Positions 1-64,000 of a stretch of 64,000 bases of DNA are shown here, piece by piece; the stretch's first letter is position 1, and every line of letters begins with the position of its first letter. The notes beneath the pieces are model-generated. The model saw nothing but the letters and a program-made list of their open reading frames with translations, was not told the origin of the DNA and did no database searches. Source of the stretch: an uncultured Bacteroidales bacterium (lineage in GTDB: Bacteria > Bacteroidota > Bacteroidia > Bacteroidales > WCHB1-69); NCBI GenBank assembly GCA_900315705.1, contig ONAB01000016.1, positions 1-64,000 of the forward strand, read 5' to 3'. The position numbers and the translations under genes were made by a program.

Positions 1-30
1 TTTACGTTCTTCATTTGTTAATTTTTCCAT
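1..30 (-). CDS. 5' end of an unidentified gene, cut by the window edge
   Basis: An ATG on the minus strand at 30-28 opens a frame reading MEKLTNEERK up to the left edge. Only ten codons are visible, so no family can be named. It matters mainly because it is divergent from rplC and takes the place where rpsJ would be expected. Confidence 0.4.
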   Translation of the reverse strand, partial: MEKLTNEERK

Positions 31-345
31 TGTTGATCCGTTTTTGATTTGTTGTTTTGAGTTCTAAAAACGGTCAACCTATTTCAGGCATTGACATAAT
101 ATCGTCAATCAAAAAAAGTCTATCGTCTAACGTCTTCAGTCTATAGTCTTCCGTCAGGTCAAAAGAATTGTTGATAAATATTTTTCGCATAAGTAGTTGG
201 ATATCAGAAAAAGTGTATATTTGCAGGCTCATTGAAGCAAACCGCAAAGAGCCGCAAACAGCGTCTGTGTCAGCTTGTTACGGTCAAGGAATGGTTTACG
301 GAAATGCGCAGAAATAGTATAAAAAATTAACAAACCAACTAAAAA
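31..345. other. Intergenic region upstream of rplC
   Basis: About 315 bases without a gene. Bases 115-156 are low-complexity, made of variations on a short word (gtctatcgtct, cgtcttcagt, ctatagtct). A TAnnTTTG promoter word lies at 216-223. The following leader of roughly 115 bases, between the likely start near 230 and the rplC ATG, is long enough to hold a regulatory structure, but I cannot identify one by eye. Confidence 0.5.
216..223 (+). promoter_or_regulatory. Bacteroidetes -7 promoter element for the rplC operon
   Basis: TATATTTG followed by GCAG matches the TAnnTTTG -7 consensus. It is the only good match between the divergent left-edge gene and rplC, so it probably drives the five-gene ribosomal operon. 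No clean -33 TTTG is obvious. Confidence 0.5.
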
Positions 346-975
346 ATGTCTGGATTAATAGGAAAAAAAATTGGTATGACTAGCATCTACGATGCCTCCG
401 GCAAGATCGTGCCGTGCACAGTGATAGAGGCTGGTCCTTGCGTTGTCACGCAAGTCAAGACCGTCGAGAAGGACGGCTACAGTGCAATCCAATTGGGTTA
501 CGACGAAAAGAAAGAGAAGAACACGACGAAGCCTCTGAAGGGCCATTTCGCCAAGGCCGGCACCACGCCGAAGAAGATCTTGCACGAGTTCACCCGTTTC
601 GAGGAGGGCCACAAGAAGAACTTCGGTGAGGTTCTGGACGTGACCGTCTTCGAGGAAGGCGAGTTTGTGGACGTGAGCGGCACCTCCAAGGGTAAAGGTT
701 TCCAGGGCGTCGTGAAGCGCCACGGTTTCGGCGGTGTGGGCGATGCCACGCACGGTCAGCACAACCGTCTGAGAGCCCCCGGTTCTATGGGTGCATCCTC
801 CTACCCTTCCCGCGTGTTCAAAGGTATGCGTATGGCCGGCCAGATGGGCAACGCCAAGGTCAAGGTCATCAACCTTCAGATTCTGAAGATCGTCAAAGAG
901 AAGAATTTATTATTAGTTAAAGGTTCTGTTCCCGGAGCCAATGGATCTTATTTAATTATAGAAAGATGGAGTTAG
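346..975 (+). CDS. rplC: 50S ribosomal protein L3
   Basis: Primary 23S rRNA-binding protein that helps start 50S assembly and lies near the peptidyl-transferase centre. The 209-residue product is full length and carries the L3 signature region [15 protein letters not shown] followed by the basic loop with [12 protein letters not shown]. It starts [12 protein letters not shown] as usual. It is the first gene of a five-gene operon and overlaps rplD by 10 bases. The usual upstream neighbour rpsJ is absent; a divergent gene sits there instead. Confidence 0.97.
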
Positions 976-1595
976 CAGTATATAAAATAGACGGCAGCGA
1001 GGCTGCCAGAACGGTTACCCTGAATGATCAGATCTTCAATGTGGAACCGAACGATCACGCCATCTGGCTTGACGTTAAGCAATATTTGGCCAACCAAAGA
1101 CAAGGCACGCACGACACGCTGGAGCGTTCCACCGTTTCCGGCAGCACGCGCAAGCTGAAACGCCAGAAAGGCACCGGCGGCGCCCGTGCCGGTAGCATCA
1201 AGAGCCCGACCATCCGCGGCGGTGCCACCGTGTTCGGCCCCCATCCTCGCGACTACTCCTTCAAGCTGAACAAGAAGGTGAAGAGACTTGCCCGTTTCTC
1301 CGCTTTCACCTACAAGCAGCAGGAAGGCAAGATCACGGTGCTGGAGGATTTCTCCTTCGACGCTCCGAAGACCAAGGCTTTCAGAGACATCCTGAAGAGC
1401 CTCAAGCTTGAGGGCCAGAAGACCCTGATGCTGATTCCGGAGAACGACCGCAACATCTACCTCTCCGCCCGCAACCTGCCCCGCACCCAAGTGATGCGCG
1501 CCTGCGAGGCCAACACCTACAACGTGCTCAACGCCGGCCACCTCGTCATCTGCGAGAAGAGCCTGCCCGAGCTTGAAAAAATGTTAGGCGAATAA
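966..1595 (+). CDS. rplD: 50S ribosomal protein L4
   Basis: L4 binds 23S rRNA and forms part of the exit tunnel wall. The 209-residue product has the conserved basic loop [10 protein letters not shown] about residues 70-80. In many bacteria L4 also represses its own S10 operon; nothing in this leader proves that here. Translation is coupled to rplC by a 10-base overlap. The protein has normal length for Bacteroidetes. Confidence 0.97.
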
Positions 1596-1617
1596 TTAAC
1601 CTTTAAAAGCTAAAACA

Positions 1618-1908
1618 ATGAGTATCATTATAAAACCCATCATCAGCGAGAAAATGACGCAGACGGCTGAAAAGTACAACCGCTACGGCTTTATGGTGAC
1701 CCGCGAGGCCACCAAGCCCGAAATCAAGCGCGAAGTCGAGGCCGTTTATGGTGTTAAAGTAGTCCGCGTAAACACTTTGATCCAACGCGGTAAAGTCCAG
1801 AACCGTAATACTAAGGCTGGCGTCATCGTAGGTCACAAGAACAACTTCAAGAAGGCCTTCGTGTTCGTGGACAAGGATCAAAAAATTGATTTTTATAGTA
1901 ATATTTAA
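1618..1908 (+). CDS. rplW: 50S ribosomal protein L23
   Basis: A 96-residue L23, which docks trigger factor and SRP at the tunnel exit. It starts [13 protein letters not shown], a family-typical N-terminus, and contains the [16 protein letters not shown] segment of the L23 fold. It lies 22 bases after rplD and 5 bases before rplB, so co-transcription is near certain. Confidence 0.96.
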
Positions 1909-1913
1909 AAAAA

Positions 1914-2738
1914 ATGGCACTTAAAAAGTACAAACCAGTAACGCCGGGTCAGCGCTTCAAAATGATAAGCGCCTTTGATGACATTACCACCAACACACCC
2001 GAAAAGAGTTTGTTGTGTCCGAAACACCGGACAGGCGGAAGAAACAACAGTGGTAAGATGACGGTACGGTACCGCGGAGGCGGTCACAAGAAGATGTACC
2101 GTATGATTGACTTTAAAAGAGAAAAAGACGGTATCCCCGCTACCGTGAAGACCATCGAGTACGATCCGAACCGCTCGGCCCGTATCGCCCTGCTCTTCTA
2201 CGCCGACGGCGAGAAGCGCTACATCGTGGCCCCTCACGGCATCAAGGTGGGCCAGGAGATCCTCAGCGGCACCGGTGTCGCCCCCGATCTCGGCAACTGC
2301 CTTCCTATCGGTGAGATCCCCTTCGGTTCCATCATCCACAACATCGAGATGCGTCCGGGCCAGGGTGCCAAGATCGCCCGCAGCGCCGGCTCCTACGCCC
2401 AGCTGATGTCCCGCGACGGCAAATACGCCGTGATCAAACTGCCTTCCGGCGAAACCCGTATGATCCTCTGCGCCTGCAAGGCCACCATCGGCATCGTCTC
2501 CAACGGCGACCACAGCCTCGAGGTGTCCGGTAAGGCCGGCCGCAGCCGCTGGCTCGGCAGACGTCCCCGCAACCGCGGCGTCGTGATGAACCCTGTCGAT
2601 CACCCGATGGGTGGTGGTGAAGGCCGTGCATCCGGCGGACATCCCCGCTCTCGTCGTGGTATTCCTTCCAAGGGCTACAAGACCAGACACCCGAAGAAGA
2701 ATTCCAGCCAATACATCATCGAAAGAAGAAAGAAATAA
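1914..2738 (+). CDS. rplB: 50S ribosomal protein L2
   Basis: L2 is needed for subunit association and supports peptidyl transfer. The 274-residue product is full length and ends with the conserved [13 protein letters not shown] segment that contains the functional histidine, followed by a lysine/arginine-rich tail. The N-terminal OB-like and central SH3-like regions are intact (RYRGGGHKK near residue 50). Confidence 0.97.
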
Positions 2739-2758
2739 TAATCTAAAAGCGCATTATT

Positions 2759-3037
2759 ATGAGTCGTTCATTAAAAAAAGGTCCCTATATACATTACAAA
2801 CTGGAACAACGCGTGATTGCCGCCCAGGAGTCCAACAAGAAATCCACCATCAAGACGTGGTCTCGCGCCTCGATGATTTCCCCGGACTTCGTCGGCCTTA
2901 CCATCGCTGTCCACAACGGCAACAAATTCATCCCCGTGTATGTGACCGAGAATATGGTCGGACACAAACTCGGCGAATTCGCCCCCACTCGTATATTCCG
3001 CGGACACGCCGGCAACAAGGACAAAGGTTCCAAGTAA
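2759..3037 (+). CDS. rpsS: 30S ribosomal protein S19
   Basis: S19 sits in the 30S head with S13. The 92-residue product has [11 protein letters not shown] at the start and the signature [13 protein letters not shown] followed by FRGHAG. Normally rplV and rpsC follow immediately. Here an intrinsic terminator and the convergent recR follow instead, so this is the last gene of a shortened operon. Confidence 0.97.
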
Positions 3038-3088
3038 GCCCAACCACACGCTTTTCTTCCTTCGAAACCCTTACCTCCATATATGCAA

Positions 3089-3116
3089 AATCCCCTCAGC
3101 CGAGGGGATTTTTTTA
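3089..3116. terminator. Bidirectional intrinsic terminator between rpsS and recR
   Basis: A perfect 9-bp stem, AATCCCCTC at 3089-3097 with GAGGGGATT at 3102-3110, around the loop AGCC. A T-tract follows on the plus strand and four A's precede it, giving T's on the minus strand. The recR stop codon lies inside the T-tract, so the hairpin can end both convergent transcripts. Confidence 0.85.
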
Positions 3117-3743
3117 TTTGGTGTTTTTGTTGTAGGCCTTGTCGAAATCCAGCCGCGCCACCAACGAGCGCCCTAACGTCACCTCGTCGGCATACTCCAG
3201 CTCCTCGCCCACGCCGATGCCGCGCGCGATGGTGGTGACCAGTGGCACCTTGTCCTTGACATTCTTGTAGATGAAAAAGTTAGTGGTGTCGCCCTCCACC
3301 GTGGCGGGCAGGGCGAGGATCAACTCCTTCACGTCGCCCTTCCCCACCCTGTCGAAGAGCTCCTGCAGACGCAATTGGCGGATGCCCACGCCCTCCATCG
3401 GCGAGATGACCCCGCCCAACACGTGGTAGAGGCCGTTGAACTGGCTGGTGTTCTCGATGGCGATGACGTCGCGGATGTCCTGCACCACGCAGATGACGGC
3501 GGCATCGCGCTTGGGGTTGGCGCAGATGTCGCAGATTTCGTGGTCGGAGATATTGTAGCACACCTTGCAGGAGCAGATGTCGGTCTTCAGCTTGGATATG
3601 CGGTCGGTGAGGAGTTGCACGTCCTCGGGCTCGGTCTTGATGAGATGGAGGGCGAGCCGCAGGGCGGTACGCTTGCCCACGCCGGGCAGCTTGGCGATCT
3701 CGTTCACCGCGTTCTCAAGATTCTGGGAGTAAAGGGATAGCAT
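3114..3743 (-). CDS. recR: Recombination mediator protein RecR
   Basis: RecR works with RecO/RecF to load RecA on gapped DNA. The 209 residues show the helix-hairpin-helix LPGVGKRTALRLALHL near residue 19, a four-cysteine zinc finger (CKVC ... CDIC, about 57-73) and a Toprim domain with ALPATVEGD and LGRSLVARLDF at the end. Length is normal (about 200). It is convergent with rpsS and has its own TAnnTTTG promoter. Confidence 0.96.
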   Translation of the reverse strand: MLSLYSQNLENAVNEIAKLPGVGKRTALRLALHLIKTEPEDVQLLTDRISKLKTDICSCKVCYNISDHEICDICANPKRDAAVICVVQDIRDVIAIENTSQFNGLYHVLGGVISPMEGVGIRQLRLQELFDRVGKGDVKELILALPATVEGDTTNFFIYKNVKDKVPLVTTIARGIGVGEELEYADEVTLGRSLVARLDFDKAYNKNTK

Positions 3744-3763
3744 AGGTTTTGGCTTTGAGGCCG

Positions 3764-3771
3764 CAAAATTA
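3764..3771 (-). promoter_or_regulatory. -7 promoter element for recR
   Basis: On the minus strand this reads TAATTTTG, a match to TAnnTTTG, placed about 20 bases upstream of the recR ATG. Confidence 0.45.
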
Positions 3772-3812
3772 CAAAAATAATGCGTCTCCCTGTATGGTGT
3801 AAAGAAAAACTG

Positions 3813-3820
3813 TATTTTTG
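3813..3820 (+). promoter_or_regulatory. -7 promoter element for the MNT/HEPN pair
   Basis: TATTTTTG followed by CAG, about 19 bases before the ATG of the nucleotidyltransferase gene. This implies a very short leader. Confidence 0.5.
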
Positions 3821-3838
3821 CAGAATAAAACCTGAAAG

Positions 3839-4147
3839 ATGATAAACGAAGCTTTTCTACCTTATATGCCCATTGTGGTGCAGATTCTGAAAGACCACAA
3901 GGTTAAGGATGCGTACCTGTTTGGATCCGTGCTCACCCAGCGTTTCAACGACAATAGTGACGTGGATTTCCTGGTCCGTTATGAACCGTTTGACGACCCT
4001 GTTGCCTTCGGTGACAACATTTGGGATTTGCGTTTCGCGCTGGAGGACAGCCTTCATAGGGACATTGACCTGATTAACGAAGAGAGTCTGAAAAACCCCT
4101 ACTTCATCCAAGAACTGAATGAAACCAAATACAAAATATATGGATAG
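3839..4147 (+). CDS. MNT-domain nucleotidyltransferase antitoxin (MntA-like)
   Basis: A 102-residue minimal nucleotidyltransferase. The motif GS-x10-DxD is exact: GSV at about residue 28 and DVD ten residues later, with a third acidic strand RDIDLI near residue 80. In characterised MNT/HEPN systems such proteins AMPylate a tyrosine of the partner HEPN RNase and silence it. The next gene is that partner, overlapping by 8 bases, which supports the toxin-antitoxin reading. The function is inferred from family and context. Confidence 0.85.
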   Translation: MINEAFLPYMPIVVQILKDHKVKDAYLFGSVLTQRFNDNSDVDFLVRYEPFDDPVAFGDNIWDLRFALEDSLHRDIDLINEESLKNPYFIQELNETKYKIYG

Positions 4148-4487
4148 AGAGATACTGAAATATCTATATGACATCCAAGAATGCATCAACACCATAGACC
4201 GTTACATTGGTGCAGAAAAGGTTTTTGCCACTTATGAGGGAAATCCTATGTTACAAGATGCCGTTGAACGCAATATTGCCACTATTGGAGAGGCTATGAA
4301 CAAGGCGTTGAAGTTGGATCCCGATTTGAGCATCTCGTTTGCAAGAAGGATTGTCGGCACCAGGAACCGCCTGATCCACGGCTACGATGATATTGACAAC
4401 ATTGAAGTTTGGAACATCATCGTCAATAATTTACCCGTTTTGAAAACCGAAATTGAATCATTGTTGTCCACATCAAGGCAGCAATAA
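4140..4487 (+). CDS. HEPN-domain toxin (HepT-like, DUF86)
   Basis: A 115-residue HEPN protein. The start at 4140 (MDREILKYLYDIQ) fits the family and overlaps the antitoxin stop; an earlier in-frame ATG at 4119 would lie deep in the antitoxin gene. Near residue 82 it has the RX4HXY motif (RNRLIHGY), the RNase active site with the tyrosine that is modified in known pairs. All key residues are present, so the toxin is probably functional. Confidence 0.85.
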   Translation: MDREILKYLYDIQECINTIDRYIGAEKVFATYEGNPMLQDAVERNIATIGEAMNKALKLDPDLSISFARRIVGTRNRLIHGYDDIDNIEVWNIIVNNLPVLKTEIESLLSTSRQQ

Positions 4488-4588
4488 TATATTTATTAAC
4501 CCGAATTTTTCACCAACCCCAAAGAATTATAGAATAGAACATCTGACAATTTAACATATTGACATAAAGCGTTTTCGCTTTTCTTTGC

Positions 4589-4705
4589 CAAGTTCAAAAC
4601 GTAGGAAATTTTGTGATTTTAGTGCAAAAGAAAGGAGAAACGCTCGCGGTAACATCCGTGGGCTTTCTTGTTGCACTAAAAGGTTTTCCTACGACCTCGA
4701 ACTTG
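4589..4705. repeat. Long imperfect inverted repeat / hairpin (possible MITE or structured RNA)
   Basis: Four nested stems line up: CAAGTTC 4589-4595 with GAACTTG 4699-4705; CGTAGGAAA 4600-4608 with TTTCCTACG 4685-4693; TTTTAGTGCAA 4617-4627 with TTGCACTAAAA 4671-4681; AAGAAAG 4628-4634 with CTTTCTT 4663-4669. A small apical stem CGCGG/CCGTG (4645-4649, 4656-4660) caps it. The arms could be terminal inverted repeats of a small non-autonomous element, or the whole may be a folded RNA. Confidence 0.6.
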
Positions 4706-4728
4706 AACAAAAAGTTTCACGGATTTTT

Positions 4729-4736
4729 TATGTTTG
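4729..4736 (+). promoter_or_regulatory. -7 promoter element for the two small genes downstream
   Basis: TATGTTTG matches TAnnTTTG and lies about 72 bases before the ATG at 4808. It supports the later start, since a transcript from here would not include the 4613 start. Confidence 0.4.
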
Positions 4737-4807
4737 TGATTGAAGAGCGGAAACGATTTATAACCGATAGAAAGAATGATTATTACAAACAAAAAAAAAG
4801 AACGATT

Positions 4808-5245
4808 ATGGAATCACCTAAACATCTAAAACACCATCCAATTGTGTCAGTGAATGATTATGACCAAATTGATGGACAATACTACAACCAAGATACCGAT
4901 GTCCGAGCTTTATCGATTGGGGAAGCGACTTGGGATAATGAACATATTTCTTTGAAAGTATGGAGAAGACCTAACGAACGATGGAGTCGGCAAAGTGAAG
5001 AATTGCCCATCCATCGTTGTCTCGATTTATCCATCCTGTTTTTAGCTTGTTTGAAGAAAGACAAAAATTTGCCTTATCCAACTTGTTCACTTCCTTTAAC
5101 CATTGATGACAAAATAAAATTTGATACCATCAGAAGTTTTTATGAAAATGCATCAAACAAGAAACATATTGATGCCCGCCTTAATGAATTGCGCAATCTG
5201 TTGAATGAATGGTTTGAAAGGGAAGGAGGAAACAATGGAAAATAA
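4808..5245 (+). CDS. Small conserved protein, resembles DUF6530
   Basis: A 145-residue soluble protein. I choose ATG 4808 (MESPKHLKHHPIVSVNDYDQ) because protein-like sequence begins there. It has the stretch YDQIDGQYYNQDTDVRALS, then KVWRR...WSRQSEELPIHRCLDL. This resembles my memory of the uncharacterised DUF6530 family, but that assignment is uncertain and no function is known. It overlaps the next gene by 11 bases, so the two are translated together. Confidence 0.6.
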   Translation: MESPKHLKHHPIVSVNDYDQIDGQYYNQDTDVRALSIGEATWDNEHISLKVWRRPNERWSRQSEELPIHRCLDLSILFLACLKKDKNLPYPTCSLPLTIDDKIKFDTIRSFYENASNKKHIDARLNELRNLLNEWFEREGGNNGK

Positions 5246-5564
5246 CATTGAAATTTTCTTCATGCCGGATGTAGAAACCGTTCGTGAGAATTTAGGATAT
5301 GATGAATTTGAGCCTGTCGGCCAAGATTTGATTGAATTTCAACAAGGTCTAGACATTGATACTGTTGAAATAGAAGATGACGGAACATTTGAAATTCCTG
5401 AAGGTTATCATGGTCAAATTCAATCGGACATAGAATATTACGAACTGATCACATACGATGATGGCTTTGAGGAAAGAGAACCCATAGGATGGTTAAATCC
5501 TGGACGCTATCAGATCAAAGATGATACTATCAAGAAAATAGATAATAAATGCAAACGCTACTAA
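5235..5564 (+). CDS. Small acidic protein of unknown function
   Basis: A 109-residue strongly acidic protein starting at ATG 5235 behind a clear GGAAGGAGG ribosome-binding sequence, which is unusual in this window. It has no signal peptide or membrane segment and I recognise no domain. Two CATG tetramers (5261, 5409) occur here whereas core genes have none, suggesting recent arrival. Its overlap with the preceding gene suggests a functional pair. Confidence 0.65.
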   Translation: MENNIEIFFMPDVETVRENLGYDEFEPVGQDLIEFQQGLDIDTVEIEDDGTFEIPEGYHGQIQSDIEYYELITYDDGFEEREPIGWLNPGRYQIKDDTIKKIDNKCKRY

Positions 5565-5606
5565 CATTAACAGAGAATTATTATCAATCATACAATAAAT
5601 CATAAT

Positions 5607-8600
5607 ATGACACGATTAAAACTTTTACCCTTGATTTTTGCCTTGGCAGTTTTACTGCCGACAGGCTTGATGGCCCAGTCCGTCTCTATCTGGGACGGCA
5701 GCTCCGAGATTTGGACGCAGGGGCAGGGCACGCAAAGCAGCCCGTATCTCATCGAAAACGCCAAACAGTTGGCGTACATTGCCGAGATGGTGAATGGTGG
5801 CGTGACCCACTATGATAACACCTACTTTAAACTCACCACCAGTGTGCGAATAGACAGTATTACACCATGGGAACCGATCGGTCTAAATGAAACTCACTAC
5901 TTTGGCGGACACTTTGACGGTGACAACTACTTTGTAACACTGTACCTGACTACATCAACTTTCCAGTACGCGGGCATTTTTGGATATGCTAAAAACGGAA
6001 GTTTTGTTAACTTTAATAGTGCGGGGCGAGTAATTGGATCAAATTATGCAGGTGGCATCTGTGGTTGTTCTACTTCAATTTTCACGCATTGCAATAATAC
6101 TGGTGAAATACATGGCCTATATGCAGGTGGCATTTGCAGTGGTTTTCCCTCCTATTATAATGGTTCCATTATACGCTATAATAACTGTCATAACTATGGT
6201 GACGTTTTTGGTTCCATTTGTGCTGGTGGCATATTTGCCACAATGAGCGGGTGGATGAGAATAATTAATTGTTCAAATACAGGTAATATTACTGCTAATA
6301 TTTCTACCACTGGCTGGAATTATTCTGGTGGTATATGTGGTCAAGGTTTAAATATCTATAATTGTTATAATACTGGCAATATTAGAGGAACTTGCTCCGG
6401 TGGCATCTGCGGTAATGGTGGAAATATCTTTAATTGTTATAATACGGGCAATATTAGAGGAAATTACTCTGGTGGCATCTGCGGTCATTCTGGTACTAGT
6501 CAAAGCGACAACCAAATCAGAAATTGCTACAATGTCGGTTCGTTGTTGTCCGGTAGGTGTGGCGGCATTTGTGCATATTCGGGAATCATAACCAACTGCC
6601 ATTACCTCAACACCTGCGGTGACAACCTAGGGAACTGCACGTCCTGCGGTACCGCTAAAACTGAGGCACAGATGAAATCTTCATCATTCCCCGTTATCCT
6701 TAACACCGACAGCGTGGTTTTTGTGATAGACGGTACGCCCAATATCAACCAAGGTTATCCCATTTTCGGCAGCGTCACCACATTGGATGCGGAAAACGTG
6801 GGGAGCACCGTGGCCACGCTCAAAGGCAACTACCAAATGCTGTATAATGTGGACAATCACGGTTTTGAATACAAGAAAAACAGCGAGAGCAACTATACCA
6901 CTGTTAACACCACGGGCGATGGGCCGGTATCGTACAATGTGAGCGGCCTGCAAGGCGGCACGGTCTACACCTACCGTTTCTTTGTGCAAAAAGACGGTGT
7001 CACCTACAGGGGCGTGGACAAGACCTTCAATACTGTGCAATGTTCGCTCAACGGAAGTGTGGTTTCCGATATCGCCACCTTGTGCGAGGGAGATACGGTA
7101 ACCTATTCCATTATTCCTACCTCAACTAACGCTTCCTCATACCAATATGTGTGGAGTACAGGTGCGCATACCAATGCCATTCCCGTTACAAATGATGCCA
7201 CCTATACCGTCACGGTTACGGACAACTTCGGCTGCTCCATCGTGCGCAGCAAACAGATGACCCTCTATCCTGCGGCAGTGGCCTCCATCACGGGCAGTAC
7301 AGTGATTTGTGGAAACCACAGCACCACACTTACAGCCAATGGCGGCACCTACTATTCGTGGAACACTGGCTCTGCGCAACGCACCATCACAGTGAATCAG
7401 CCCGGCATCTACATCGCCACTGTACAAACCGTTTACGGCTGTACCGCCAATGATACCGTGGAAGTGGTGGCCTTTGCGAATCCTGTCATCAACGGCAACA
7501 CCGTATTTTGCTCGGGCGGTTATACCACACTCACGGCCATTGGTGGCGAGAACTACCAGTGGTCCACGGGTGCAACTACCGCATCTATCAATGTCAACAC
7601 TGCTGGCAATTATTCCGTAACAGTCTCTACGAGCAATGGCTGTTCAGGCAGTGCTTCTGTAACCGTTATCCAAAACCAGGCAAGTAGTGTGACCATTTCG
7701 GGCAATACTGTGATATGCAGTGGCATCGGCACCTCGCTCACAGCCTCGTCAGGCACAGACTATCTCTGGTCAACGGGCGATACAACCCAGTCCATCAGCG
7801 TAAACAATCCAGGAGCCTATTCTGTTACAGTAACGAACAGTAACGGCTGTAGCAATTCCGCCACACAAACTGTTTCTTTAATGGAACAACCCACCATTTC
7901 GGGCAACAATCATATTTGTTCAGGACAAAGCACTACGCTGTCGGCCAGCGGTTCGAGCAGCTACGCGTGGAGCAACGGGGCCAGTACTTCGTTTATCACA
8001 GTAAATACGCCGGGCAATTACACGGTAACAGTCACCTTGCCAAACGGATGTTCCTCCTCCGCCACAGTAAATGTTTCTGTCGGAACCACTCCTACTCCCA
8101 CCATTTTAGGCAACACCACATTCTGTCAAGGCCAAAGCACCACCCTTACAGCCAATGGCGGCGTCTCCTACGCTTGGAGCAACGGTGGTACGGGCAACAG
8201 CGTCAGTGTCAGCCAGATCGGTATCTATACCGTAACCGCCACCAACGCTGAGGGCTGCACGGGGACGGCCACTGTAACCGTGGCCGTAAACCCGCTGCCG
8301 AATGTCGACATTACTGGCAACAACAGTTTCTGTCAGGGTGATAACGTTACGCTTACGGCTACAGGCGCGAGCACGTATGCGTGGAGCAATACTTCTACCA
8401 ATGCGGCTATAACCGTCAGCAGTGCGGGCAACTACACCGTCACGGTCACAGATGCGAACGGCTGCAGCAACACCGCCACGAAGACGGTCACAGTCAACCC
8501 CACTTACAACATCCCGCTTACGCACAGCATCTGCCAGGGCGAGAGCTACAACTTCTACGGGCAGAACCTCACTACCGCAGGCACCTATACGCACACCCTG

Positions 8601-9686
8601 CAAACCGTAAACGGTTGCGACAGCGTGCTGACGCTCACGTTGACGGTGAGACCGTTGCCCTCCCCCACCATCTCTGGCAACACTACCCTCTGTCAGGGCC
8701 AAAGCACTACCCTCACGGCCAACGGCGGCGTTTCCTACCTCTGGAGCGATGCCAGCACCAACAACAGCATCAGCGTGAGCCAAAGCGGTATCTATACCGT
8801 AACCGCCACCAACGCTGAGGGCTGCTCCGCCACTGCCAATGTCACGGTGACGGTGAACCCGCTGCCGACCATCACGGTTAGTGGCAACACGACGCTTTGC
8901 GCGGGCAACAGCACCACCTTGACCGCATCAGGAGCGGACAACTACAGCTGGTCCATGGGCGACAACACGGCATCGGTCAGCATCAGTGCATTCGGCGTTT
9001 ATACCGTTACCGGAACATCCACAGCCGGTTGCAGCAACACTGCCAACGTCACAGTTCTCGTGTCACAACCGCCTGTTATCACCATCTCCGGCGAGACAGA
9101 CATCTGCGCGGGTGAGAGCACGACCCTCACGGCCAATGGCGGCGAGACCTACCTCTGGAGCGACGGCACCATAGCTAACACACTCACTGTCGGTATAGCA
9201 GGCACCTATCAGGTAATCGGCTATAACGCCGCCGGATGCAACGCAATGGCCTCCGCGACAGTCACTATATGGCAGCCCGCCACTACTGAGTTCTCCATCG
9301 AATGTCCCGACTCCTGCTACATCTGGAACGGGGAATCCTATTGCCAGTCTGGCGACTACACCCAAACGCTGCAAACCATTTACGGCTGCGACTCTATCGT
9401 GACGCTCCACCTGACCACCTCTGTGGGCATCAACAACCGTGACGATTTCGATTTCAAGGTCTATCCTAACCCAACGAACAGCGTGGTCAATGTACAATGC
9501 ATAATGAACAATGTTCAGGCGAAAACGACAGAGATCCAATTGTATGACGCATACGGCAAATTGTTACAGGTGAGGGACGGCAATGCCTCGCAAATCGACC
9601 TCTCCCCCTTCGCCCCCGGCGTTTATTTCGTCAAGGCCGTGACCAATGGCAATATGATGGGTGTTCGCAAGGTGGTGAAACAATAA
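5607..9686 (+). CDS. Giant secreted T9SS cargo with GLUG-like and Ig-like repeats
   Basis: 1359 residues. A signal peptide (1-23, ending GLMAQ) is followed by GLUG-like glycine repeats with GGICG cores (about 130-345), an Fn3-like segment (about 385-475), then some ten Ig-like units of about 80 residues, each with a core like SGNTTLCQGQSTTLTANGG followed by YxWS (about 485-1255). Two CDS-type modules with GCDSxxTLxLT are interspersed. The last 75 residues are a type A T9SS sorting domain (VYPNPTNSVVNVQ ... GVYFVKAVTNG). It is probably a surface adhesin; no catalytic domain is visible. It contains three CATG sites, unlike the other T9SS genes here. Confidence 0.9.
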   Translation: MTRLKLLPLIFALAVLLPTGLMAQSVSIWDGSSEIWTQGQGTQSSPYLIENAKQLAYIAEMVNGGVTHYDNTYFKLTTSVRIDSITPWEPIGLNETHYFGGHFDGDNYFVTLYLTTSTFQYAGIFGYAKNGSFVNFNSAGRVIGSNYAGGICGCSTSIFTHCNNTGEIHGLYAGGICSGFPSYYNGSIIRYNNCHNYGDVFGSICAGGIFATMSGWMRIINCSNTGNITANISTTGWNYSGGICGQGLNIYNCYNTGNIRGTCSGGICGNGGNIFNCYNTGNIRGNYSGGICGHSGTSQSDNQIRNCYNVGSLLSGRCGGICAYSGIITNCHYLNTCGDNLGNCTSCGTAKTEAQMKSSSFPVILNTDSVVFVIDGTPNINQGYPIFGSVTTLDAENVGSTVATLKGNYQMLYNVDNHGFEYKKNSESNYTTVNTTGDGPVSYNVSGLQGGTVYTYRFFVQKDGVTYRGVDKTFNTVQCSLNGSVVSDIATLCEGDTVTYSIIPTSTNASSYQYVWSTGAHTNAIPVTNDATYTVTVTDNFGCSIVRSKQMTLYPAAVASITGSTVICGNHSTTLTANGGTYYSWNTGSAQRTITVNQPGIYIATVQTVYGCTANDTVEVVAFANPVINGNTVFCSGGYTTLTAIGGENYQWSTGATTASINVNTAGNYSVTVSTSNGCSGSASVTVIQNQASSVTISGNTVICSGIGTSLTASSGTDYLWSTGDTTQSISVNNPGAYSVTVTNSNGCSNSATQTVSLMEQPTISGNNHICSGQSTTLSASGSSSYAWSNGASTSFITVNTPGNYTVTVTLPNGCSSSATVNVSVGTTPTPTILGNTTFCQGQSTTLTANGGVSYAWSNGGTGNSVSVSQIGIYTVTATNAEGCTGTATVTVAVNPLPNVDITGNNSFCQGDNVTLTATGASTYAWSNTSTNAAITVSSAGNYTVTVTDANGCSNTATKTVTVNPTYNIPLTHSICQGESYNFYGQNLTTAGTYTHTLQTVNGCDSVLTLTLTVRPLPSPTISGNTTLCQGQSTTLTANGGVSYLWSDASTNNSISVSQSGIYTVTATNAEGCSATANVTVTVNPLPTITVSGNTTLCAGNSTTLTASGADNYSWSMGDNTASVSISAFGVYTVTGTSTAGCSNTANVTVLVSQPPVITISGETDICAGESTTLTANGGETYLWSDGTIANTLTVGIAGTYQVIGYNAAGCNAMASATVTIWQPATTEFSIECPDSCYIWNGESYCQSGDYTQTLQTIYGCDSIVTLHLTTSVGINNRDDFDFKVYPNPTNSVVNVQCIMNNVQAKTTEIQLYDAYGKLLQVRDGNASQIDLSPFAPGVYFVKAVTNGNMMGVRKVVKQ
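8220..8825 (+). repeat. Direct repeat within the Ig-like region
   Basis: A 39-base word is exactly identical at 8220-8258 and 8787-8825 and encodes the end of an Ig-like unit (GIYTVTATNAEGC). The surrounding units are also closely similar, which suggests recent unit duplication or gene conversion. Confidence 0.8.
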
Positions 9687-9707
9687 TCCCACACTTCCCA
9701 AAACAGA

Positions 9708-9743
9708 AAAGGACGCGAGATTACGACTTCGCGTCCTTTATGT
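9708..9743 (+). terminator. Intrinsic terminator after the giant T9SS gene
   Basis: An 11-bp perfect stem, AAAGGACGCGA at 9708-9718 with TCGCGTCCTTT at 9729-9739, followed by a short T-rich stretch. It lies 22 bases after the stop codon. Confidence 0.8.
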
Positions 9744-9898
9744 TTGGCAATGATATAGAAGTTGACCTAAAGTTTTGTGTTGAATCTATTAAATTAAAAA
9801 TCAAAAATTTAACATTATTATTCCTTAATCACCCATTTTTTTCGATATTTCCAACACTCTCAACTTCAGCTGTCCGCACAAAAGTGCGGACGCTCTAA

Positions 9899-9943
9899 AA
9901 CTCCCCTTCTATTGTAGAAGGGGTGGCCGTAGGCCGGGGTAGT
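9899..9943 (+). repeat. GC-rich interspersed repeat, copy 1
   Basis: It begins AACTCCCCTTCT and ends CCGGGGTAGT, with an internal hairpin CCCCTTCT/AGAAGGGG and a second small hairpin around GGCCGTAGGCC. A second copy lies inverted at 10057-10104. Confidence 0.75.
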
Positions 9944-10056
9944 AATATAAAGAATATAAACACCTTGGCAGAAAAAAAAAACAATCATCCACAATTCTTG
10001 AAACAAGGATATACTGTCCGCAACCTTTCTATAAATAAGGAATTATAATCCATATT

Positions 10057-10104
10057 AACTACCCCGCCCTTCGGGCACCCCTTCTGAGAATCAGAAGGGG
10101 AGTT
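10057..10104 (-). repeat. GC-rich interspersed repeat, copy 2 (inverted)
   Basis: Reads AACTACCCCGCCC ... AGAAGGGGAGTT, the reverse complement of copy 1 with differences in the two loops (stem CCCCTTCT/AGAAGGGG, second stem GCCC/GGGC). The stems are kept while the loops vary, as in REP-like elements. Confidence 0.75.
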
Positions 10105-10281
10105 GGCGCCTCGCGGCACTGCCGTGCCACGGATAAACAAGCGATGGAGGAACAATTTCTTTTGCTTTTACGGGTCAACTGCTATATCATTGCCTTATGT
10201 TTTTTTTTCAAACATTTATGAAAACACCTTCATCAAAGCCTCAGTCACCGTTGGTTCCTCCTGACGTTTGCCCTCCTTTTG

Positions 10282-10317
10282 AACTAGTTCCAAAATGGAA
10301 CTGGTTGCTATTTTTTT
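10282..10317 (+). terminator. Orphan terminator-like hairpin
   Basis: AACTAGTTCCA at 10282-10292 pairs with TGGAACTGGTT at 10296-10306 (one G-U pair), followed by GCTA and seven T's. No gene ends here on the plus strand, so it would end only an unseen short transcript. Confidence 0.35.
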
Positions 10318-10356
10318 CAACTCATGTACTTTTTTTACTGTTTTCCCAATTTTTAT

Positions 10357-10364
10357 TATTTTTG
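10357..10364 (+). promoter_or_regulatory. -7 promoter element for the membrane-protein gene at 10390
   Basis: TATTTTTG followed by CGG. The implied start point near 10371 lies after an alternative ATG at 10324, which supports the ATG at 10390. Confidence 0.5.
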
Positions 10365-10389
10365 CGGTTTCGAAACGGAAGGTTCACTT

Positions 10390-11844
10390 ATGATTAACGT
10401 AACCACTAAAATCCACGACAAGTTCTCTATCGAGTTCAAGGTCGGTTTCGCCGGCAGCGAACACGACAGCGTGAACGACTTCACGGTCAACTCGTGGATT
10501 TTCGTGCCCTACAGCTTGGACATCAACCCTTCCACATACGGCAAGGAGCAGTTCTACCGCGACGTGAAGTCGAACGTGCGCCTGATCACCCCCGAGTTCC
10601 GCCTTCAGGAGATGGTGGACGGCGAGAAGGTTCCCCTGCGGAACGTGCAGGACCTGCTGCAGAAATACACCGAACAACCCACCGAGACCAACCTCAGCGA
10701 GTATAACTTCCACGTCCGCCTCTTCGCCGCCATCTTCAAGAGCGCGCTGCGCAATGAGGTGCGCGAACTCCTGTCGCTCCACGACCCCGCCACCCTGGCC
10801 GACGGCTGCCGCCAGCTGGAAACGCGCGTCACACAGGTGCTTGAGCAATTCCGGGCCATCCGTACCACCAACACACCCCGCCCGAAAGTGGATGTGTTCT
10901 CCTACGCCGACGAGTATATGAGCCACCTGACGGACGTGCAGGTCACCCGTCTGGTGCGGCGCCTCCACAAATTGCACGCCCCAGAGACCGATACGGTCTG
11001 TGAGGCACTTACTCAATGGCTGCTGCAGGAACGCGCCTACAAAACCCAACGGGGCTACAGCCACCTGGAAGAGGACGGCAAGGCCGAGAACCGCGAGCTG
11101 GTGCTCCGCCACGGACTGCTGAAAAAGAACATCGAAAGCGCCCTCTACCTGAAGGCCGACACAGAACCCGACAGCCAAACCGCCCAGCAGCTGGTCTTCG
11201 GCATCGCCGCGGGCATTGCAATGTTCGTGTACGTGCTCATCACCCTGCCTCTGCAGGCCTATCTGGGCAACTACCCGATGCTCATCCTGGCCATCCTCGT
11301 CATCTCCTACATTCTCAAAGACCGTATCAAGGAGTACTTCCGGGCGCGCTTCGCCTACCGGCTCAAGGACAAGTACTTCGACAGCAAGACCCTCGTCCAG
11401 TTCAAGGGCACGCAGATAGGATGGATGAAGGAGGGCGTGGACTACATCGACGAGAGCAAAACGCCCGAGAAGGTGCTCACGCTGCGCAAACGCTCCAGTC
11501 TGGAGGCCGACAACACGCTTCTGGGCGAGCAGACGCTCCTCTACCGCAAACAGGTACACATCGACAACGAGCAGCTGCGGAACCAATACCGCTACGCCTT
11601 TTCTGGCATCCACGACATTATGCGCCTCCACATCCAGCATTTCACGCTGAAGATGGACGACCCCGACCTGGCACTGGACGCCATCAACCCGCAGGGCGAG
11701 CTGCAGACCATACACACCCAGCGCATCTACCCGCTGTACGTCGTGCTGCAGTTCATCCATAACGAACAAACCGAATACCGTTCCTTCCGCATCACCGCCA
11801 CCCGCAACGGCATCGTGGAATGCGTGGAGAACCCGGTTTCATAA
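10390..11844 (+). CDS. Unknown protein with two C-terminal-half membrane segments
   Basis: 484 residues, start MINVTTKIHDKFS at 10390. The N-terminal ~270 residues are soluble, hydrophilic and charged. Two hydrophobic helices follow (about 275-320: FGIAAGIAMFVYVLITL and LILAILVISYIL). About 165 more residues with KxR-rich segments follow. I recognise no known domain. The next gene, a membrane-anchored zinc peptidase, is 45 bases downstream in the same direction and may be co-expressed. Confidence 0.75.
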   Translation: MINVTTKIHDKFSIEFKVGFAGSEHDSVNDFTVNSWIFVPYSLDINPSTYGKEQFYRDVKSNVRLITPEFRLQEMVDGEKVPLRNVQDLLQKYTEQPTETNLSEYNFHVRLFAAIFKSALRNEVRELLSLHDPATLADGCRQLETRVTQVLEQFRAIRTTNTPRPKVDVFSYADEYMSHLTDVQVTRLVRRLHKLHAPETDTVCEALTQWLLQERAYKTQRGYSHLEEDGKAENRELVLRHGLLKKNIESALYLKADTEPDSQTAQQLVFGIAAGIAMFVYVLITLPLQAYLGNYPMLILAILVISYILKDRIKEYFRARFAYRLKDKYFDSKTLVQFKGTQIGWMKEGVDYIDESKTPEKVLTLRKRSSLEADNTLLGEQTLLYRKQVHIDNEQLRNQYRYAFSGIHDIMRLHIQHFTLKMDDPDLALDAINPQGELQTIHTQRIYPLYVVLQFIHNEQTEYRSFRITATRNGIVECVENPVS

Positions 11845-11889
11845 AATAGTCTATTATCAATCTTATTATTAACTTTAAAAACTAAAACA

Positions 11890-12747
11890 ATGGATTTAGA
11901 AGGAAGAAGAGAAAGTACCAACGTCGAAGACCGACGCGGAAAAAGAGCGGCAGGTGTCAGTTTGGGCATCGGCGGCACCATCATCGTGGGTCTCATCGCC
12001 CTCCTGATGGGCCGTAACCCCTCCGAAGTGCTGAAGACCGTGAACAATGCCACCGGCGGCAGCCAAACCGAAAGCAACTACACACCTACTGCCGAAGAAG
12101 AGGAGCTGGCCTCTTTCACCAAGAAGATTCTTGCCAGCACCGAGGATGTGTGGAGCGCAGAGTTCAAGAAAATCGGCCAGCAATACGTCCCGCCCAAACT
12201 GGTGATGTTCACCGGCCAGGTGCAGTCGGGCTGCGGCAACGCCACCGCTGAAGTCGGCCCCTTCTACTGTTCCGCCGACCAGACGGTTTACATTGACCTC
12301 TCGTTCTTCTCCACGATGCGCCAGTCGCTCGGCGCCGACGGTGACTTCGCATACGCGTACGTCATCGCCCACGAGGTAGGCCACCACGTGCAGAACCTGC
12401 GCGGCACCCTCTCGCAAGCCCACCAGAAGATGGCCCAGGTAAGCCAAAAGGAGAGCAACCAGATCAGCGTGCGCATTGAGCTGCAAGCCGACTACTACGC
12501 CGGCGTATGGGCCCACCACGAGAACGCAATGTTCAAATCACTGGACGATGGAGATCTTGAGGAGGCCATCAACACCGCATCTGTCATTGGCGACGACTAC
12601 CTGCAGAAGAAGGCCCGCGGGTATGCCACGCCCGAGTCGTTCAACCACGGCACCTCCAAGCAACGTATGAAATGGCTCAAGAAGGGTTTCGACACCGGCG
12701 ACATCAACGGCGGCACCACCTTCCAAGGCAGCTACAGCGACCTTTAA
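11890..12747 (+). CDS. Neutral zinc metallopeptidase, YpfJ/KPN_02809 family
   Basis: 285 residues. One N-terminal membrane helix (about 22-42, GVSLGIGGTIIVGLIALLMG) places the rest outside the cytoplasm. The zinc motif HEVGH is at residues 161-165 and is followed by VQN. The typical segment CGNATAEVGPFYCSADQTVY precedes it. The family is annotated as a putative neutral metallopeptidase with unknown substrates. Length is family-typical. Confidence 0.9.
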   Translation: MDLEGRRESTNVEDRRGKRAAGVSLGIGGTIIVGLIALLMGRNPSEVLKTVNNATGGSQTESNYTPTAEEEELASFTKKILASTEDVWSAEFKKIGQQYVPPKLVMFTGQVQSGCGNATAEVGPFYCSADQTVYIDLSFFSTMRQSLGADGDFAYAYVIAHEVGHHVQNLRGTLSQAHQKMAQVSQKESNQISVRIELQADYYAGVWAHHENAMFKSLDDGDLEEAINTASVIGDDYLQKKARGYATPESFNHGTSKQRMKWLKKGFDTGDINGGTTFQGSYSDL

Positions 12748-12773
12748 GCCACTTCCAAAATTGCAACCAACAA

Positions 12774-12811
12774 AAAGCCCGACGAACATCTGTTCGCCGG
12801 GCTTTCTTTTT
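12774..12811. terminator. Bidirectional terminator between the peptidase and carbamate kinase genes
   Basis: AAAGCCCGACGAACA at 12774-12788 pairs with TGTTCGCCGGGCTTT at 12791-12805 with one mismatch, flanked by A's and followed by T's. It serves two convergent genes. Confidence 0.85.
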
Positions 12812-12833
12812 ATTCAAAGATTCAGGAATTCTT

Positions 12834-13787
12834 TTATGCTTTGTCGGGGACAATACGGGTGCCGCAGGCGTCATCGCCCAAGCGGCCGGCCTCTGTGATG
12901 ATGCAGGTGTGGCCCGTTTTCTCCACAAACATAATGGCCGCCCGCATTTTAGGGGCCATAGAGCCTTCGGTGAACTGTTTCTCCTCCAGGTATTTCTTGG
13001 CTTCGGACACAGTGACCACGTCCAGAGCCTTCTCGTCCGGTTTGCGGAAGTTGATATAGACTTTGGGCACATCGGTGAGGATGTAGAACTCGTCGGCATC
13101 GATCTCCACTGCCGTGATGGCGGAGGCCAGATCCTTGTCGATAACCGCCTGCACGCCTTGCAGATAGCCATCGATATTGGCCACGGGGATGCCGCCGCCG
13201 CCCACGGTGATCACGATGATACCCTGGTCGGCCAACTGGCGCACCAGCTTGATATTCTGGATGCGGATGGGCTTCGGGGAGGCCACCACCTTGCGCCAGC
13301 CATTACCCTTCGGGTCCTCTTTGTAGATGTCGCCCGTCTCCTGATGATAGGCCTCGGCCTCTTCCTTGGAGCAATAGGGACCCACGGGCTTGGTGGGGTT
13401 CTTGAAGAGCGGGTCGTTGGCGTCCACTTCCACGTGGGTGAGCAGCGTCACCGTGTCGCGGTCCCAGCCCTCTTCGGCGAAAATGCGGCGGAAGCCCTCT
13501 TCAATAAGGGCGCCGATGGAGCCTTGCGTCTCGGCCACGCAGAAGTTCAGGGGCATATCCGCCACCTCATAGGTCTCTGCGCCAGCCTTGTGCTGCAACA
13601 TCACGTTGCCCACTTGCGGGCCGTTACCGTGGCCAATGACCATACGATAGCCAGCCTTCATCATCGGAACCAGACAGCGACAGGTCTCCGTCACGTTCTG
13701 AATTTGTTCAGCGTAGGTGCCTTTTTGATTGCTTTTCAACAAAGCATTGCCGCCAAAGGCAATAACGGCGAGTTTGTTTTGTGTCAT
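12834..13787 (-). CDS. arcC: Carbamate kinase
   Basis: Makes ATP from carbamoyl phosphate and ADP, usually the last step of arginine or citrulline breakdown. The 317-residue product has FGGNALL near residue 10, GHGNGPQVGN near 52 and the ITVGGGGIPV segment near 192, as in the family. No arcA or arcB is in the window, so here it may serve another carbamoyl source. It lies 54 bases after the M13 peptidase gene on the same strand. Confidence 0.95.
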   Translation of the reverse strand: MTQNKLAVIAFGGNALLKSNQKGTYAEQIQNVTETCRCLVPMMKAGYRMVIGHGNGPQVGNVMLQHKAGAETYEVADMPLNFCVAETQGSIGALIEEGFRRIFAEEGWDRDTVTLLTHVEVDANDPLFKNPTKPVGPYCSKEEAEAYHQETGDIYKEDPKGNGWRKVVASPKPIRIQNIKLVRQLADQGIIVITVGGGGIPVANIDGYLQGVQAVIDKDLASAITAVEIDADEFYILTDVPKVYINFRKPDEKALDVVTVSEAKKYLEEKQFTEGSMAPKMRAAIMFVEKTGHTCIITEAGRLGDDACGTRIVPDKA

Positions 13788-13841
13788 AAAAAAATTGTAT
13801 GGGATTTAGGGAGAGCGCCAATGCTGCTCTCCGGTGAATAA

Positions 13842-15908
13842 TTACCAGATTTTAGCGCGCTTGGAGGGTTCGAGCCACATCGGGTCGCCCTTCTTGATGC
13901 CGAAAGCCTCATAGAAGGCGTCGATATGCGGCAGGGTGCCGTTCACACGCCACATTCCCAAGGAGTGCGGGTCGGTCTTGGTGCGGCGGAGTATCTCCTC
14001 CGGACGGATGTTGTTGGCCCAGACGGCGGCATACGCCAGGAAGAAACGCTGCTCGGGGGTGAAACCGTCCATATCGCCCTTGATTTTCCCCTCCTGCTTG
14101 GCCTTCTGCATTGCAGTGTAGGAGACGTTGAGACCACCGTTGTCGGCGATGTTCTCACCCAAGGTGAAGGAACCATTGCCATAGACGCCAGGAGCCACCT
14201 CAATGGCATTGAAGTGATCAACAATCAGCTGGGCGCGTTCCTTGAAAGCATCGGCATCTTCGGCAGTCCACCAGTCGGTCAAGTTACCCTTGGCGTCATA
14301 GTTGCGGCCCTGGTCGTCAAAGCCGTGCGTCATCTCGTGCCCGATGACCACGCCGATAGCGCCGTAATTGGCGGCATCATCCGCATTCATATCAAAGAAC
14401 GGGGGTTGGAGAATACCTGCCGGAAAGCATATCTCATTGGTATTGGGCTCGTAATAGGCATTGACGGTCTGCGGAGTCATCAGCCATTCGGTGGGATCCA
14501 CCGGCTTGCCGATCTTGGCCAGTTCGTAGGCGGTCTCGAAACGGCGGGCGCGCACGACATTGGCATAGTAGCTGTCGTTGAGAATCTGCAACGCACTGTA
14601 GTCGCGCCACTTGTCGGGATAGCCAATCTTCACGCGGAAAGAGGCCAGTTTCTCAAGAGCGTTCTTCTTGGTGGCATCGGTCATCCAAGGGGATTGCTTG
14701 ATACGCTCGCCGAGGGCCCATTGCAGGTTCTTGACGAGCTGCTCCATACGGGCCTTGGCCTCAGCGGGGAAGTAGGCCTTCACATACATCTGGCCCAGGG
14801 CCTCGCCCAACGTGCCGTTCAGCGTGCCGACAACGCGTTTCCAGCGCGGACGGTTCTCCTGCTGGCCGGAAAGCGTCTTGCCATAGAAGTCAAAGCGGGC
14901 ATTCACGAACTCGTCGCTCAAATAGGGCGCTGCGCCGTTGATGACCTGCCAAGCCATATAAGCTTTCATTACCTCCCAGTCGGAGATGGAGAGCAGGCGA
15001 TTGAGCGCGCTGAAATAGGTGGGCATACCCACATTGAGCGTGTCCAATTTGAGGTTCAGCACCTTGAGATATTCATTCAGGTTGACGGCGGGAATGGTCT
15101 TCTGCAAATCATTCACGGTGCATTTGTGGATGGTCTGATAAGGATCACGGAGCACGACTTTGTCGATAAATGCCTCTGCCATACAACATTCCAAATCGAG
15201 CACACGCTGAGCCATCTCTTTCTCTTGTTTCTCAAAGCCAGCCAGTTTGCTGTAGCCAGAGATGCTGAACATCTTGGCCATCAACTTGCGGTATTCATCG
15301 CGGATTTTCTGCTGGTCGGCATCCAGATAATAGTCACGGTCGCCCATACCGAGGCCGCTCTGCCAGAAGTGGGCGATGGTCATACGGCTGTCGTCAGGAT
15401 CGGAGGAACCGTAGATGCCGAAGAAGCAGGAGTGGCCCTCCAGAAGCATCTCGGCCAACTGGGTGGAGAGTTGTTTGCGCTGGAGGCGTGCAATCTTCTG
15501 CAACTCCGCCTGGATGGGCTGGTTTCCCTGACGCTCCAGTTGCTCCGTGTTCATACCTATATTATAAAGGTCACCCAATTTCTGTTCCACCGTGCCGGGG
15601 GCATTCTTCTGGGCAGCCAGCTTGGTCACCAAATCCTGCAACTGCTTCTGGTTGTTTTCACCCAGCTGATCGAAGTTGCCATAACGGGCATATTCCGCGC
15701 CCAGGGGATTGAGTTTCATCCATCCGCCACAAGCGAACTGATAAAAATCGACATTGGGCAGGACGGTCCGGTCCAGATTGGTCAGGGTCACGCCGGATTT
15801 CTGTTTTTTGGGCTTTCCTTTGGTAGTCATAGTTTCAAAACTCGTGAGAATAAAAAAACAAAGTACCAATGACAAAGTTGTTAAAGCATACTTTTTCATA
15901 GATATCAT
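13842..15908 (-). CDS. M13 family metallopeptidase (neprilysin/PepO-like)
   Basis: 688 residues. Zinc motif HEMTH at 524-528 and the downstream glutamate motif GENIADNGGL are both present, as are the N-terminal DFYQFACGGW and the C-terminal PHIDAFYEAF. An N-terminal hydrophobic segment suggests secretion. The ATG at 15899 (MKKYALTTLSLVLCFF) is an equally good start and gives a cleaner signal peptide. It probably degrades peptides in the periplasm. Confidence 0.93.
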   Translation of the reverse strand: MISMKKYALTTLSLVLCFFILTSFETMTTKGKPKKQKSGVTLTNLDRTVLPNVDFYQFACGGWMKLNPLGAEYARYGNFDQLGENNQKQLQDLVTKLAAQKNAPGTVEQKLGDLYNIGMNTEQLERQGNQPIQAELQKIARLQRKQLSTQLAEMLLEGHSCFFGIYGSSDPDDSRMTIAHFWQSGLGMGDRDYYLDADQQKIRDEYRKLMAKMFSISGYSKLAGFEKQEKEMAQRVLDLECCMAEAFIDKVVLRDPYQTIHKCTVNDLQKTIPAVNLNEYLKVLNLKLDTLNVGMPTYFSALNRLLSISDWEVMKAYMAWQVINGAAPYLSDEFVNARFDFYGKTLSGQQENRPRWKRVVGTLNGTLGEALGQMYVKAYFPAEAKARMEQLVKNLQWALGERIKQSPWMTDATKKNALEKLASFRVKIGYPDKWRDYSALQILNDSYYANVVRARRFETAYELAKIGKPVDPTEWLMTPQTVNAYYEPNTNEICFPAGILQPPFFDMNADDAANYGAIGVVIGHEMTHGFDDQGRNYDAKGNLTDWWTAEDADAFKERAQLIVDHFNAIEVAPGVYGNGSFTLGENIADNGGLNVSYTAMQKAKQEGKIKGDMDGFTPEQRFFLAYAAVWANNIRPEEILRRTKTDPHSLGMWRVNGTLPHIDAFYEAFGIKKGDPMWLEPSKRAKIW

Positions 15909-15960
15909 TCTGATTTACAGTGTTATAAAAATAAAAACACCTCCCTAAGGAGATGGGCGG

Positions 15961-15968
15961 CAAAGGTA
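15961..15968 (-). promoter_or_regulatory. -7 promoter element for the M13 peptidase gene
   Basis: Minus-strand TACCTTTG, a TAnnTTTG match 52 bases upstream of the ATG at 15908. Confidence 0.45.
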
Positions 15969-16063
15969 CACATTATTTTGGATTTCCCGCTGTTTTTTCC
16001 TAAAAAAACTACAGAAAATCACCATTTTGGACTTTTGCGCCCAATGTCGGGAAAACGTCAATT

Positions 16064-18319
16064 CTAACTGATGTCGTACCCTATGCGCTCCACCGTCTCC
16101 AGCTGGTCGATACCACGGAGTTTCTCAATGAGGTCGGTGAGGGCACGCACACTCTGAATGTAAAACATCATCGTTCCGGAGAAGACATTGTTCTTGGCTT
16201 CGATATGAATAGAGCGCATATTGAGGTCCATCTGGGAGGAGACAATCTCAATGATTTCCATCAACATACCCTTGCGGTCGAAACCGGAGAAGCGGATGCC
16301 CGACAAGAAGGCAATGTTCTGGCCCTTGCGCCATTTGGTCTTGATGATACGCTTGCCGAACTTGGACATCTGCTCGATGGCGTTGGGACAGGAGGTCTGG
16401 TGGATGACAATCTTGTCGTCGGCCACCTGGAAGCCCACCACGTGGTCACCCGGGATGGGGTTGCAGCAGTCGGCGAGCACATACTTAATGCGTTCGTAGT
16501 CGTTGTCGAGCAGGAAAGCCGTCGGAGTGGTGGTGAACTGCTCATCGATGAGCTCGTCCAAAGATTTGTTGGCAATTTCCTCCTCGATTTTCTTCTGAAA
16601 CTCCGCCAGTTCCTTGGGCTGTTTCATCGCCAAGATCTTGCGGATCTTGTTCTTGGAAATCTTGTGAGTGACAATATTGTTCCAAAACTCGTCCCTGGAC
16701 TTGGTAAGCGTGGCGGTCTCTATTTTCTCCACATTTTCCGGTGTGTATTCCACGTCGAACTCTTTGAAATAGCTTTGGAGCAGTTCTTCGCCGGCAGCGT
16801 TGATATTGGTCTGCTCACTTCTGAGGAAATCGCGGATGCTGCGGCGGGCGCGCGCCGTGTGCACCACATTCAGCCACTCGGGCTTGGGGATTTGCTTCTT
16901 GGATGTGATAATCTCCACCTGGTCGCCATTGGAGAGCACACGGTCGAAGGGGACGATATTGTAGTTGACCTTGGCACCGATGCAGTGGTCGCCCAGGTTG
17001 GTGTGGAGCTGATAGGCCAGGTCAAGCACTGTGGAACCGGCGGGCAGGGTGCGCATATCGCCCTTGGGGGTGAACACGTAAATCTCCTTGAGGCCGAGGT
17101 TGAGCCGCACCTCGTTGAGGAACTCCAAAGCGTCGGAATCCTGGCTCTTGAGGATCTCGCGCGTCTTCATCAGCCAGTCTTCCAGACGGTTGTCCATATC
17201 GCTGTCGGCGGTGGCGGCTCCGTCCTCCTTGTATTTGTAGTGGGCGGCAAGACCCTTCTCTGCAATCTCGTCCATCCGTTTGGAACGGATCTGCACCTCC
17301 ACCCATTTGCCCGCCTTGCTCATCGCGGTCAAATGCAGCGACTGGTAGCCATTGGGCTTGGGATGCGTCAGGAAGTTGCGGTCGCGGGAAGGATTGGTCG
17401 GATAGAGCAGACACACAATCTTGTAGATTCTCCAGCAAATCTCAAACTCCTGCTCCACGGGACTGTCGAACACAAACCGCACGGCGAAGATGTCGTAAAT
17501 ATCCTCGAACTTCACGTTCTTGTTCAGAATCTTCTGGTAGATGGAATAGACTGACTTGGTGCGGGAGGACATCGTGGCTTTGATACCGTTCTCCTCCAAC
17601 GACTCCTGGATAGGTTTTACAAACTCAGCGATAAGTTGCTGGCGCTCCTCGTCTGTCTCCTTCAACTTGTTGGCGATAGAGTAATAGTCCACGGGGTCCG
17701 TGTATTTCATCGCATAGTCTTCCAACTCGCTCTTGATGGTATAAAGACCCAACCTGTGCGCAAACGGCACATAGAAATAGGAGGTCTCAGAGGCAATCTT
17801 GAGCTGTTTTTCCGGCGGCATCGCATCCAGCGTGCGCATATTGTGCAAGCGGTCGGCCAACTTGATGAGGATGACGCGGATGTCTTTCGACATCGAGAGG
17901 AATATCTTCTTGAAGTTCTCGGCCTGTATTGACTGGCTCTTGTTGTCGAAGACCAGGTCGTCGATCTTGGTGAGGCCGTCGATGATTTCCGCCACCACAT
18001 CACCGAAGAGCTCGCGGATATCTTCGAGGGTGTAGTCGGTATCCTCCACCACGTCGTGTAGCAAGGCGCAGATGACGGAGGTGGCGCCGAGGTTGATCTC
18101 CTTGCAGCAAATCAGGGCGACAGCAATGGGATGGTAAATATAGGGTTCACCGCTCTTGCGCCGCGTGCCGTTGTGGGCATTGGTGGCCAGCACGAACGCC
18201 TTGCGGATGTTTTTTCGCTCCTCGGCATTGGTCTTCGGCCACAGCACCGTCAACAGTTCACGGTATTTATGGACTATGGTCTTGTTTTCTAATACTTCGT
18301 TGGGTACGTATTCGGACAT
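16064..18319 (-). CDS. spoT: Bifunctional (p)ppGpp synthetase/hydrolase, RelA/SpoT family
   Basis: 751 residues from ATG 18319 (MSEYVPNEV); an upstream TTG is less likely. Order: HD hydrolase with RKSGEPYIYHP and HDVVEDT intact, so hydrolase active; synthetase with GYQSLHLTA; TGS domain (VFTPKGDMRTLPAGST); helical region; C-terminal ACT domain. It sets stringent-response alarmone levels in the cytoplasm. The gene follows the subtilase gene by about 40 bases and may share its transcript. Confidence 0.95.
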   Translation of the reverse strand: MSEYVPNEVLENKTIVHKYRELLTVLWPKTNAEERKNIRKAFVLATNAHNGTRRKSGEPYIYHPIAVALICCKEINLGATSVICALLHDVVEDTDYTLEDIRELFGDVVAEIIDGLTKIDDLVFDNKSQSIQAENFKKIFLSMSKDIRVILIKLADRLHNMRTLDAMPPEKQLKIASETSYFYVPFAHRLGLYTIKSELEDYAMKYTDPVDYYSIANKLKETDEERQQLIAEFVKPIQESLEENGIKATMSSRTKSVYSIYQKILNKNVKFEDIYDIFAVRFVFDSPVEQEFEICWRIYKIVCLLYPTNPSRDRNFLTHPKPNGYQSLHLTAMSKAGKWVEVQIRSKRMDEIAEKGLAAHYKYKEDGAATADSDMDNRLEDWLMKTREILKSQDSDALEFLNEVRLNLGLKEIYVFTPKGDMRTLPAGSTVLDLAYQLHTNLGDHCIGAKVNYNIVPFDRVLSNGDQVEIITSKKQIPKPEWLNVVHTARARRSIRDFLRSEQTNINAAGEELLQSYFKEFDVEYTPENVEKIETATLTKSRDEFWNNIVTHKISKNKIRKILAMKQPKELAEFQKKIEEEIANKSLDELIDEQFTTTPTAFLLDNDYERIKYVLADCCNPIPGDHVVGFQVADDKIVIHQTSCPNAIEQMSKFGKRIIKTKWRKGQNIAFLSGIRFSGFDRKGMLMEIIEIVSSQMDLNMRSIHIEAKNNVFSGTMMFYIQSVRALTDLIEKLRGIDQLETVERIGYDIS

Positions 18320-18358
18320 AACAAGCAAAAGGTTATAGGATAATGGTTGACAAGTATA

Positions 18359-20239
18359 TTATTGGATGATGAGTTTCTGGTTGTACACCTTCTGGGTGTC
18401 CATTATGCGAAGGATGTAGCAGCCAGAAGGGAGACCTTCGATATGGAGGGTGTTCACGCCGGCGTGGAGCATTTCGGATCGCACCAGACGGCCCGAGAGG
18501 TCATACAGACGGCACGGCACTTGCGCCGACTCGGTGGTCGCCGTGATGAAGCATTGGCCGGATGTGGGATTGGGGAATATCGTGTAATGAGTCTGCAAGC
18601 CCTCGGTATGCTCTTCAAGGCCCACTATGGTCAGGGCTTTGCGCACAGCGTGGTAGGCGTCCACCTTGCCGTAGCCGAAGCGGTTGACGCCAGACGCAGC
18701 GGTGTATTGGTCCTGATAGGCCGTGCTGGTCAGCACCTCCTTCACCTGCACTGGTGTTAGGTAGGGGTTGGCCTGCAGCACCAAGGCCGCCACACCAGAC
18801 ACGAACGGGGCGGACATCGAAGTTCCCGAAAGGGAGCCGAAACCGAACGTGCGGCCGTTGAATTCAACCGTTTTGGTATAAGTTCCTGTATAGTCATTAT
18901 TGTAGGAAGAGATGGCTGACACGACATTCTTTCCAGGTGCGGAGACCTCGGGTTTGCGCACAGCGTGGAAACCGGGGCCGGAAGAGGAGAAGTCGGCAAT
19001 CTGACCTCCCACGAGATAACCGCCATTGTTGGTATAGCGGGATGTATGGGCGGCCACGGTAATCGCGCAATCGATGTTGCCGGGTGTGCTCACCCCATAT
19101 TCATTGTCGCCCGCCACCCAGTCGGGATGCGCAGCAGGCACCTGGAAATTCGCGCCCCAGTTGCCATACGCACGGGTCACCTCCGCCACATTCCAGGCGT
19201 GAAAAGAGCCCGATGAGGCCGTAACGGCCAAACCGAACTTGTAAGCATTATTCTGCTTGACTCTCAACCGCACCACAGGCGCCTGGTTGAAACTGTTGCA
19301 AGATTGAATGTCATAGTTGTAAAACACAGTATCGTTGCCCACCACCAGCACTGTGTCCAGATAGCCGTCGTTGCCCGCTGTCGGGATGAACGGGGTGGAA
19401 GCCACTGTCTGGTATGAATTGTTCATCACCATCATAGAGAACTCGAAGGGCGCATTGGCGGAGTTCATCATCGTAAGGGAGGAACCCCATCCCGTGCCAC
19501 TGTTATAGGGGAACACGAATTGGGTGCGCATCGTGTCCGCATCGCCCATAAAGTCGTGATGGACGTGGAAGTTGACGTCACCGTTGTTGCCGGCACTGAC
19601 CACGAAGACCACGCCGAGGTCGGTCAGTCGCTGCATCTCGTTGGCCAGCAGGCCTGTGCCATCCATATTGTCCATATAATAGAGACCCCAGCTGTTGCTG
19701 ATGACGAGGCGCTTGCCCTCGTTCTGCGCCACCTCATACATCCAGTTCCAGGCATCCATCACGCGTTGGATGGAGTCGAGATAGAGGGAGGCGAAGAGCA
19801 GGTTGGCGTCGAAGGCCACACCTCTGTACTTGGTGCCGGCACCCGCACCCGCCGCGATGGAGGCGCAGTGCGTGCCGTGATAGTGGTAGCCGTAGCAGTT
19901 GGAGGTGTCGCAAAGGGCTGTCAACAGCTGCTCGGCGCCCACATACTCGGTGCCGTAGTCATAGCCGCTCGGGGCCGGACCCGCGGTCTTGAACTGGTCC
20001 CACGCCCGCAACACACGATAATGCACCATATTGGTGTCGTAAAAAACAGGGTGCGTGTAGTCAAATCCCCAATCCACAAAACCGATGATGACACCGTCAC
20101 CCGTGAAGGCCTGCGGCAGGTCTATCGCTTTCCAAACACTGTCCACGCGCCCGTCAGGAACGGCTTTATTCAAACAAATCTGGCCGAAAGCCGAGGCAAT
20201 GCAGCCCAAAATGCAAACCATCAGTACAAGTCTTTTCAT
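18359..20239 (-). CDS. Secreted subtilisin-like serine peptidase with T9SS sorting domain
   Basis: 626 residues. Signal peptide 1-19 (ends SAFGQ). Catalytic Asp56 in GFVDWGFDYTHP, His121 in HGTHCAS, an oxyanion Asn in SAGNNG near 218, and Ser474 in SGTSMSAP are all present. The last ~75 residues form a type A sorting domain (FPNPTSGQCF ... LPSGCYILRI). It is probably exported through T9SS and surface-bound or released. The gene lies between the dnaX and spoT genes with spacers of about 30 to 40 bases. Confidence 0.95.
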   Translation of the reverse strand: MKRLVLMVCILGCIASAFGQICLNKAVPDGRVDSVWKAIDLPQAFTGDGVIIGFVDWGFDYTHPVFYDTNMVHYRVLRAWDQFKTAGPAPSGYDYGTEYVGAEQLLTALCDTSNCYGYHYHGTHCASIAAGAGAGTKYRGVAFDANLLFASLYLDSIQRVMDAWNWMYEVAQNEGKRLVISNSWGLYYMDNMDGTGLLANEMQRLTDLGVVFVVSAGNNGDVNFHVHHDFMGDADTMRTQFVFPYNSGTGWGSSLTMMNSANAPFEFSMMVMNNSYQTVASTPFIPTAGNDGYLDTVLVVGNDTVFYNYDIQSCNSFNQAPVVRLRVKQNNAYKFGLAVTASSGSFHAWNVAEVTRAYGNWGANFQVPAAHPDWVAGDNEYGVSTPGNIDCAITVAAHTSRYTNNGGYLVGGQIADFSSSGPGFHAVRKPEVSAPGKNVVSAISSYNNDYTGTYTKTVEFNGRTFGFGSLSGTSMSAPFVSGVAALVLQANPYLTPVQVKEVLTSTAYQDQYTAASGVNRFGYGKVDAYHAVRKALTIVGLEEHTEGLQTHYTIFPNPTSGQCFITATTESAQVPCRLYDLSGRLVRSEMLHAGVNTLHIEGLPSGCYILRIMDTQKVYNQKLIIQ

Positions 20240-20270
20240 AATTCCGATTATTAAATGGGATATTTCTATG

Positions 20271-21011
20271 TTAATCTTTGATATTAAATTTCAATATGTT
20301 CAAAAAATCCATCAACTGGCCATTTTGCTCCACCATATTGCGCATTTTGTCTTCCGAATTGACAATCACCTTCTTGGATTCTTTCTGCTCGTTGACCAAA
20401 ACCTCAAGATCATCAACATTGAGCGTGAAATGGTTGCGCCAGTATTCCAAGATTGAAGTTTTATTTGTCTCTATCAGTTCCTTTTGTATGCCGTTTTTCA
20501 CCTCCACGTAGATAACATCGTTCTCATAGCGAGGCGTTTCGTCTTTCAAGCTATAGTAGATGAGATGGTTGCCGTTGAACAAAGTCTCAAACAGCTGGCG
20601 CCAACAGGTGGCAAAATCGTTGCCTTCCTCTACCGGAGCATCCTCGCTTGGGACGTCAACACTTGTTTCCGGCGAATCTGTCTCGTACGTCGCTTCGTCA
20701 TCCTCGTCGTCACTGTCGTTTTCTTCATCTTTGGGTTCTTCGTACTCGATTTCCTCGGAATTAAACTCGTCCGGGACGACAGGTTTCTCCTCCGGCTCGG
20801 GTTCCGCGGGGGCCGGTTCGGGAGTCGGGGTCGGCGACGACTCCGGCACAGGGGCCGGTGTTTCGGGTTGGGAAGTCGCACCCCCGAACATCACCTTGAT
20901 GGAGGGCAGGGGTTCCATAGGAACCACACCCGGGCTCACAAACGTGCGGGTGGTCAGTGTCGGTGTTTGGGAAATGGTTTCTCTCTGAGAGGAATTTTCC
21001 TCGGCGGTCAC
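20271..21011 (-). CDS. dnaX: C-terminal (tau-specific) part of DnaX in a shifted frame
   Basis: 246 residues from GTG 21011. The first ~125 residues are a Pro/Glu/Asp-rich linker; the last ~115 (from FATCWRQLFETLF to LNILKFNIKD) look like the C-terminal domain of Bacteroidetes DnaX (DKMRNMVEQNGQLMDF). The frame is +1 relative to the dnaX frame upstream and is open back to 21077, so the two overlap. It may be reached by frameshifting, or translated separately: GGAGG at 21019-21023 lies 7 bases before the GTG. It could also be a lesion. Confidence 0.75.
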   Translation of the reverse strand: MTAEENSSQRETISQTPTLTTRTFVSPGVVPMEPLPSIKVMFGGATSQPETPAPVPESSPTPTPEPAPAEPEPEEKPVVPDEFNSEEIEYEEPKDEENDSDDEDDEATYETDSPETSVDVPSEDAPVEEGNDFATCWRQLFETLFNGNHLIYYSLKDETPRYENDVIYVEVKNGIQKELIETNKTSILEYWRNHFTLNVDDLEVLVNEQKESKKVIVNSEDKMRNMVEQNGQLMDFLNILKFNIKD

Positions 21012-21030
21012 CGTTCCGCCTCCGGGGGGG

Positions 21031-22158
21031 TTATCGCTCCTGCGATTGCCTCGCCTTTTTAAAGACGTAATTGGCGTTTATCTGCATCAAGCACAACTCC
21101 ACCGAGAGTCGCTTGTTGTTGGAGTTCTTGTAGTTGAAATCGCATTGATTGGAAAGATCCAGTGCCCGGATCAGGAGCGACCGGTCAATCTGGGCGGCCT
21201 GCTGCTGCAAATGCTGCTTCACGGATTCGGAACTGTCGATCAGCCCCATCGTGCCGGCATCCTTGGCCATCAGCAAGTTACGGAAATGAGCGGCCAGCCC
21301 GGAGATGAAATGCTGGGGATCGAAGCCCTTGGCCACAATCTCATCCAACAGCAGCAGCGCAGAGGCCACATCATTACTGAACAAATAGTCGCATATATTG
21401 AAATAGTTGTCCACATCCAGCACATTGAGATGCTCAACGGCCTGCTTGTAGGTGATGTCCTTGCCGGCGATGTTCACCAGCTGGTCGAAGATGGAGAGCG
21501 CATCACGGAGGGCACCGTCGGCCTTCACAGCCACCACGCGCAAAGCCTCCCTCTCGGCCACCACACCTTCCGACTGGGCCACATACTCCAGGTGGTTGAC
21601 GATGTCGTTCTCGCTGATACGCTTGAAGTCATATACCTGGCAACGGGAGAGGATAGTCGCCATAATCTTGTGCTTCTCCGTGGTAGCCAGGATGAACTTG
21701 GCATAGGCCGGGGGTTCCTCCAAGGTCTTCAGGAAAGCATTGAAAGCCGCCGAAGAGAGCATATGCACCTCGTCGATGATATAGACCTTGTACTTGGCGC
21801 CTCCTTGCGGCGGGATGCGCACCTGCTCCACCAGATTCCGGATATCGTCCACACCGCTGTTGGAGGCCGCATCGAGTTCAAAGAGGTTGAAGGAGGCCGA
21901 CTCGTTGAAGGCTCGACAGGAATCGCACTCGTTGCAGGGCTCGTAGTCCTCGGTCAGATGCTGGCAATTGAGCGCTTTGGCCAGGATACGGGCGCAGGTG
22001 GTCTTGCCAACGCCACGGGGACCGCAGAACAGGAAAACCTGCGCCACTTGGCCCGTCTTGATGGCATTCTTCAAAGGGGATGTTATATGTTCTTGACCCA
22101 CAACCGATTTAAAAGTCGTTGGTCTGTATTTTCTAGCGGAGACTACAAAATTATCCAT
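21031..22158 (-). CDS. dnaX: DNA polymerase III gamma-type subunit (clamp-loader ATPase)
   Basis: 375 residues from ATG 22158 (MDNFVVSARKYRPTTF). Walker A GPRGVGKTTCARILA near 46, a four-cysteine zinc module (C near 64, CNECDSC near 75), Walker B IIDEVHML, and the sensor LATTEKHKI. It loads the sliding clamp. The frame ends after clamp-loader domain III with KKARQSQER, about where E. coli makes gamma by frameshift. The tau-specific part follows in the +1 frame. A TAnnTTTG promoter lies just upstream. Confidence 0.93.
   Translation of the reverse strand: MDNFVVSARKYRPTTFKSVVGQEHITSPLKNAIKTGQVAQVFLFCGPRGVGKTTCARILAKALNCQHLTEDYEPCNECDSCRAFNESASFNLFELDAASNSGVDDIRNLVEQVRIPPQGGAKYKVYIIDEVHMLSSAAFNAFLKTLEEPPAYAKFILATTEKHKIMATILSRCQVYDFKRISENDIVNHLEYVAQSEGVVAEREALRVVAVKADGALRDALSIFDQLVNIAGKDITYKQAVEHLNVLDVDNYFNICDYLFSNDVASALLLLDEIVAKGFDPQHFISGLAAHFRNLLMAKDAGTMGLIDSSESVKQHLQQQAAQIDRSLLIRALDLSNQCDFNYKNSNNKRLSVELCLMQINANYVFKKARQSQER
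21054..21063 (-). promoter_or_regulatory. Candidate +1 frameshift site in dnaX
   Basis: Minus strand reads TTT AAA AAG G in the dnaX frame. Lys-tRNA on AAA can re-pair perfectly one base downstream, after which AGG CGA GGC is read in the frame of the tau part. The A5 run could equally allow transcript slippage. The zero-frame stop TAA is at 21031-21033. Confidence 0.45.
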
Positions 22159-22184
22159 AGGTTTCAACTATTTTTTACGACTTG

Positions 22185-22192
22185 CAAAAATA
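22185..22192 (-). promoter_or_regulatory. -7 promoter element for dnaX
   Basis: Minus-strand TATTTTTG followed by CAAG, 27 bases upstream of ATG 22158. Confidence 0.5.
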
Positions 22193-22237
22193 GTCAAAAA
22201 AATGGATTGTTCCGTCAGGAGGAACAGAAAAAAAGGA

Positions 22238-23539
22238 TTAGCGCAACTCGTCCAAAGAATGTATCAGAAGGCGTACAATGCCGTCATACGGTTCCAGGCC
22301 GCATTTGTCGCAGACATCGTAAGGGTTGTGATAGCCACCGCTGCGGCCGCCAAGCGTGTAGATGAACACCGCCGGCATCCCTTTCATCGTGAACGGGTAG
22401 TGGTCGCTGTTGGCGGCATTGCTGCGCGACTTCACCTCCTTCACGCAGTGCGCCTCTTTGTTGTAGGCCACCATCGCGTCATAGAAGTGATGGGTATTGT
22501 CGCCCGTGGCGTTGACCATCATAATGCCGTCGTCACCGCCGCACATCAGGTCGATGTTGAGCACCATTTTCACCTTGGAGAAGTCGAACAGCGAATCCTT
22601 CACGAAGGCCAGCGAGCCCATCAGGCCCGCCTCCTCGCCGCTGAATAGCACAAATACAGTCGTGTAGCGCGGCGGATGCTGCCTGTAATGCGCAGCCATA
22701 TCCAGCACCGTGGAGGCGCCGGAGGCGTTGTCGTGCGCCCCGGGGAAGATGACGCTCTCCCCCATCTGGCCCAAATGGTCGTAATGGCCGCAAACCAGCA
22801 CAAGGCTGTCAGGCACCTCCGCGCCGCGCACCATCCCGCACACGTTCTGCGTCGGATGGTAGGCCAGCACATTGCTGTAGGACAAGGCTATCCGGGAACT
22901 CTTCTTCATCTTGCGCGGATGAATGTACGCCATCACATAGTCGCTCTCCTGCTGGGCAATGTTGAACGACCACACGGGAATGTCCTTCACCGCGGCCAAA
23001 AAGCCCCGAAAAGGCAACTGCCCGTTGTACATATAAAGATGATGGAACAACGAGTTGAGATTCTTGGCCACCTCCTGATCCTTGCATTTTGTCATATCCA
23101 CAAACAGAAGGCTATTGGAGAGTTGGGCACTGTTCTTCTGGCAGAATGCCAGCAACTTGTCGGGGCTGAGAATATCCTCGGGCTTGATGGGCAGCACGAG
23201 GAACGTCTCATCAGCGGAACGGGAGAAAGGAGCAAGGGCGAAATCATCCCACGGGCGCAACTCCTCACCATTCAAGGCGGCCTTCACCGGCCCTTCCATC
23301 GCATAGACGTTGAAGCCATAGTGGTGGTAATAGTCCTTCACAAAGGGCTCCACACCGATGTCACGCAACTGGGCACGCAGGTACTCGGCGGCGATGCTGT
23401 CGCCATTGTAGGCATAGCCACGACCGTGGAACTCGGGCGAGGTGAGGTCACGGATATACTTTCTCACCTGGTTGCTGTCCTGGCCGCACACAGCGCCCAA
23501 CAGCAGCAATATCACAAATGAAAGGAGGATTCTTCTCAT
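22238..23539 (-). CDS. Secreted M28 family zinc peptidase
   Basis: 433 residues with signal peptide (1-20). Metal ligands follow the M28 pattern: GHYDHLG (His and Asp), PGAHDNASGAS (bridging Asp), SGEEAGLMGS (catalytic and ligand Glu), NIDLM (Asp), and a final His in SGGYHNPYD. It is probably a periplasmic or surface aminopeptidase. It lies downstream of recJ and the glycosyltransferase gene, separated by a 112-base repeat tract. Confidence 0.93.
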   Translation of the reverse strand: MRRILLSFVILLLLGAVCGQDSNQVRKYIRDLTSPEFHGRGYAYNGDSIAAEYLRAQLRDIGVEPFVKDYYHHYGFNVYAMEGPVKAALNGEELRPWDDFALAPFSRSADETFLVLPIKPEDILSPDKLLAFCQKNSAQLSNSLLFVDMTKCKDQEVAKNLNSLFHHLYMYNGQLPFRGFLAAVKDIPVWSFNIAQQESDYVMAYIHPRKMKKSSRIALSYSNVLAYHPTQNVCGMVRGAEVPDSLVLVCGHYDHLGQMGESVIFPGAHDNASGASTVLDMAAHYRQHPPRYTTVFVLFSGEEAGLMGSLAFVKDSLFDFSKVKMVLNIDLMCGGDDGIMMVNATGDNTHHFYDAMVAYNKEAHCVKEVKSRSNAANSDHYPFTMKGMPAVFIYTLGGRSGGYHNPYDVCDKCGLEPYDGIVRLLIHSLDELR

Positions 23540-23563
23540 ATTAGGGGATTCGGGGGGGGATAA

Positions 23564-23657
23564 GGAATTAAGAAATTAAGAAACTAAGAAATTAAGAAAT
23601 TAAGAAATTGAGGATTAAGGGGGAAAGGGGTAAAGGGTTAAGGGTTAGGGGTTAGAG
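23564..23657. repeat. Simple tandem repeats between two genes
   Basis: About six copies of an 8-base unit (agaaatta with variants) from 23564 to about 23611, then a G-rich tract built from variations of aagggtta. Such arrays in Bacteroidales spacers are probably slippage products. Confidence 0.8.
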
Positions 23658-24776
23658 AACTTTTTCAATGCAAGACCAGAGCCTATCGGCGGTCTGCTGC
23701 CAGGAGAAGAGTTCGCGACGGGCACGGCCTTTGGCTATGAGGTCGGCGCGCAAGGCGTCATCTTTCCAAAGGGCGGACATTGCGTCGGAGATTTGCGCCA
23801 CAGCGGCAGGGTCCACCAGCAAAGCGGCGTCGCCGGCCACCTCCGGCATCGAGGTTACATCCGAGGTGATGACGGCCGTCTCCGCATTGAAGGCCTCTAC
23901 AATGGGGATGCCGAAGCCCTCGAAAAGCGAGGCATAGACCAGGGCGCACGCCGAGGCATACAGGGCACTCAGCACCTCCATCGGCTGACGGCCCAGCATA
24001 ACCACCTCATCACGGAAACGCATCGCCTCGTAAGTGTCCTCTATCTCGCCCTGCCACCACTTCTTGTCGCCGACCACCAGCAACTTGGCGTCGGAGTTCT
24101 CGCGCGACTTGAAGTCGTCAAAGGCCCTGAAGATGTTGGCCAAGTTCTTGCGCTTGTGAATCAGTCCGACGAAAAGGAAATAGCGGCAGCCGCGGGCATA
24201 GCGGTCGCGCACGGCCTGCTGTTCCTCCGCCGTGAAGGGACGGAAATGGTCGTTGCAGCCATTATAGACCACATCGATTCGGTCGAGAGGCACGCCGTAT
24301 GTGTCGTGGATGTCGTTGCGGGTATATTCCGACACGGTGGCCAGGCGGTCTGCAACCTGAGCGAACCGAGGGAAGAAACGGTCGTAATAGCGCAGCACCA
24401 CAGGCTTGATGAAGTCGCGGTGGTGCGCGAAGTTAAGGTCGTGGATCACGTTGACACTCTTGGTGTTGCGCAGATGCAGGGGCATCCAGCCGTCGGTGGA
24501 AAGGAAGAGGTCGGGGCGGATGCTGCGCAGGCGCGCGGGGATGCCGCACTCGAAAAACAGATACCACAGATAGGGATGACGGGCGGGCGGGTGCGCCACC
24601 ACGGGCGTCACATTGGAAGCATAAACGAATTGCTCGTCGTAGGGACGATCAAACAGAAAATAGAACTGATGCTCGGGATGTTGCTGCACAATACGGCGCA
24701 GACTCTCGTGGGTGAACCAGCCGATCCCTTCGAGTTTGTCTTTCAGCAGGAGACGGGTGTTGACGGCTATCTTCAC
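23652..24776 (-). CDS. Glycosyltransferase family 4 (GT-B fold)
   Basis: 374 residues, starting at a GTG (MKIAVNTRLLL). It has the GT4 C-terminal signature EGFGIPIVEAF near residue 292 with the E-x7-E spacing, and VGLIHKRKN at the sugar-nucleotide side. It transfers an activated sugar, probably to a surface polysaccharide or lipid; the substrate is not predictable. It lies 12 bases after recJ, so it is likely in the recJ operon. Confidence 0.9.
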   Translation of the reverse strand: MKIAVNTRLLLKDKLEGIGWFTHESLRRIVQQHPEHQFYFLFDRPYDEQFVYASNVTPVVAHPPARHPYLWYLFFECGIPARLRSIRPDLFLSTDGWMPLHLRNTKSVNVIHDLNFAHHRDFIKPVVLRYYDRFFPRFAQVADRLATVSEYTRNDIHDTYGVPLDRIDVVYNGCNDHFRPFTAEEQQAVRDRYARGCRYFLFVGLIHKRKNLANIFRAFDDFKSRENSDAKLLVVGDKKWWQGEIEDTYEAMRFRDEVVMLGRQPMEVLSALYASACALVYASLFEGFGIPIVEAFNAETAVITSDVTSMPEVAGDAALLVDPAAVAQISDAMSALWKDDALRADLIAKGRARRELFSWQQTADRLWSCIEKVL

Positions 24777-24788
24777 AGCGAAGACGGT

Positions 24789-26561
24789 TTACTGGTTAGG
24801 GGTTGCCGGACGTATATCCTTGACGTTCAGCTGGATATTCACCACATTGTTCCAAACATTCTCCTCCACGTGGTACAACATATCAAAGGTTTTGTTGTCT
24901 TTCACGAGCGGGAGTTTGTCCTTCATATTGAAAGCGATGACGTCAATGGGCTGCACTAACCGGTCGGGATAGCAGACACGGCACTTGAGGTGCTTGTCGC
25001 CCACGATGCGGGCCATACCTTCGTCAGTGATGCCATTGGACTGGAAAACGGGTTCCATATTGCCAGGGCCGAAGGGAGCGAAGAGCTTGAGGTGTTCCAT
25101 AAAGCTCGGCGTAATCTCCGAAAGATCCAGCGGCATATCCACCGAAATCTCGGGCACGGTGGCGGTCTCTTCCAGATTCTCGCTCACATATTGCTCGAAT
25201 TTCTCGATGAATTCCTCCAGGTTCTCCTCCTTCATCGAAAGCCCGGCGGCAAATTTGTGGCCGCCAAAGTGCTCCAGCAGGTCGGAACAGTAGTCGATGC
25301 CGTCGTAGATATTGAACTCTTTGACGGAGCGGGCCGAGCCGGTGATGAGGCCGTCGGAGGACTTGGTGAGGACGATAGTGGGCTTGTAGAAGACCTCCAC
25401 GAGGCGGGAGGCCACGATGCCGATGATGCCCTTGAACCAGTTGGGGTTATACACCACAATGCTCTTGCGGCCGATGTACTCGTGCGAGCCTTTGATCATA
25501 TGGATGGCCTCTTCCGTGGCGTTGCGGTCCTGCTCCTTGCGCTGCTCGTTCTGGGTGTTGATGCGCTTGCCAATGTCGGCCGACTTGTCCTCGTCCTCCA
25601 CAATGAAGAGACGCACGGACTCGCGCCCGCTCTTCATTCTGCCAGCGGCGTTGATGCGCGGGCCCACATAGAACACCAGGTCGGAGATGGAGATCACGCG
25701 GGAGAAAATCGTCTCCTCCTTGAAAGGATAGTGAATCTTGATGCCGGCCTGGTCAAGGATGGACTTGATGCCCATACGGGGGAACTTGTTGATAATCTCG
25801 AGGCCGAAATGGGCGAGGATGCGGTTCTCGCCGGTAATGGCCACGATGTCGGAGGCGATGCTGATGGCCACAAGGTCCATACGGGAGAGCCAGAGCTGGT
25901 CGGGCAGCTTGTACTGCTGGCAATAACCCTGGATGAGCTTAAAGCCCACACCGCAGCCGGAAAGTTCCTTATAGGGATAGGGACAGTCTTTGCGCTTGGG
26001 GTCAAGGATGGCCACGGCAGCGGGCAATTCGTCACCCTCAAGATGGTGGTCGCAGATGATGACATCGATGCCCAACTTGTTGGCCATCTCCACCTTGTCG
26101 TTGGCCTTGATGCCGCAGTCGAGTGAAATCAGCAGGTTGATGTTGTTCTCGCGGCAATATTCAATGCCTTGGTCGGAGATGCCATAGCCTTCCAGATAGC
26201 GGTCGGGGATATAATATTCCACCAGGCCCTTGGAGTCGGTGCCGACAATTTCGCAGAGGAAAGAGTACAGGAGAGCGACGGCGGAGGTGCCGTCCACGTC
26301 ATAGTCGCCATATACGAGGATGCGCTCGTTGTTGATGATGGCCTGGGAGAGACGCTTGACGGCCTTGTCCATATCCTTCATCAGGAAGGGGTTATGGAGC
26401 TTTGTAATGTCAGGGTTGAAAAAATCGGCGGCTGCCTCTGGCGTGTTGATACCCCTTTGCAGCAGGAGTGCTGCAAGCGGTTTTTCAATAGAGAGTTGCT
26501 CTGCAAGCCGCCCTGTAGCCGCATCATCCGGGAGCTGTTGGCAAATCCACCGTTTATTCAT
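24789..26561 (-). CDS. recJ: Single-stranded-DNA-specific exonuclease RecJ
   Basis: 590 residues. DHH phosphoesterase motifs are present: VYGDYDVDGTSA near residue 82, LDCGIK near 148 and ICDHHLEGDELP near 170; the DHHA1 part follows with GGHKFAAGLSM. It degrades 5' single strands in recombination and mismatch repair. It is preceded by its own TAnnTTTG promoter. The length is normal. Confidence 0.95.
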   Translation of the reverse strand: MNKRWICQQLPDDAATGRLAEQLSIEKPLAALLLQRGINTPEAAADFFNPDITKLHNPFLMKDMDKAVKRLSQAIINNERILVYGDYDVDGTSAVALLYSFLCEIVGTDSKGLVEYYIPDRYLEGYGISDQGIEYCRENNINLLISLDCGIKANDKVEMANKLGIDVIICDHHLEGDELPAAVAILDPKRKDCPYPYKELSGCGVGFKLIQGYCQQYKLPDQLWLSRMDLVAISIASDIVAITGENRILAHFGLEIINKFPRMGIKSILDQAGIKIHYPFKEETIFSRVISISDLVFYVGPRINAAGRMKSGRESVRLFIVEDEDKSADIGKRINTQNEQRKEQDRNATEEAIHMIKGSHEYIGRKSIVVYNPNWFKGIIGIVASRLVEVFYKPTIVLTKSSDGLITGSARSVKEFNIYDGIDYCSDLLEHFGGHKFAAGLSMKEENLEEFIEKFEQYVSENLEETATVPEISVDMPLDLSEITPSFMEHLKLFAPFGPGNMEPVFQSNGITDEGMARIVGDKHLKCRVCYPDRLVQPIDVIAFNMKDKLPLVKDNKTFDMLYHVEENVWNNVVNIQLNVKDIRPATPNQ

Positions 26562-26584
26562 AATTCCATTTTTAAAAGAAACCG

Positions 26585-26592
26585 CAAAAATA
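26585..26592 (-). promoter_or_regulatory. -7 promoter element for recJ
   Basis: Minus-strand TATTTTTG followed by CGG, 24 bases upstream of the recJ ATG in a very AT-rich spacer. Confidence 0.5.
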
Positions 26593-26630
26593 TATATTTA
26601 TATTTATAAATGCAAGTTTCTGTGTATTTT

Positions 26631-28079
26631 TTATATTTTCATTTTCTTGTCGATATCATCCACATAGAGTTTCATTTTCTTGTCAGTCTCATAGAGATTG
26701 TTGATGGTGCGGCAGGCGTGCAGCACAGTGGCGTGATCCTTGTTGCCGCAATAGGCGCCAATGACCGACAGGGGCAGCTTGGTGTACTTCTTGGCGAAAT
26801 ACATACTCAGCTGGCGGGCCTGCACGATGTCGCGCTTGCGCGTGCGGGCGTTAATGACCTCCGTGGAGATCTTGAAATAGTCGCACACAATCTTCTGGAT
26901 ATACTCTATGGAAATCTCTTTCGCATTGGTTTTCACATACTTGTCCACCATCTCCTTGGCCAGATCCACCGTAATGGCGCGGTGGTTGAGGGATGCCTGC
27001 GCGAGGATAGCGATCATAGCGCCCTCCAATTCGCGCGTGTTGGAGGTGATGCGCAGGGCCAGGTAGTCCACAACCTCCTTGGGGAAGGTGATGCCGTTGT
27101 TCTCCAACTTCTTGTTGATGATGGCGATGCGCGTCTCCAGGTCGGGCACCTGCAGGTCGGCGGTCAAGCCCCACTTGAAACGGTTGAGCAACCGGGGCTC
27201 GAAACCGGAGATCTCCACCGGCGACTTGTCGGAAGTGATGATGATCTGCTTGTTGTGCTGGTGCAGGGAGTTGAAGATGTGGAAGAAGACCTCCTGCGTC
27301 TTGCCCTTGCCCCCCGCGATGAACTGGATGTCATCAATAATCAGCATATCCACCGACTGGTAGAACCAGATGAAGTCGTTGACATTCTTGTTCTTGACAG
27401 CTTCTATGTACTGCTGGTAGAAGGTGTCGCAACTCACATAGACCACGGTCTTGTCGGGGAAGTTGATCTTGGTCTGGATGCCGATGGCGTTGACGAGGTG
27501 CGTCTTGCCCAGGCCCACATCGGAGTAGATGAAAAGCGGGTTGAAAGAGGTCTGGCCGGGAGCCTTGGCGATGGCCCAACCCGCGGAACGGGCCAGCCGG
27601 TTGCAGTCGCCCTCCACATAGTTCTCGAACGTCAGGGCGTCCACCAGATTGGAAGGGATCTTGTGCTTCTGGATGCCCGGCAGCACGAAGGGGTCTGGAA
27701 TATCGCGGTTGGAAGTCTGATATACGTCGATGGGAGCCAGCGTCGGCGGGTTGCTCACCGCCGGGCGGTTATGCGACGGCAGCGTGATGGACTGCGACTG
27801 GGCAGGATCGGGCTGCTGCTCCATAATGACCTTGTATTTCAACTTTCCCATAGGCCCTATCTCCTTCTTGATCACACTCTTGAGCACATTCACATAGTGT
27901 TCCTCCAGGAACTCGTAGAAGAGATGGCTCGGCAATTGCAACACTAGCGTGTCATCTTCCAAGGAGACCGGTACAATCGGCAGGAACCAAGTCTCAAAGG
28001 CATCCGGTTCCACAATATCTTGTATCAGGGCCAAACATTGATTCCAAACTCTCGTATAATCTTTCGTAATTTCGCTCAT
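26631..28079 (-). CDS. dnaA: Chromosomal replication initiator DnaA
   Basis: 482 residues. Domain I 1-~90, a variable Pro-rich linker to ~150, AAA+ domain with Walker A DVGLGKTHLVNAIG and Walker B MLIIDDIQF, and the C-terminal helix-turn-helix with the signature DHATVLHACRTI. It binds DnaA boxes and melts oriC. Downstream is recJ, upstream an AT-rich gap. No cluster of DnaA boxes is visible, so the origin is not clearly here. Confidence 0.97.
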   Translation of the reverse strand: MSEITKDYTRVWNQCLALIQDIVEPDAFETWFLPIVPVSLEDDTLVLQLPSHLFYEFLEEHYVNVLKSVIKKEIGPMGKLKYKVIMEQQPDPAQSQSITLPSHNRPAVSNPPTLAPIDVYQTSNRDIPDPFVLPGIQKHKIPSNLVDALTFENYVEGDCNRLARSAGWAIAKAPGQTSFNPLFIYSDVGLGKTHLVNAIGIQTKINFPDKTVVYVSCDTFYQQYIEAVKNKNVNDFIWFYQSVDMLIIDDIQFIAGGKGKTQEVFFHIFNSLHQHNKQIIITSDKSPVEISGFEPRLLNRFKWGLTADLQVPDLETRIAIINKKLENNGITFPKEVVDYLALRITSNTRELEGAMIAILAQASLNHRAITVDLAKEMVDKYVKTNAKEISIEYIQKIVCDYFKISTEVINARTRKRDIVQARQLSMYFAKKYTKLPLSVIGAYCGNKDHATVLHACRTINNLYETDKKMKLYVDDIDKKMKI

Positions 28080-28263
28080 CTCACAGGCAGAAAAAATTAA
28101 TTTTTACTCATTCTCAATCAATTAACAATATCAAATTGTTCGTTTATTGAGATGGCAAAAATAAACAAAAAAAAGTTTACAAAAAAAATGTTTTCAACTT
28201 GATTTTTAAAAAAAATAGTGTATAAAAATCAGCCGAAAACACATTAGAAACAAATATCTTATT
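28080..28263. other. AT-rich gap upstream of dnaA
   Basis: 184 bases with runs of A and T. It contains the dnaA promoter word at 28156-28163 and one loose DnaA-box-like sequence (minus-strand TTATACACT near 28220). No repeat array that would identify oriC. Confidence 0.5.
28156..28163 (-). promoter_or_regulatory. -7 promoter element for dnaA
   Basis: Minus-strand TATTTTTG followed by CC, 77 bases upstream of the dnaA ATG. Confidence 0.45.
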
Positions 28264-29004
28264 TTAAGTCAATACATTACGAAACTCCTCATACTTCCCC
28301 ACGTCCATCCAATCATCCTCCTGATGTTGATAACCTAAGACACGGAAATGGTCGGCATTTTGTAGATAAAGTGGCGTCAATGAGTGTTTTTCAACGGATG
28401 GTATCTGGTCAACAAAAGAGCGGTTCAGGACGTGGATGCCGCTGAAGGCCAAATCAACCGGCCGGGCAGGTTCCACAGGCATAATTTCCTCCCCAGTCTT
28501 AATGTTTTTCCAGCCGCACAAACGCATATCATCTTGATTGAACACAAGATAGCGCGCGGTCTGCCGTTGGCGCACAGCCAGAGTGACATCAGCGCCCGTG
28601 TCAATATGGTGGGCCAGCATCTTCCGCAAGTCGATAGTGGAGAGGATGTCCACATTATAAAGCAGCAGCAGGTCGCTGTCGCCGCAGAGGGGCTCGGCGA
28701 ACTTGAGCCCGCCGGCCGTGTCGCGCAAGTAGGCCCGCTCGTCGGAGATGCGGATGCGCCCGTCGAAGGGATAGCCCCTGACGAAATCGATGATCTGGTC
28801 GGCAAAATGGTGCACATTGACGATGACATCGCGCACACCCGCGGCGGCCATCTTCTCCAAAGCCCACTCGATGAGAGGTTTGCCCTGATAGCGCACCATC
28901 GCCTTCGGCCGCGACGCCGTCAGCGGATAGAGCCGTGTACCCAAGCCTGCCGCGAAAACCATTGCGGTGACACGAGGAGTATTATTGTCGTTTTGCTTGT
29001 TCAT
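28264..29004 (-). CDS. Sugar-1-phosphate nucleotidyltransferase (MurU-like)
   Basis: 246 residues with the signature FAAGLGTRLYPLTASRPKAM at residue 17, VNVHHFADQI, and the metal-binding Asp in LYNVDIL. The size and lack of a left-handed helix tail resemble MurNAc-1-P uridylyltransferase MurU or short mannose-1-P guanylyltransferases. If MurU, it recycles peptidoglycan sugars; the BadF-type kinase at 55648 could then be relevant. The exact sugar is an inference. Confidence 0.8.
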   Translation of the reverse strand: MNKQNDNNTPRVTAMVFAAGLGTRLYPLTASRPKAMVRYQGKPLIEWALEKMAAAGVRDVIVNVHHFADQIIDFVRGYPFDGRIRISDERAYLRDTAGGLKFAEPLCGDSDLLLLYNVDILSTIDLRKMLAHHIDTGADVTLAVRQRQTARYLVFNQDDMRLCGWKNIKTGEEIMPVEPARPVDLAFSGIHVLNRSFVDQIPSVEKHSLTPLYLQNADHFRVLGYQHQEDDWMDVGKYEEFRNVLT

Positions 29005-29031
29005 TGTTACTATTATATATATAGTATAACC

Positions 29032-29679
29032 TTATTTTTTCCTCACGGCGTCTTTCAGCATCGGCACGAAAAGGAAGTCGCCGAACACCTCTTCCTGCAA
29101 GTTGCCGTCATCCATTTTGGTGAGGCGCTTCATTGTGTGCGACTCGTCGCCGACGGGTATGACCATAATGCCGCCGGGTTTGAGCTGTTGCACCAGGGCC
29201 GGGGGCACGTCAGGGGCGCCGCAAGTGACAATGACACGATCGTAGGGCGCATACATCGGGATGCCCTTGAAGCCATCGCCGTACCAGGTCACGATGCGCT
29301 CATCGAGCTGGGCGAGCAACTTGGAGGTGCGCTGATAGAGCACCTGCTGGCGCTCCACCGAATAGACGCGCGCGCCCATCGCGCTCAAGATGGCCGCCTG
29401 GAAACCCGAGCCCGTGCCGATTTCCAGCACCGTCATTCCCTTCGACACCTGCAACAGCTGCGATTGGAACGCCACAGTGAAGGGGTGCGAGATGGTCTGC
29501 CCGTTCAGCAGTTTCAGCGCCACGTCGTCGTAGGCCCGGTCCCAGAGGAACGACTCCACGAAGCGGTGCCGCTCCACCTTGTCGAAGGCCTGCAGCACGT
29601 TCTCGTCCGTGATGCCCTTCTGCCGGAGTTCTTCAATCAATCGTTTCTTTGCGCCTAATAATAAGTAGTTGTCGGTCAT
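29032..29679 (-). CDS. pcm: Protein-L-isoaspartate O-methyltransferase
   Basis: 215 residues. Motif I of the SAM fold is VLEIGTGSGFQAAIL near residue 78, with the PCMT-specific DRAYDDVALKLLNGQTISHP before it. It repairs isoaspartyl residues in aged proteins. It overlaps rhuM by 4 bases (ATGA) and precedes the nucleotidyltransferase gene, forming an operon. Confidence 0.95.
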   Translation of the reverse strand: MTDNYLLLGAKKRLIEELRQKGITDENVLQAFDKVERHRFVESFLWDRAYDDVALKLLNGQTISHPFTVAFQSQLLQVSKGMTVLEIGTGSGFQAAILSAMGARVYSVERQQVLYQRTSKLLAQLDERIVTWYGDGFKGIPMYAPYDRVIVTCGAPDVPPALVQQLKPGGIMVIPVGDESHTMKRLTKMDDGNLQEEVFGDFLFVPMLKDAVRKK

Positions 29680-30701
29680 AGTCTTTTTCCTTTCGCGTTT
29701 TTCTTCACCAATTTAGCGGTTTCTTTCACAGTTTCCAAATAGGCCTCTTCAACGGGTGAAAGTGTGTTATTCTGATATTTGCGGTATTCGGCGGTAGCCT
29801 TCTCCAAAGCCTGTGCGTGGCTTACAGAGCCTGCACCTTCGAGCAACGGACGGTTGCCAGAAGTAAGCACCGAATCCAATTGGCGGATATAGTCGCTCAT
29901 ATACATCGGCTTGTGCTCCAACGCATTGATTTCGGCCAAGTCGAAATAACCTGAAACGAGGTTGTTCAAAATCTTCAGTTCATTTTCGTTCAAATAGTTT
30001 TTGGCAACACCAATGTCTTTCAATGCGGGCAGCTCCCCCGAGAAGGTGGTTAGCCCCATAAACGGCTTCTCCGCATTGGCGCGCTCGTAAATAACCTCTG
30101 CTGCGGTATGTCCGTGTGCTGCATAATGCAGTTTGTTCTGCACCATCTTGAAAAACAGAACGGATTCATCGCTTTTGGGATTGTAGTCCACACTGGTGGC
30201 ATAGAGGTCAAGCACTTGTCGGTACAGCACTTTCTCCGAAGAACGGATGTCGCGTATGCGGTCGAGCAGCTCTTTCCAATAGTTGCCGCCACCGTTACCC
30301 TTCAGCCGATCGTCATCCATCGTGAAGCCTTTAATCATATACTCCTTCAACCGCTGCGTGGCCCAGATGCGAAAACGGGTGGCAATGGCCGATTTTATAC
30401 GGTAGCCAAGCGAAATAATCATATCGAGGTTATAAAATGGCAACTCTCTACTAACCTCTCTGTTCCCTTCCAATCGAACCTGTCGGAATTTCCGACAAGT
30501 TGCCTCTTCGCTTAATTCACCCTCCTCATAAATGTGTTTAATGTGCTCTACTACATTGGTTCTTGAACTTTGGTATAGTTCTGCCATCTGCTGTTGGTTA
30601 AGCCATACTGTTTCATCATCCAATTTCACATTGATCTTCGTCAAACCGTCTTCGGTCTGATAGATGATAATGTCACCGGTGTTTTCAATTTTCTTGTCCA
30701 T
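29676..30701 (-). CDS. rhuM: RhuM family protein
   Basis: 341 residues. The N-terminal part (VWLNQQQMAELYQSSRTNVVEHI) and the following FRQVRLEGNREVSRELPFYNLDMIISLGYR segment are characteristic of RhuM. The C-terminal half has a Fic/DOC-like neighbourhood (HTAAEVIYERANAEKPFMG). RhuM was first noted as a virulence-associated gene in Salmonella; its biochemical role is unclear. Here it heads an operon with pcm, an unusual partner. Confidence 0.88.
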   Translation of the reverse strand: MDKKIENTGDIIIYQTEDGLTKINVKLDDETVWLNQQQMAELYQSSRTNVVEHIKHIYEEGELSEEATCRKFRQVRLEGNREVSRELPFYNLDMIISLGYRIKSAIATRFRIWATQRLKEYMIKGFTMDDDRLKGNGGGNYWKELLDRIRDIRSSEKVLYRQVLDLYATSVDYNPKSDESVLFFKMVQNKLHYAAHGHTAAEVIYERANAEKPFMGLTTFSGELPALKDIGVAKNYLNENELKILNNLVSGYFDLAEINALEHKPMYMSDYIRQLDSVLTSGNRPLLEGAGSVSHAQALEKATAEYRKYQNNTLSPVEEAYLETVKETAKLVKKNAKGKRL

Positions 30702-30774
30702 TGTTGTTTTTCATTAAATAATCGTCAAATAAGATTCCCAATTTCAATGTGAGAATCTCAAAAATTTCAAACCG

Positions 30775-30782
30775 CAAAGATA
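30775..30782 (-). promoter_or_regulatory. -7 promoter element for rhuM-pcm
   Basis: Minus-strand TATCTTTG followed by CGG, 74 bases upstream of the rhuM ATG. Confidence 0.45.
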
Positions 30783-30784
30783 AC

Positions 30785-30824
30785 AAAAAAGGCGGCAGGA
30801 GTCAAGTCCCGCCGCCTTTATTTT
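30785..30824 (-). terminator. Intrinsic terminator after clpB
   Basis: AAAGGCGGC at 30788-30796 pairs with GCCGCCTTT at 30811-30819, extended by three inner pairs. On the minus strand it is followed by six T's. It lies 18 bases after the clpB stop codon and overlaps the rhuM promoter zone. Confidence 0.8.
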
Positions 30825-30841
30825 CAACACTGGTGTTACAA

Positions 30842-33439
30842 TTATTTCTTATAGAACACGAACTTGCCGTCCTCCACGGAATCCACCATTATGGTGCAGT
30901 CGTGGTCGATCTCCTCGGCGAGGATGATCTTGGAGAGTTCGTTAAGTATCCTCTTCTGTATCACACGTTTGAGCGGACGCGCGCCATACACGGGATCGTA
31001 GCCCAACTCCAGCAAGAGGTCCATAGCATAGTTGCTGAACTCGAGCTTGATGTTGCGCTGACTGAGCAGATCCTCCAACTGGTGCAACTGCAGGTTGATG
31101 ATCTCCTTGATCTCCCGTCTGGAGAGCGGCTGGAACATCACAATCTCGTCGATACGGTTGAGAAACTCGGGCTTAAGCGTCTTCTTCAGCAGGTCGGTCA
31201 CCTCCGCCTTCGTGCGCTCAAACACCTCCATATCAGAGTAGTTGGCGCGGTCGGCGTAGTTGTCCTGGATGATGTTGGACCCCAGGTTGGAGGTCATAAT
31301 GATGATGGTGTTCTTGAAGTCGGCCACCCTACCCTTGTTGTCGGTCAGCCGGCCGTCGTCGAGCACCTGCAAGAGGACATTGAACACATCGGGGTGCGCT
31401 TTCTCGATTTCATCGAAGAGGATGACGGAGTAGGGTTTGCGGCGCACCTTCTCGGTAAGCTGTCCGCCCTCATCGTAACCCACATAGCCAGGAGGCGAGC
31501 CGATGAGCCGCGACACGGAGTAGGACTCCTGAAACTCGCTCATATCGAAGCGTATCATCGCGTCTTCCGTGTTGAACAGATACTCGGCAAGCGCCTTGGC
31601 GAGCTCAGTCTTGCCGACGCCGGTCGTGCCCATAAAGATGAACGAGCCAATGGGGCGCTTGGCGTCCTGCAGGCCGGCACGACTGCGGCGGATGGCGTCG
31701 GAGACGGCCCCGATGGCCTCGTCCTGGCCCACCACGCGCTTGTGAAGTTCCTCTTCCAGATGAAGCAGTTTCGACTTCTCGCTCTGCATCATCTTGGCCA
31801 CGGGGATGCCGGTCCAGCGGGCCACCACCTCGGCGATGTCATCGGCGCCGACCTTCTCGTCAATCATTGCCTCGTCGCCCTGAAGAGCCTCGAGATCCTT
31901 CTGCAGTTTCTCAATCTCATTCTCGTCGTTCTTGATGAGGCCATAGCGCAATTCAGCCACACGGCCGTAGTTGCCCTGACGCTCCTCGTTGGCAGCTTCA
32001 ATCTTGTATTGCTCTATTTCATCCTTGCAGTGCTGGATCTTATCCATAATCTCCTTCTCGCTGCGCCACTTGGTGGAGATGACATTGCGTTTCTCCTGCA
32101 GTTCAGCGATTTTCTTGCTGAGCGACTCCACCTTGGCGGTGTCGTTCTCGCGTTTGAGGGCCTCGCGCTCGATTTCGAGCTGGCTGATCTTGTGTTCCAC
32201 CTCATCGAGTTCCTCGGGCACGGAGTTGATTTCGAGCTTGAGTTTGGCAGCGGCCTCGTCAATGAGGTCGATGGCCTTGTCGGGCAGGAAACGGTCGCCG
32301 ATGTAACGCTGCGAGAGCTCGACTGCGGCGATGATAGCCTCGTCGAGAATCTTCACTTTGTGATGGTTCTCATAGCGTTCCTTCAGGCCACGAAGGATGG
32401 AGATGGCGGAATACTTGTCGGGTTCCTCAATCTTGACGGGCTGGAAACGGCGCTCAAGGGCCTTGTCCTTCTCAAAGTACTTCTGGTACTCGTCGAGGGT
32501 GGTGGCACCGATAGAACGCAGCTCGCCACGGGCAAGGGCGGGTTTGAGGATATTGGCGGCATCCATCGCGCCTTCACCGGAGGCGCCTGCCCCGACGAGG
32601 GTGTGGATCTCGTCGATGAAGAGGATTATCTCGCCGTTGGAGTTTATAACCTCGTTGATGACGCTTTTGAGACGCTCCTCGAACTCGCCCTTGTACTTGG
32701 CACCGGCCACGAGGGCGCCCATATCCAGCGAGTAGAGCTTCTTGCTCTTGAGGTTCTCGGGGATATCGCCACTCACCAACCGCTGGGCCAGTCCCTCGGC
32801 GATGGCGGTCTTGCCGACGCCAGCCTCGCCAATGAGGATGGGGTTGTTCTTGGTACGGCGCGAAAGGATCTGCAGCACACGGCGTATCTCCTCGTCACGG
32901 CCGATGACAGGGTCGAGTTTGCCCTTGCGGGCCATCTCATTGAGGTTTTTGGCATACTTGTTGAGGGCATTGTAGGTCTCCTCGTTAGAAGCGGAGGTCA
33001 CCTTGCTGCCCTTGTGAAGCTCCTCGATGGCGCTCTTCAGGCCCTTCTCGGTCATCCCCGCGTCCTTGAGGATTTGGGACGCCTTGCTGTTGGTACTGAA
33101 AATGCCATAGAGCAGGTGCTCCACGGAGACAAACTCGTCGCCAGAGTCCTGGCAGAAGAGAATAGCCTTCTGAAGGGCGCTCTGAGTGGCGCCTCCGAGG
33201 TAGGGATCCCCACCGGTAACCTTGGGCAGATGCGCAATCTCACGATCCACCACGGCGGCCACCGTCTTGGGGTTGCACTCCTGCTTTTTGAGCAGGAAAG
33301 GAACGACATTGTCGTCCACCTCAAGCATAGACTTGAGGATATGAAGAGGCTCCAGCTGCTGGTTCTGGTTGCGCATCGCCAGCATTTGCGCGTTGGAAAT
33401 CACCTCTTGGGTTTTGATGGTCAAATTATTCGGATTCAT
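30842..33439 (-). CDS. clpB: ATP-dependent disaggregase ClpB
   Basis: 865 residues. Clp N-domain, first AAA+ ([13 protein letters not shown] near 204), coiled-coil middle domain (about 400-525) and second AAA+ ([14 protein letters not shown] near 605) are all present, with the C-terminal D2 small domain. It extracts proteins from aggregates together with DnaK. No heat-shock promoter element is recognisable. Confidence 0.96.
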
Positions 33440-33566
33440 TATGTTTTTACTCCTTTCTTTTTCTGATTATTAATTGAAAACAAACCTTTAGAGCAATAAT
33501 GTTGCCAAAGCGCGACGACTGACAGAATGGCAGAAACACGGCGAAACGGAGAGATACTTTTTTTTG

Positions 33567-33574
33567 TATTTTTG
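33567..33574 (+). promoter_or_regulatory. -7 promoter element for the porin-fumC unit
   Basis: TATTTTTG followed by CAG, 24 bases upstream of the ATG at 33598. Confidence 0.5.
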
Positions 33575-33597
33575 CAGTTTCTAAGAAGAAACCAAAG

Positions 33598-35505
33598 ATG
33601 AAAATCCGAAGCCGCCTTATCCACCTCATACTATTCACTTTCCTGCTGTTAGGGACGCGGGTGGGCAACGCGCAGAGCGACGAGCGGCCCACGGAGCGCA
33701 AGATTGACTCGGCTATGGCCATCTCCCCCGAATATATGCCCGTCACCGTGGCCCGGCTTCAGGGTTTCCAGTTCAACCCTTTGGTTTACAAATCCATAGA
33801 CACTACTTTCTTCTACACCTCCGAATACGACCCCTTGAACCGCACCGAGGGCATCTACCAGACATTGGGCATCTACTCGCAAGCGCATCGCTCAATGGTC
33901 TTCGACTTCGAGCGCGAGCCGGGCTTCTCGATGATCACCCTCCCCTACCCGCTCTATTTCAAAACCGAAAACGACCTGCCATACTATGACGTGAAGGGGT
34001 CGTTCACCGACATTTCGGCGGCGTTTGGACTGACAACCGAGCAACGTATCCACGCCATCCACGCCCAGAAAATCCGGCGGTTCGAATTCAATGCCCAACT
34101 GGAGGGATACAACAACTCGGGCTATTTTCTCCGCCAGGGGTGCAACCTCTTCGACCTGAATGCCGTGATTCATTATTCCACCCCGAAGAACATCTACGGT
34201 TTCATCTGCTCCTACATCATCAACCACGCCAAGTTCCAGGAAAACGGCGGGTTGGAAGACTACGACCTTTTTATCGGCCGTCATTTTTCAGACGAAGACC
34301 TCACAACCGACCTGATGACTTTCTCCGTACTCTTCGGCAATGCCCTGAGCACCATCAACACGCATAACGCGCAGTGGCAGCAGTATGTGAACATCAAGGA
34401 CAAGAACAACCGATACTTCGGCACCCTCACCCACACGTTCCAGTTCAAGACCTTGAAGAGTGTCTTCGAGGACACTCACCTGAACAACGACTATTACCAG
34501 AACATCTACTACATCAACACGGACTCCACTCGTGACACGGTGAACTACTACAGCATCGTGAACTCGCTGCAGTGGTCGAATTACGAGCCACTGTCGCGGC
34601 AGAGTGACCAGAACTACTTCTTCCGGATTGCCGGCGGCATACGCCACGAGTACGTGCACGCGAAGATGCCCTTCTATATCGGCAACAACTACACGCTGTT
34701 CGCGCGCACAAACATCCGCCTCTTCTCGGTCTGGGACCTGTTCGGCAGCATTGCCTACTCGTTCAACAACTACAACCGGGGCGACGCCATCGCTCACCTG
34801 GGGGCCACCTTTTCCATAAGCCGCAAGCTTCAGCACTACATAGGACTCAACGCCGACTTCTACCGCACCTCCCCCGACTTTTTCTACACATACTACATCG
34901 GCAACAACAACCTATGGTATCTCTCGTGGCCGAAGGAGAACACGATGAAGCTAGGCGCCTACTGGACCATTTTCGGTTACAAGTTAGGTTTCAACTACTT
35001 TATGTTGAACCATCATCTTTATCTTAACGAGCACCGTACGCCGACGATGGCCGAGAAGGGCATCCACGTGGTGCAGTTCAACCTGTTCGCCCCGTTTCGG
35101 GTCAAGAACTTCTCTGTTGACGCCAATATGGCGTTGCAGCACTCCACGAGCCCCGTCGTGGCGCTGCCCCTTTTCGCCGGCAAGCTGCGCGCGGCCTGGC
35201 ACTTCCGCATCTTCAAGAACCGCCTCCGCGTCCAGCTCGGCACCGACCTGATGTACAACACCTTATACTATGCCGACGCCTACACGCCGGTTCTGCACCA
35301 ATACTATCATCAGGAGAACGTGAAGGTGGGCAATTACCTCTTCTGGGACCTCGACCTGACGCTGCAGGTGAGCCGTCTCTCCTTCTTTGTGCGGGGCAAC
35401 AACCTGCTGGAGGGCCTGATCGGCTACAAATACTTCACCACCCCCTTCTATCCGATGCAGAGCCGCAGGGTCGCCATCGGCATCAACTGGAAATTCTACG
35501 ATTAA
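33598..35505 (+). CDS. Putative outer-membrane porin (Porin_10 type)
   Basis: 635 residues. A signal peptide (about 1-25, ending GNAQ) is followed by many alternating aromatic strands and a C-terminal strand ending WKFYD, as in beta-barrels. The segment order (DTTFFYTSEYDPLNRTEG ... SYIINHAKFQENGG ... YYSIVNSLQWSN) resembles the Bacteroidetes putative porin family PF14121. It probably forms a channel; the substrate is unknown. fumC follows after 26 bases. Confidence 0.85.
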   Translation: MKIRSRLIHLILFTFLLLGTRVGNAQSDERPTERKIDSAMAISPEYMPVTVARLQGFQFNPLVYKSIDTTFFYTSEYDPLNRTEGIYQTLGIYSQAHRSMVFDFEREPGFSMITLPYPLYFKTENDLPYYDVKGSFTDISAAFGLTTEQRIHAIHAQKIRRFEFNAQLEGYNNSGYFLRQGCNLFDLNAVIHYSTPKNIYGFICSYIINHAKFQENGGLEDYDLFIGRHFSDEDLTTDLMTFSVLFGNALSTINTHNAQWQQYVNIKDKNNRYFGTLTHTFQFKTLKSVFEDTHLNNDYYQNIYYINTDSTRDTVNYYSIVNSLQWSNYEPLSRQSDQNYFFRIAGGIRHEYVHAKMPFYIGNNYTLFARTNIRLFSVWDLFGSIAYSFNNYNRGDAIAHLGATFSISRKLQHYIGLNADFYRTSPDFFYTYYIGNNNLWYLSWPKENTMKLGAYWTIFGYKLGFNYFMLNHHLYLNEHRTPTMAEKGIHVVQFNLFAPFRVKNFSVDANMALQHSTSPVVALPLFAGKLRAAWHFRIFKNRLRVQLGTDLMYNTLYYADAYTPVLHQYYHQENVKVGNYLFWDLDLTLQVSRLSFFVRGNNLLEGLIGYKYFTTPFYPMQSRRVAIGINWKFYD

Positions 35506-35531
35506 CCGCATCCGACAAAAAACACGATACA

Positions 35532-36899
35532 ATGACATACAGAATCGAAAGAGACACGCTCGGTGAAATGAGCGTGGAGAGTGACAAACTCTGGGGCGCG
35601 CAGACACAACGCGCAATGGAAAATTTCGTCATCGGCAAGAAGAAGATGCCCATCGAGATCATCTACGGCATCGCCACCGCCAAACGCGCAACGGCTTGCG
35701 CCAACTGTGACCTCGGCGTGATGCCGCAGGAGAAACGCGACCTCATCGTGCAGGCCTGTGACGAGATCCTCGCGGGCCAGTGGGACGACCAGTTCCCGCT
35801 GCACATCTGGCAGACCGGCTCCGGCACCCAGACCAATATGAACGTCAACGAGGTCATCGCCCACCGCGGGCAGCAGCTCCACGGCGGCAAGCTCGACGAC
35901 TACCCGCTCTTCCTCTCCCCCAACGACGATGTCAACCAGTCGCAGTCCACCAACGACATCTTCCCCACGGGGATGCGCATCGCGGCCACCAAGATGCTGC
36001 TGGAGCACACGCTGCCGGCCCTGGACCGTATGATGGCCACCTACCGCACCAAGATTGCTGAATACGGTGACATCAAGAAGATCGGGCGCACGCACCTGAT
36101 GGACGCCACGCCCCTGACGCTGGGGCAGGAGCTGTCGGGACACCTCTCGCAGCTGGAGCACGGCGCGGAGGCCATCCGCAACGCAATGCGCCACTTGATG
36201 GAGCTGCCCATCGGCGGCACGGCCGTGGGCAACGGACTCAACACCCCGAAGGGCTACGACACGCTGGCGCTGCAATACATCAACCAGTTCACCGGACTCT
36301 CCTTTACCAACGCGCCCAACAAGTACGAGGCAATGGCCTCGCACGACTCGCTGGCCGAGGTGTCGGGCGCCCTCAAGCGCCTGGCCGTGTCGCTGATGAA
36401 GATCGCCAACGACTTCCGTCTGCTCAACTCCGGTCCGCGCTGCGGCATCGGCGAGGTGGTGCTGCCCGCCAACGAGCCCGGCTCCTCCATTATGCCCGGC
36501 AAGGTGAACCCCACCCAGTGCGAGGCCCTGTCGCAAGTGTGCTGCCAGGTCATCGGCAACGACGTGGCCATCACCACCGGCGCAATGCAGGGACACCTGC
36601 AGCTGAACGTCTTTATGCCCCTCATCGGCCGCGACCTGCTGCAGTCATCGCGCCTGCTGGCCGATGTCATCAACTCCTTCAATGACCACTGCCTCCAGGG
36701 CATCGTGCCCAACCGCGAGCGCATCGCAATGCACCTCAACAACTCGCTGATGCTGGTTACCAAACTCAGTCCGCACATCGGCTACTACAACGCCGCCAAG
36801 ATCGCCCAGCACGCCCACGCCGAGGGGCTCACCCTCCGCGAAGCCGCCCTGGCACTCGGACTGGTAAGCGAAGAGGAGTTTGAGGAGTGGATGAAGTGA
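35532..36899 (+). CDS. fumC: Class II fumarate hydratase
   Basis: 455 residues. The fumarase signature GSSIMPGKVNPTQCEA is near residue 317, and SQSTNDIFPTGMRIA and TGSGTQTNMNVNEV are intact. It interconverts fumarate and malate without an Fe-S cluster. With the malic enzyme downstream it could link fumarate, malate and pyruvate. Ala-Met pairs here are consistently GCA-ATG, an example of the CATG avoidance described in the findings. Confidence 0.96.
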   Translation: MTYRIERDTLGEMSVESDKLWGAQTQRAMENFVIGKKKMPIEIIYGIATAKRATACANCDLGVMPQEKRDLIVQACDEILAGQWDDQFPLHIWQTGSGTQTNMNVNEVIAHRGQQLHGGKLDDYPLFLSPNDDVNQSQSTNDIFPTGMRIAATKMLLEHTLPALDRMMATYRTKIAEYGDIKKIGRTHLMDATPLTLGQELSGHLSQLEHGAEAIRNAMRHLMELPIGGTAVGNGLNTPKGYDTLALQYINQFTGLSFTNAPNKYEAMASHDSLAEVSGALKRLAVSLMKIANDFRLLNSGPRCGIGEVVLPANEPGSSIMPGKVNPTQCEALSQVCCQVIGNDVAITTGAMQGHLQLNVFMPLIGRDLLQSSRLLADVINSFNDHCLQGIVPNRERIAMHLNNSLMLVTKLSPHIGYYNAAKIAQHAHAEGLTLREAALALGLVSEEEFEEWMK

Positions 36900-37017
36900 G
36901 AGTTGAGAGTTGAAAATTGAGAATGGAGAATGGAGAATTGAAAGTTGAGGGTTGAGGTTCGATAATTCTTTTTAATAATAATTTAATAGTTTAATAAGTT
37001 AATAACTTAATAATTTA
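36900..37017. repeat. Simple-repeat spacer between fumC and the PrsW-like gene
   Basis: Two low-complexity tracts: variations of gagaattgagaatgga (36900-36955) and variations of aataatttaatagttt (36970-37017), which run right up to the ATG of the next gene. Confidence 0.75.
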
Positions 37018-37707
37018 ATGTACATCATCCTGATTGCGTCTTTGGCGCCTGTGTTGTTTTTGATCTGGTACATTTACCATCACGACCGTTACCAGAAGGA
37101 GCCGCTGCCGATGCTGCTCAAGGCTTTGTTGGGCGGCGTGCTGGCGGCCTTTTTGGACATAGCGCTGCTGACGGTGGTGGGGCTCTTCGTCAACCCCGCC
37201 TTGGAAGACAGCTTGTCGCAGGCGCTCTACCAGGCCTTCGGGCAGGCGGCAATGCCGGAGGAACTCTGCAAGCTGTTTTTCCTTTACCTCTTCATCTGGA
37301 ACAGTCCGCACTTTGACGAGTACTACGACGGTGTGGAGTACGCCGCCTTTGTGGGGTTGGGCTTTGCAGGGCTGGAGAATGTGATGTACGTGATGCAGGG
37401 CGGCCTCGCCGTGGCCGTGGGTCGCGCCCTCTTTGCCGTGCCCGCCCACTTCTTCTTCGCCATCTTTATGGGCTATTTCTTCGCAATGGCCAAGTTCAAG
37501 CCCTGGAAGAAGGGCACCTTCCTCCTGCTGGCCTACATCGTACCCGTCATCCTGCACGGCATCTACGACTTTATCCTGATGTACCGGGAGGCCATCACCG
37601 AAACAGACACCTCCATAGCCGCCATCCTCAGCATCGGATTCTTCGTCTTTTTCTTCATCGTATGGAAAACCGCCATCCGACGGGTGAAAAAGATGGTGGG
37701 GAAATAG
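37018..37707 (+). CDS. PrsW-like intramembrane metalloprotease
   Basis: 229 residues and about seven hydrophobic segments. The glutamate motif PEELCKLF (about 79-86), GLENVMY (about 119-125) and histidines in VPAHFFF and VILHGIYDF match the glutamic-type PrsW/CPBP arrangement. PrsW in Bacillus cleaves an anti-sigma factor; the target here is unknown. Confidence 0.87.
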   Translation: MYIILIASLAPVLFLIWYIYHHDRYQKEPLPMLLKALLGGVLAAFLDIALLTVVGLFVNPALEDSLSQALYQAFGQAAMPEELCKLFFLYLFIWNSPHFDEYYDGVEYAAFVGLGFAGLENVMYVMQGGLAVAVGRALFAVPAHFFFAIFMGYFFAMAKFKPWKKGTFLLLAYIVPVILHGIYDFILMYREAITETDTSIAAILSIGFFVFFFIVWKTAIRRVKKMVGK

Positions 37708-37727
37708 AGCGCCGTCTTCATTTTTTA

Positions 37728-37735
37728 TATCTTTG
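37728..37735 (+). promoter_or_regulatory. -7 promoter element for the TPR/MORN gene
   Basis: TATCTTTG followed by CC, 49 bases upstream of the ATG at 37784. An alternative start at 37733 would fall at the promoter itself, which favours 37784. Confidence 0.5.
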
Positions 37736-37783
37736 CCAACTCAACATTCAATCCGTTTTCACCATAAAAAGTCCACTGATATT

Positions 37784-40700
37784 ATGAAAAAAACACTCTT
37801 ACTAATCTGTCTCTGTGTACTTGGTTCCCTTCTTTACGGACAGAACACCAAGAACCTGAAAATCATCGACAACTCGGAAAAGATCATCCGCAAAGGAATA
37901 AAAACGGCCGACCAAGGGAAGTTTGACGACGCCATCGCGCTCTACAACCAGGTCCCATACGGCGATCCCAACTACGAGTACGCCCAATACGAGAAGGCTT
38001 ACGCGCTGGAAATGGCGGAACGTTACCACGAGGCCATCCAAATTCTCACCGAACTGACGGAAAATCCCTCCTGCAGCCAACCGTTGGCCAACATCTACAC
38101 GGAGTTGGGCAACTGCTACGACAACTTGGAGGACTATGAAAAGGCCGTGGCATATTATGACAAAGGGCTGGAGACCAACCCCTACTATTTCCACCTTCAC
38201 TTCAACAAGGGCGTGTCATTGATGCGGCAGGAAAAGTATGCGGAGGCTCTGGAGTGCTTCAAGACCTCGATGTTCCTGAACCCCGCCCACCAAGGCAGCC
38301 ATTTCCAATACGGACAGGCGTGTATCCGGCTCGGATACACGGTGCCGGGCATTATGGCGCTCAACTATACTACCCTCATCAACCCCTCGTCCCAGTACAC
38401 CATTCTGGCTTTGAGAATCCTGGATGAGATCTACGGCTCGGGAGTGGGCTCCTTCAATGCTGACAACCACTACTCTTTGCACGAAGACTACAAGGAGTTG
38501 AACAAATATTACGAGGAGGTGGTCAAGAAACTCAACATCTCCATCATATCCCAGAAAAAGGAAAAATGCCTGTCGAAAATCGACCACGCCGTCACGCGCG
38601 GCAACCAGGTGGTGTTCCAGAATGTGCAGGTGCGCCCCAACTCCCACGCCGTGGAGGATCAGCTCTACATTCCTTTCTTCAAGCAAGTTATGGAGAAAAA
38701 GCTCTTCAACACTCTCTGCTATTACCAGTTCTCCAGCACAGACATCGAGAACGGCAAGGTGTCGGCCAAGGCTGAAAAAATGGGAAAAGAGATCGGCGCT
38801 TTCGTAAATATGATAGTGGAAGACCTGGACAACGTCATTGAAAAGGGCCTGAACAAAGAGAATCCCGACGACATCCACTACCTTTACGACCAATACCGCC
38901 TCTACGCGTGGGGCAAGGCCTCGGAAGACGAAAAAGGCAAACTGATACGTCAGGGAGAGTGGACCAGCATCGACCAGACGGGCCAACTGGACGAAATGAG
39001 CACCTACAAGGACAATGAACTCGACGGTATGGGGTATGGGTACAGCAACAACCGGAAGATTGCGGAAGTGCAGATGTCGAAAGGACTGAAAAACGGTTTC
39101 ATCCGCACATTTTCCCACCATCCTTTTGGCGACGAGTCGGTGCTGACTTTTGAAACCAAAGCCACAAACGACAACATACTGGGGGCCTACAAACGTTTCT
39201 ACGAATCGGGCATTCTTGAGATGGAGTGCACGATAGGTCCCGATGACAACCTGATGGGCGAAGTCCGGTATTATGACGAACAAGGACACCTTACGGCTAC
39301 GGAAAACTACGTGGACGGAGAGATGTCGGGGACTCAGAACCAATACTATCCCAACGGCCAGTTGCGGGGCACCTACGAAACCGACAACACCGGCACGCCC
39401 CACCCGTTCACAAGCTATTATCCCAACGGGAGGGTGAACGTCCAGGGCTTCATCACCCAGAACAACCGTTCAGGCAGTTTCACGGAACGCTACCCCGACG
39501 GAGCCCTGATGGAGTCGTACAGTTACAATGACAAAGAGGAGTTTGACGGAGACTACGTGCACTACTATCCCAACGGCAAGATGTGGTCGAAAACGACTTA
39601 CAAAGACGGCAAGCCCGACGGCGACCGCACGGAGTATGATTACGACGGCAAGCCTGCGATTACCTACCATTTGAAAGACGGGCAAGTCACTGGTGCCGAA
39701 AACTATATGCCGGACGGCAGTGTACGTGCCACCTTCACACTCAAGGACAAGCACATCACCACTGAGACCTACACTTCAACGGGGAGACTGTTAGGCACCA
39801 ATGTGCGCAACGCCAATCTCGAATTCGACGGCAAACAAGTCTTTTATTTCCCCAACGGCAATATTTATCAAGAGAACAACTACAAGAAGGGCAAGACCAG
39901 TGGTATATGCAAAGAGTACTACCCGTCAGGGCAGGTGTTTGCCTATACAGAATACAAGAATGACGCCAAAAACGGTATGTCGATAAGATATTTCGATGAC
40001 AAGGCCCACACCGTGGCAAGCGAGTGCCAGTACCGCAACGACACCTTGGTGGGTGCCTGTTACACCTATCTTGAAGACGGCACGCTGTCCGAAAAGGATC
40101 TTTACAGTCAGGAAGGCAAGCTCATCTATTGCGCCTATTATATGCCCAACGGCAAGATGTCACGCGAACTCCGTTATTACAACGGTATGCCCATACTGAT
40201 CAGCACCTTTGACACGGACGGGAAGCTGGTGCATCGCGATACCGTTCTCTTCGGAAACGGTCATAGCGACTTCTACTACCCAAACGGCAACATTGAAATC
40301 AGCCGCGAGATCAAGGGCGGCAAACCCGACGGAGCCCGCATCAAGTACAGCCTCGACGGGAAAGTTCTCCACACCTCCCAAAACCTTTCCAACTCCACGA
40401 TGGGTGTCCAAAAGACGTTTTACCCCACCGGAGAAACGATGGACTCCTGCTTGGTCACCCTTGACGTAGTGGACGGATATTATCTCAGCTACGATCCGCT
40501 GGGCCGCATCTGGAGTTCCGCCTTTTACGGAGGCAATAATGACCCCCAGCACCCCGTCCTCTACTATCCTGATGGAAAAATGCGGATAGAAAGCAACACA
40601 TTGCTTGACGAAACACACGGACCGACCTCTTACTATGCCCCCGACGGGAAGACCGTGCTGCTGGAGATCATCTATGACCACAACTGGGCCTACCAATACA

Positions 40701-41134
40701 GATTCCGTCAGCCAGACGGGAAGATGTCTGAAGCCACGTTGATCCCGAAAGATCACACTCAAGTCACCGCCTGCTACCCCAATGGCAAGACAGGCCTGGT
40801 GGTGGAATTTGAAAACGGGTACTGCAACGGCAACTTCGTCATCTACTATCCCAGCGGACAAGCCGCATACTCCTGCCAGTTTGTCAACGACATAAGGGAT
40901 GGCCAGGAGACCTTCTTCTACGCCAACGGCAAGACCTCCGTGCTGCGCACCTACGAAATCGGTGACCTGCACGGGGCAATGGAGTTCTATTACGAGAACG
41001 GACAGAAGGCATACGAGGGCAACTACTACCACGGTCTCGGTCACGGCGACTTCAAGAAATACGACAAGAGCGGCAAGCTCGTCCACAAGGTGAGTATGTA
41101 CTATGACCGTTGCACTGCTGATGAACGATATTAA
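37784..41134 (+). CDS. Large secreted TPR plus MORN-variant repeat protein
   Basis: 1116 residues from ATG 37784 (MKKTLLLICLCVLGSLLYGQ, a signal peptide). TPR-like repeats cover about 30-230, with a connecting region to ~400. The rest, to the end, is some 20 MORN_2 repeats with cores such as YYPNGK and FYYENGQKAYEGNY. MORN_2 repeats also occur in YwqK-type proteins, but no toxin partner is nearby. No T9SS domain. It is likely a periplasmic scaffold; the function is unknown. Malic enzyme follows after 27 bases. Confidence 0.85.
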   Translation: MKKTLLLICLCVLGSLLYGQNTKNLKIIDNSEKIIRKGIKTADQGKFDDAIALYNQVPYGDPNYEYAQYEKAYALEMAERYHEAIQILTELTENPSCSQPLANIYTELGNCYDNLEDYEKAVAYYDKGLETNPYYFHLHFNKGVSLMRQEKYAEALECFKTSMFLNPAHQGSHFQYGQACIRLGYTVPGIMALNYTTLINPSSQYTILALRILDEIYGSGVGSFNADNHYSLHEDYKELNKYYEEVVKKLNISIISQKKEKCLSKIDHAVTRGNQVVFQNVQVRPNSHAVEDQLYIPFFKQVMEKKLFNTLCYYQFSSTDIENGKVSAKAEKMGKEIGAFVNMIVEDLDNVIEKGLNKENPDDIHYLYDQYRLYAWGKASEDEKGKLIRQGEWTSIDQTGQLDEMSTYKDNELDGMGYGYSNNRKIAEVQMSKGLKNGFIRTFSHHPFGDESVLTFETKATNDNILGAYKRFYESGILEMECTIGPDDNLMGEVRYYDEQGHLTATENYVDGEMSGTQNQYYPNGQLRGTYETDNTGTPHPFTSYYPNGRVNVQGFITQNNRSGSFTERYPDGALMESYSYNDKEEFDGDYVHYYPNGKMWSKTTYKDGKPDGDRTEYDYDGKPAITYHLKDGQVTGAENYMPDGSVRATFTLKDKHITTETYTSTGRLLGTNVRNANLEFDGKQVFYFPNGNIYQENNYKKGKTSGICKEYYPSGQVFAYTEYKNDAKNGMSIRYFDDKAHTVASECQYRNDTLVGACYTYLEDGTLSEKDLYSQEGKLIYCAYYMPNGKMSRELRYYNGMPILISTFDTDGKLVHRDTVLFGNGHSDFYYPNGNIEISREIKGGKPDGARIKYSLDGKVLHTSQNLSNSTMGVQKTFYPTGETMDSCLVTLDVVDGYYLSYDPLGRIWSSAFYGGNNDPQHPVLYYPDGKMRIESNTLLDETHGPTSYYAPDGKTVLLEIIYDHNWAYQYRFRQPDGKMSEATLIPKDHTQVTACYPNGKTGLVVEFENGYCNGNFVIYYPSGQAAYSCQFVNDIRDGQETFFYANGKTSVLRTYEIGDLHGAMEFYYENGQKAYEGNYYHGLGHGDFKKYDKSGKLVHKVSMYYDRCTADERY

Positions 41135-41161
41135 ACACAATTCATAAAAATAAAACAGACG

Positions 41162-42610
41162 ATGAATAACAACCCCACCCTCGACAACATCGAGGACCTC
41201 TTTCCGAAAGAATTCACCGAAGAGCAGAAGGCCAAGGCCAAGACGCTCTTTTATAAAAGAATGTCCATTGCCGCGCACCAGTTCTATGGCGGCAAGATGC
41301 AAACGCTGCCCAAGGCCCCGATTTATGGGTTCAACTGGTTCAACGTGTGGTACACACCTGGCGTCTCGGCCGTCTCCACCACCATCCGCGACGACAACGA
41401 CGCCTCCTTCCACCTCAGCAACCGTGCCAACCTCGTGGCCGTGGTCAGCGACAGCACGCGCGTGCTGGGCGACGGCGACTGCACCCCGCCGGGCGGCCTC
41501 GGCGTGATGGAGGGCAAGGCAATGCTGATGAAATACCTCGGCGGCGTGGACTCCATCCCCCTCTGCATCGACAGCCGCGACGAGAACGGCGAGCACCAGG
41601 CCGACAAGGTCATCGAGTTCGTCAAGATGGTGCAGCATAGCTTCGGCGCCATCAACCTGGAGGACATCTCGCAGCCCAACTGCTACCGCATTCTCGACAC
41701 GCTGCGCGAGGAGTGCGTCATCCCTGTCTGGCACGACGACGCCCAAGGCACTGCCTGTGTCACGCTGGCCGGACTCATCAATGCCCTCAAGATCGTGGGC
41801 AAGAAGATGGAAGAGATCAAAGTGGTGCTGTACGGCGCCGGCGCCGCCAACACCACCATCGCCCGCCTGATGATCACCGACGGCGTGAAGGCCGAGAACC
41901 TCATCATCTTCGACACCAAAGGCACGCTGCACAAGAACCGTACCCAATATCGCGACGACAAACGCTTCTACCGCAAATGGGAGTTGTGCCAGAGCACCAA
42001 CCCCAACTGCGTGGAGACGCACGAGGAGGCCTTCAAGGACGCCGATGTGCTGATTGCCCTCTCCAAACCGGGCCCTGACACCATCAAGCCCGAGTGGATC
42101 CGCCTGATGGCCGACAAGGCCATCGTCTTCGCCTGCGCCAACCCTGTGCCGGAGATCTACCCCTACAAGGCCAAGGAGGCCGGCGCCTACATCGTGGCCA
42201 CCGGTCGCGGAGACTTCCCCAACCAGGTCAACAACTCGGTGTGCTTCCCCGCCATCCTCAAGGGCACGCTCCTGGTGTCGGCCAGCAAGATCACCGATGC
42301 GATGGCCATTCGCGCCGCCCACAGCATCGCCGACTATGCAGAGAAGAAAGGGCTCGCGCCCGACTGCATAATGCCCACGATGATGGACAGCGACCTCTTC
42401 CCGCACGTGGCCGCCGACGTGGCAATGCAAGCCATCCAGGACGGCGTGGCCCGCAAGACCCGCACCTGGCAGGAAGTCTATGACATCGCCTGCAAGGATA
42501 TTCAGGAGACCCACGAGATTGTGAACCTTTTCCAAGACAAAGGCTACATCCGCCCCTTCCCTGAAGAGATGGTCAAAGACATCATCCGGCAAGTGTGTGC
42601 TGAAGTGTAA
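41162..42610 (+). CDS. NAD(P)-dependent malic enzyme
   Basis: 482 residues. The malic N-domain has WYTPGVSAV and the catalytic Lys region with GLGVMEGKAML; the NAD domain has VVLYGAGAANTTIA near residue 223. There is no C-terminal phosphotransacetylase domain, so it is the short form. It converts malate to pyruvate and CO2. Its stop codon overlaps the start of the next gene (TAATG). Confidence 0.93.
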   Translation: MNNNPTLDNIEDLFPKEFTEEQKAKAKTLFYKRMSIAAHQFYGGKMQTLPKAPIYGFNWFNVWYTPGVSAVSTTIRDDNDASFHLSNRANLVAVVSDSTRVLGDGDCTPPGGLGVMEGKAMLMKYLGGVDSIPLCIDSRDENGEHQADKVIEFVKMVQHSFGAINLEDISQPNCYRILDTLREECVIPVWHDDAQGTACVTLAGLINALKIVGKKMEEIKVVLYGAGAANTTIARLMITDGVKAENLIIFDTKGTLHKNRTQYRDDKRFYRKWELCQSTNPNCVETHEEAFKDADVLIALSKPGPDTIKPEWIRLMADKAIVFACANPVPEIYPYKAKEAGAYIVATGRGDFPNQVNNSVCFPAILKGTLLVSASKITDAMAIRAAHSIADYAEKKGLAPDCIMPTMMDSDLFPHVAADVAMQAIQDGVARKTRTWQEVYDIACKDIQETHEIVNLFQDKGYIRPFPEEMVKDIIRQVCAEV

Positions 42611-43608
42611 TGGACAACTCCTCCCGATATGACCCCGCGCGTCCCCTGCTCCGGCTAGGGGCCGCGCTTCGTGATGCCGCTTGGGTGAAAGCGCACTTGG
42701 AGCCGCTCTTCCCGCGCCAGTACCAGCAGCACAGCTGGTTCACGCCGGCCTTTTGCCGGCTGGCCATTGAGACGTTAGGCGAATGGCTGCAGGAAAACGA
42801 CCTCCGGCCGCTCACCGACCGGCTCGGAACCGACCGGCCCGCCCAGCGCATTGCCCTGATTCCCGATGGGAAGACTCCCCTGTCGGGATTTCGCGAGCTG
42901 ATATTCATTCTGGCCTACGGTCATAATGCGGTGGTGCGCACGGTGCCGCACGACCTTCTCCTGCCGGTGTTGGTTAAAGAATGGAGTAAACTAGATGCCA
43001 CCATCGGGGAGCGCGTCATCCTCAACGGAAAGCTCTCCGCCTTCGACGCTGTTGTGGCCGACCTCCCGGCCGAGAACGCAGAGACCCTGCAGCGCTATTT
43101 TGCCTCCTTCCCCCACTGCCTCCGCCCTTCCTGCTGTCAAGCCACCTTGCTGGATGGTGAAGAGACAGAAGAGGAGTTGCGCAATCTCGCGCACGACATC
43201 TACCACTACTTCGGGCGCGCTCCCCGTGCCACACGGAAGTTGTATGTGCCCGAGGGCTACGACTTTGTGCCTCTGTTGCGCATCCTGCAGGAGGAGAGTC
43301 GCCCCATCGCCGACCACAACCAGTTCCTCAACCATCTGGACTACCAAAAGTCGATTCGGCTGATGAGCAACCAATACTATATGGATTCCGGCACCTTTCT
43401 CTTGGTGGAAAGCGCTGACACAAACCCGCCCGTGGCGGTGATACATTATATATATTATCCTCACAACGGGGAGAAACCCGCGACAGGATGCTACGACGGG
43501 GAGAATGTCCGCAGCCGCCGCGAGGGCACGTCCTTCGGCCAGGCACATTCCGCATTCATCGACAAATCCCGCGACACAGAACTTTTGCATTTTTTAGGCA
43601 ACTTATGA
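42610..43608 (+). CDS. Diverged LuxC-like acyl-CoA reductase, probably inactive
   Basis: 332 residues. The frame of the Bacteroidetes LuxC family is visible: WFTP near the start, PLSGFRELIFILAYGH, FDAVVAD, EEELRNLAHDIYHYFG and KLYVPEGYDF. As I recall the family, the middle motif reads YFGLGCRNVSK and carries the catalytic Cys; here it is YFGRAPRATRK with no Cys. The usual MAGNIPLVGF is IPDGKTPLSGF. It may be a non-catalytic descendant. It overlaps both neighbours by 1 and 4 bases. Confidence 0.7.
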   Translation: MDNSSRYDPARPLLRLGAALRDAAWVKAHLEPLFPRQYQQHSWFTPAFCRLAIETLGEWLQENDLRPLTDRLGTDRPAQRIALIPDGKTPLSGFRELIFILAYGHNAVVRTVPHDLLLPVLVKEWSKLDATIGERVILNGKLSAFDAVVADLPAENAETLQRYFASFPHCLRPSCCQATLLDGEETEEELRNLAHDIYHYFGRAPRATRKLYVPEGYDFVPLLRILQEESRPIADHNQFLNHLDYQKSIRLMSNQYYMDSGTFLLVESADTNPPVAVIHYIYYPHNGEKPATGCYDGENVRSRREGTSFGQAHSAFIDKSRDTELLHFLGNL

Positions 43609-45146
43609 AAAAAAGAATCATCGTAACCCTCTTCTTCATCGTCGGCATCACCTCCATCTTGCTGATTCTCGCCATCTTCAAGCTATACACAGAGGCCGAG
43701 AAGGTGCAGCGCAGCATTTTCGTCAACGAAGTGCTCTCGGCCGGCGAGACCATTGTGGAGCGCATCGACGCCACCATCCTCAACGACACCCTGGACCTGA
43801 CGGTGACCGACACGGCCACCACGGTCACCGAAGAGACGGACTTCTCCGATGTGGTGTCGGAATTCCACACCCGCAAGTTCGTGCTCGACTCGGTCACCAA
43901 CCAACCCATCGGTGTCATCAAGTCGGTCATCTTTGTCAAGGAGAACAACAACCGCATTGTGGCCAACGACACCGAGTATTTCAGCGAGGCCTACCGCGAG
44001 CTGTTCCCGGTGGACAACGACCCCTGGTCGCCCAAAAACAAGGACTACCCCACCCGCAGTCTCAGCTTCACCGACGCCAACCTGGTGCAGTTGGACAGTG
44101 CCACCATACATCGGCTGAATGAGAACACACTGCGCGAGATCATCCGAGGCGCGCTACAGGAAGAGAATATCACCGCCCGTTTTGATTTCGCCCTCTACAA
44201 CGCCTTCACCACCGATTTCATCATCGAGCCGAAGACCATCAACTGCGAGCAAATCTTGCACAGCGAATATGTCTTCCGCCTGAAATACAACGAGAAGGTC
44301 AGCTCGCCGCATTACATCATCCTCTATTTCCCAGCTGAGCGCGGCATCTTCCTGCAACGGATGAGCACCATCGTCATCCTCATTCTCAGTCTCATCGTCG
44401 TCTGCTTCGCCATCTCCTTCGTGGCCCTGTACTCCCTTTACCGGCAGAAGAAGCTCTCCGAGGTGACCAACGAGTTCGTCAACAATATGACGCACGAGTT
44501 CAAGACACCCATCTCCACCATCTCGTTGGCGTGCGAGGCCCTCTCCGACCCCACCCTGCACAACGACGCCAACATCCGGGAGGCCTATATCAGCATCATC
44601 CGGGACGAGAACGACAGGCTCAAGAATATGGTCAACAACATCTTGCAAATCGCCCAACTCAAGAAGGGGCAGGTCAAGATGAACATCGAGATGCTGGATA
44701 TGCACGACCTTGTCCACAAGGTGGTGGACAGCGTTGCCCTACAAATCTCTTCGGCTAAGGGGTCTCTGAACTTAGCCCTCAACGCCGACGAGCACGAGCT
44801 TTTCGGAGACAAGTCGCATTTGCAGAATGTCATCATCAACCTAGTGGAGAATGGCATCAAATACTCGCAAGGGGCGCCCGAAATTCTCATCAACACCCAG
44901 TCAAACGGCAAGTATTTCCTGCTCTCCGTGACCGACAAAGGCATCGGCATCCCCAAGAAAGCGCTTCCGAGCATTTTCGAGAACTTCTACCGCGTGCCCA
45001 AGGGCAACGTGCACGACGTGAAGGGGTACGGACTCGGTTTGGGGTATGTCAAGAAAATCATCTCTCTCCATAAAGGAAAGATAGAAGTACAAAGTGAAGA
45101 GGGTAAGGGCAGCACCTTTATCATCTACCTGCCCTTGCACAAATAA
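43605..45146 (+). CDS. Membrane sensor histidine kinase (RprX-like)
   Basis: 513 residues from ATG 43605, which overlaps the previous stop (ATGA). Two membrane helices (about 7-28 and 255-278) bracket a ~225-residue sensor domain. The H-box HEFKTPIS has His297; the N-box reads NLVENGIKYS, and G-boxes DKGIGIP and GYGLGLGYVKKI follow. There is no response regulator next to it, so its partner must be encoded elsewhere. Confidence 0.92.
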   Translation: MKKRIIVTLFFIVGITSILLILAIFKLYTEAEKVQRSIFVNEVLSAGETIVERIDATILNDTLDLTVTDTATTVTEETDFSDVVSEFHTRKFVLDSVTNQPIGVIKSVIFVKENNNRIVANDTEYFSEAYRELFPVDNDPWSPKNKDYPTRSLSFTDANLVQLDSATIHRLNENTLREIIRGALQEENITARFDFALYNAFTTDFIIEPKTINCEQILHSEYVFRLKYNEKVSSPHYIILYFPAERGIFLQRMSTIVILILSLIVVCFAISFVALYSLYRQKKLSEVTNEFVNNMTHEFKTPISTISLACEALSDPTLHNDANIREAYISIIRDENDRLKNMVNNILQIAQLKKGQVKMNIEMLDMHDLVHKVVDSVALQISSAKGSLNLALNADEHELFGDKSHLQNVIINLVENGIKYSQGAPEILINTQSNGKYFLLSVTDKGIGIPKKALPSIFENFYRVPKGNVHDVKGYGLGLGYVKKIISLHKGKIEVQSEEGKGSTFIIYLPLHK

Positions 45147-45155
45147 ACGACCTGT

Positions 45156-45172
45156 ATGGGCTTCCGGCCCAT
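45156..45172. terminator. Weak hairpin between convergent genes
   Basis: ATGGGC at 45156-45161 pairs with GCCCAT at 45167-45172 around a TTCCG loop. No T-tract follows, so termination activity is doubtful. Confidence 0.3.
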
Positions 45173-45184
45173 CATTCGCATCGG

Positions 45185-46687
45185 CTATTCCTTCACCAGC
45201 TTGATGACGGTGGAGGCATTGGCGCCATTAACGCGAACTGCATACACACCGCGGGCACATTGGGTCAAGTCTATTTCAGCGCGACCCTCCGAGATGCGCG
45301 CGGACGTCACAAATTTGCCAAACATATCGTAAACGGAAGCCTCCCCTTCCAGAATGCCGGTCTCCAGCATCGCTTTGCCCGTCGTGGGATTGGGGCTAAC
45401 GACTGCCGTGGCGATTTGGTTTTCCGCAATGCCGACACTTCTCTTGCCCACTTCCACGTCATCCACATAGATACCTTCGGCATTGTATCCCATTCCGACA
45501 AAGGCAATCTGATAATTTTGGGAAGGGTTGGGCAGATTCACAATCTCTGTCTCCCACCCCTCAGTCGGAAGAGGAAAATATTCCAGCAGTTGCCAATTGT
45601 CATTGGAAGAGGATCTGTACCATACGGAAAGTTCGTCCACGTCGCTCGCACCTTGGGGTTGACGGCGCTTGAAAGTAAGAGTCGGCTGGGTCACCGAACT
45701 GATGTCGAGAGGACGTGACACCAACCTTGCCTCTCCGCCCAGCCAGATGAAAAAGGCGGTGTTGTTGGTGATAAGGTAACCCGGATCCACCACCCAGCCG
45801 TCGGTGCCCGAGACGATTTCCGAATGCCAACAGATGAAGTCTGACGAAGACTCGAAATCGTCGAGATAAGGGATCTGGTCGGTCACGACATACACATCGC
45901 AAAGGGTGATGAAGGTGATGGCAGTGGACCACTCCGATTGGTCGTCGGCGGCACAGTTAGCCCGCACCCGGAAGGTGTATTCGGTTTGCGGGGTCAGGCC
46001 CGTCATCACATAGGGCTGTGTGGAGACCACCGTCTCCTGACCGTTGAGTTCTATCGTCCAGCTGGTTTCATCACCGGTGGGCACCCAGTTTAGCTGCGCC
46101 GAGGTATGGGTGATATCGCCCACGCTCAAGCTGATAGGGCGGGCGCAACTGGACGTGGAGGCCACCTCCACATTGTCAACAAAGAGAAACAGGCCTCCCA
46201 AGCCGCGGCCGTTGAACGAAATCTGATAGGTGGATGTGAGCGACGGCAGCGTGTATGTCTGCTCAAAATAATTGGTATAGTCACTGACACTCAAGGTGCC
46301 CAACAGATGCCAAGCACTCGTGTCGGAGGTACGGTAAGCGACCTCCAGCACATCTTGGGTATATAAGGCGAGCATCGCGTAAGAGAAGTTCAGCGTGACT
46401 TCCGTGACGTTGGACATATCGAAGACAGGCGAGATGAGCCGTGCCTCATCGCCAGCATTCTGGTAGGAAAATGAGGCCACGGAGGATAGGGTGCCGGTTA
46501 TCTTGGCCCAGTTTCCACCGCCTGTGGTGTCCACCGTCCACAACGAGAATCCGTTTCCCTCAAAATCTTCGATGTACGACTGGTTATCCGTGATGGTGAT
46601 GACATTTTGGGCAGACAGCGAACCGGACAGGAGAATCCCCAAAACCGCTGTCAGCAACAATTTACCAAGAGAGTAGTTCTGTCTCAT
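45185..46687 (-). CDS. Secreted T9SS cargo with Fn3 and jelly-roll-like domains
   Basis: 500 residues from ATG 46687 (MRQNYSLGKLL). Signal peptide to about residue 27 (SLSAQ). Two MAM/carbohydrate-binding-like segments (YIEDFEGNGFSLW and YLDDFESSSDFICW) flank an Fn3 domain (INWVPTG-like strand and YTFRVRANC). The C-terminal type A sorting domain reads VSPNPTTGKAMLE ... GVYAVRVNG. No catalytic motif; it is likely an adhesin or matrix-binding protein. Confidence 0.88.
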   Translation of the reverse strand: MRQNYSLGKLLLTAVLGILLSGSLSAQNVITITDNQSYIEDFEGNGFSLWTVDTTGGGNWAKITGTLSSVASFSYQNAGDEARLISPVFDMSNVTEVTLNFSYAMLALYTQDVLEVAYRTSDTSAWHLLGTLSVSDYTNYFEQTYTLPSLTSTYQISFNGRGLGGLFLFVDNVEVASTSSCARPISLSVGDITHTSAQLNWVPTGDETSWTIELNGQETVVSTQPYVMTGLTPQTEYTFRVRANCAADDQSEWSTAITFITLCDVYVVTDQIPYLDDFESSSDFICWHSEIVSGTDGWVVDPGYLITNNTAFFIWLGGEARLVSRPLDISSVTQPTLTFKRRQPQGASDVDELSVWYRSSSNDNWQLLEYFPLPTEGWETEIVNLPNPSQNYQIAFVGMGYNAEGIYVDDVEVGKRSVGIAENQIATAVVSPNPTTGKAMLETGILEGEASVYDMFGKFVTSARISEGRAEIDLTQCARGVYAVRVNGANASTVIKLVKE

Positions 46688-46728
46688 ATCTTTATATTTA
46701 AGATTAAAGGATAAATTAATAGAGTGTG

Positions 46729-46736
46729 CAAATATA
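46729..46736 (-). promoter_or_regulatory. -7 promoter element for the T9SS gene at 45185
   Basis: Minus-strand TATATTTG followed by CACAC, 42 bases upstream of ATG 46687. Confidence 0.5.
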
Positions 46737-46756
46737 GGAAAAATGATTGTCAATGC

Positions 46757-49700
46757 CTATTGTTTGACAATTTTTCCAAAACCGACATAACGGCCATTCA
46801 CGGTCAGCTTCACCAAATAAAGGCCAGGAGCGAGGTCTTTCACACTCACCATCATCCTGTCGTCATCCATCTCGCTTTGCAAAACCAAACGCCCGTAAGA
46901 GTCAAACAGCCGGATCTCCTTCTTCATACTTGTCCATTCAGAACCCGTCTGCACGAAAATATGGTCAATGGCGGGATTAGGATAGAGCGTAATAATACCG
47001 TCTGCATTTTCCAAATCCTGGAGGCCCACACTCAGATAGAGTGTCACGGTTGAGTCGCAGCCGTACATATCCTGGAGCACCTTCGTGTAAACACCTGTGG
47101 TGTCGCACCAAATACCATTCCAGAAGAACGGAATGAAGGTGGTCATATAAATGGCGGTGTCAACAGGCTGGTGGATAGTCAGTTGGAGCGTTACAATGCT
47201 GTCGCAGCCCTCGGTGGTGGACAAGACGAACCGGTAATCTCCGGTGCTGGTATAGGTTTCACCCTGCCAGACAAAGGACTCGCAAGCATCGTAAACGAAG
47301 ACAGTATCGAAGGTTGTACAGAGCGGTGTGGTGAAGGCCACGTCGTTGCCGTAAGCCGTCCCGACACCGTTGGTGGCGTAGGCCCGCACATAGTAGGCCG
47401 TGGCAGGTTGAAGGTCAGTGAGGGTGACGCTAAAGGTGCCCGTATCGGAGCCCAATGCCAGATGAGAGCCCGCGATGGAGGGCATTGGAGATGTGCCCCA
47501 ACAGATGCCACGCTCGGTCACCGTGTCGCCACCGTTGTGGAGAACGGTGCCACCACAAAGGGCGGTATGCATCGTGAAAGCGGTAACCGCAGCGGTGCTC
47601 ACTCCGGGCAGGGAACGCTCCGCGATGTCGCGCACACAGCGCACCGACCGGCCCGGACTCACGAAATTACTGCAATAGAACGGGGAGAACTCGACGACAC
47701 TGTTTTGAATGACAGCGATATAGGGTTTCCCTGCCTGGAACTCAGTGGCGGCCCAGAAACTGGACTCATACCCCTTGTTGTAGGCTGTGTTGCTGGTATA
47801 GACACCGGCAGGATAAATCGTGAAACCGGAGAGATTGTTCTCTGCGGGCGCATAACCGGGAGAGCAAGGCACGGCGGAATAGTTCCAGCCGGTAGTGGAA
47901 GCCACAGCGCGCGCCTGCGCCGTGTCTCCGCCATCGCAATGGAATGCGGTGTTGCCGCAAAGGGTGTGGTAAAGTTGCTCCCACTCGGCAGCCGACGGCA
48001 CGTGCCACCCATCAGGGCAAATGCCTCTCACGCCGCTCGGACTGGCCGTGCTGCTCGTGTCACCGTGCATCACCGCCGGCCAGTTGTACAAATAGCCATA
48101 ATCCTCCACCAACGTGGAATCGTTGTCGGGAATATGACGGCACGGCGCCACATCGCTGTTCGTGGAACTCAACGGGATAGACGTGCCATCCGCATAATGG
48201 GTAGCGCGGATGTTCTGACGAGTCCAGCACTGGGTGCCCATAGCAATCGTCTGATAGACATTGCCGTCAAAATCGCTCACGGTTGATACACCACACTGGA
48301 ACGGAGCCTGGCCCGTCGTGGTAAAGGTCATCACCGGACCATAGGCCGTGACACCGTGGTTGTCGGTGGCGTATGCCCTGACACAATAGGTTGTGCCCGG
48401 CAGCAGGCCCACCATATTAGAGGTGAAAGAACCTGTACCCGAAGCGGAAGAGAGGAAATAGTCAGACAATGACGGGAAGGCATTCTGACTGCTCCAGCAA
48501 ACGCCCTTGTCCACAATGGAGTCATTGCCATAAACCAGCGCCATACCGCCGCACATTGCCGAGGTGTCGTTCACATTGGTGACAGGCAAGGTGCTGACAG
48601 AGAGGGAGAGGTCGCGCAAGCAGCGCACGGAGTACCCGAGACGCCTGTTGTTGGCATACCAGCTGGTGCTGAACTGGGCGTTATTATAGGCCAGCCGGAT
48701 AATTCTAGGCTTGCCGGCAGAATATTCGGTCGTGGACCACGCATAACTGTAATAGCTCAACCCACTGTAAGTGCCCGCGGAGAAGCGCCCCGCGGGGACG
48801 AATGAGAGGCCTGTCTCGTTGTTGGCCACCGGGTTGTCGCCGGGCGCGCAAGACACCGTAGAGCTGTGCCACCCGATTGTAGAGCACATTGCCGCCGCCG
48901 TGGAGGTGTCGCTGTCATTGCAGTGGTATGACGCCTGCGACTCCATAAAGTGCCTGAGGTCACGCAACTCGCTGTAACTGGGCAAATGCCATCCTGTGGG
49001 ACAAACGCCCTGCACGCCACTGGGCGAGGAAGTACTGGGAGCGCTCCCCCCCATCGCGGCACGCCAGTTGTAGAGATAGCCATTCTTGGCCACCAGGGAG
49101 GTGTCATTGTTGGGGGCATAGCGGTATGGAATAGTGGAACTCGTGTCACTGGAAGCAGCGATGGGGGTTCCGTCCGCATAGCGGGTGGCGCGCATATTCT
49201 CACGCATCCAGCACTGCTGGCCCACCTGCACGGTGTGGTACACATTCCCGTCAATGTCGGTAAGGGAGTCCACACCTTGGCAAGCCTGCACCGACTGCGG
49301 CACGCGCACCCCGATGATGGCAGCCTGCTGGGAGTTGAACTCGTATGTGGAAGGATTGAGGTTGTGCAGGAGAAAATAGCCGTTGTTGTTCCCGCTCCAG
49401 CCCCAGTTGAAATGGTAGTAGCCGTCTGTATCGTAGCCATCACACACGAAAGCGTGCCCACCCGCATCACCCTGGCCATTGTAATAGACTGGGCGCAAAC
49501 GGTCCAACTCCGTTTTAATGAGGAGGTTCCAAGCATCCGTGGAGTAACTGGAGCGGTTCACTCGCGTGCAATAGGGGTAACCGAAATAGGTCTGCAAGGC
49601 ATTCGGAACGTCTGAAGAATAGGAGCCGCTGCCCAGCGGGCCGTACATCATCTCCACACTGACACCGCAATGAAAGAGCAACTCGGCCACCGCGTGGACC

Positions 49701-50479
49701 TCAGCTGCCCCAGTGTTTGCCGTCAGCTGATTGGGCATCATATTGTACTGATAGGTCGTGTTGGCGAAATCGGCACTCAGAATGCCATAGTCGCCATAAC
49801 CCTGCCCGCTGTGGTCGGAGCTATAGCTGTGGCTTCCGATTCCTGAGGTGGGATACTGCCAGTACCGCATAATCTGTCCCATCGCCGTGGCCACGCAGCC
49901 CACGAAGGTATGGCCATTCGGTCCTCCCGTGTCCGCCGGGCACATATTGTTGTAATAAGCATTCTGGTTCCATCTTGTGGTCAGGAGTGGTCCCACCACC
50001 GCGACATTGCGGACCCCACGGGCATCTGCAGTGAGAGCTTCACGCCATTGCGGCACCAAAGGCTCCGCCATTGTAGGGTCTGACACTATCTGCGTAATCT
50101 CATCCACATACTCCTTCAGAAAAAAACGGATGTTGGCGGGCATTCCCTCCGCTTGGAAAGAGTCCTCCAGCGAATAGGCCAACACCGGTTGCACGCGGTC
50201 ATCGGCGGCCACCATCACAAAACCGGAACCTATATTGAAGACATAGAAAGCGTTGGCATTGCCACCCGCCCGGTTTGCCGGCAAAGTGGCCGTATAGACC
50301 AGCTGCGTGGCCGATGGGGCAGCAGAACGAAGGTGTTGGGTCTTACTGTCATAGAAAATCTCGGCCACCGTCTTGGCCGTCAATGTGTCCACAGGGCTTG
50401 CCTCTATCCTGACTGGATTTCCTGCCAGCACCAGGGAAAACAAAACCAGCAACAGGGTTCTATATCTTAATTTACTCAT
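46757..50479 (-). CDS. Secreted C10 cysteine peptidase with FISUMP modules and T9SS domain
   Basis: 1240 residues from ATG 50479. Signal peptide (~1-27); an N-terminal inhibitory propeptide of the Spi_C10 type (AFYVFNIGSGFVMVAADD, about 77-94); C10 peptidase with Cys195 in FVGCVATAMGQIMRYWQYP and His342 in GGHAFVCDGYD. Two FISUMP modules follow (DIDGNVYHTVQVGQQCW and DFDGNVYQTIAMGTQCW), each after or before Fn3-like stretches, then CDS-type modules (GCDSIVTLQLT) and a sorting domain (LYPNPAIDHIFVQ ... LYLVKLTVNGRY). It resembles streptopain/interpain proteases. Confidence 0.92.
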   Translation of the reverse strand: MSKLRYRTLLLVLFSLVLAGNPVRIEASPVDTLTAKTVAEIFYDSKTQHLRSAAPSATQLVYTATLPANRAGGNANAFYVFNIGSGFVMVAADDRVQPVLAYSLEDSFQAEGMPANIRFFLKEYVDEITQIVSDPTMAEPLVPQWREALTADARGVRNVAVVGPLLTTRWNQNAYYNNMCPADTGGPNGHTFVGCVATAMGQIMRYWQYPTSGIGSHSYSSDHSGQGYGDYGILSADFANTTYQYNMMPNQLTANTGAAEVHAVAELLFHCGVSVEMMYGPLGSGSYSSDVPNALQTYFGYPYCTRVNRSSYSTDAWNLLIKTELDRLRPVYYNGQGDAGGHAFVCDGYDTDGYYHFNWGWSGNNNGYFLLHNLNPSTYEFNSQQAAIIGVRVPQSVQACQGVDSLTDIDGNVYHTVQVGQQCWMRENMRATRYADGTPIAASSDTSSTIPYRYAPNNDTSLVAKNGYLYNWRAAMGGSAPSTSSPSGVQGVCPTGWHLPSYSELRDLRHFMESQASYHCNDSDTSTAAAMCSTIGWHSSTVSCAPGDNPVANNETGLSFVPAGRFSAGTYSGLSYYSYAWSTTEYSAGKPRIIRLAYNNAQFSTSWYANNRRLGYSVRCLRDLSLSVSTLPVTNVNDTSAMCGGMALVYGNDSIVDKGVCWSSQNAFPSLSDYFLSSASGTGSFTSNMVGLLPGTTYCVRAYATDNHGVTAYGPVMTFTTTGQAPFQCGVSTVSDFDGNVYQTIAMGTQCWTRQNIRATHYADGTSIPLSSTNSDVAPCRHIPDNDSTLVEDYGYLYNWPAVMHGDTSSTASPSGVRGICPDGWHVPSAAEWEQLYHTLCGNTAFHCDGGDTAQARAVASTTGWNYSAVPCSPGYAPAENNLSGFTIYPAGVYTSNTAYNKGYESSFWAATEFQAGKPYIAVIQNSVVEFSPFYCSNFVSPGRSVRCVRDIAERSLPGVSTAAVTAFTMHTALCGGTVLHNGGDTVTERGICWGTSPMPSIAGSHLALGSDTGTFSVTLTDLQPATAYYVRAYATNGVGTAYGNDVAFTTPLCTTFDTVFVYDACESFVWQGETYTSTGDYRFVLSTTEGCDSIVTLQLTIHQPVDTAIYMTTFIPFFWNGIWCDTTGVYTKVLQDMYGCDSTVTLYLSVGLQDLENADGIITLYPNPAIDHIFVQTGSEWTSMKKEIRLFDSYGRLVLQSEMDDDRMMVSVKDLAPGLYLVKLTVNGRYVGFGKIVKQ

Positions 50480-50509
50480 ATTCAATACTATATCATTAAA
50501 TACAAATTA

Positions 50510-51244
50510 TCAATTCAGGTCCCAGCAGAGCGACACGATGTCGCGATACGGGAAGCCGAGCAAGTCGGCGACCTCCTTATGGCACACCTCTCCACCATAG
50601 CAATAGACGCTCTCCATCAGGGCAGGGCGCTTCTGCAAGGCAAAACGGAAGCGCGAATTGCCCGCCAGCTCCGCCACCAGGGGCAGCAGGAAATTGGACA
50701 GGGCAATATTGAGAGCCGTCACGGAAAGCGTTTCCGTGAGGATACGGTCAACGACAGGGTTATCTTTGGCATCCCGGATGAAATTCATCGCCAGGGCGGT
50801 GATTTTCTTGTCGATGAGGCTTTGCACATACGCCTTGTCCAGCGCGGCGGCATCCTGGGTGGAGAAGATGATCTGCTCCTCCTTCATCAGGGCAATCTGT
50901 TCCGGGGTGAAGGGCATAAACTTCACCAGCACGCGAGCCATAGAGGCCAGCAGATAGAAATCGTCCACAAACTCGACCCCCACATCGGCATAGTCGGCAT
51001 CGGTATAGCGGGACCCTTGGGAGAATCCGTGCTGCATCATCACGTGGATGTCATCGTCCACGAGGGCCTGCACCGCAGCGGGGGTCATAATGACAAACTC
51101 GCCCACGGGAATCTCGTCCTTGACAAAGCCCACAGACAGCTCTTGCGTAGGGGTTTGCACCTGCACGGTCTGTTCCTGGGTGGCCAGGATGGTGTCGTCA
51201 TATAGAGGGTCGAAGGTCAACATAGGTATGGTTTTGTCTCTCAT
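50510..51244 (-). CDS. Alanine-dehydrogenase-like protein without the NAD-binding domain
   Basis: 244 residues from ATG 51244 (MRDKTIPML). The first ~165 residues match the AlaDH/PNT N-terminal domain (VGFVKDEIPVGEFVIMTPAAV; DADYADVGVEF). The last ~70 match the C-terminal end of alanine dehydrogenase (LSNFLLPLVAELAG ... YCYGGEVCHKEVADLLGFPY). The Rossmann domain between them, with its GGGVVG motif, is absent. It cannot bind NAD as known enzymes do. It lies just upstream of the C10 peptidase gene. Confidence 0.75.
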   Translation of the reverse strand: MRDKTIPMLTFDPLYDDTILATQEQTVQVQTPTQELSVGFVKDEIPVGEFVIMTPAAVQALVDDDIHVMMQHGFSQGSRYTDADYADVGVEFVDDFYLLASMARVLVKFMPFTPEQIALMKEEQIIFSTQDAAALDKAYVQSLIDKKITALAMNFIRDAKDNPVVDRILTETLSVTALNIALSNFLLPLVAELAGNSRFRFALQKRPALMESVYCYGGEVCHKEVADLLGFPYRDIVSLCWDLN

Positions 51245-51279
51245 ACGCAAAGGGCAAAAAACGCCCTAATACGTGCCTG

Positions 51280-51287
51280 CAAAAATA
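51280..51287 (-). promoter_or_regulatory. -7 promoter element for the AlaDH-like gene
   Basis: Minus-strand TATTTTTG followed by CAGG, 36 bases upstream of ATG 51244. A small AGGGC/GCCCT hairpin lies in the leader (51251-51267). Confidence 0.5.
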
Positions 51288-51316
51288 CAAAAAAGTCACT
51301 CAAAAAACAGCCACAG

Positions 51317-52396
51317 CTATCGACATTTTACATAATGCAGATACTCCACTGTACTATCTGCTGCGATACGTCTTGATTCAGATTCTTTATCCGCCTTAAA
51401 ACGATTATACGCCTGCTGAAAGAAACCATACTCACCACGAACAGACAAAATCTCACGAATCTCATCGAAAGACATCAGTCCTTCATTATTATAGCTCAAA
51501 AAAATATAACGAGCATCTGCTGCCTCTATCAGCTGTCGGAATGACTGCTTCACTTTAGTACGTGAACAGTAGTCCGATTTTTGGTTATTGCATCTCCTCA
51601 CACCTGTCTTGCCTGAAATTTCAGGATTATCATAGCGGGCAATGGTCTCTAACAAATGATAATTGCTTGAATACTGCCTATGATTATAAGGAGGATCCAT
51701 ATAAAGGACATCTGTGTGTATGCGTTTAACCAGTTCATTTGCATCCTCATTGAACACAAAATGCTCTTGGGCATTATAGACCATTTCGGCAGGTTTCATA
51801 ACCATTAGTTTAGCAGCTGACTTCTTTATTTTTTTCAAGAATGCCCCATAGACAGATGCGGTATTGGCGACCTTATCAATGTTTTCTATTAAGGTTGCCA
51901 ACAGGAAAAAATATTCGTTCTCTGTAACTTTCCCTTCTTTATGCCATCGCTCAATCTTTGTCCTGATAGCGTCACATTTCCCCCCATTCTCATCAGTAAA
52001 GTACAACCGATATTCATCTTCATCAGAATGTTGGCCCTTACAATAATTCCGGTAGATAAAACCTTCTATAGGATCAAGCATGTCAAGATAATTGCACACC
52101 TTAACGTCTCTCGTTTCATCACACGATTCTTCTTTAAGAGATGGTATTTCGTCTTTCAAACCATCAAACATCAGGACAGAATGATTCCCAATATATTGTC
52201 TGTTTAGCACATAACTATAATATTGAATATCGTTTGCTATAATTTGGTATCCTTTGGTTTTGAAATATTTACCCACTGCTCCGGTGCCCGCAAAAATATC
52301 ACAAAACACATTTGCTTGTTCATCATCAGCCGTCACCTGTTTGATACATTCATACAGGAAAGGCAGGAGTGTTTGCTTTGATCCGATATAATTCAT
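51317..52396 (-). CDS. N6-adenine DNA methyltransferase (D12/Dam class)
   Basis: 359 residues. MNYIGSKQTLLPFL and FCDIFAGTGAVGKYF are the SAM motifs, and DPPYNHRQYSSNYHLLET with DPPY at 234-237 is motif IV. It methylates adenine, probably protecting one strand of an asymmetric site. Last gene of the restriction-modification operon; 2 bases separate it from the previous gene. The AT-rich composition differs from its neighbours. Confidence 0.9.
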   Translation of the reverse strand: MNYIGSKQTLLPFLYECIKQVTADDEQANVFCDIFAGTGAVGKYFKTKGYQIIANDIQYYSYVLNRQYIGNHSVLMFDGLKDEIPSLKEESCDETRDVKVCNYLDMLDPIEGFIYRNYCKGQHSDEDEYRLYFTDENGGKCDAIRTKIERWHKEGKVTENEYFFLLATLIENIDKVANTASVYGAFLKKIKKSAAKLMVMKPAEMVYNAQEHFVFNEDANELVKRIHTDVLYMDPPYNHRQYSSNYHLLETIARYDNPEISGKTGVRRCNNQKSDYCSRTKVKQSFRQLIEAADARYIFLSYNNEGLMSFDEIREILSVRGEYGFFQQAYNRFKADKESESRRIAADSTVEYLHYVKCR

Positions 52397-52398
52397 TC

Positions 52399-53568
52399 CT
52401 AATAAAATATTAGATTGCCATTATCAACACGATAATAGATGATTTTCAGAGGACTATAATTAATACAACCAAAATACTGAGAATCAAATGATTGCTTCAT
52501 GTTCAATATTGGTGCCGGTATCGTTTTAGGAGTTGATTTCCCCAAAGCAATGAGGACAGGGATAATTTTAGAAGGAAGATTGGGTATGTAGTACTGAGAA
52601 AGCCAATCCATATACCTATTCATTTGCTTAATATGTTCTATTTCAATCGGAACACATTTGAGTTCTATCACATACAAATTATTCAACTCTTCTTCTGGGG
52701 ATTTTGTGGATAACACTACATCCATTCTTTGCATTCCAACTCCACAAGAAACCTCATTGCCGATCCAGTTAATTGTCTCATCAGCATTATTAATAAGGGT
52801 TGAGTCAAGTGAGGCACAAGTCCCTTTGCCTATATTGTTCGTGATAAACGATTGCAAATGGGTTTCGTGCGCCTGATTATTATTGTATTTATAAATTAGC
52901 CTTTTAGATATATCAAGTTGCACACACCCTGTTGAAATGTCATAGACAGCTGGAGTGTGAGGGACAATCTTGTTGGAAGTCTCATCATAAGAATAACCAC
53001 CAACTACAGAATTCAGTTTTTTACCTTTGTTTTTGGCAACGATTAAATTTATCAATCTGTCTGCTTCATATAAAGTTATCATCGTATTACCACGATTCCC
53101 TTTGAGTTTCCGATATATCAAACTCCAAAGCATTTGACAAGGACAGGAAATGCCCCTGATGTCATCAAGTGCCTCCCATTCCGACACACCTTCCGAATAA
53201 ACTTTATACGGTTCTATCAAAGCTCGATATTGTATCTCCTTTGTGAGGGATGGGTATGTATCGCTTTTATAATCTGTAAATGAAACGAAATTGCCAGACG
53301 GGAACTTTTTCACTTTAAAAATACCGAAGAAACCGCCAATATTACCCGACTGCTGCAAATAAAATATCACATTATCACCCTCTCTCATTCGATTACAATC
53401 CGCTATGAGTCCAGCAATATTTCTTTCAGTTGAAGGGTGTATTGTCGTCGGATATGATTTTTTGTCATTATTAAATTGAAAAGACTTCTTGGTTCCTGTA
53501 CCAATAAACATATATTCAAGATGTTTCTTGAATGTGCTTTTATCTACTATTAATATGTGTGTTGTCAT
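52399..53568 (-). CDS. Predicted PD-(D/E)XK nuclease with EVE-like N-terminus
   Basis: 389 residues. The N-terminal ~120 residues look like a PUA/EVE-type fold (REGDNVIFYLQQSGNIGGFFG). The C-terminal part resembles NucS/DUF91-type nucleases: Glu272 (GNEV), Asp283 (QRMDVVL), Glu302 and Lys304 (YVIELK), then Q/RYMDWL. It sits between an HNH nuclease and a methyltransferase gene with 2 to 4 base spacers. Its role in restriction, perhaps sensing modified DNA, is inferred. Confidence 0.65.
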   Translation of the reverse strand: MTTHILIVDKSTFKKHLEYMFIGTGTKKSFQFNNDKKSYPTTIHPSTERNIAGLIADCNRMREGDNVIFYLQQSGNIGGFFGIFKVKKFPSGNFVSFTDYKSDTYPSLTKEIQYRALIEPYKVYSEGVSEWEALDDIRGISCPCQMLWSLIYRKLKGNRGNTMITLYEADRLINLIVAKNKGKKLNSVVGGYSYDETSNKIVPHTPAVYDISTGCVQLDISKRLIYKYNNNQAHETHLQSFITNNIGKGTCASLDSTLINNADETINWIGNEVSCGVGMQRMDVVLSTKSPEEELNNLYVIELKCVPIEIEHIKQMNRYMDWLSQYYIPNLPSKIIPVLIALGKSTPKTIPAPILNMKQSFDSQYFGCINYSPLKIIYYRVDNGNLIFY

Positions 53569-53572
53569 ACCA

Positions 53573-54262
53573 TTAACTATTTTCGGGGTATAAAATATTA
53601 ATGATGTACTCTGCTGTATGCTCCGATGCTTCTTTACAGATACGTTTTACAGAAGACTTGCGATATTCTACAGGATCGTATTGATAACACCCGACACATC
53701 CTAGTTCCTCCGTATAATTCTCATCTCCCTCGTAAAAAGGATATGGATTTCCCTTGATATTTGTTGCATCCCAACGTTTATCTGTCATTTTACAGTTTTT
53801 GCAAATCTGACGTTTCACATCATTAGCCGCTTTACATAATGGCTGAAAATCCTCTAATTTCTGAGTTCTCGCATCTGAGACCCTCATATCCGACTTCCGA
53901 CCATCTTTATGGTCCACTTCAATCAAAGTATTTTCCGAACTGCCATTAATACCCAACATCACACATTTTTGTCTGCGGATTGTTTCCACAATATCTTTTC
54001 TGATAGTTTGACTAAAATGTTCTTCATCATTAAAGCCATCAAGTTTTATCCCATCCACTGCATTTCCGGGAGTCTTATCACGACGCACTTTAACTATGTA
54101 TTTCTTTTGCAGAGGCGATGATTTTCTACCCCAGCTAAAGCCATTACCAAGAACTAACGGGGAATAATCCCCAACAAATTCGTCAACGAAAACCCAACGA
54201 CTAACGCCGTTCTCATCGGGTTTTGCCAATTCCAAAAACAAATCTATCTTTGATTTTGCCAT
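53573..54262 (-). CDS. HNH-type restriction endonuclease
   Basis: 229 residues from ATG 54262 (MAKSKIDLFLELAK). A beta-beta-alpha-metal nuclease core is visible: EVDHKDGRK (Asp117, His118), then N147 in KAANDVKRQ, and two CxxC zinc knuckles (154-157 CKNC, 189-192 CVGC). It starts 1 base after the methyltransferase stop. Specificity cannot be read from sequence; two methyltransferases in the operon suggest an asymmetric target. Confidence 0.82.
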   Translation of the reverse strand: MAKSKIDLFLELAKPDENGVSRWVFVDEFVGDYSPLVLGNGFSWGRKSSPLQKKYIVKVRRDKTPGNAVDGIKLDGFNDEEHFSQTIRKDIVETIRRQKCVMLGINGSSENTLIEVDHKDGRKSDMRVSDARTQKLEDFQPLCKAANDVKRQICKNCKMTDKRWDATNIKGNPYPFYEGDENYTEELGCVGCYQYDPVEYRKSSVKRICKEASEHTAEYIINILYPENS

Positions 54263-54263
54263 T

Positions 54264-55049
54264 CTAATAATCTTTCTTAAATACGAATATATATTCGTGT
54301 TTGAATAAAAAGTAGTCACTTTTCATCGCACGATATTTCCAAATATTTTGTGCACCAAGTTTACCACGATTCCCTTCTATGTTCTTCACAAGAATACCTT
54401 TCAACTTCACCTTGAAATTCTTCTTTAACATATACATCACATAAAAGCCCAAAGGAATCACTTCACTCTTTTTATAGATGTCACCCATAACAACCGCAAA
54501 GTATTTTCCTTTAGCCAGATACGTTAATCCGTTTTCAAATGCCACATGCAATTTATCAATATACAAATTAACGTCAGCTATGTTGGACAAATCTTCTTTT
54601 TTCTCTGTAAAATTAATTATGTCCAAATATGGGGGATGAGCAATCAGAAAATCTACATTATCTTTAGCAATGTCTTTTTGATACCGCAGCATACATTGAT
54701 CAAAGAGATTGGAATCAGTAACATCGCAATTATTAATGTAATATTTAATACTATCAACCCCTGCCATTTTATCGTTCACATATTGTATGATTTCTTCATT
54801 TATGTCAAAACCAACATAGTTACGCTTAAGACTCTCACACTCAAAAAGGGTTGTTCCACTACCAGTAAACAATTCTAAAACGGTATCACCCTCATTCGTA
54901 TAACGTCTGATGAGCTGATTGGGAATTTGAGGCACAAAATTACCGTGGTAAACATTGGCGTGCTTGCCACTTTTATCCCTTTCATTAATAATCCAAAGAC
55001 TATCAACATTAATATCTTCTTCTTTCCAATTTTCTTTATCTATGTTCAT
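54264..55049 (-). CDS. DNA methyltransferase, N4/N6 (beta-type) class
   Basis: 261 residues from ATG 55049 (MNIDKENWKEEDI). The SAM motif is LELFTGSGTT at 58-67 and the catalytic motif is HPPYLDI at 138-144, with His at the position usually held by Asp, Asn or Ser. The HPPY variant occurs in some site-specific methyltransferases, as far as I recall. First gene of the four-gene operon. Confidence 0.85.
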   Translation of the reverse strand: MNIDKENWKEEDINVDSLWIINERDKSGKHANVYHGNFVPQIPNQLIRRYTNEGDTVLELFTGSGTTLFECESLKRNYVGFDINEEIIQYVNDKMAGVDSIKYYINNCDVTDSNLFDQCMLRYQKDIAKDNVDFLIAHPPYLDIINFTEKKEDLSNIADVNLYIDKLHVAFENGLTYLAKGKYFAVVMGDIYKKSEVIPLGFYVMYMLKKNFKVKLKGILVKNIEGNRGKLGAQNIWKYRAMKSDYFLFKHEYIFVFKKDY

Positions 55050-55200
55050 ATTGTTATTGTTAAAAAACTGATTCACCAAAAAAAGTTACTTTCGTTCATA
55101 ACAACCATTGCATAAAGAGTATTATTTCGTCAAAACACCAACTGCGTCCTCAAGTCCAAATTTCTCCTTATCATCATTGATTCGAACAAACACACAACCG

Positions 55201-55208
55201 CAAAAATA
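55201..55208 (-). promoter_or_regulatory. -7 promoter element, probably for the restriction-modification operon
   Basis: Minus-strand TATTTTTG followed by CGG, about 150 bases upstream of ATG 55049 and just after the tsaE stop. Confidence 0.4.
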
Positions 55209-55237
55209 CAAAAAAAAACAATTACCGAACTTCTTCA

Positions 55238-55648
55238 TCAGTACTTGAACAATCTCGTGTCATCGTCCACCCGCTCAATCGTGATGGGAACAAAATCCCC
55301 TTGCAGGATCTCCTCCACCTTCTCGGTCCACTCGATGAAACAGTAGTGGCCGCTGTAGAGGTACTCCTCAAAGCCCACGCGGGTGGCGTCGGCGGGCTCG
55401 TCAATGCGATAGAAATCAAAATGATAGAGGGGCTCGCCCGCCTCGGTCCAATACTCGTTGATGATGGCAAAGGTGGGCGACGAGGTAACATCGCGCACAC
55501 CCAACGAGCGGCACAGGGCCTTGATAAGGGTGGTCTTGCCCGCTCCCATCTCTCCGTAGAATCCGAACACGCGCTCCTCGGGATGAGCCTTCAGGATGGC
55601 CTCGGCCACCTGGTCCAATTGTTCTTCCGTTGCCTTTATTGCTTGCAT
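55238..55648 (-). CDS. tsaE: tRNA N6-threonylcarbamoyladenosine ATPase TsaE
   Basis: 136 residues. The P-loop GEMGAGKTTLIKAL near residue 32 and the conserved SSPTFAIINEY and YHFDFYRI follow the family. With TsaB and TsaD it makes t6A37 in tRNAs. The start codon overlaps the stop of the kinase gene (TAATG), and both follow nadE. Confidence 0.95.
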   Translation of the reverse strand: MQAIKATEEQLDQVAEAILKAHPEERVFGFYGEMGAGKTTLIKALCRSLGVRDVTSSPTFAIINEYWTEAGEPLYHFDFYRIDEPADATRVGFEEYLYSGHYCFIEWTEKVEEILQGDFVPITIERVDDDTRLFKY

Positions 55649-56496
55649 TATGATAGTTTTTTGTAATAATCAATCAGTTTGTCCATCGGGGCATCCACAA
55701 TATCGTCCACGCGACACTCCTCCATCACCGCCGCCTCGCGCACCACATCCTGGAAATGGTAGGCCACGGAGCCGGAAAGCTGCCACGGCAAATCCTCGCC
55801 CTGGAAGCAGCTCTTCTGCGTGGCGAAGAAGGTCCGGAAAGCCTCCAAGGCCAGCCCGTGCATAAAGGGATGGCCGAGATGCTGCTGCACAAAGGGCGCC
55901 AGCGAGGCCATCATCCGATTGGGCTCGGGCTCGCGATAGAGTCTGTGGATAACCTTGTCCCGTGACAGTTCGTGCGAGCGCTCCAGGTCAGAGGCCAGCT
56001 CAGCAGGGAGGGTTCCCCGCAGGTAGGCCGTGAGAAGCTGTTTTCCAAGGAACGTGCCGCTGCCCTCATCGCCGAGCATATAGCCCAACGAGGGGGCGCT
56101 GCGCACAATGGAGGTGCCGTCGAAGAAGCAGGAGGCCGCGCCCGTGCCCAGGATAGCCACGATAGAGCGAGTGCCGCGACTCAGCGCGTGGCACACCGCC
56201 ATCAGGTCGGAATAGACCTGTATGCTGGCGTTGGGAAAGAAACGGGAGATGAGCTCCCCCATCAGGGCCGCGTTGCGGGGGGCCATACAGCCTGCCCCAT
56301 AGTAGTCGATGGCGGCGATGGTCGTCTCGCGCGGACATATCGCCACGAACCCTGCAAACACCTGCAGGATATCGGTTTCGGTGCAATAGTTGGGATTGAT
56401 GCCCCGATCCACGTGCTGCAGCGTCACCGCGCCCTCCGTAAGAAGGGTAAAAGCCGTCTTGGTGGCCCCGGCGTCAATGAGGAGATGGGAGGACAT
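55648..56496 (-). CDS. BadF/BadG-type ATPase, probable N-acetylglucosamine or MurNAc kinase
   Basis: 282 residues of the ASKHA fold: LLIDAGATKTAFTLL at the start (phosphate 1), ILGTGAASCFFDG (phosphate 2) and LGYMLGDEGSGTFLG, the signature of BadF-type sugar kinases. In Bacteroidetes such proteins often phosphorylate amino sugars. Lies between nadE and tsaE in one operon. Confidence 0.85.
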   Translation of the reverse strand: MSSHLLIDAGATKTAFTLLTEGAVTLQHVDRGINPNYCTETDILQVFAGFVAICPRETTIAAIDYYGAGCMAPRNAALMGELISRFFPNASIQVYSDLMAVCHALSRGTRSIVAILGTGAASCFFDGTSIVRSAPSLGYMLGDEGSGTFLGKQLLTAYLRGTLPAELASDLERSHELSRDKVIHRLYREPEPNRMMASLAPFVQQHLGHPFMHGLALEAFRTFFATQKSCFQGEDLPWQLSGSVAYHFQDVVREAAVMEECRVDDIVDAPMDKLIDYYKKLS

Positions 56497-56508
56497 ACTT
56501 CCGCGTTT

Positions 56509-57342
56509 TTATTCTTGCATCAGAATGGCCCGCGAAATGCCCATCGGGTTCTGTCGCTTGTATTCAGAGGCGAAATAGCGTTGGATGAGCACGTGGTCGC
56601 GAAGCGACTCGTCACCCTGGAAGAAGGCGGCGAAGACCTTGTCGGCCTCGAAATAGTTGGGCACGCCGAGTTGCTCGCAGTCCGACTGGCTGATGCCGAG
56701 GCCGTCCACGGGGGTGGCGTCGATGCAAGATTGGAGGGCGGCGCGCTGAGCCTCGTTCTCCTCGCGCAAGAGGAACGTGGCCAGGTTATAGACCTCCGTT
56801 TTCCAGAGGTGCTGCATCGGGGCATAGTCGCCCACATCGCCGTGGAGGGTCCAGAATCCCGTCAGGAACTCGGTGTAGTTGTCGGTGGAGATGACCATAC
56901 CGCGGTGCAGCTGGGCCAGATCGAAGAGCACCATCATCCGCATACGGGCCTTCATATTGCCCTGGCGGAGCTTGGAGAGGTGACTGTCGTCGAATTGCAC
57001 CAGCAGTTTCTTGTTTTCGAGGAAGGTGCCGGTGATGTCGAGGTGCTCGAAATCGTGACAGAAGGCACGGCCCACGGCTATGGAGCGCTGGATCTCGTCC
57101 TCCTTGTTGGTCTCGATGGTGATGGAGCGTCCGATGAGGGGGATGTGCAGCTGTTCGCACACGGGTTGCAGCAGGGCGGCGCACAGAGCGCTATCGATGC
57201 CGCCGGAGATGCCGAGCACCAGCGACTGGAGGCGGCTTTTCTCCACATATTCCAAAACGGTCTGGCGGATCTGGCGGGCCAACAGGTCCATCGTCTCGTC
57301 GCCCGACATAAACGGGAAGTAGGATTGGTCAGGAATGGTCAT
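56509..57342 (-). CDS. nadE: NAD+ synthase
   Basis: 277 residues. The N-type ATP pyrophosphatase motif GISGGIDSALCAALL is near residue 44; STDNYTEFLTGFWTLHGD is the NH3-dependent-type motif with GDVGDYAP. No glutaminase domain is fused, so ammonia is the probable nitrogen source. It is the first gene of the nadE-kinase-tsaE operon. Confidence 0.95.
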   Translation of the reverse strand: MTIPDQSYFPFMSGDETMDLLARQIRQTVLEYVEKSRLQSLVLGISGGIDSALCAALLQPVCEQLHIPLIGRSITIETNKEDEIQRSIAVGRAFCHDFEHLDITGTFLENKKLLVQFDDSHLSKLRQGNMKARMRMMVLFDLAQLHRGMVISTDNYTEFLTGFWTLHGDVGDYAPMQHLWKTEVYNLATFLLREENEAQRAALQSCIDATPVDGLGISQSDCEQLGVPNYFEADKVFAAFFQGDESLRDHVLIQRYFASEYKRQNPMGISRAILMQE

Positions 57343-57394
57343 TTCTCACAAAGGTTAAATAAGACATCGCGGAAAGGATTCCGCATCAAGGCTG

Positions 57395-57402
57395 CAAAAA
57401 TA
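57395..57402 (-). promoter_or_regulatory. -7 promoter element for nadE
   Basis: Minus-strand TATTTTTG followed by CAGC, 53 bases upstream of the nadE ATG. Confidence 0.5.
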
Positions 57403-57666
57403 AACAAAATTTCGTTCTCACGAGGCAATCTCTCACCACAGGTATGCCGACATATGCGTAAAGATTATACGGAAAGATGCTTCAAACGTCCGTCACGGTT
57501 AGGAACGGTTACGGGAAAACGCTGTCGTGCTAGTTGACTGCGTTTTCATCTTCCTTAATACCGCGACAACGATAGAAGTGGTTATGAGCACGCCAGTGCG
57601 AAATTTGAACGGATAGCGTGCCCGGTCGCCCTGAAACAACCCTTGAACTATCATATATACAGGATA
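57403..57666. other. Non-coding boundary between nadE and the RHS locus
   Basis: About 260 bases without a credible gene on either strand. No repeats or hairpins stand out. It lies where core DNA gives way to the AT-richer RHS region. Confidence 0.4.
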
Positions 57667-58164
57667 TTAATATAAAATACCTAAAAACAACATCCAATTA
57701 AGAGCGAAAACGCCTACCAATACAAGAATTGTGAATACAGTAATAAATTTCCATTTTTTCTTACACTTTAAAGAATCTCGCTCGAATATGTTATAATACT
57801 TCACTACTTGATTTTCTTTTAGCAAGAAAAAATAATCGAGAACAACGATTGGCACAACTGACACAATGAGAACTATAATAATCATAACGGGCGCTGATTG
57901 AATTCCTTTGGAAAAAAACATCCCAACAGGAAAAAGACCTATTCCAAAGAAAAGCTCAAATCCTCTCAATGTCATTCCATAATCGTTTGGGGAGAAAAAA
58001 CGGGACACTGTTGTACTATCAATTTTTTTGATGTTTTTTTTCTTTAGAAGAAAAGTTCGTGTTTTTTCAAATTTAAGAAAAAAAGCCACAAGCCAACGCA
58101 TTTGAAAGAAAACCACAAGTTGATAGAATATTCTATTATAAAAATATTCAAAAGGTCTATTCAT
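57667..58164 (-). CDS. Multi-span membrane protein, candidate immunity protein for the displaced RHS tip
   Basis: 165 residues from ATG 58164 (MNRPFEYFYNRIFYQL). About four hydrophobic segments: near 14-30, 70-88 (FELFFGIGLFPVGMFF), 92-115 (VMIIIVLIVSVVPIVVLDYFF) and 140-160. Lysine-rich stretches lie between them. No known family. It starts 13 bases after the RHS tip gene; immunity proteins of pore-forming toxins are typically small inner-membrane proteins, which fits. Confidence 0.6.
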   Translation of the reverse strand: MNRPFEYFYNRIFYQLVVFFQMRWLVAFFLKFEKTRTFLLKKKNIKKIDSTTVSRFFSPNDYGMTLRGFELFFGIGLFPVGMFFSKGIQSAPVMIIIVLIVSVVPIVVLDYFFLLKENQVVKYYNIFERDSLKCKKKWKFITVFTILVLVGVFALNWMLFLGILY

Positions 58165-58177
58165 AATATACTTTGCA

Positions 58178-59353
58178 TTAATATTTTTTCTTGTTGATCG
58201 AATTATAGGTGTCAATTCCAATTTTAGAACCTACTTCAGATCCCCAAAAGCCAAAAGCAACTCCACCAATGACCCCACCAACAATGGAGCCATATGGACC
58301 TGCAGATGCTCCCAAAGAGACTCCTAACTTCATACCGATTAAAGCACTCCCCCAACCTCCAACACTACTGCCCAAAGAAGAATAAGAATTAACACCAAAT
58401 CGTCCACCATCTAAAACTTTATAGCTGTATGTGAAATCTGCAATGTCCATCGTTATATTGAATGCATACATACCTCGGGTAACATTCGTTGAATAAAACG
58501 ATTTTATTCCTCCTTTAACCTGCCGTGTTTGAATAGAGTATCCATTGTTTTTTAATGATTTAGTGAGATTGTAAGATAACTTTTGTTGTTGAGGGTTCGA
58601 TAAGCAATTCCATCCTTTGGCACTACCAGAATAAGCATCTGAGACAGCACCAAAAAAAGATTTAGAGTAATCATTTGTTGATAATGGAGGTGGAGCTTGT
58701 ATTGAAGAACTCCCTGTATTTAAAAGAGGTTTGGAGTAGTTTTCAAGATTGATTTTATAACCATTAGAAGCATATTCGTTTATAAAATCACTTCTTGATT
58801 TAAATGAAGTCACCATACCGCCAACGTATTGACACATATCCCCTCCCATATCATTAACCCATATTAAAGTCTTGTTTGTATTATCAACAACCCAACCATC
58901 AGGGCTTGTAACCTCTTCCCCATTCGGATCCACCAACTTCACCGGGTTGTTCGCGCAGTACACATACGGGCTCAGAGAAGGATATTTGTCACTCATCGGA
59001 TCGACGCTCAGCCAGATGCTCAAATCGGAGCTGTAATAGCGTGCGCCAAAGTAGCTTAGACCAGTTTCGGAATCCTTTTCTTTTGCGGAGAAGGTGTAAG
59101 ACGAGTGAGCAGTGATCAGTGAACAGTGATTAGAGGAGGTTCCGCCACACGATAGAAACTGGTCGTGGCCACGGGTGACAGATTGTGTGGCGGAATGGCG
59201 GGCAAGGGAAATGCAGGCCGTAGGTCTGCAGGGCTCGGTAGCAAAGGAGCCACACGGGCAAATTCGCACGCCGTAGGTGTGCGGGCACGGGTCGAGTTCC
59301 CACAAGTCTTGGGGATCCATCAATCTATGGCGATATGGCTGGTTGCGGGTCAT
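58178..59353 (-). CDS. Displaced RHS C-terminal tip with glycine-rich toxin domain
   Basis: 391 residues from ATG 59353; a GTG at 59416 is possible, and no start is compelling. Residues ~90-150 are the end of an RHS core (KEKDSETGLSYFGARYYSSD; DPMSDKYPSLSPY; NNPVKLVDPNGE). After the junction the sequence is unique. It ends in a glycine-rich hydrophobic stretch (WGSALIGMKLGVSLGASAG; GGVIGGVAFGFWG) that could insert in membranes. There is no repeat region upstream, so it is an orphan cassette or recombination reserve. Confidence 0.65.
   Translation of the reverse strand: MTRNQPYRHRLMDPQDLWELDPCPHTYGVRICPCGSFATEPCRPTACISLARHSATQSVTRGHDQFLSCGGTSSNHCSLITAHSSYTFSAKEKDSETGLSYFGARYYSSDLSIWLSVDPMSDKYPSLSPYVYCANNPVKLVDPNGEEVTSPDGWVVDNTNKTLIWVNDMGGDMCQYVGGMVTSFKSRSDFINEYASNGYKINLENYSKPLLNTGSSSIQAPPPLSTNDYSKSFFGAVSDAYSGSAKGWNCLSNPQQQKLSYNLTKSLKNNGYSIQTRQVKGGIKSFYSTNVTRGMYAFNITMDIADFTYSYKVLDGGRFGVNSYSSLGSSVGGWGSALIGMKLGVSLGASAGPYGSIVGGVIGGVAFGFWGSEVGSKIGIDTYNSINKKKY
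58917..58945 (-). repeat. RHS junction repeat, copy in the displaced tip
   Basis: A 29-base word identical to 60672-60700. It encodes the VDPNG(E) junction at the end of the RHS core, where the variable tip begins. Confidence 0.85.
59103..59130. repeat. Heptamer tandem repeat inside the RHS tip gene
   Basis: Four 7-base units of the form cagtgaN. Translated on the minus strand they give the HCSLITAHSS segment just before the RHS core. Confidence 0.7.
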
Positions 59354-59531
59354 AAACAGGGTTTTGAGGAAGGGGATGAAAATTTGCGATTTCTTTGTAA
59401 TGATACATACACTCACAATATCATGGTGCGGTAGTCACGTGCCACGAAGATTATAATGTGCCGTCGCTAAACAATGATACAATGTCTTGACTAATCACAT
59501 AATAAGTGTTTTATATTGCACTTGGCAAAAA
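59354..59531. other. Spacer between the displaced tip and the immunity-candidate gene
   Basis: About 115 to 180 bases depending on the start chosen for the tip. I see no promoter word and no remnant of an RHS core. One CATG lies at 59422. Confidence 0.4.
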
Positions 59532-60038
59532 TCATAAGCGTTTAATAACTGTTACCAAAATGGTACCAACAAAAAAAGGTGTTGGCTGTTGCTTTTCAAA
59601 TTTCAGGGTGAAAGTGCTTTTTTGAAGTATGTAATAATATTCTTTTGATGATTTCCTCAAAAATCGATTTCTTTTACCATTGGTCCATCCACGGGGTGGC
59701 TCATCTAGATTTTCACGTTGGATAATCAAATTACCAACTGTTTCAGTATCTTTTGGATTTCGAAATCCAACGGAGTAAATTACTACACTTTTTAATTGTA
59801 GTTCTGTACTGTCGTGATAGACAGAGTCATTAAAGACCAGCCCCGCAAAAAACGCTACGTTAGAATAAGAATTCCTATATTTTAAGAACTCGCGTGGAAC
59901 TTCATATTTGTTACAATTTGAGATATAAAGAGACAGACTGTCGCTTATTTCTACAGTATTAACAAATGTTTCTTGGGCGGACACAACAGTACAACTCAAG
60001 ACAACCACTATAACAATTAACTTTACAATAGATTTCAT
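59532..60038 (-). CDS. Small secreted protein, candidate immunity protein for the RHS metallopeptidase toxin
   Basis: 168 residues with a signal peptide (1-21, ending SAQ) and no recognised domain. It overlaps the toxin gene stop by 4 bases (ATGA), which is typical for a toxin-immunity pair. A periplasmic location would fit a toxin that acts in the periplasm. Its C-terminal strand-rich segment (FTLKFEKQQPTPFFVG) gives no family clue. Confidence 0.6.
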   Translation of the reverse strand: MKSIVKLIVIVVVLSCTVVSAQETFVNTVEISDSLSLYISNCNKYEVPREFLKYRNSYSNVAFFAGLVFNDSVYHDSTELQLKSVVIYSVGFRNPKDTETVGNLIIQRENLDEPPRGWTNGKRNRFLRKSSKEYYYILQKSTFTLKFEKQQPTPFFVGTILVTVIKRL

Positions 60039-63000
60039 TTGAAAAAAAATTCTATTAGAGTTTTTTCATAAACATCCCCCCCTTGTTTGTATCCATTACG
60101 GTATTTTCCATTTGCATTTTGTTTGGAATATTCTAAAAAACCAGAGACAACATTGTTGAATTTTTCACGATTGAAATTACCCAGCAGTAAATAGCTTGCA
60201 TCTCCAAAATACTGCTCATATTCTTTTGAAGAGTTTTCAGATGGTTCGCCATTTACAAGAGGAGAATGCTTTGGAGTAATGATACAATCACCTTCAGCCT
60301 CACATTGCTGAAAAAGAACCGAAAAGGAGAACAGGTTTGCTTCAACCTCGTTAAAAATTGAAGATTCAGACCTGTTTTTGTAGTCTTGATATGCATGAAA
60401 AATTTCATGAGCGGTTGTCCCAACTTCCCTGTCATTACCATTAAGATATATTGTTTTATCCTTAGATGAAAAGCCTCCCTTGCCATCAGACTTAATGTCG
60501 GAACTTACGTGATACAGGCAGTCGCCACCATTCAAGAGATCGATAACAGTCTTTCCAATTTTGGTTTTATATATCTCATTCATCGTATTCCATTTGTCTC
60601 GCGTACTTTCTGAAACGTCATCGGGACAATTTTGCCCTGGATTATATTTATATCCATCAATATCCCACGCCTCCCCATTCGGATCCACCAACTTCACCGG
60701 ATTATCAGCGCAATACGTGTAAGGTGATAACGATGGATATTTTGCACTCATCGGGTCAACACTCAACCAGGGGGCTGCCCAGCCTGTAAGCCTCTGGTCC
60801 ACGAAGTCCTCACCCCAAGGCAGGTAGTGCAGGTGTTGCACGGCAGCGCCATTGGCGTTGGTAATCCAACTGCTGCTGCCAAGGTGGTCAGGGTGATAGA
60901 AATAGAGCGTGGAAACTGCGTCCTGCTGATTGGTGAGCGTGTCCAGATAGGCAAATGCCCCACTATCTGGCTCGGTTAGGGTGGAAGGATAATCCACGTC
61001 ACATGTCACTGCCTGCAACTTCACGTGCACGAGGGAATCACTCACCACGGGAGTGCCGACATCCGCGAACTGTCCCTTCCCCAACTGTGAAGTTATCCTT
61101 TCCGCTTCGGCGTAATAGTGCTTGGTGTAGCCCTGCTGGGTAATGACAAGATATGGAGAAGCATACAGAGTGCCCCCCTCCGGGAGGTAATAGACCGCAC
61201 CAACGCCGTTGATGTTGCTCCAACTCCCCGACCACGTCAGCTTGTAGGTACGCTCGCCGGAAGCGTCGTACTGGTAATAGGAGAAGTGGTCCCTGTCGGC
61301 CACTGTCCGCAGGCGGTTGTCCTCCGTCCAGGTATGCACACGGGTAATGGGTTTCCCAGTAGCGGAGGGCATCACCCAACGGACCAGATTGCCGCAGAGG
61401 TCCCATTGAAAGGAATGGGGGGAGTTTGGCTGAGATCGGTCAGCGATGGAAGAGAGCTGGTTGCCATCCGCATAGCTGTAACGGCAATCGTGGCGTTTTG
61501 TGGAGAGCACGTTGTCGATGAAGACACTCGCATTCTCCGTTTTCTTAAGGATCCTCCCGTTGGCTTCATAGCCCATAGTTTCGCTGAACGGCAGTGAATC
61601 CTGACCGTTGTTCCAAAATCCGTTCGCTGTTGTCAGCCTGTACAGGTTGTCGTAAGTGTAGGAGGCCTCGTAGCGTCCACCCAATCCGTTCACGCCGTCT
61701 GCGGTATTGGAAATGTGCATGATGTTGCCCACACCGTCGTATGTGTAGGAAATGTCCTGCATCTTTGCACCCGAGGCTGCGTAACTGCGCAGGCGGGTGA
61801 GACGCTGCAGGGAGTCGTATTCATAGCGGACCCGCGTGCCGTTGCCGTAAACTACAGAATCCTTGAGTTCAAAGATATTATAGATAACACTGTCGATGTA
61901 TGGGTATCGGAAAGTGACGGTTTCGGGTTCCACAGGCCCAGGTGGGTCACCCGGCGCAACACCACCTCCGCCCAAAATGCCTTCGGGTGCTGTAAGCCCC
62001 CCTTGAATTTGGACAGGTTCCACCATCTCCCAAATATTCCGTGTCACACTTCCATATACCTTGTTGAGCATCCCGCCACGGTCGTATTTGTAATGCACCA
62101 CTTCTCCATCAGGGTAGATCATACTGTCAATGCGGTTCCAGGAATCATAGCTGAATTTGGTTTTGAATGTGTATGCCTGTTGTTCAAATGGTGGGGTAAG
62201 CGTACGGCTATTCTCTGTGATTTCCCCAAGCCTCCCGTACTTGAAAGTCTGGAAGCCTGAACCGTCCTCCAGGAGAACGACACGGCCTCTGCAGTTGTCG
62301 CCCGTAGTGCTGTCGCCGTAGGTGTAGTGCACGTTGTTGGCAGGGTGGTCGGGATATTCCACATCCGTAAGGCGGTTGTGGTCGTAGCGGTATTGTATCG
62401 TCTTGTTGTTCCCGTTGGTATGGCTGACCATATTCCCGGCGGCATCGTACTCGTAAGTGTCAGTACCTGCGTCAGGATGCACACGTTCCGTGATTTGTCC
62501 AAATTTGTCGTATGTATAGGTGGTCGTGAGGTTCATCGGGTCGGTGCTGCTAGTCAGCTGACCGAGCGGATCGTATGAGAATTTCGTCACCGTGTTGCCA
62601 GGTGCCGTCTGCTGCACTTTCAGTCCTCTGGAATCTGTCAGGGTGGTGAGCATGTTCTGTTTGGCATCTGTGGCGGAAGAGAGGAAATACCATTTTCCGC
62701 CTTTCTGCCCGAAGCCGTAATTCATAGCGGTTCTGACCCCGTGCGGCTGGGTCACAAGAATCTGCCTGTCAAGTATGTCGTATGTTGTGGTGGAGGCCAG
62801 TCCGTTTGACGTGTCTGACTGGAAATACGTTTCCGTCAAGATCTCGTCTGTAAACGGGTAAAACTGTCTGACCGCACGGCCAAAGCAGTCATATATGACC
62901 ACTCCTGATACGAGGCTTGTTTCACATCCTCCTACTTCCGCGTCCTTACGGGTCTGCACAATCCGGCCGAAGCCGTCGGCAATCACGGTGGTGTTCAGCG

Positions 63001-64000
63001 GATTGTCGGGGTGTTGGATGTCAAAATGGGATGTCCTCGCCCACGGGTTGTCTCCTTGATGGACGGTGTCACCGTCATAGGTTATCCAATATTCGAACCG
63101 CAGGGTATAGCCAGTATCCGCAGGGGCAAGAATGCTTGTAAGTCGGCCGCTCCTATCGTATTCGTACGTCATCACGTTGCCATTGATGTCCGTTGTTGAC
63201 AACGGCTTTCCTATCCGAAGGTCGTAGGCCGTAGTCGAAACATAACCGAAAGGCACATTTTTCACCCTTTCGGGACAGGTGTGAATGTCGCTGTCATACG
63301 AATAGCGATATATGACACGCTGGTTTTGATTATTAGCCGGACCCGTAACTTGAACCATGTTGCCGAAAGTGTCGTATTCAAAATCCGTCACGGCGGTGTC
63401 ATGGTTGTTATATTGCCGCAATGAGAGAATTTGCCCAGTATTGTAGTTTACTTCACAGTCCTTTTTCCGCAGCAGGCTGTCCCGATAATCTTTTGCCACC
63501 ATACTTTTTACCATTCCCGTGAGGTTCTTGCCGGCATTGTCGAGATGGTAAGTCATCGTGACAATGATACTGTCTTCCGTCACCCCCGCCTGTCCGGCAT
63601 CCGTATATTTGGTCAGGTTGCCGAATTGTCCGTGCTCATAGTGTTTCCGCGTGACAATGCGAACGTTTTCATTATCATCGTAGTAAAGCACCTCTTCCCT
63701 GTTGAGGGCGGGATAACTCTCCCCGAAGCAGAACTCTGTCTCTACATTTACCACATTCCCAGTCGCAATCTCCTTGGGTACGTATGTGAAGAATTTCTCC
63801 ACATATTTTCTTCCATTGCCGTCTGTCAGCAGCTCGTATGTCTTCAAATTTCTGAACTTGTAGAACCGATTGCTGTATCTTTCGGTTACTGTGCGATAAA
63901 CGGTTCTGTTGCTGTTCAAAGAATGAGTTTTCACCACGCCGAATCCGTAGGAAGCACGCTCGAAGCGGTCATAGTAGGCACTATCGTACTCAAAGGAATA
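60035..64000 (-). CDS. RHS/YD-repeat polymorphic toxin with C-terminal metallopeptidase tip (5' end outside window)
   Basis: At least 1321 residues; the frame stays open to the right edge (YSFEYDSAYYDRFERASYGFG), resembling SpvB/TcB-type proteins. Many YD repeats follow (YDRSGRLTSI, YDAAGNMVSHTNGN), then the RHS core (FYHPDHLGSSSWITNANG) ending at DPNGE. The tip of about 200 residues carries TTAHEIFHAYQDY, a zincin motif whose HEIFH codons are at 60395-60409. It is presumably shielded in the RHS cage and released by cleavage. Confidence 0.88.
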   Translation of the reverse strand, partial: YSFEYDSAYYDRFERASYGFGVVKTHSLNSNRTVYRTVTERYSNRFYKFRNLKTYELLTDGNGRKYVEKFFTYVPKEIATGNVVNVETEFCFGESYPALNREEVLYYDDNENVRIVTRKHYEHGQFGNLTKYTDAGQAGVTEDSIIVTMTYHLDNAGKNLTGMVKSMVAKDYRDSLLRKKDCEVNYNTGQILSLRQYNNHDTAVTDFEYDTFGNMVQVTGPANNQNQRVIYRYSYDSDIHTCPERVKNVPFGYVSTTAYDLRIGKPLSTTDINGNVMTYEYDRSGRLTSILAPADTGYTLRFEYWITYDGDTVHQGDNPWARTSHFDIQHPDNPLNTTVIADGFGRIVQTRKDAEVGGCETSLVSGVVIYDCFGRAVRQFYPFTDEILTETYFQSDTSNGLASTTTYDILDRQILVTQPHGVRTAMNYGFGQKGGKWYFLSSATDAKQNMLTTLTDSRGLKVQQTAPGNTVTKFSYDPLGQLTSSTDPMNLTTTYTYDKFGQITERVHPDAGTDTYEYDAAGNMVSHTNGNNKTIQYRYDHNRLTDVEYPDHPANNVHYTYGDSTTGDNCRGRVVLLEDGSGFQTFKYGRLGEITENSRTLTPPFEQQAYTFKTKFSYDSWNRIDSMIYPDGEVVHYKYDRGGMLNKVYGSVTRNIWEMVEPVQIQGGLTAPEGILGGGGVAPGDPPGPVEPETVTFRYPYIDSVIYNIFELKDSVVYGNGTRVRYEYDSLQRLTRLRSYAASGAKMQDISYTYDGVGNIMHISNTADGVNGLGGRYEASYTYDNLYRLTTANGFWNNGQDSLPFSETMGYEANGRILKKTENASVFIDNVLSTKRHDCRYSYADGNQLSSIADRSQPNSPHSFQWDLCGNLVRWVMPSATGKPITRVHTWTEDNRLRTVADRDHFSYYQYDASGERTYKLTWSGSWSNINGVGAVYYLPEGGTLYASPYLVITQQGYTKHYYAEAERITSQLGKGQFADVGTPVVSDSLVHVKLQAVTCDVDYPSTLTEPDSGAFAYLDTLTNQQDAVSTLYFYHPDHLGSSSWITNANGAAVQHLHYLPWGEDFVDQRLTGWAAPWLSVDPMSAKYPSLSPYTYCADNPVKLVDPNGEAWDIDGYKYNPGQNCPDDVSESTRDKWNTMNEIYKTKIGKTVIDLLNGGDCLYHVSSDIKSDGKGGFSSKDKTIYLNGNDREVGTTAHEIFHAYQDYKNRSESSIFNEVEANLFSFSVLFQQCEAEGDCIITPKHSPLVNGEPSENSSKEYEQYFGDASYLLLGNFNREKFNNVVSGFLEYSKQNANGKYRNGYKQGGDVYEKTLIEFFFK
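60672..60700 (-). repeat. RHS junction repeat, copy in the full-length toxin
   Basis: Identical over 29 bases to 58917-58945. It marks the point at which tips can be swapped by homologous recombination. Confidence 0.85.

Follow-up and report, generated by a model that had tools for sequence, protein, structure and literature searches.

Near-total loss of CATG in a single Bacteroidales lineage that carries an ICEA/NlaIII-family restriction-modification operon

CATG is depleted in the window and in the genome

The 64-kb stretch of Bacteroidales DNA analysed here (hereafter the window; genome G000) raises a simple question: why is one tetranucleotide, CATG, almost missing from it? The window contains exactly 17 copies, as counted in an earlier sequence-only reading, versus 264.6 expected from a maximal-order Markov model, and the resulting observed to expected ratio (O/E), 0.064, is the lowest among all 256 tetramers. 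That reading located 16 of the 17 copies correctly, the last one being at 63400 instead of 63401, and the stretches that it described as devoid of CATG, 1-5260 and 10327-52078, indeed contain none; for 10327-51250, 186.1 copies would be expected. Other regions of the window keep some CATG (Table 1) and, among them, the RHS-type region at the right end does not align to G022, the nearest relative.

Avoidance is also apparent in codon choice, in agreement with the same reading. Across 26 hand-listed ORFs, comprising 13,052 codons, none of the 308 codons that precede an internal ATG has C as its last base; overall, C-ending codons are 5,800 of the 13,026 that have a following codon. Likewise, all 75 His codons followed by a codon starting with G are CAC, and Ala before Met is encoded by GCA (18), GCG (18) or GCT (4) and never by GCC, the commonest Ala codon in these ORFs (572 of 968).

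The scarcity holds beyond the window, with CATG at 0.10 of its Markov expectation in 419 kb of this genome. We compared word frequencies in these 20 stretches (the window plus 19 others; stretch L008, which reads as N, was dropped) with those in eight stretches of G022 and G003, including 136 tetramers, 508 pentamers and 1978 hexamers. CATG was outstanding, with a z of -22, followed by GATC with -4.0. A different cause for the avoidance, such as a regulatory protein, a structural effect or a general scarcity of palindromes, is thus highly unlikely: two other palindromes, CTAG (0.21) and GATC (0.52), are also scarce in the window, but they are equally low in the sampled stretches of these two nearest relatives (0.04–0.06 and 0.54–0.55, respectively), where CATG reaches 0.68–0.69, and the change is limited to one word and to one genome of the genus. 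General palindrome scarcity, which the sequence-only reading had named among the results that would refute its own proposal, was rejected on these grounds.

Table 1. Location of the features described in the window.
Feature	Position	Strand	Evidence and remarks
CATG-keeping region	5261..10330		6 CATG vs 18.4 expected; surrounds an Ig-like protein of 1359 aa that bears a Por secretion tail
CATG-free stretch, 41.7 kb	10327..52078		10327-51250, core DNA; 51317-52078, part of the M2 gene
Segment missing from G022	51206..55257		HSPs to L141; sequence of both sides
M2, D12-like adenine methyltransferase, 359 aa	51317..52396	-	PDLC03257, 4.9e-112; aligns with R neighbours in other genomes
X, 389 aa, putative EVE-like N-terminal and NucS/PDDEXK-like C-terminal parts	52399..53568	-	Domain matches in relatives
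R, ICEA/NlaIII-family nuclease, 229 aa from its ATG	53573..54262	-	PF05315, E=1.1e-106
M1, N6/N4-type DNA methyltransferase, 271-aa ORF	54264..55079	-	PF01555, 4.2e-23; PDLC03351, 2.7e-76
RHS-type gene region of lower GC (0.453)	57401..64000		8 CATG vs 21.6 expected; RHS_repeat and Rhs core matches

The window contains a Type II restriction-modification operon

Four tightly packed genes, M1, R, X and M2, form an operon on the minus strand of the window (51317-55079), with a GC content of 0.363 versus 0.546 in the core DNA. The operon fits an orthodox Type II system, with separate and adjoining nuclease and methyltransferase genes. The product of R matches positions 1-213 of the 218 of the ICEA family (PF05315), the family of Helicobacter pylori IceA1, with 355.7 bits for a cut-off of 24. 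It is the sole ICEA match in G000, and none of 14 control genomes contains any. The R gene, whose longest ORF spans 53573-54319, is intact, and an HNH-like DHKDGR motif and cysteine pairs are conserved across 24 relatives; as in HNH enzymes, these residues are probably catalytic or zinc-binding. By its homology, R would cleave at CATG. IceA1 and NlaIII are named as CATG enzymes, and HpyIM as a CATG methylase, in excerpts of PMC10423294 and PMC13340068, and an excerpt of PMC4081073 makes a general statement on HNH enzymes.

The M1 ORF begins with TTG and has an in-frame ATG at 55049; among the 4- to 6-mers tested in the 419 kb against G022 and G003, no second avoided word stood out that could be attributed to M1. 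The EVE domain was found in 11 of 16 scanned members of the X family and NucS_C in 13, with best E values among relatives of 3.4e-6 and 7.2e-5, respectively, while the matches of the window's own X are weak (0.0062 and 0.13) and fall below the Pfam cut-offs. X is an optional member of the cassette. Of the 80 best-ranked loci among 97 relatives, 65 have matches to M1, R and M2 alike. Searching PDB sequences with R, X and M2 as queries did not retrieve any credible relative, and a plasmid search with R retrieved one record, with 38% identity over 52% of R.

CATG was lost after the split from the nearest relative

The cassette is absent from the corresponding site of G022, where the flanking blocks (ending at 51205 and starting at 55258) are around 110 nt apart. 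Over the aligned part of the window, to which all the alignment-based counts refer, identity with G022 is about 80%. Only one of 176 aligned CATG from G022 is kept here, as compared to 43% for the median word; for words polarised to their inferred ancestral state, the figures are 0 of 20 for CATG and 4346 of 6418 (68%) over all words. All 154 coding CATG sites were lost, 104 of them without amino acid change, and the changes fall at all four positions of the word. This loss postdates the split from G022 and is, therefore, confined to one species-level lineage. The proposal in the sequence-only reading of a long-term pressure from an NlaIII-like enzyme is thus supported as to the enzyme, by the ICEA gene in the operon, but has to be qualified as to its duration.

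It is extremely unlikely that the word eroded without selection by deamination of a methylated cytosine. C>T plus G>A do form the largest group of single-base changes (54 of 151), but another 57 are transversions affecting C or G and 40 occur at A or T, a spectrum that contradicts m5C deamination; additionally, M.HpyI makes m6A and not m5C (excerpt of PMC10423294). Losses at all four positions, most of them synonymous, indicate selection instead of deamination.

Very probably, the acquisition of a CATG-specific Type II operon drove the purge through restriction-site avoidance. The operon would have been gained by horizontal transfer after the split from G022, presumably by insertion at this site. 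M2, and possibly M1, would methylate the CATG sites of the host, and R, presumably active today, would cut those that are unmethylated, for example just after replication or upon dilution or loss of the genes. Each CATG in the host would then pose a small lethal risk, favouring mutations that remove it, mostly synonymous, and new copies would hardly ever be fixed. As a result, CATG would disappear almost completely from DNA inherited vertically, with later arrivals keeping some copies.

Restriction-site avoidance is a known phenomenon, and this instance of it is unusually clean and specific to one lineage. Such avoidance is mostly documented by correlating numerous genomes. In the present case, the operon, the relative lacking the insert, a single branch and a single purged word can be considered jointly, which allows the speed and the cost of living alongside a restriction enzyme to be measured. 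The remaining CATG seem to mark post-purge DNA, and might offer a clock for horizontal transfer based on sequence only.

Detected ICEA genes and CATG loss coincide in two groups and mostly do not in a third

Among 41 genomes of the genus, the ICEA gene was detected only in G000, which is also the sole CATG-poor genome (genus genomes G003-G042 are within the 105 searched for ICEA). The SSCATGSS/SSGTACSS ratio is 0.17 in G000 versus 0.76–2.8 (median 1.73) in the other 40; CATG is, hence, under-represented here and not in the relatives without the system. The pairing of ICEA with CATG loss is repeated in the family of G410, where one of nine genomes carries ICEA and shows a ratio of 11/345, with 190–913 SSCATGSS in the other eight.

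CATG loss is also seen where an ICEA gene goes undetected, as in the Alistipes-like genus of G512. The ratio is lower than 0.2 in 22 of its 101 genomes, with the strongest loss leaving one SSCATGSS per genome, and ICEA was detected in two of these 22 and not in the other 20. An M2-like gene appears in four of the 22, two of them beside ICEA. One of the genomes without detected ICEA, G587, contains 153 CATG in 1.54 Mb (of about 1.9 Mb), where 4278 would be expected; the search of G587 yielded no relative of M1, R or X, nor any other CATG system in those 1.54 Mb. The M2-like genes of G587, G604, G612 and G619 are in other gene contexts, and the loci of G587, G612 and G619 may resemble FokI-type systems. 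The G597 locus adjoins a DpdB/DndB-like gene, and the cassette of G589 is cut off at the start of a contig. It is conceivable, if rather doubtful, that gut Bacteroidales harbour, in addition to ICEA, an unrecognised active system that targets CATG. Missing assembly pieces and recently lost systems are plain alternatives for the CATG-poor genomes negative for ICEA.

These genomes also bear on whether the word was purged in G000 by another CATG-specific restriction system, or by an earlier one, with the same pressure, the low-GC cassette being a later replacement or addition. We consider this improbable, although the 20 genomes without detected ICEA and the GC content of the cassette favour it, and traces of lost systems are reported generally (excerpt of PMC4687349). 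It is opposed by the coincidence of ICEA and CATG loss in the same single genome of the genus, and again in the G410 family, and by the lack of a second ICEA copy in G000 in the ICEA-family search. The alien GC of the cassette would be consistent with its having arrived after the purge, and to this extent counts against the acquired operon as its driver.

Comparison with known systems

The operon resembles HpyI, from H. pylori, and NlaIII, from Neisseria lactamica, in having a nuclease of the ICEA family followed by a D12-type methyltransferase gene, and iceA1 adjoins hpyIM in H. pylori (excerpt of PMC13340068). Unlike them, it includes a second methyltransferase, M1, and the EVE plus NucS-like X. 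Helicobacter was represented in our sequence comparisons by loci L065, L067, L070, L093 and L100, which are not HpyI or NlaIII themselves. Excerpts of PMC10423294 describe HpyIM in every H. pylori genome and CATG as the densest methylated motif, with 9036 per Mb, whereas here it was purged; most iceA1 copies of H. pylori are reported as broken (excerpt of PMC13340068).

As in the avoidance of orthodox Type II sites described in PMC4687349 (in excerpt, as for the statements that follow), the site is palindromic, the nuclease and methyltransferase genes are separate and the site is under-represented in the host. However, avoidance is far stronger in our genome, with 0.10 over 419 kb versus the threshold of 0.78 in that paper; also, the paper links low-GC cassette DNA to weaker avoidance, and here strong avoidance is seen despite a low-GC cassette and is confined to one of the 41 genomes of the genus. 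UpaP162, from Ureaplasma parvum, is also a Type II enzyme for CATG that is blocked by its methyltransferase, but it is described, in the excerpt of PMC6191088, as a blunt cutter and is reported there to have no homologues. Finally, X may join EVE-like and nuclease-like domains, as do EVE-containing modification-dependent nucleases (excerpts of PMC7641849 and PMC7897488), but its putative nuclease part is NucS/PDDEXK-like and it is located in a Type II operon; the terms NucS, IceA, NlaIII and 'type II restriction' do not occur in PMC7641849.

CATG avoidance varies widely among ICEA carriers

Among the 80 top-ranked of the 97 confirmed relatives of R, we scored 69 loci, after dropping 11 with fewer than 10 expected CATG. 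Flank O/E values span 0 to 1.4, and are at least 0.78 in 16 of the 69, indicating little or no avoidance. A broken R is not supported as the reason for the non-avoiders, with full-length R in 66 of these 69 loci. Neither is X supported as the driver of the purge: O/E is lower than 0.1 in 6 of the 17 scored loci that contain X and in 15 of the 52 that do not. There is a hint that carriers lacking M1 show stronger CATG avoidance. We also surveyed the SSCATGSS/SSGTACSS ratio in 50 genomes (46 from the best 80 loci, chosen mostly for length, and four others), 15 of which were left out for having fewer than 100 control sites; for example, G001 and G049, carriers of the same family, show ratios of 0.81 and 1.08.

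Carriage and avoidance do not, therefore, coincide strictly, as there are carriers that do not avoid CATG and genomes without detected ICEA that do; the published pattern, avoidance in about half of the cases, does not require such a rule (excerpt of PMC4687349). The carriers without avoidance, the purge in the G512 genus without detected ICEA and the CATG-dense genomes of H. pylori despite HpyIM count against the acquired operon as the cause. The spread among carriers raises the question of which factors determine the cost of a restriction system for the host. GATC, CTAG and GGCC are likewise low in the flanks of the ICEA loci, a further point against the acquired operon as the cause.

CATG has been lost in the lineage of the window's genome

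Direct counting gave 17 CATG in the 64,000 bases of the window, where 264.6 are expected from its own tri- and dinucleotides; the resulting O/E of 0.064 is the lowest of all 256 tetramers, and 10327-51250 contains no CATG at all against 186 expected. This reproduces the count of an earlier sequence-only reading, and its positions, save that the last copy is at 63400 instead of 63401. The avoidance through codon choice that it described was also confirmed: in 26 hand-listed ORFs, none of the 308 internal ATG is preceded by a C-ending codon, Ala ahead of Met is GCC in 0 of 40 cases, and His ahead of a G-starting codon is CAC in 75 of 75.

The window comes from a draft genome whose 47 contigs add up to 2,995,600 bases. 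The window and 19 further stretches, totalling 419 kb, contain 171 CATG versus 1733 expected and, in the whole genome, SSCATGSS appears 67 times and its reversed control, SSGTACSS, 387 times. The ratio between both words is 0.76-2.8 (median 1.73) in the remaining 40 genomes of the genus (24 of the 41 genus genomes combine a completeness of 90% or more with a contamination of 5% or less); the loss of CATG belongs to the species-level lineage of the window's genome. A similar scarcity of several palindromes, proposed in the same reading as an argument against pressure on CATG, was found only in part. CTAG and GATC are indeed scarce in the window (O/E 0.21 and 0.52) and in the sampled genome (0.12 and 0.41), but they are scarce in relatives as well, GATC slightly less so. 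Compared with its nearest relative, G022, plus a further genus member, G003, CATG is outstanding among 136 tetra-, 508 penta- and 1978 hexamers (z -22), followed by GATC (-4.0) and GTCGAC (-2.8).

Mode of CATG loss

G022, the nearest relative by a relA/spoT-like gene (85% identity over 2.2 kb), could be aligned to 37.9 kb of the window with 80% identity. The window keeps one of the 176 CATG of G022 in this alignment, versus 43% retention for the median word. Where G022 and G003 are identical, CATG is kept in 0 of 20 sites (95% upper limit of retention, 0.14) versus 4346 of 6418 over all words. The 151 single-base changes affected C in 44 cases, A in 24, T in 16 and G in 67, with 57 transversions at C or G versus 54 C>T plus G>A; this spectrum of positions and types excludes deamination as the main route of loss. 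All 154 coding CATG of G022 (24 ORFs) are lost in the window, 104 of them without amino acid change. Synonymous loss per site, 0.675, exceeds that of all 12 control words (0.12-0.43), and amino acid-changing loss, at 0.325, lies towards the upper end of what these words show (0.15-0.33).

A predicted ICEA cassette in the window

Long-term pressure from an NlaIII-like restriction enzyme had been proposed as the cause, an interpretation that is supported here. The window does contain a predicted ICEA enzyme (R), which is the sole PF05315 match in the genome and is tightly packed on the minus strand with three other genes.

Features of the window
Feature	Coordinates	Strand	Description
M1, R, X, M2	51317-55079		four tightly packed genes
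M1	in 51317-55079		N6/N4 methyltransferase
R	in 51317-55079		PF05315 ICEA, E=1.1e-106
X	52399-53568		389 aa
M2	in 51317-55079		D12-like adenine methyltransferase
1242-aa protein	46757-50485	-	C10 peptidase, inhibitor I69, two Fib_succ_major stretches, Por secretion tail

R shares a DHKDGR motif and cysteine pairs, single exceptions apart, with 23 aligned relatives. IceA1, with HpyIM, and NlaIII have been described as CATG enzymes (PMC13340068, PMC10423294). We infer that the window's copy of R is specific for CATG and presently active. The cassette has a GC content of 0.363 versus 0.546 in the core and is absent from that place in G022, where the blocks flanking its site are ca. 110 nt apart. 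Depletion of this kind is a known effect; the present case is unusually clean, is confined to one lineage and has the predicted enzyme close at hand. Among the open-licence papers listed, none dealt with CATG purging in Bacteroidales, which does not prove its absence.

ICEA was detected in three of 105 genomes of the window's family, one of them in its genus, and in four of 393 genomes of the order sample, two of them above the cut-off. A scan of named genomes for relatives, of which the best 80 of 97 were retained, produced titles from Bacteroidales, Alistipes, Helicobacter, Campylobacter, Treponema, Rodentibacter, Patescibacteria and others. In tblastn comparisons with the window's genes, these 80 loci contained M1 (70), X (18), M2 (73), or M1, R and M2 jointly (65). 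The M1/R/M2 unit travels as a cassette, in which X is optional and variable in position: the gene for this predicted EVE plus NucS/PDDEXK-like protein, in or beside the cassette, can separate R from M2 or M1 from R, or lie upstream of M1. EVE matches were found in 11 of 16 X members and NucS_C in 13, with weak matches for the window's copy. EVE domains are described as reading modified bases within restriction systems (PMC7641849). X is perhaps a nuclease for modified DNA, which would be a natural second arm. X showed no association with avoidance, with flank O/E below 0.1 in 6 of 17 loci with X and 15 of 52 without it.

Variable avoidance among carriers

The pattern is repeated in another family, that of G410, where the single ICEA-bearing genome of nine is also the sole purged one (11 SSCATGSS vs 345 control sites); SSCATGSS counts in the other eight run from 190, in G541 (vs 290 control sites), up to 913. 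Among 50 genomes counted for SSCATGSS, 35 had at least 100 control sites, and the ratio was under 0.2 in 17 of these and 0.76 or more in seven. Two ICEA carriers in the window's family, G001 and G049, have ratios of 0.81 and 1.08. In the flanks of the 69 scored loci from the best 80 of 97, median CATG O/E was 0.43, with 21 loci below 0.1 and 16 at 0.78 or above; GATC (0.31), CTAG (0.45) and GGCC (0.54) are also low there. This spread would fit different residence times, an argument made for Type II systems (PMC4687349), and is not accounted for by a broken R. Flank O/E was under 0.1 in six of nine loci without an M1 match versus 15 of 60 with M1, kinship being uncontrolled, a small hint that having an additional methyltransferase may ease the pressure on CATG. 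In one carrier, Helicobacter bizzozeronii (locus L100, genome G535), CATG is over-represented, with 38 vs 26.4 expected in the flanks and 1006 SSCATGSS vs 24 control sites in the whole genome.

CATG-poor genomes without detected ICEA

Among the 101 genomes of the Alistipes-like genus to which G512 belongs, the ratio falls below 0.2 in 22 and an ICEA gene is detected in two; 20 of the 22 CATG-poor genomes have none detected, for example G577 (1/155), G565 (3/246) and G587 (4/386). M2-like genes (E<=1e-20) occur in eight of the 101, four of them CATG-poor. In G589, a contig begins with the end of X and with M2, so that its R may have fallen outside the assembled sequence. G587 has 153 CATG versus 4278 expected in 82 pieces (1.54 Mb), with 326 of 386 four-kb bins lacking CATG, and a search of these pieces for relatives of M1, R and X found none; its two M2-like genes are in contexts unlike the cassette. 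At L169:5701-9025 in this genome, two D12 methyltransferase genes accompany one of REase_II type (PDLC03445), a different Type II system that is possibly FokI-like. The loss of CATG without ICEA in this genus could reflect a CATG system of another kind, the disappearance of a former one, or incomplete draft assemblies.

Surviving CATG

The remaining CATG cluster in DNA that does not align to G022 (15 in 25.2 kb, vs two in the 38.8 kb aligned), which is a pointer only, as unaligned DNA is not always new. The stretch 57401-64000, with lower GC and RHS-type genes, has 8 CATG vs 21.6 expected, and the following L027 (G000:C4:64001-71183), which belongs with it, has 19 vs 39.1. This RHS-type region was perhaps acquired after the purge.
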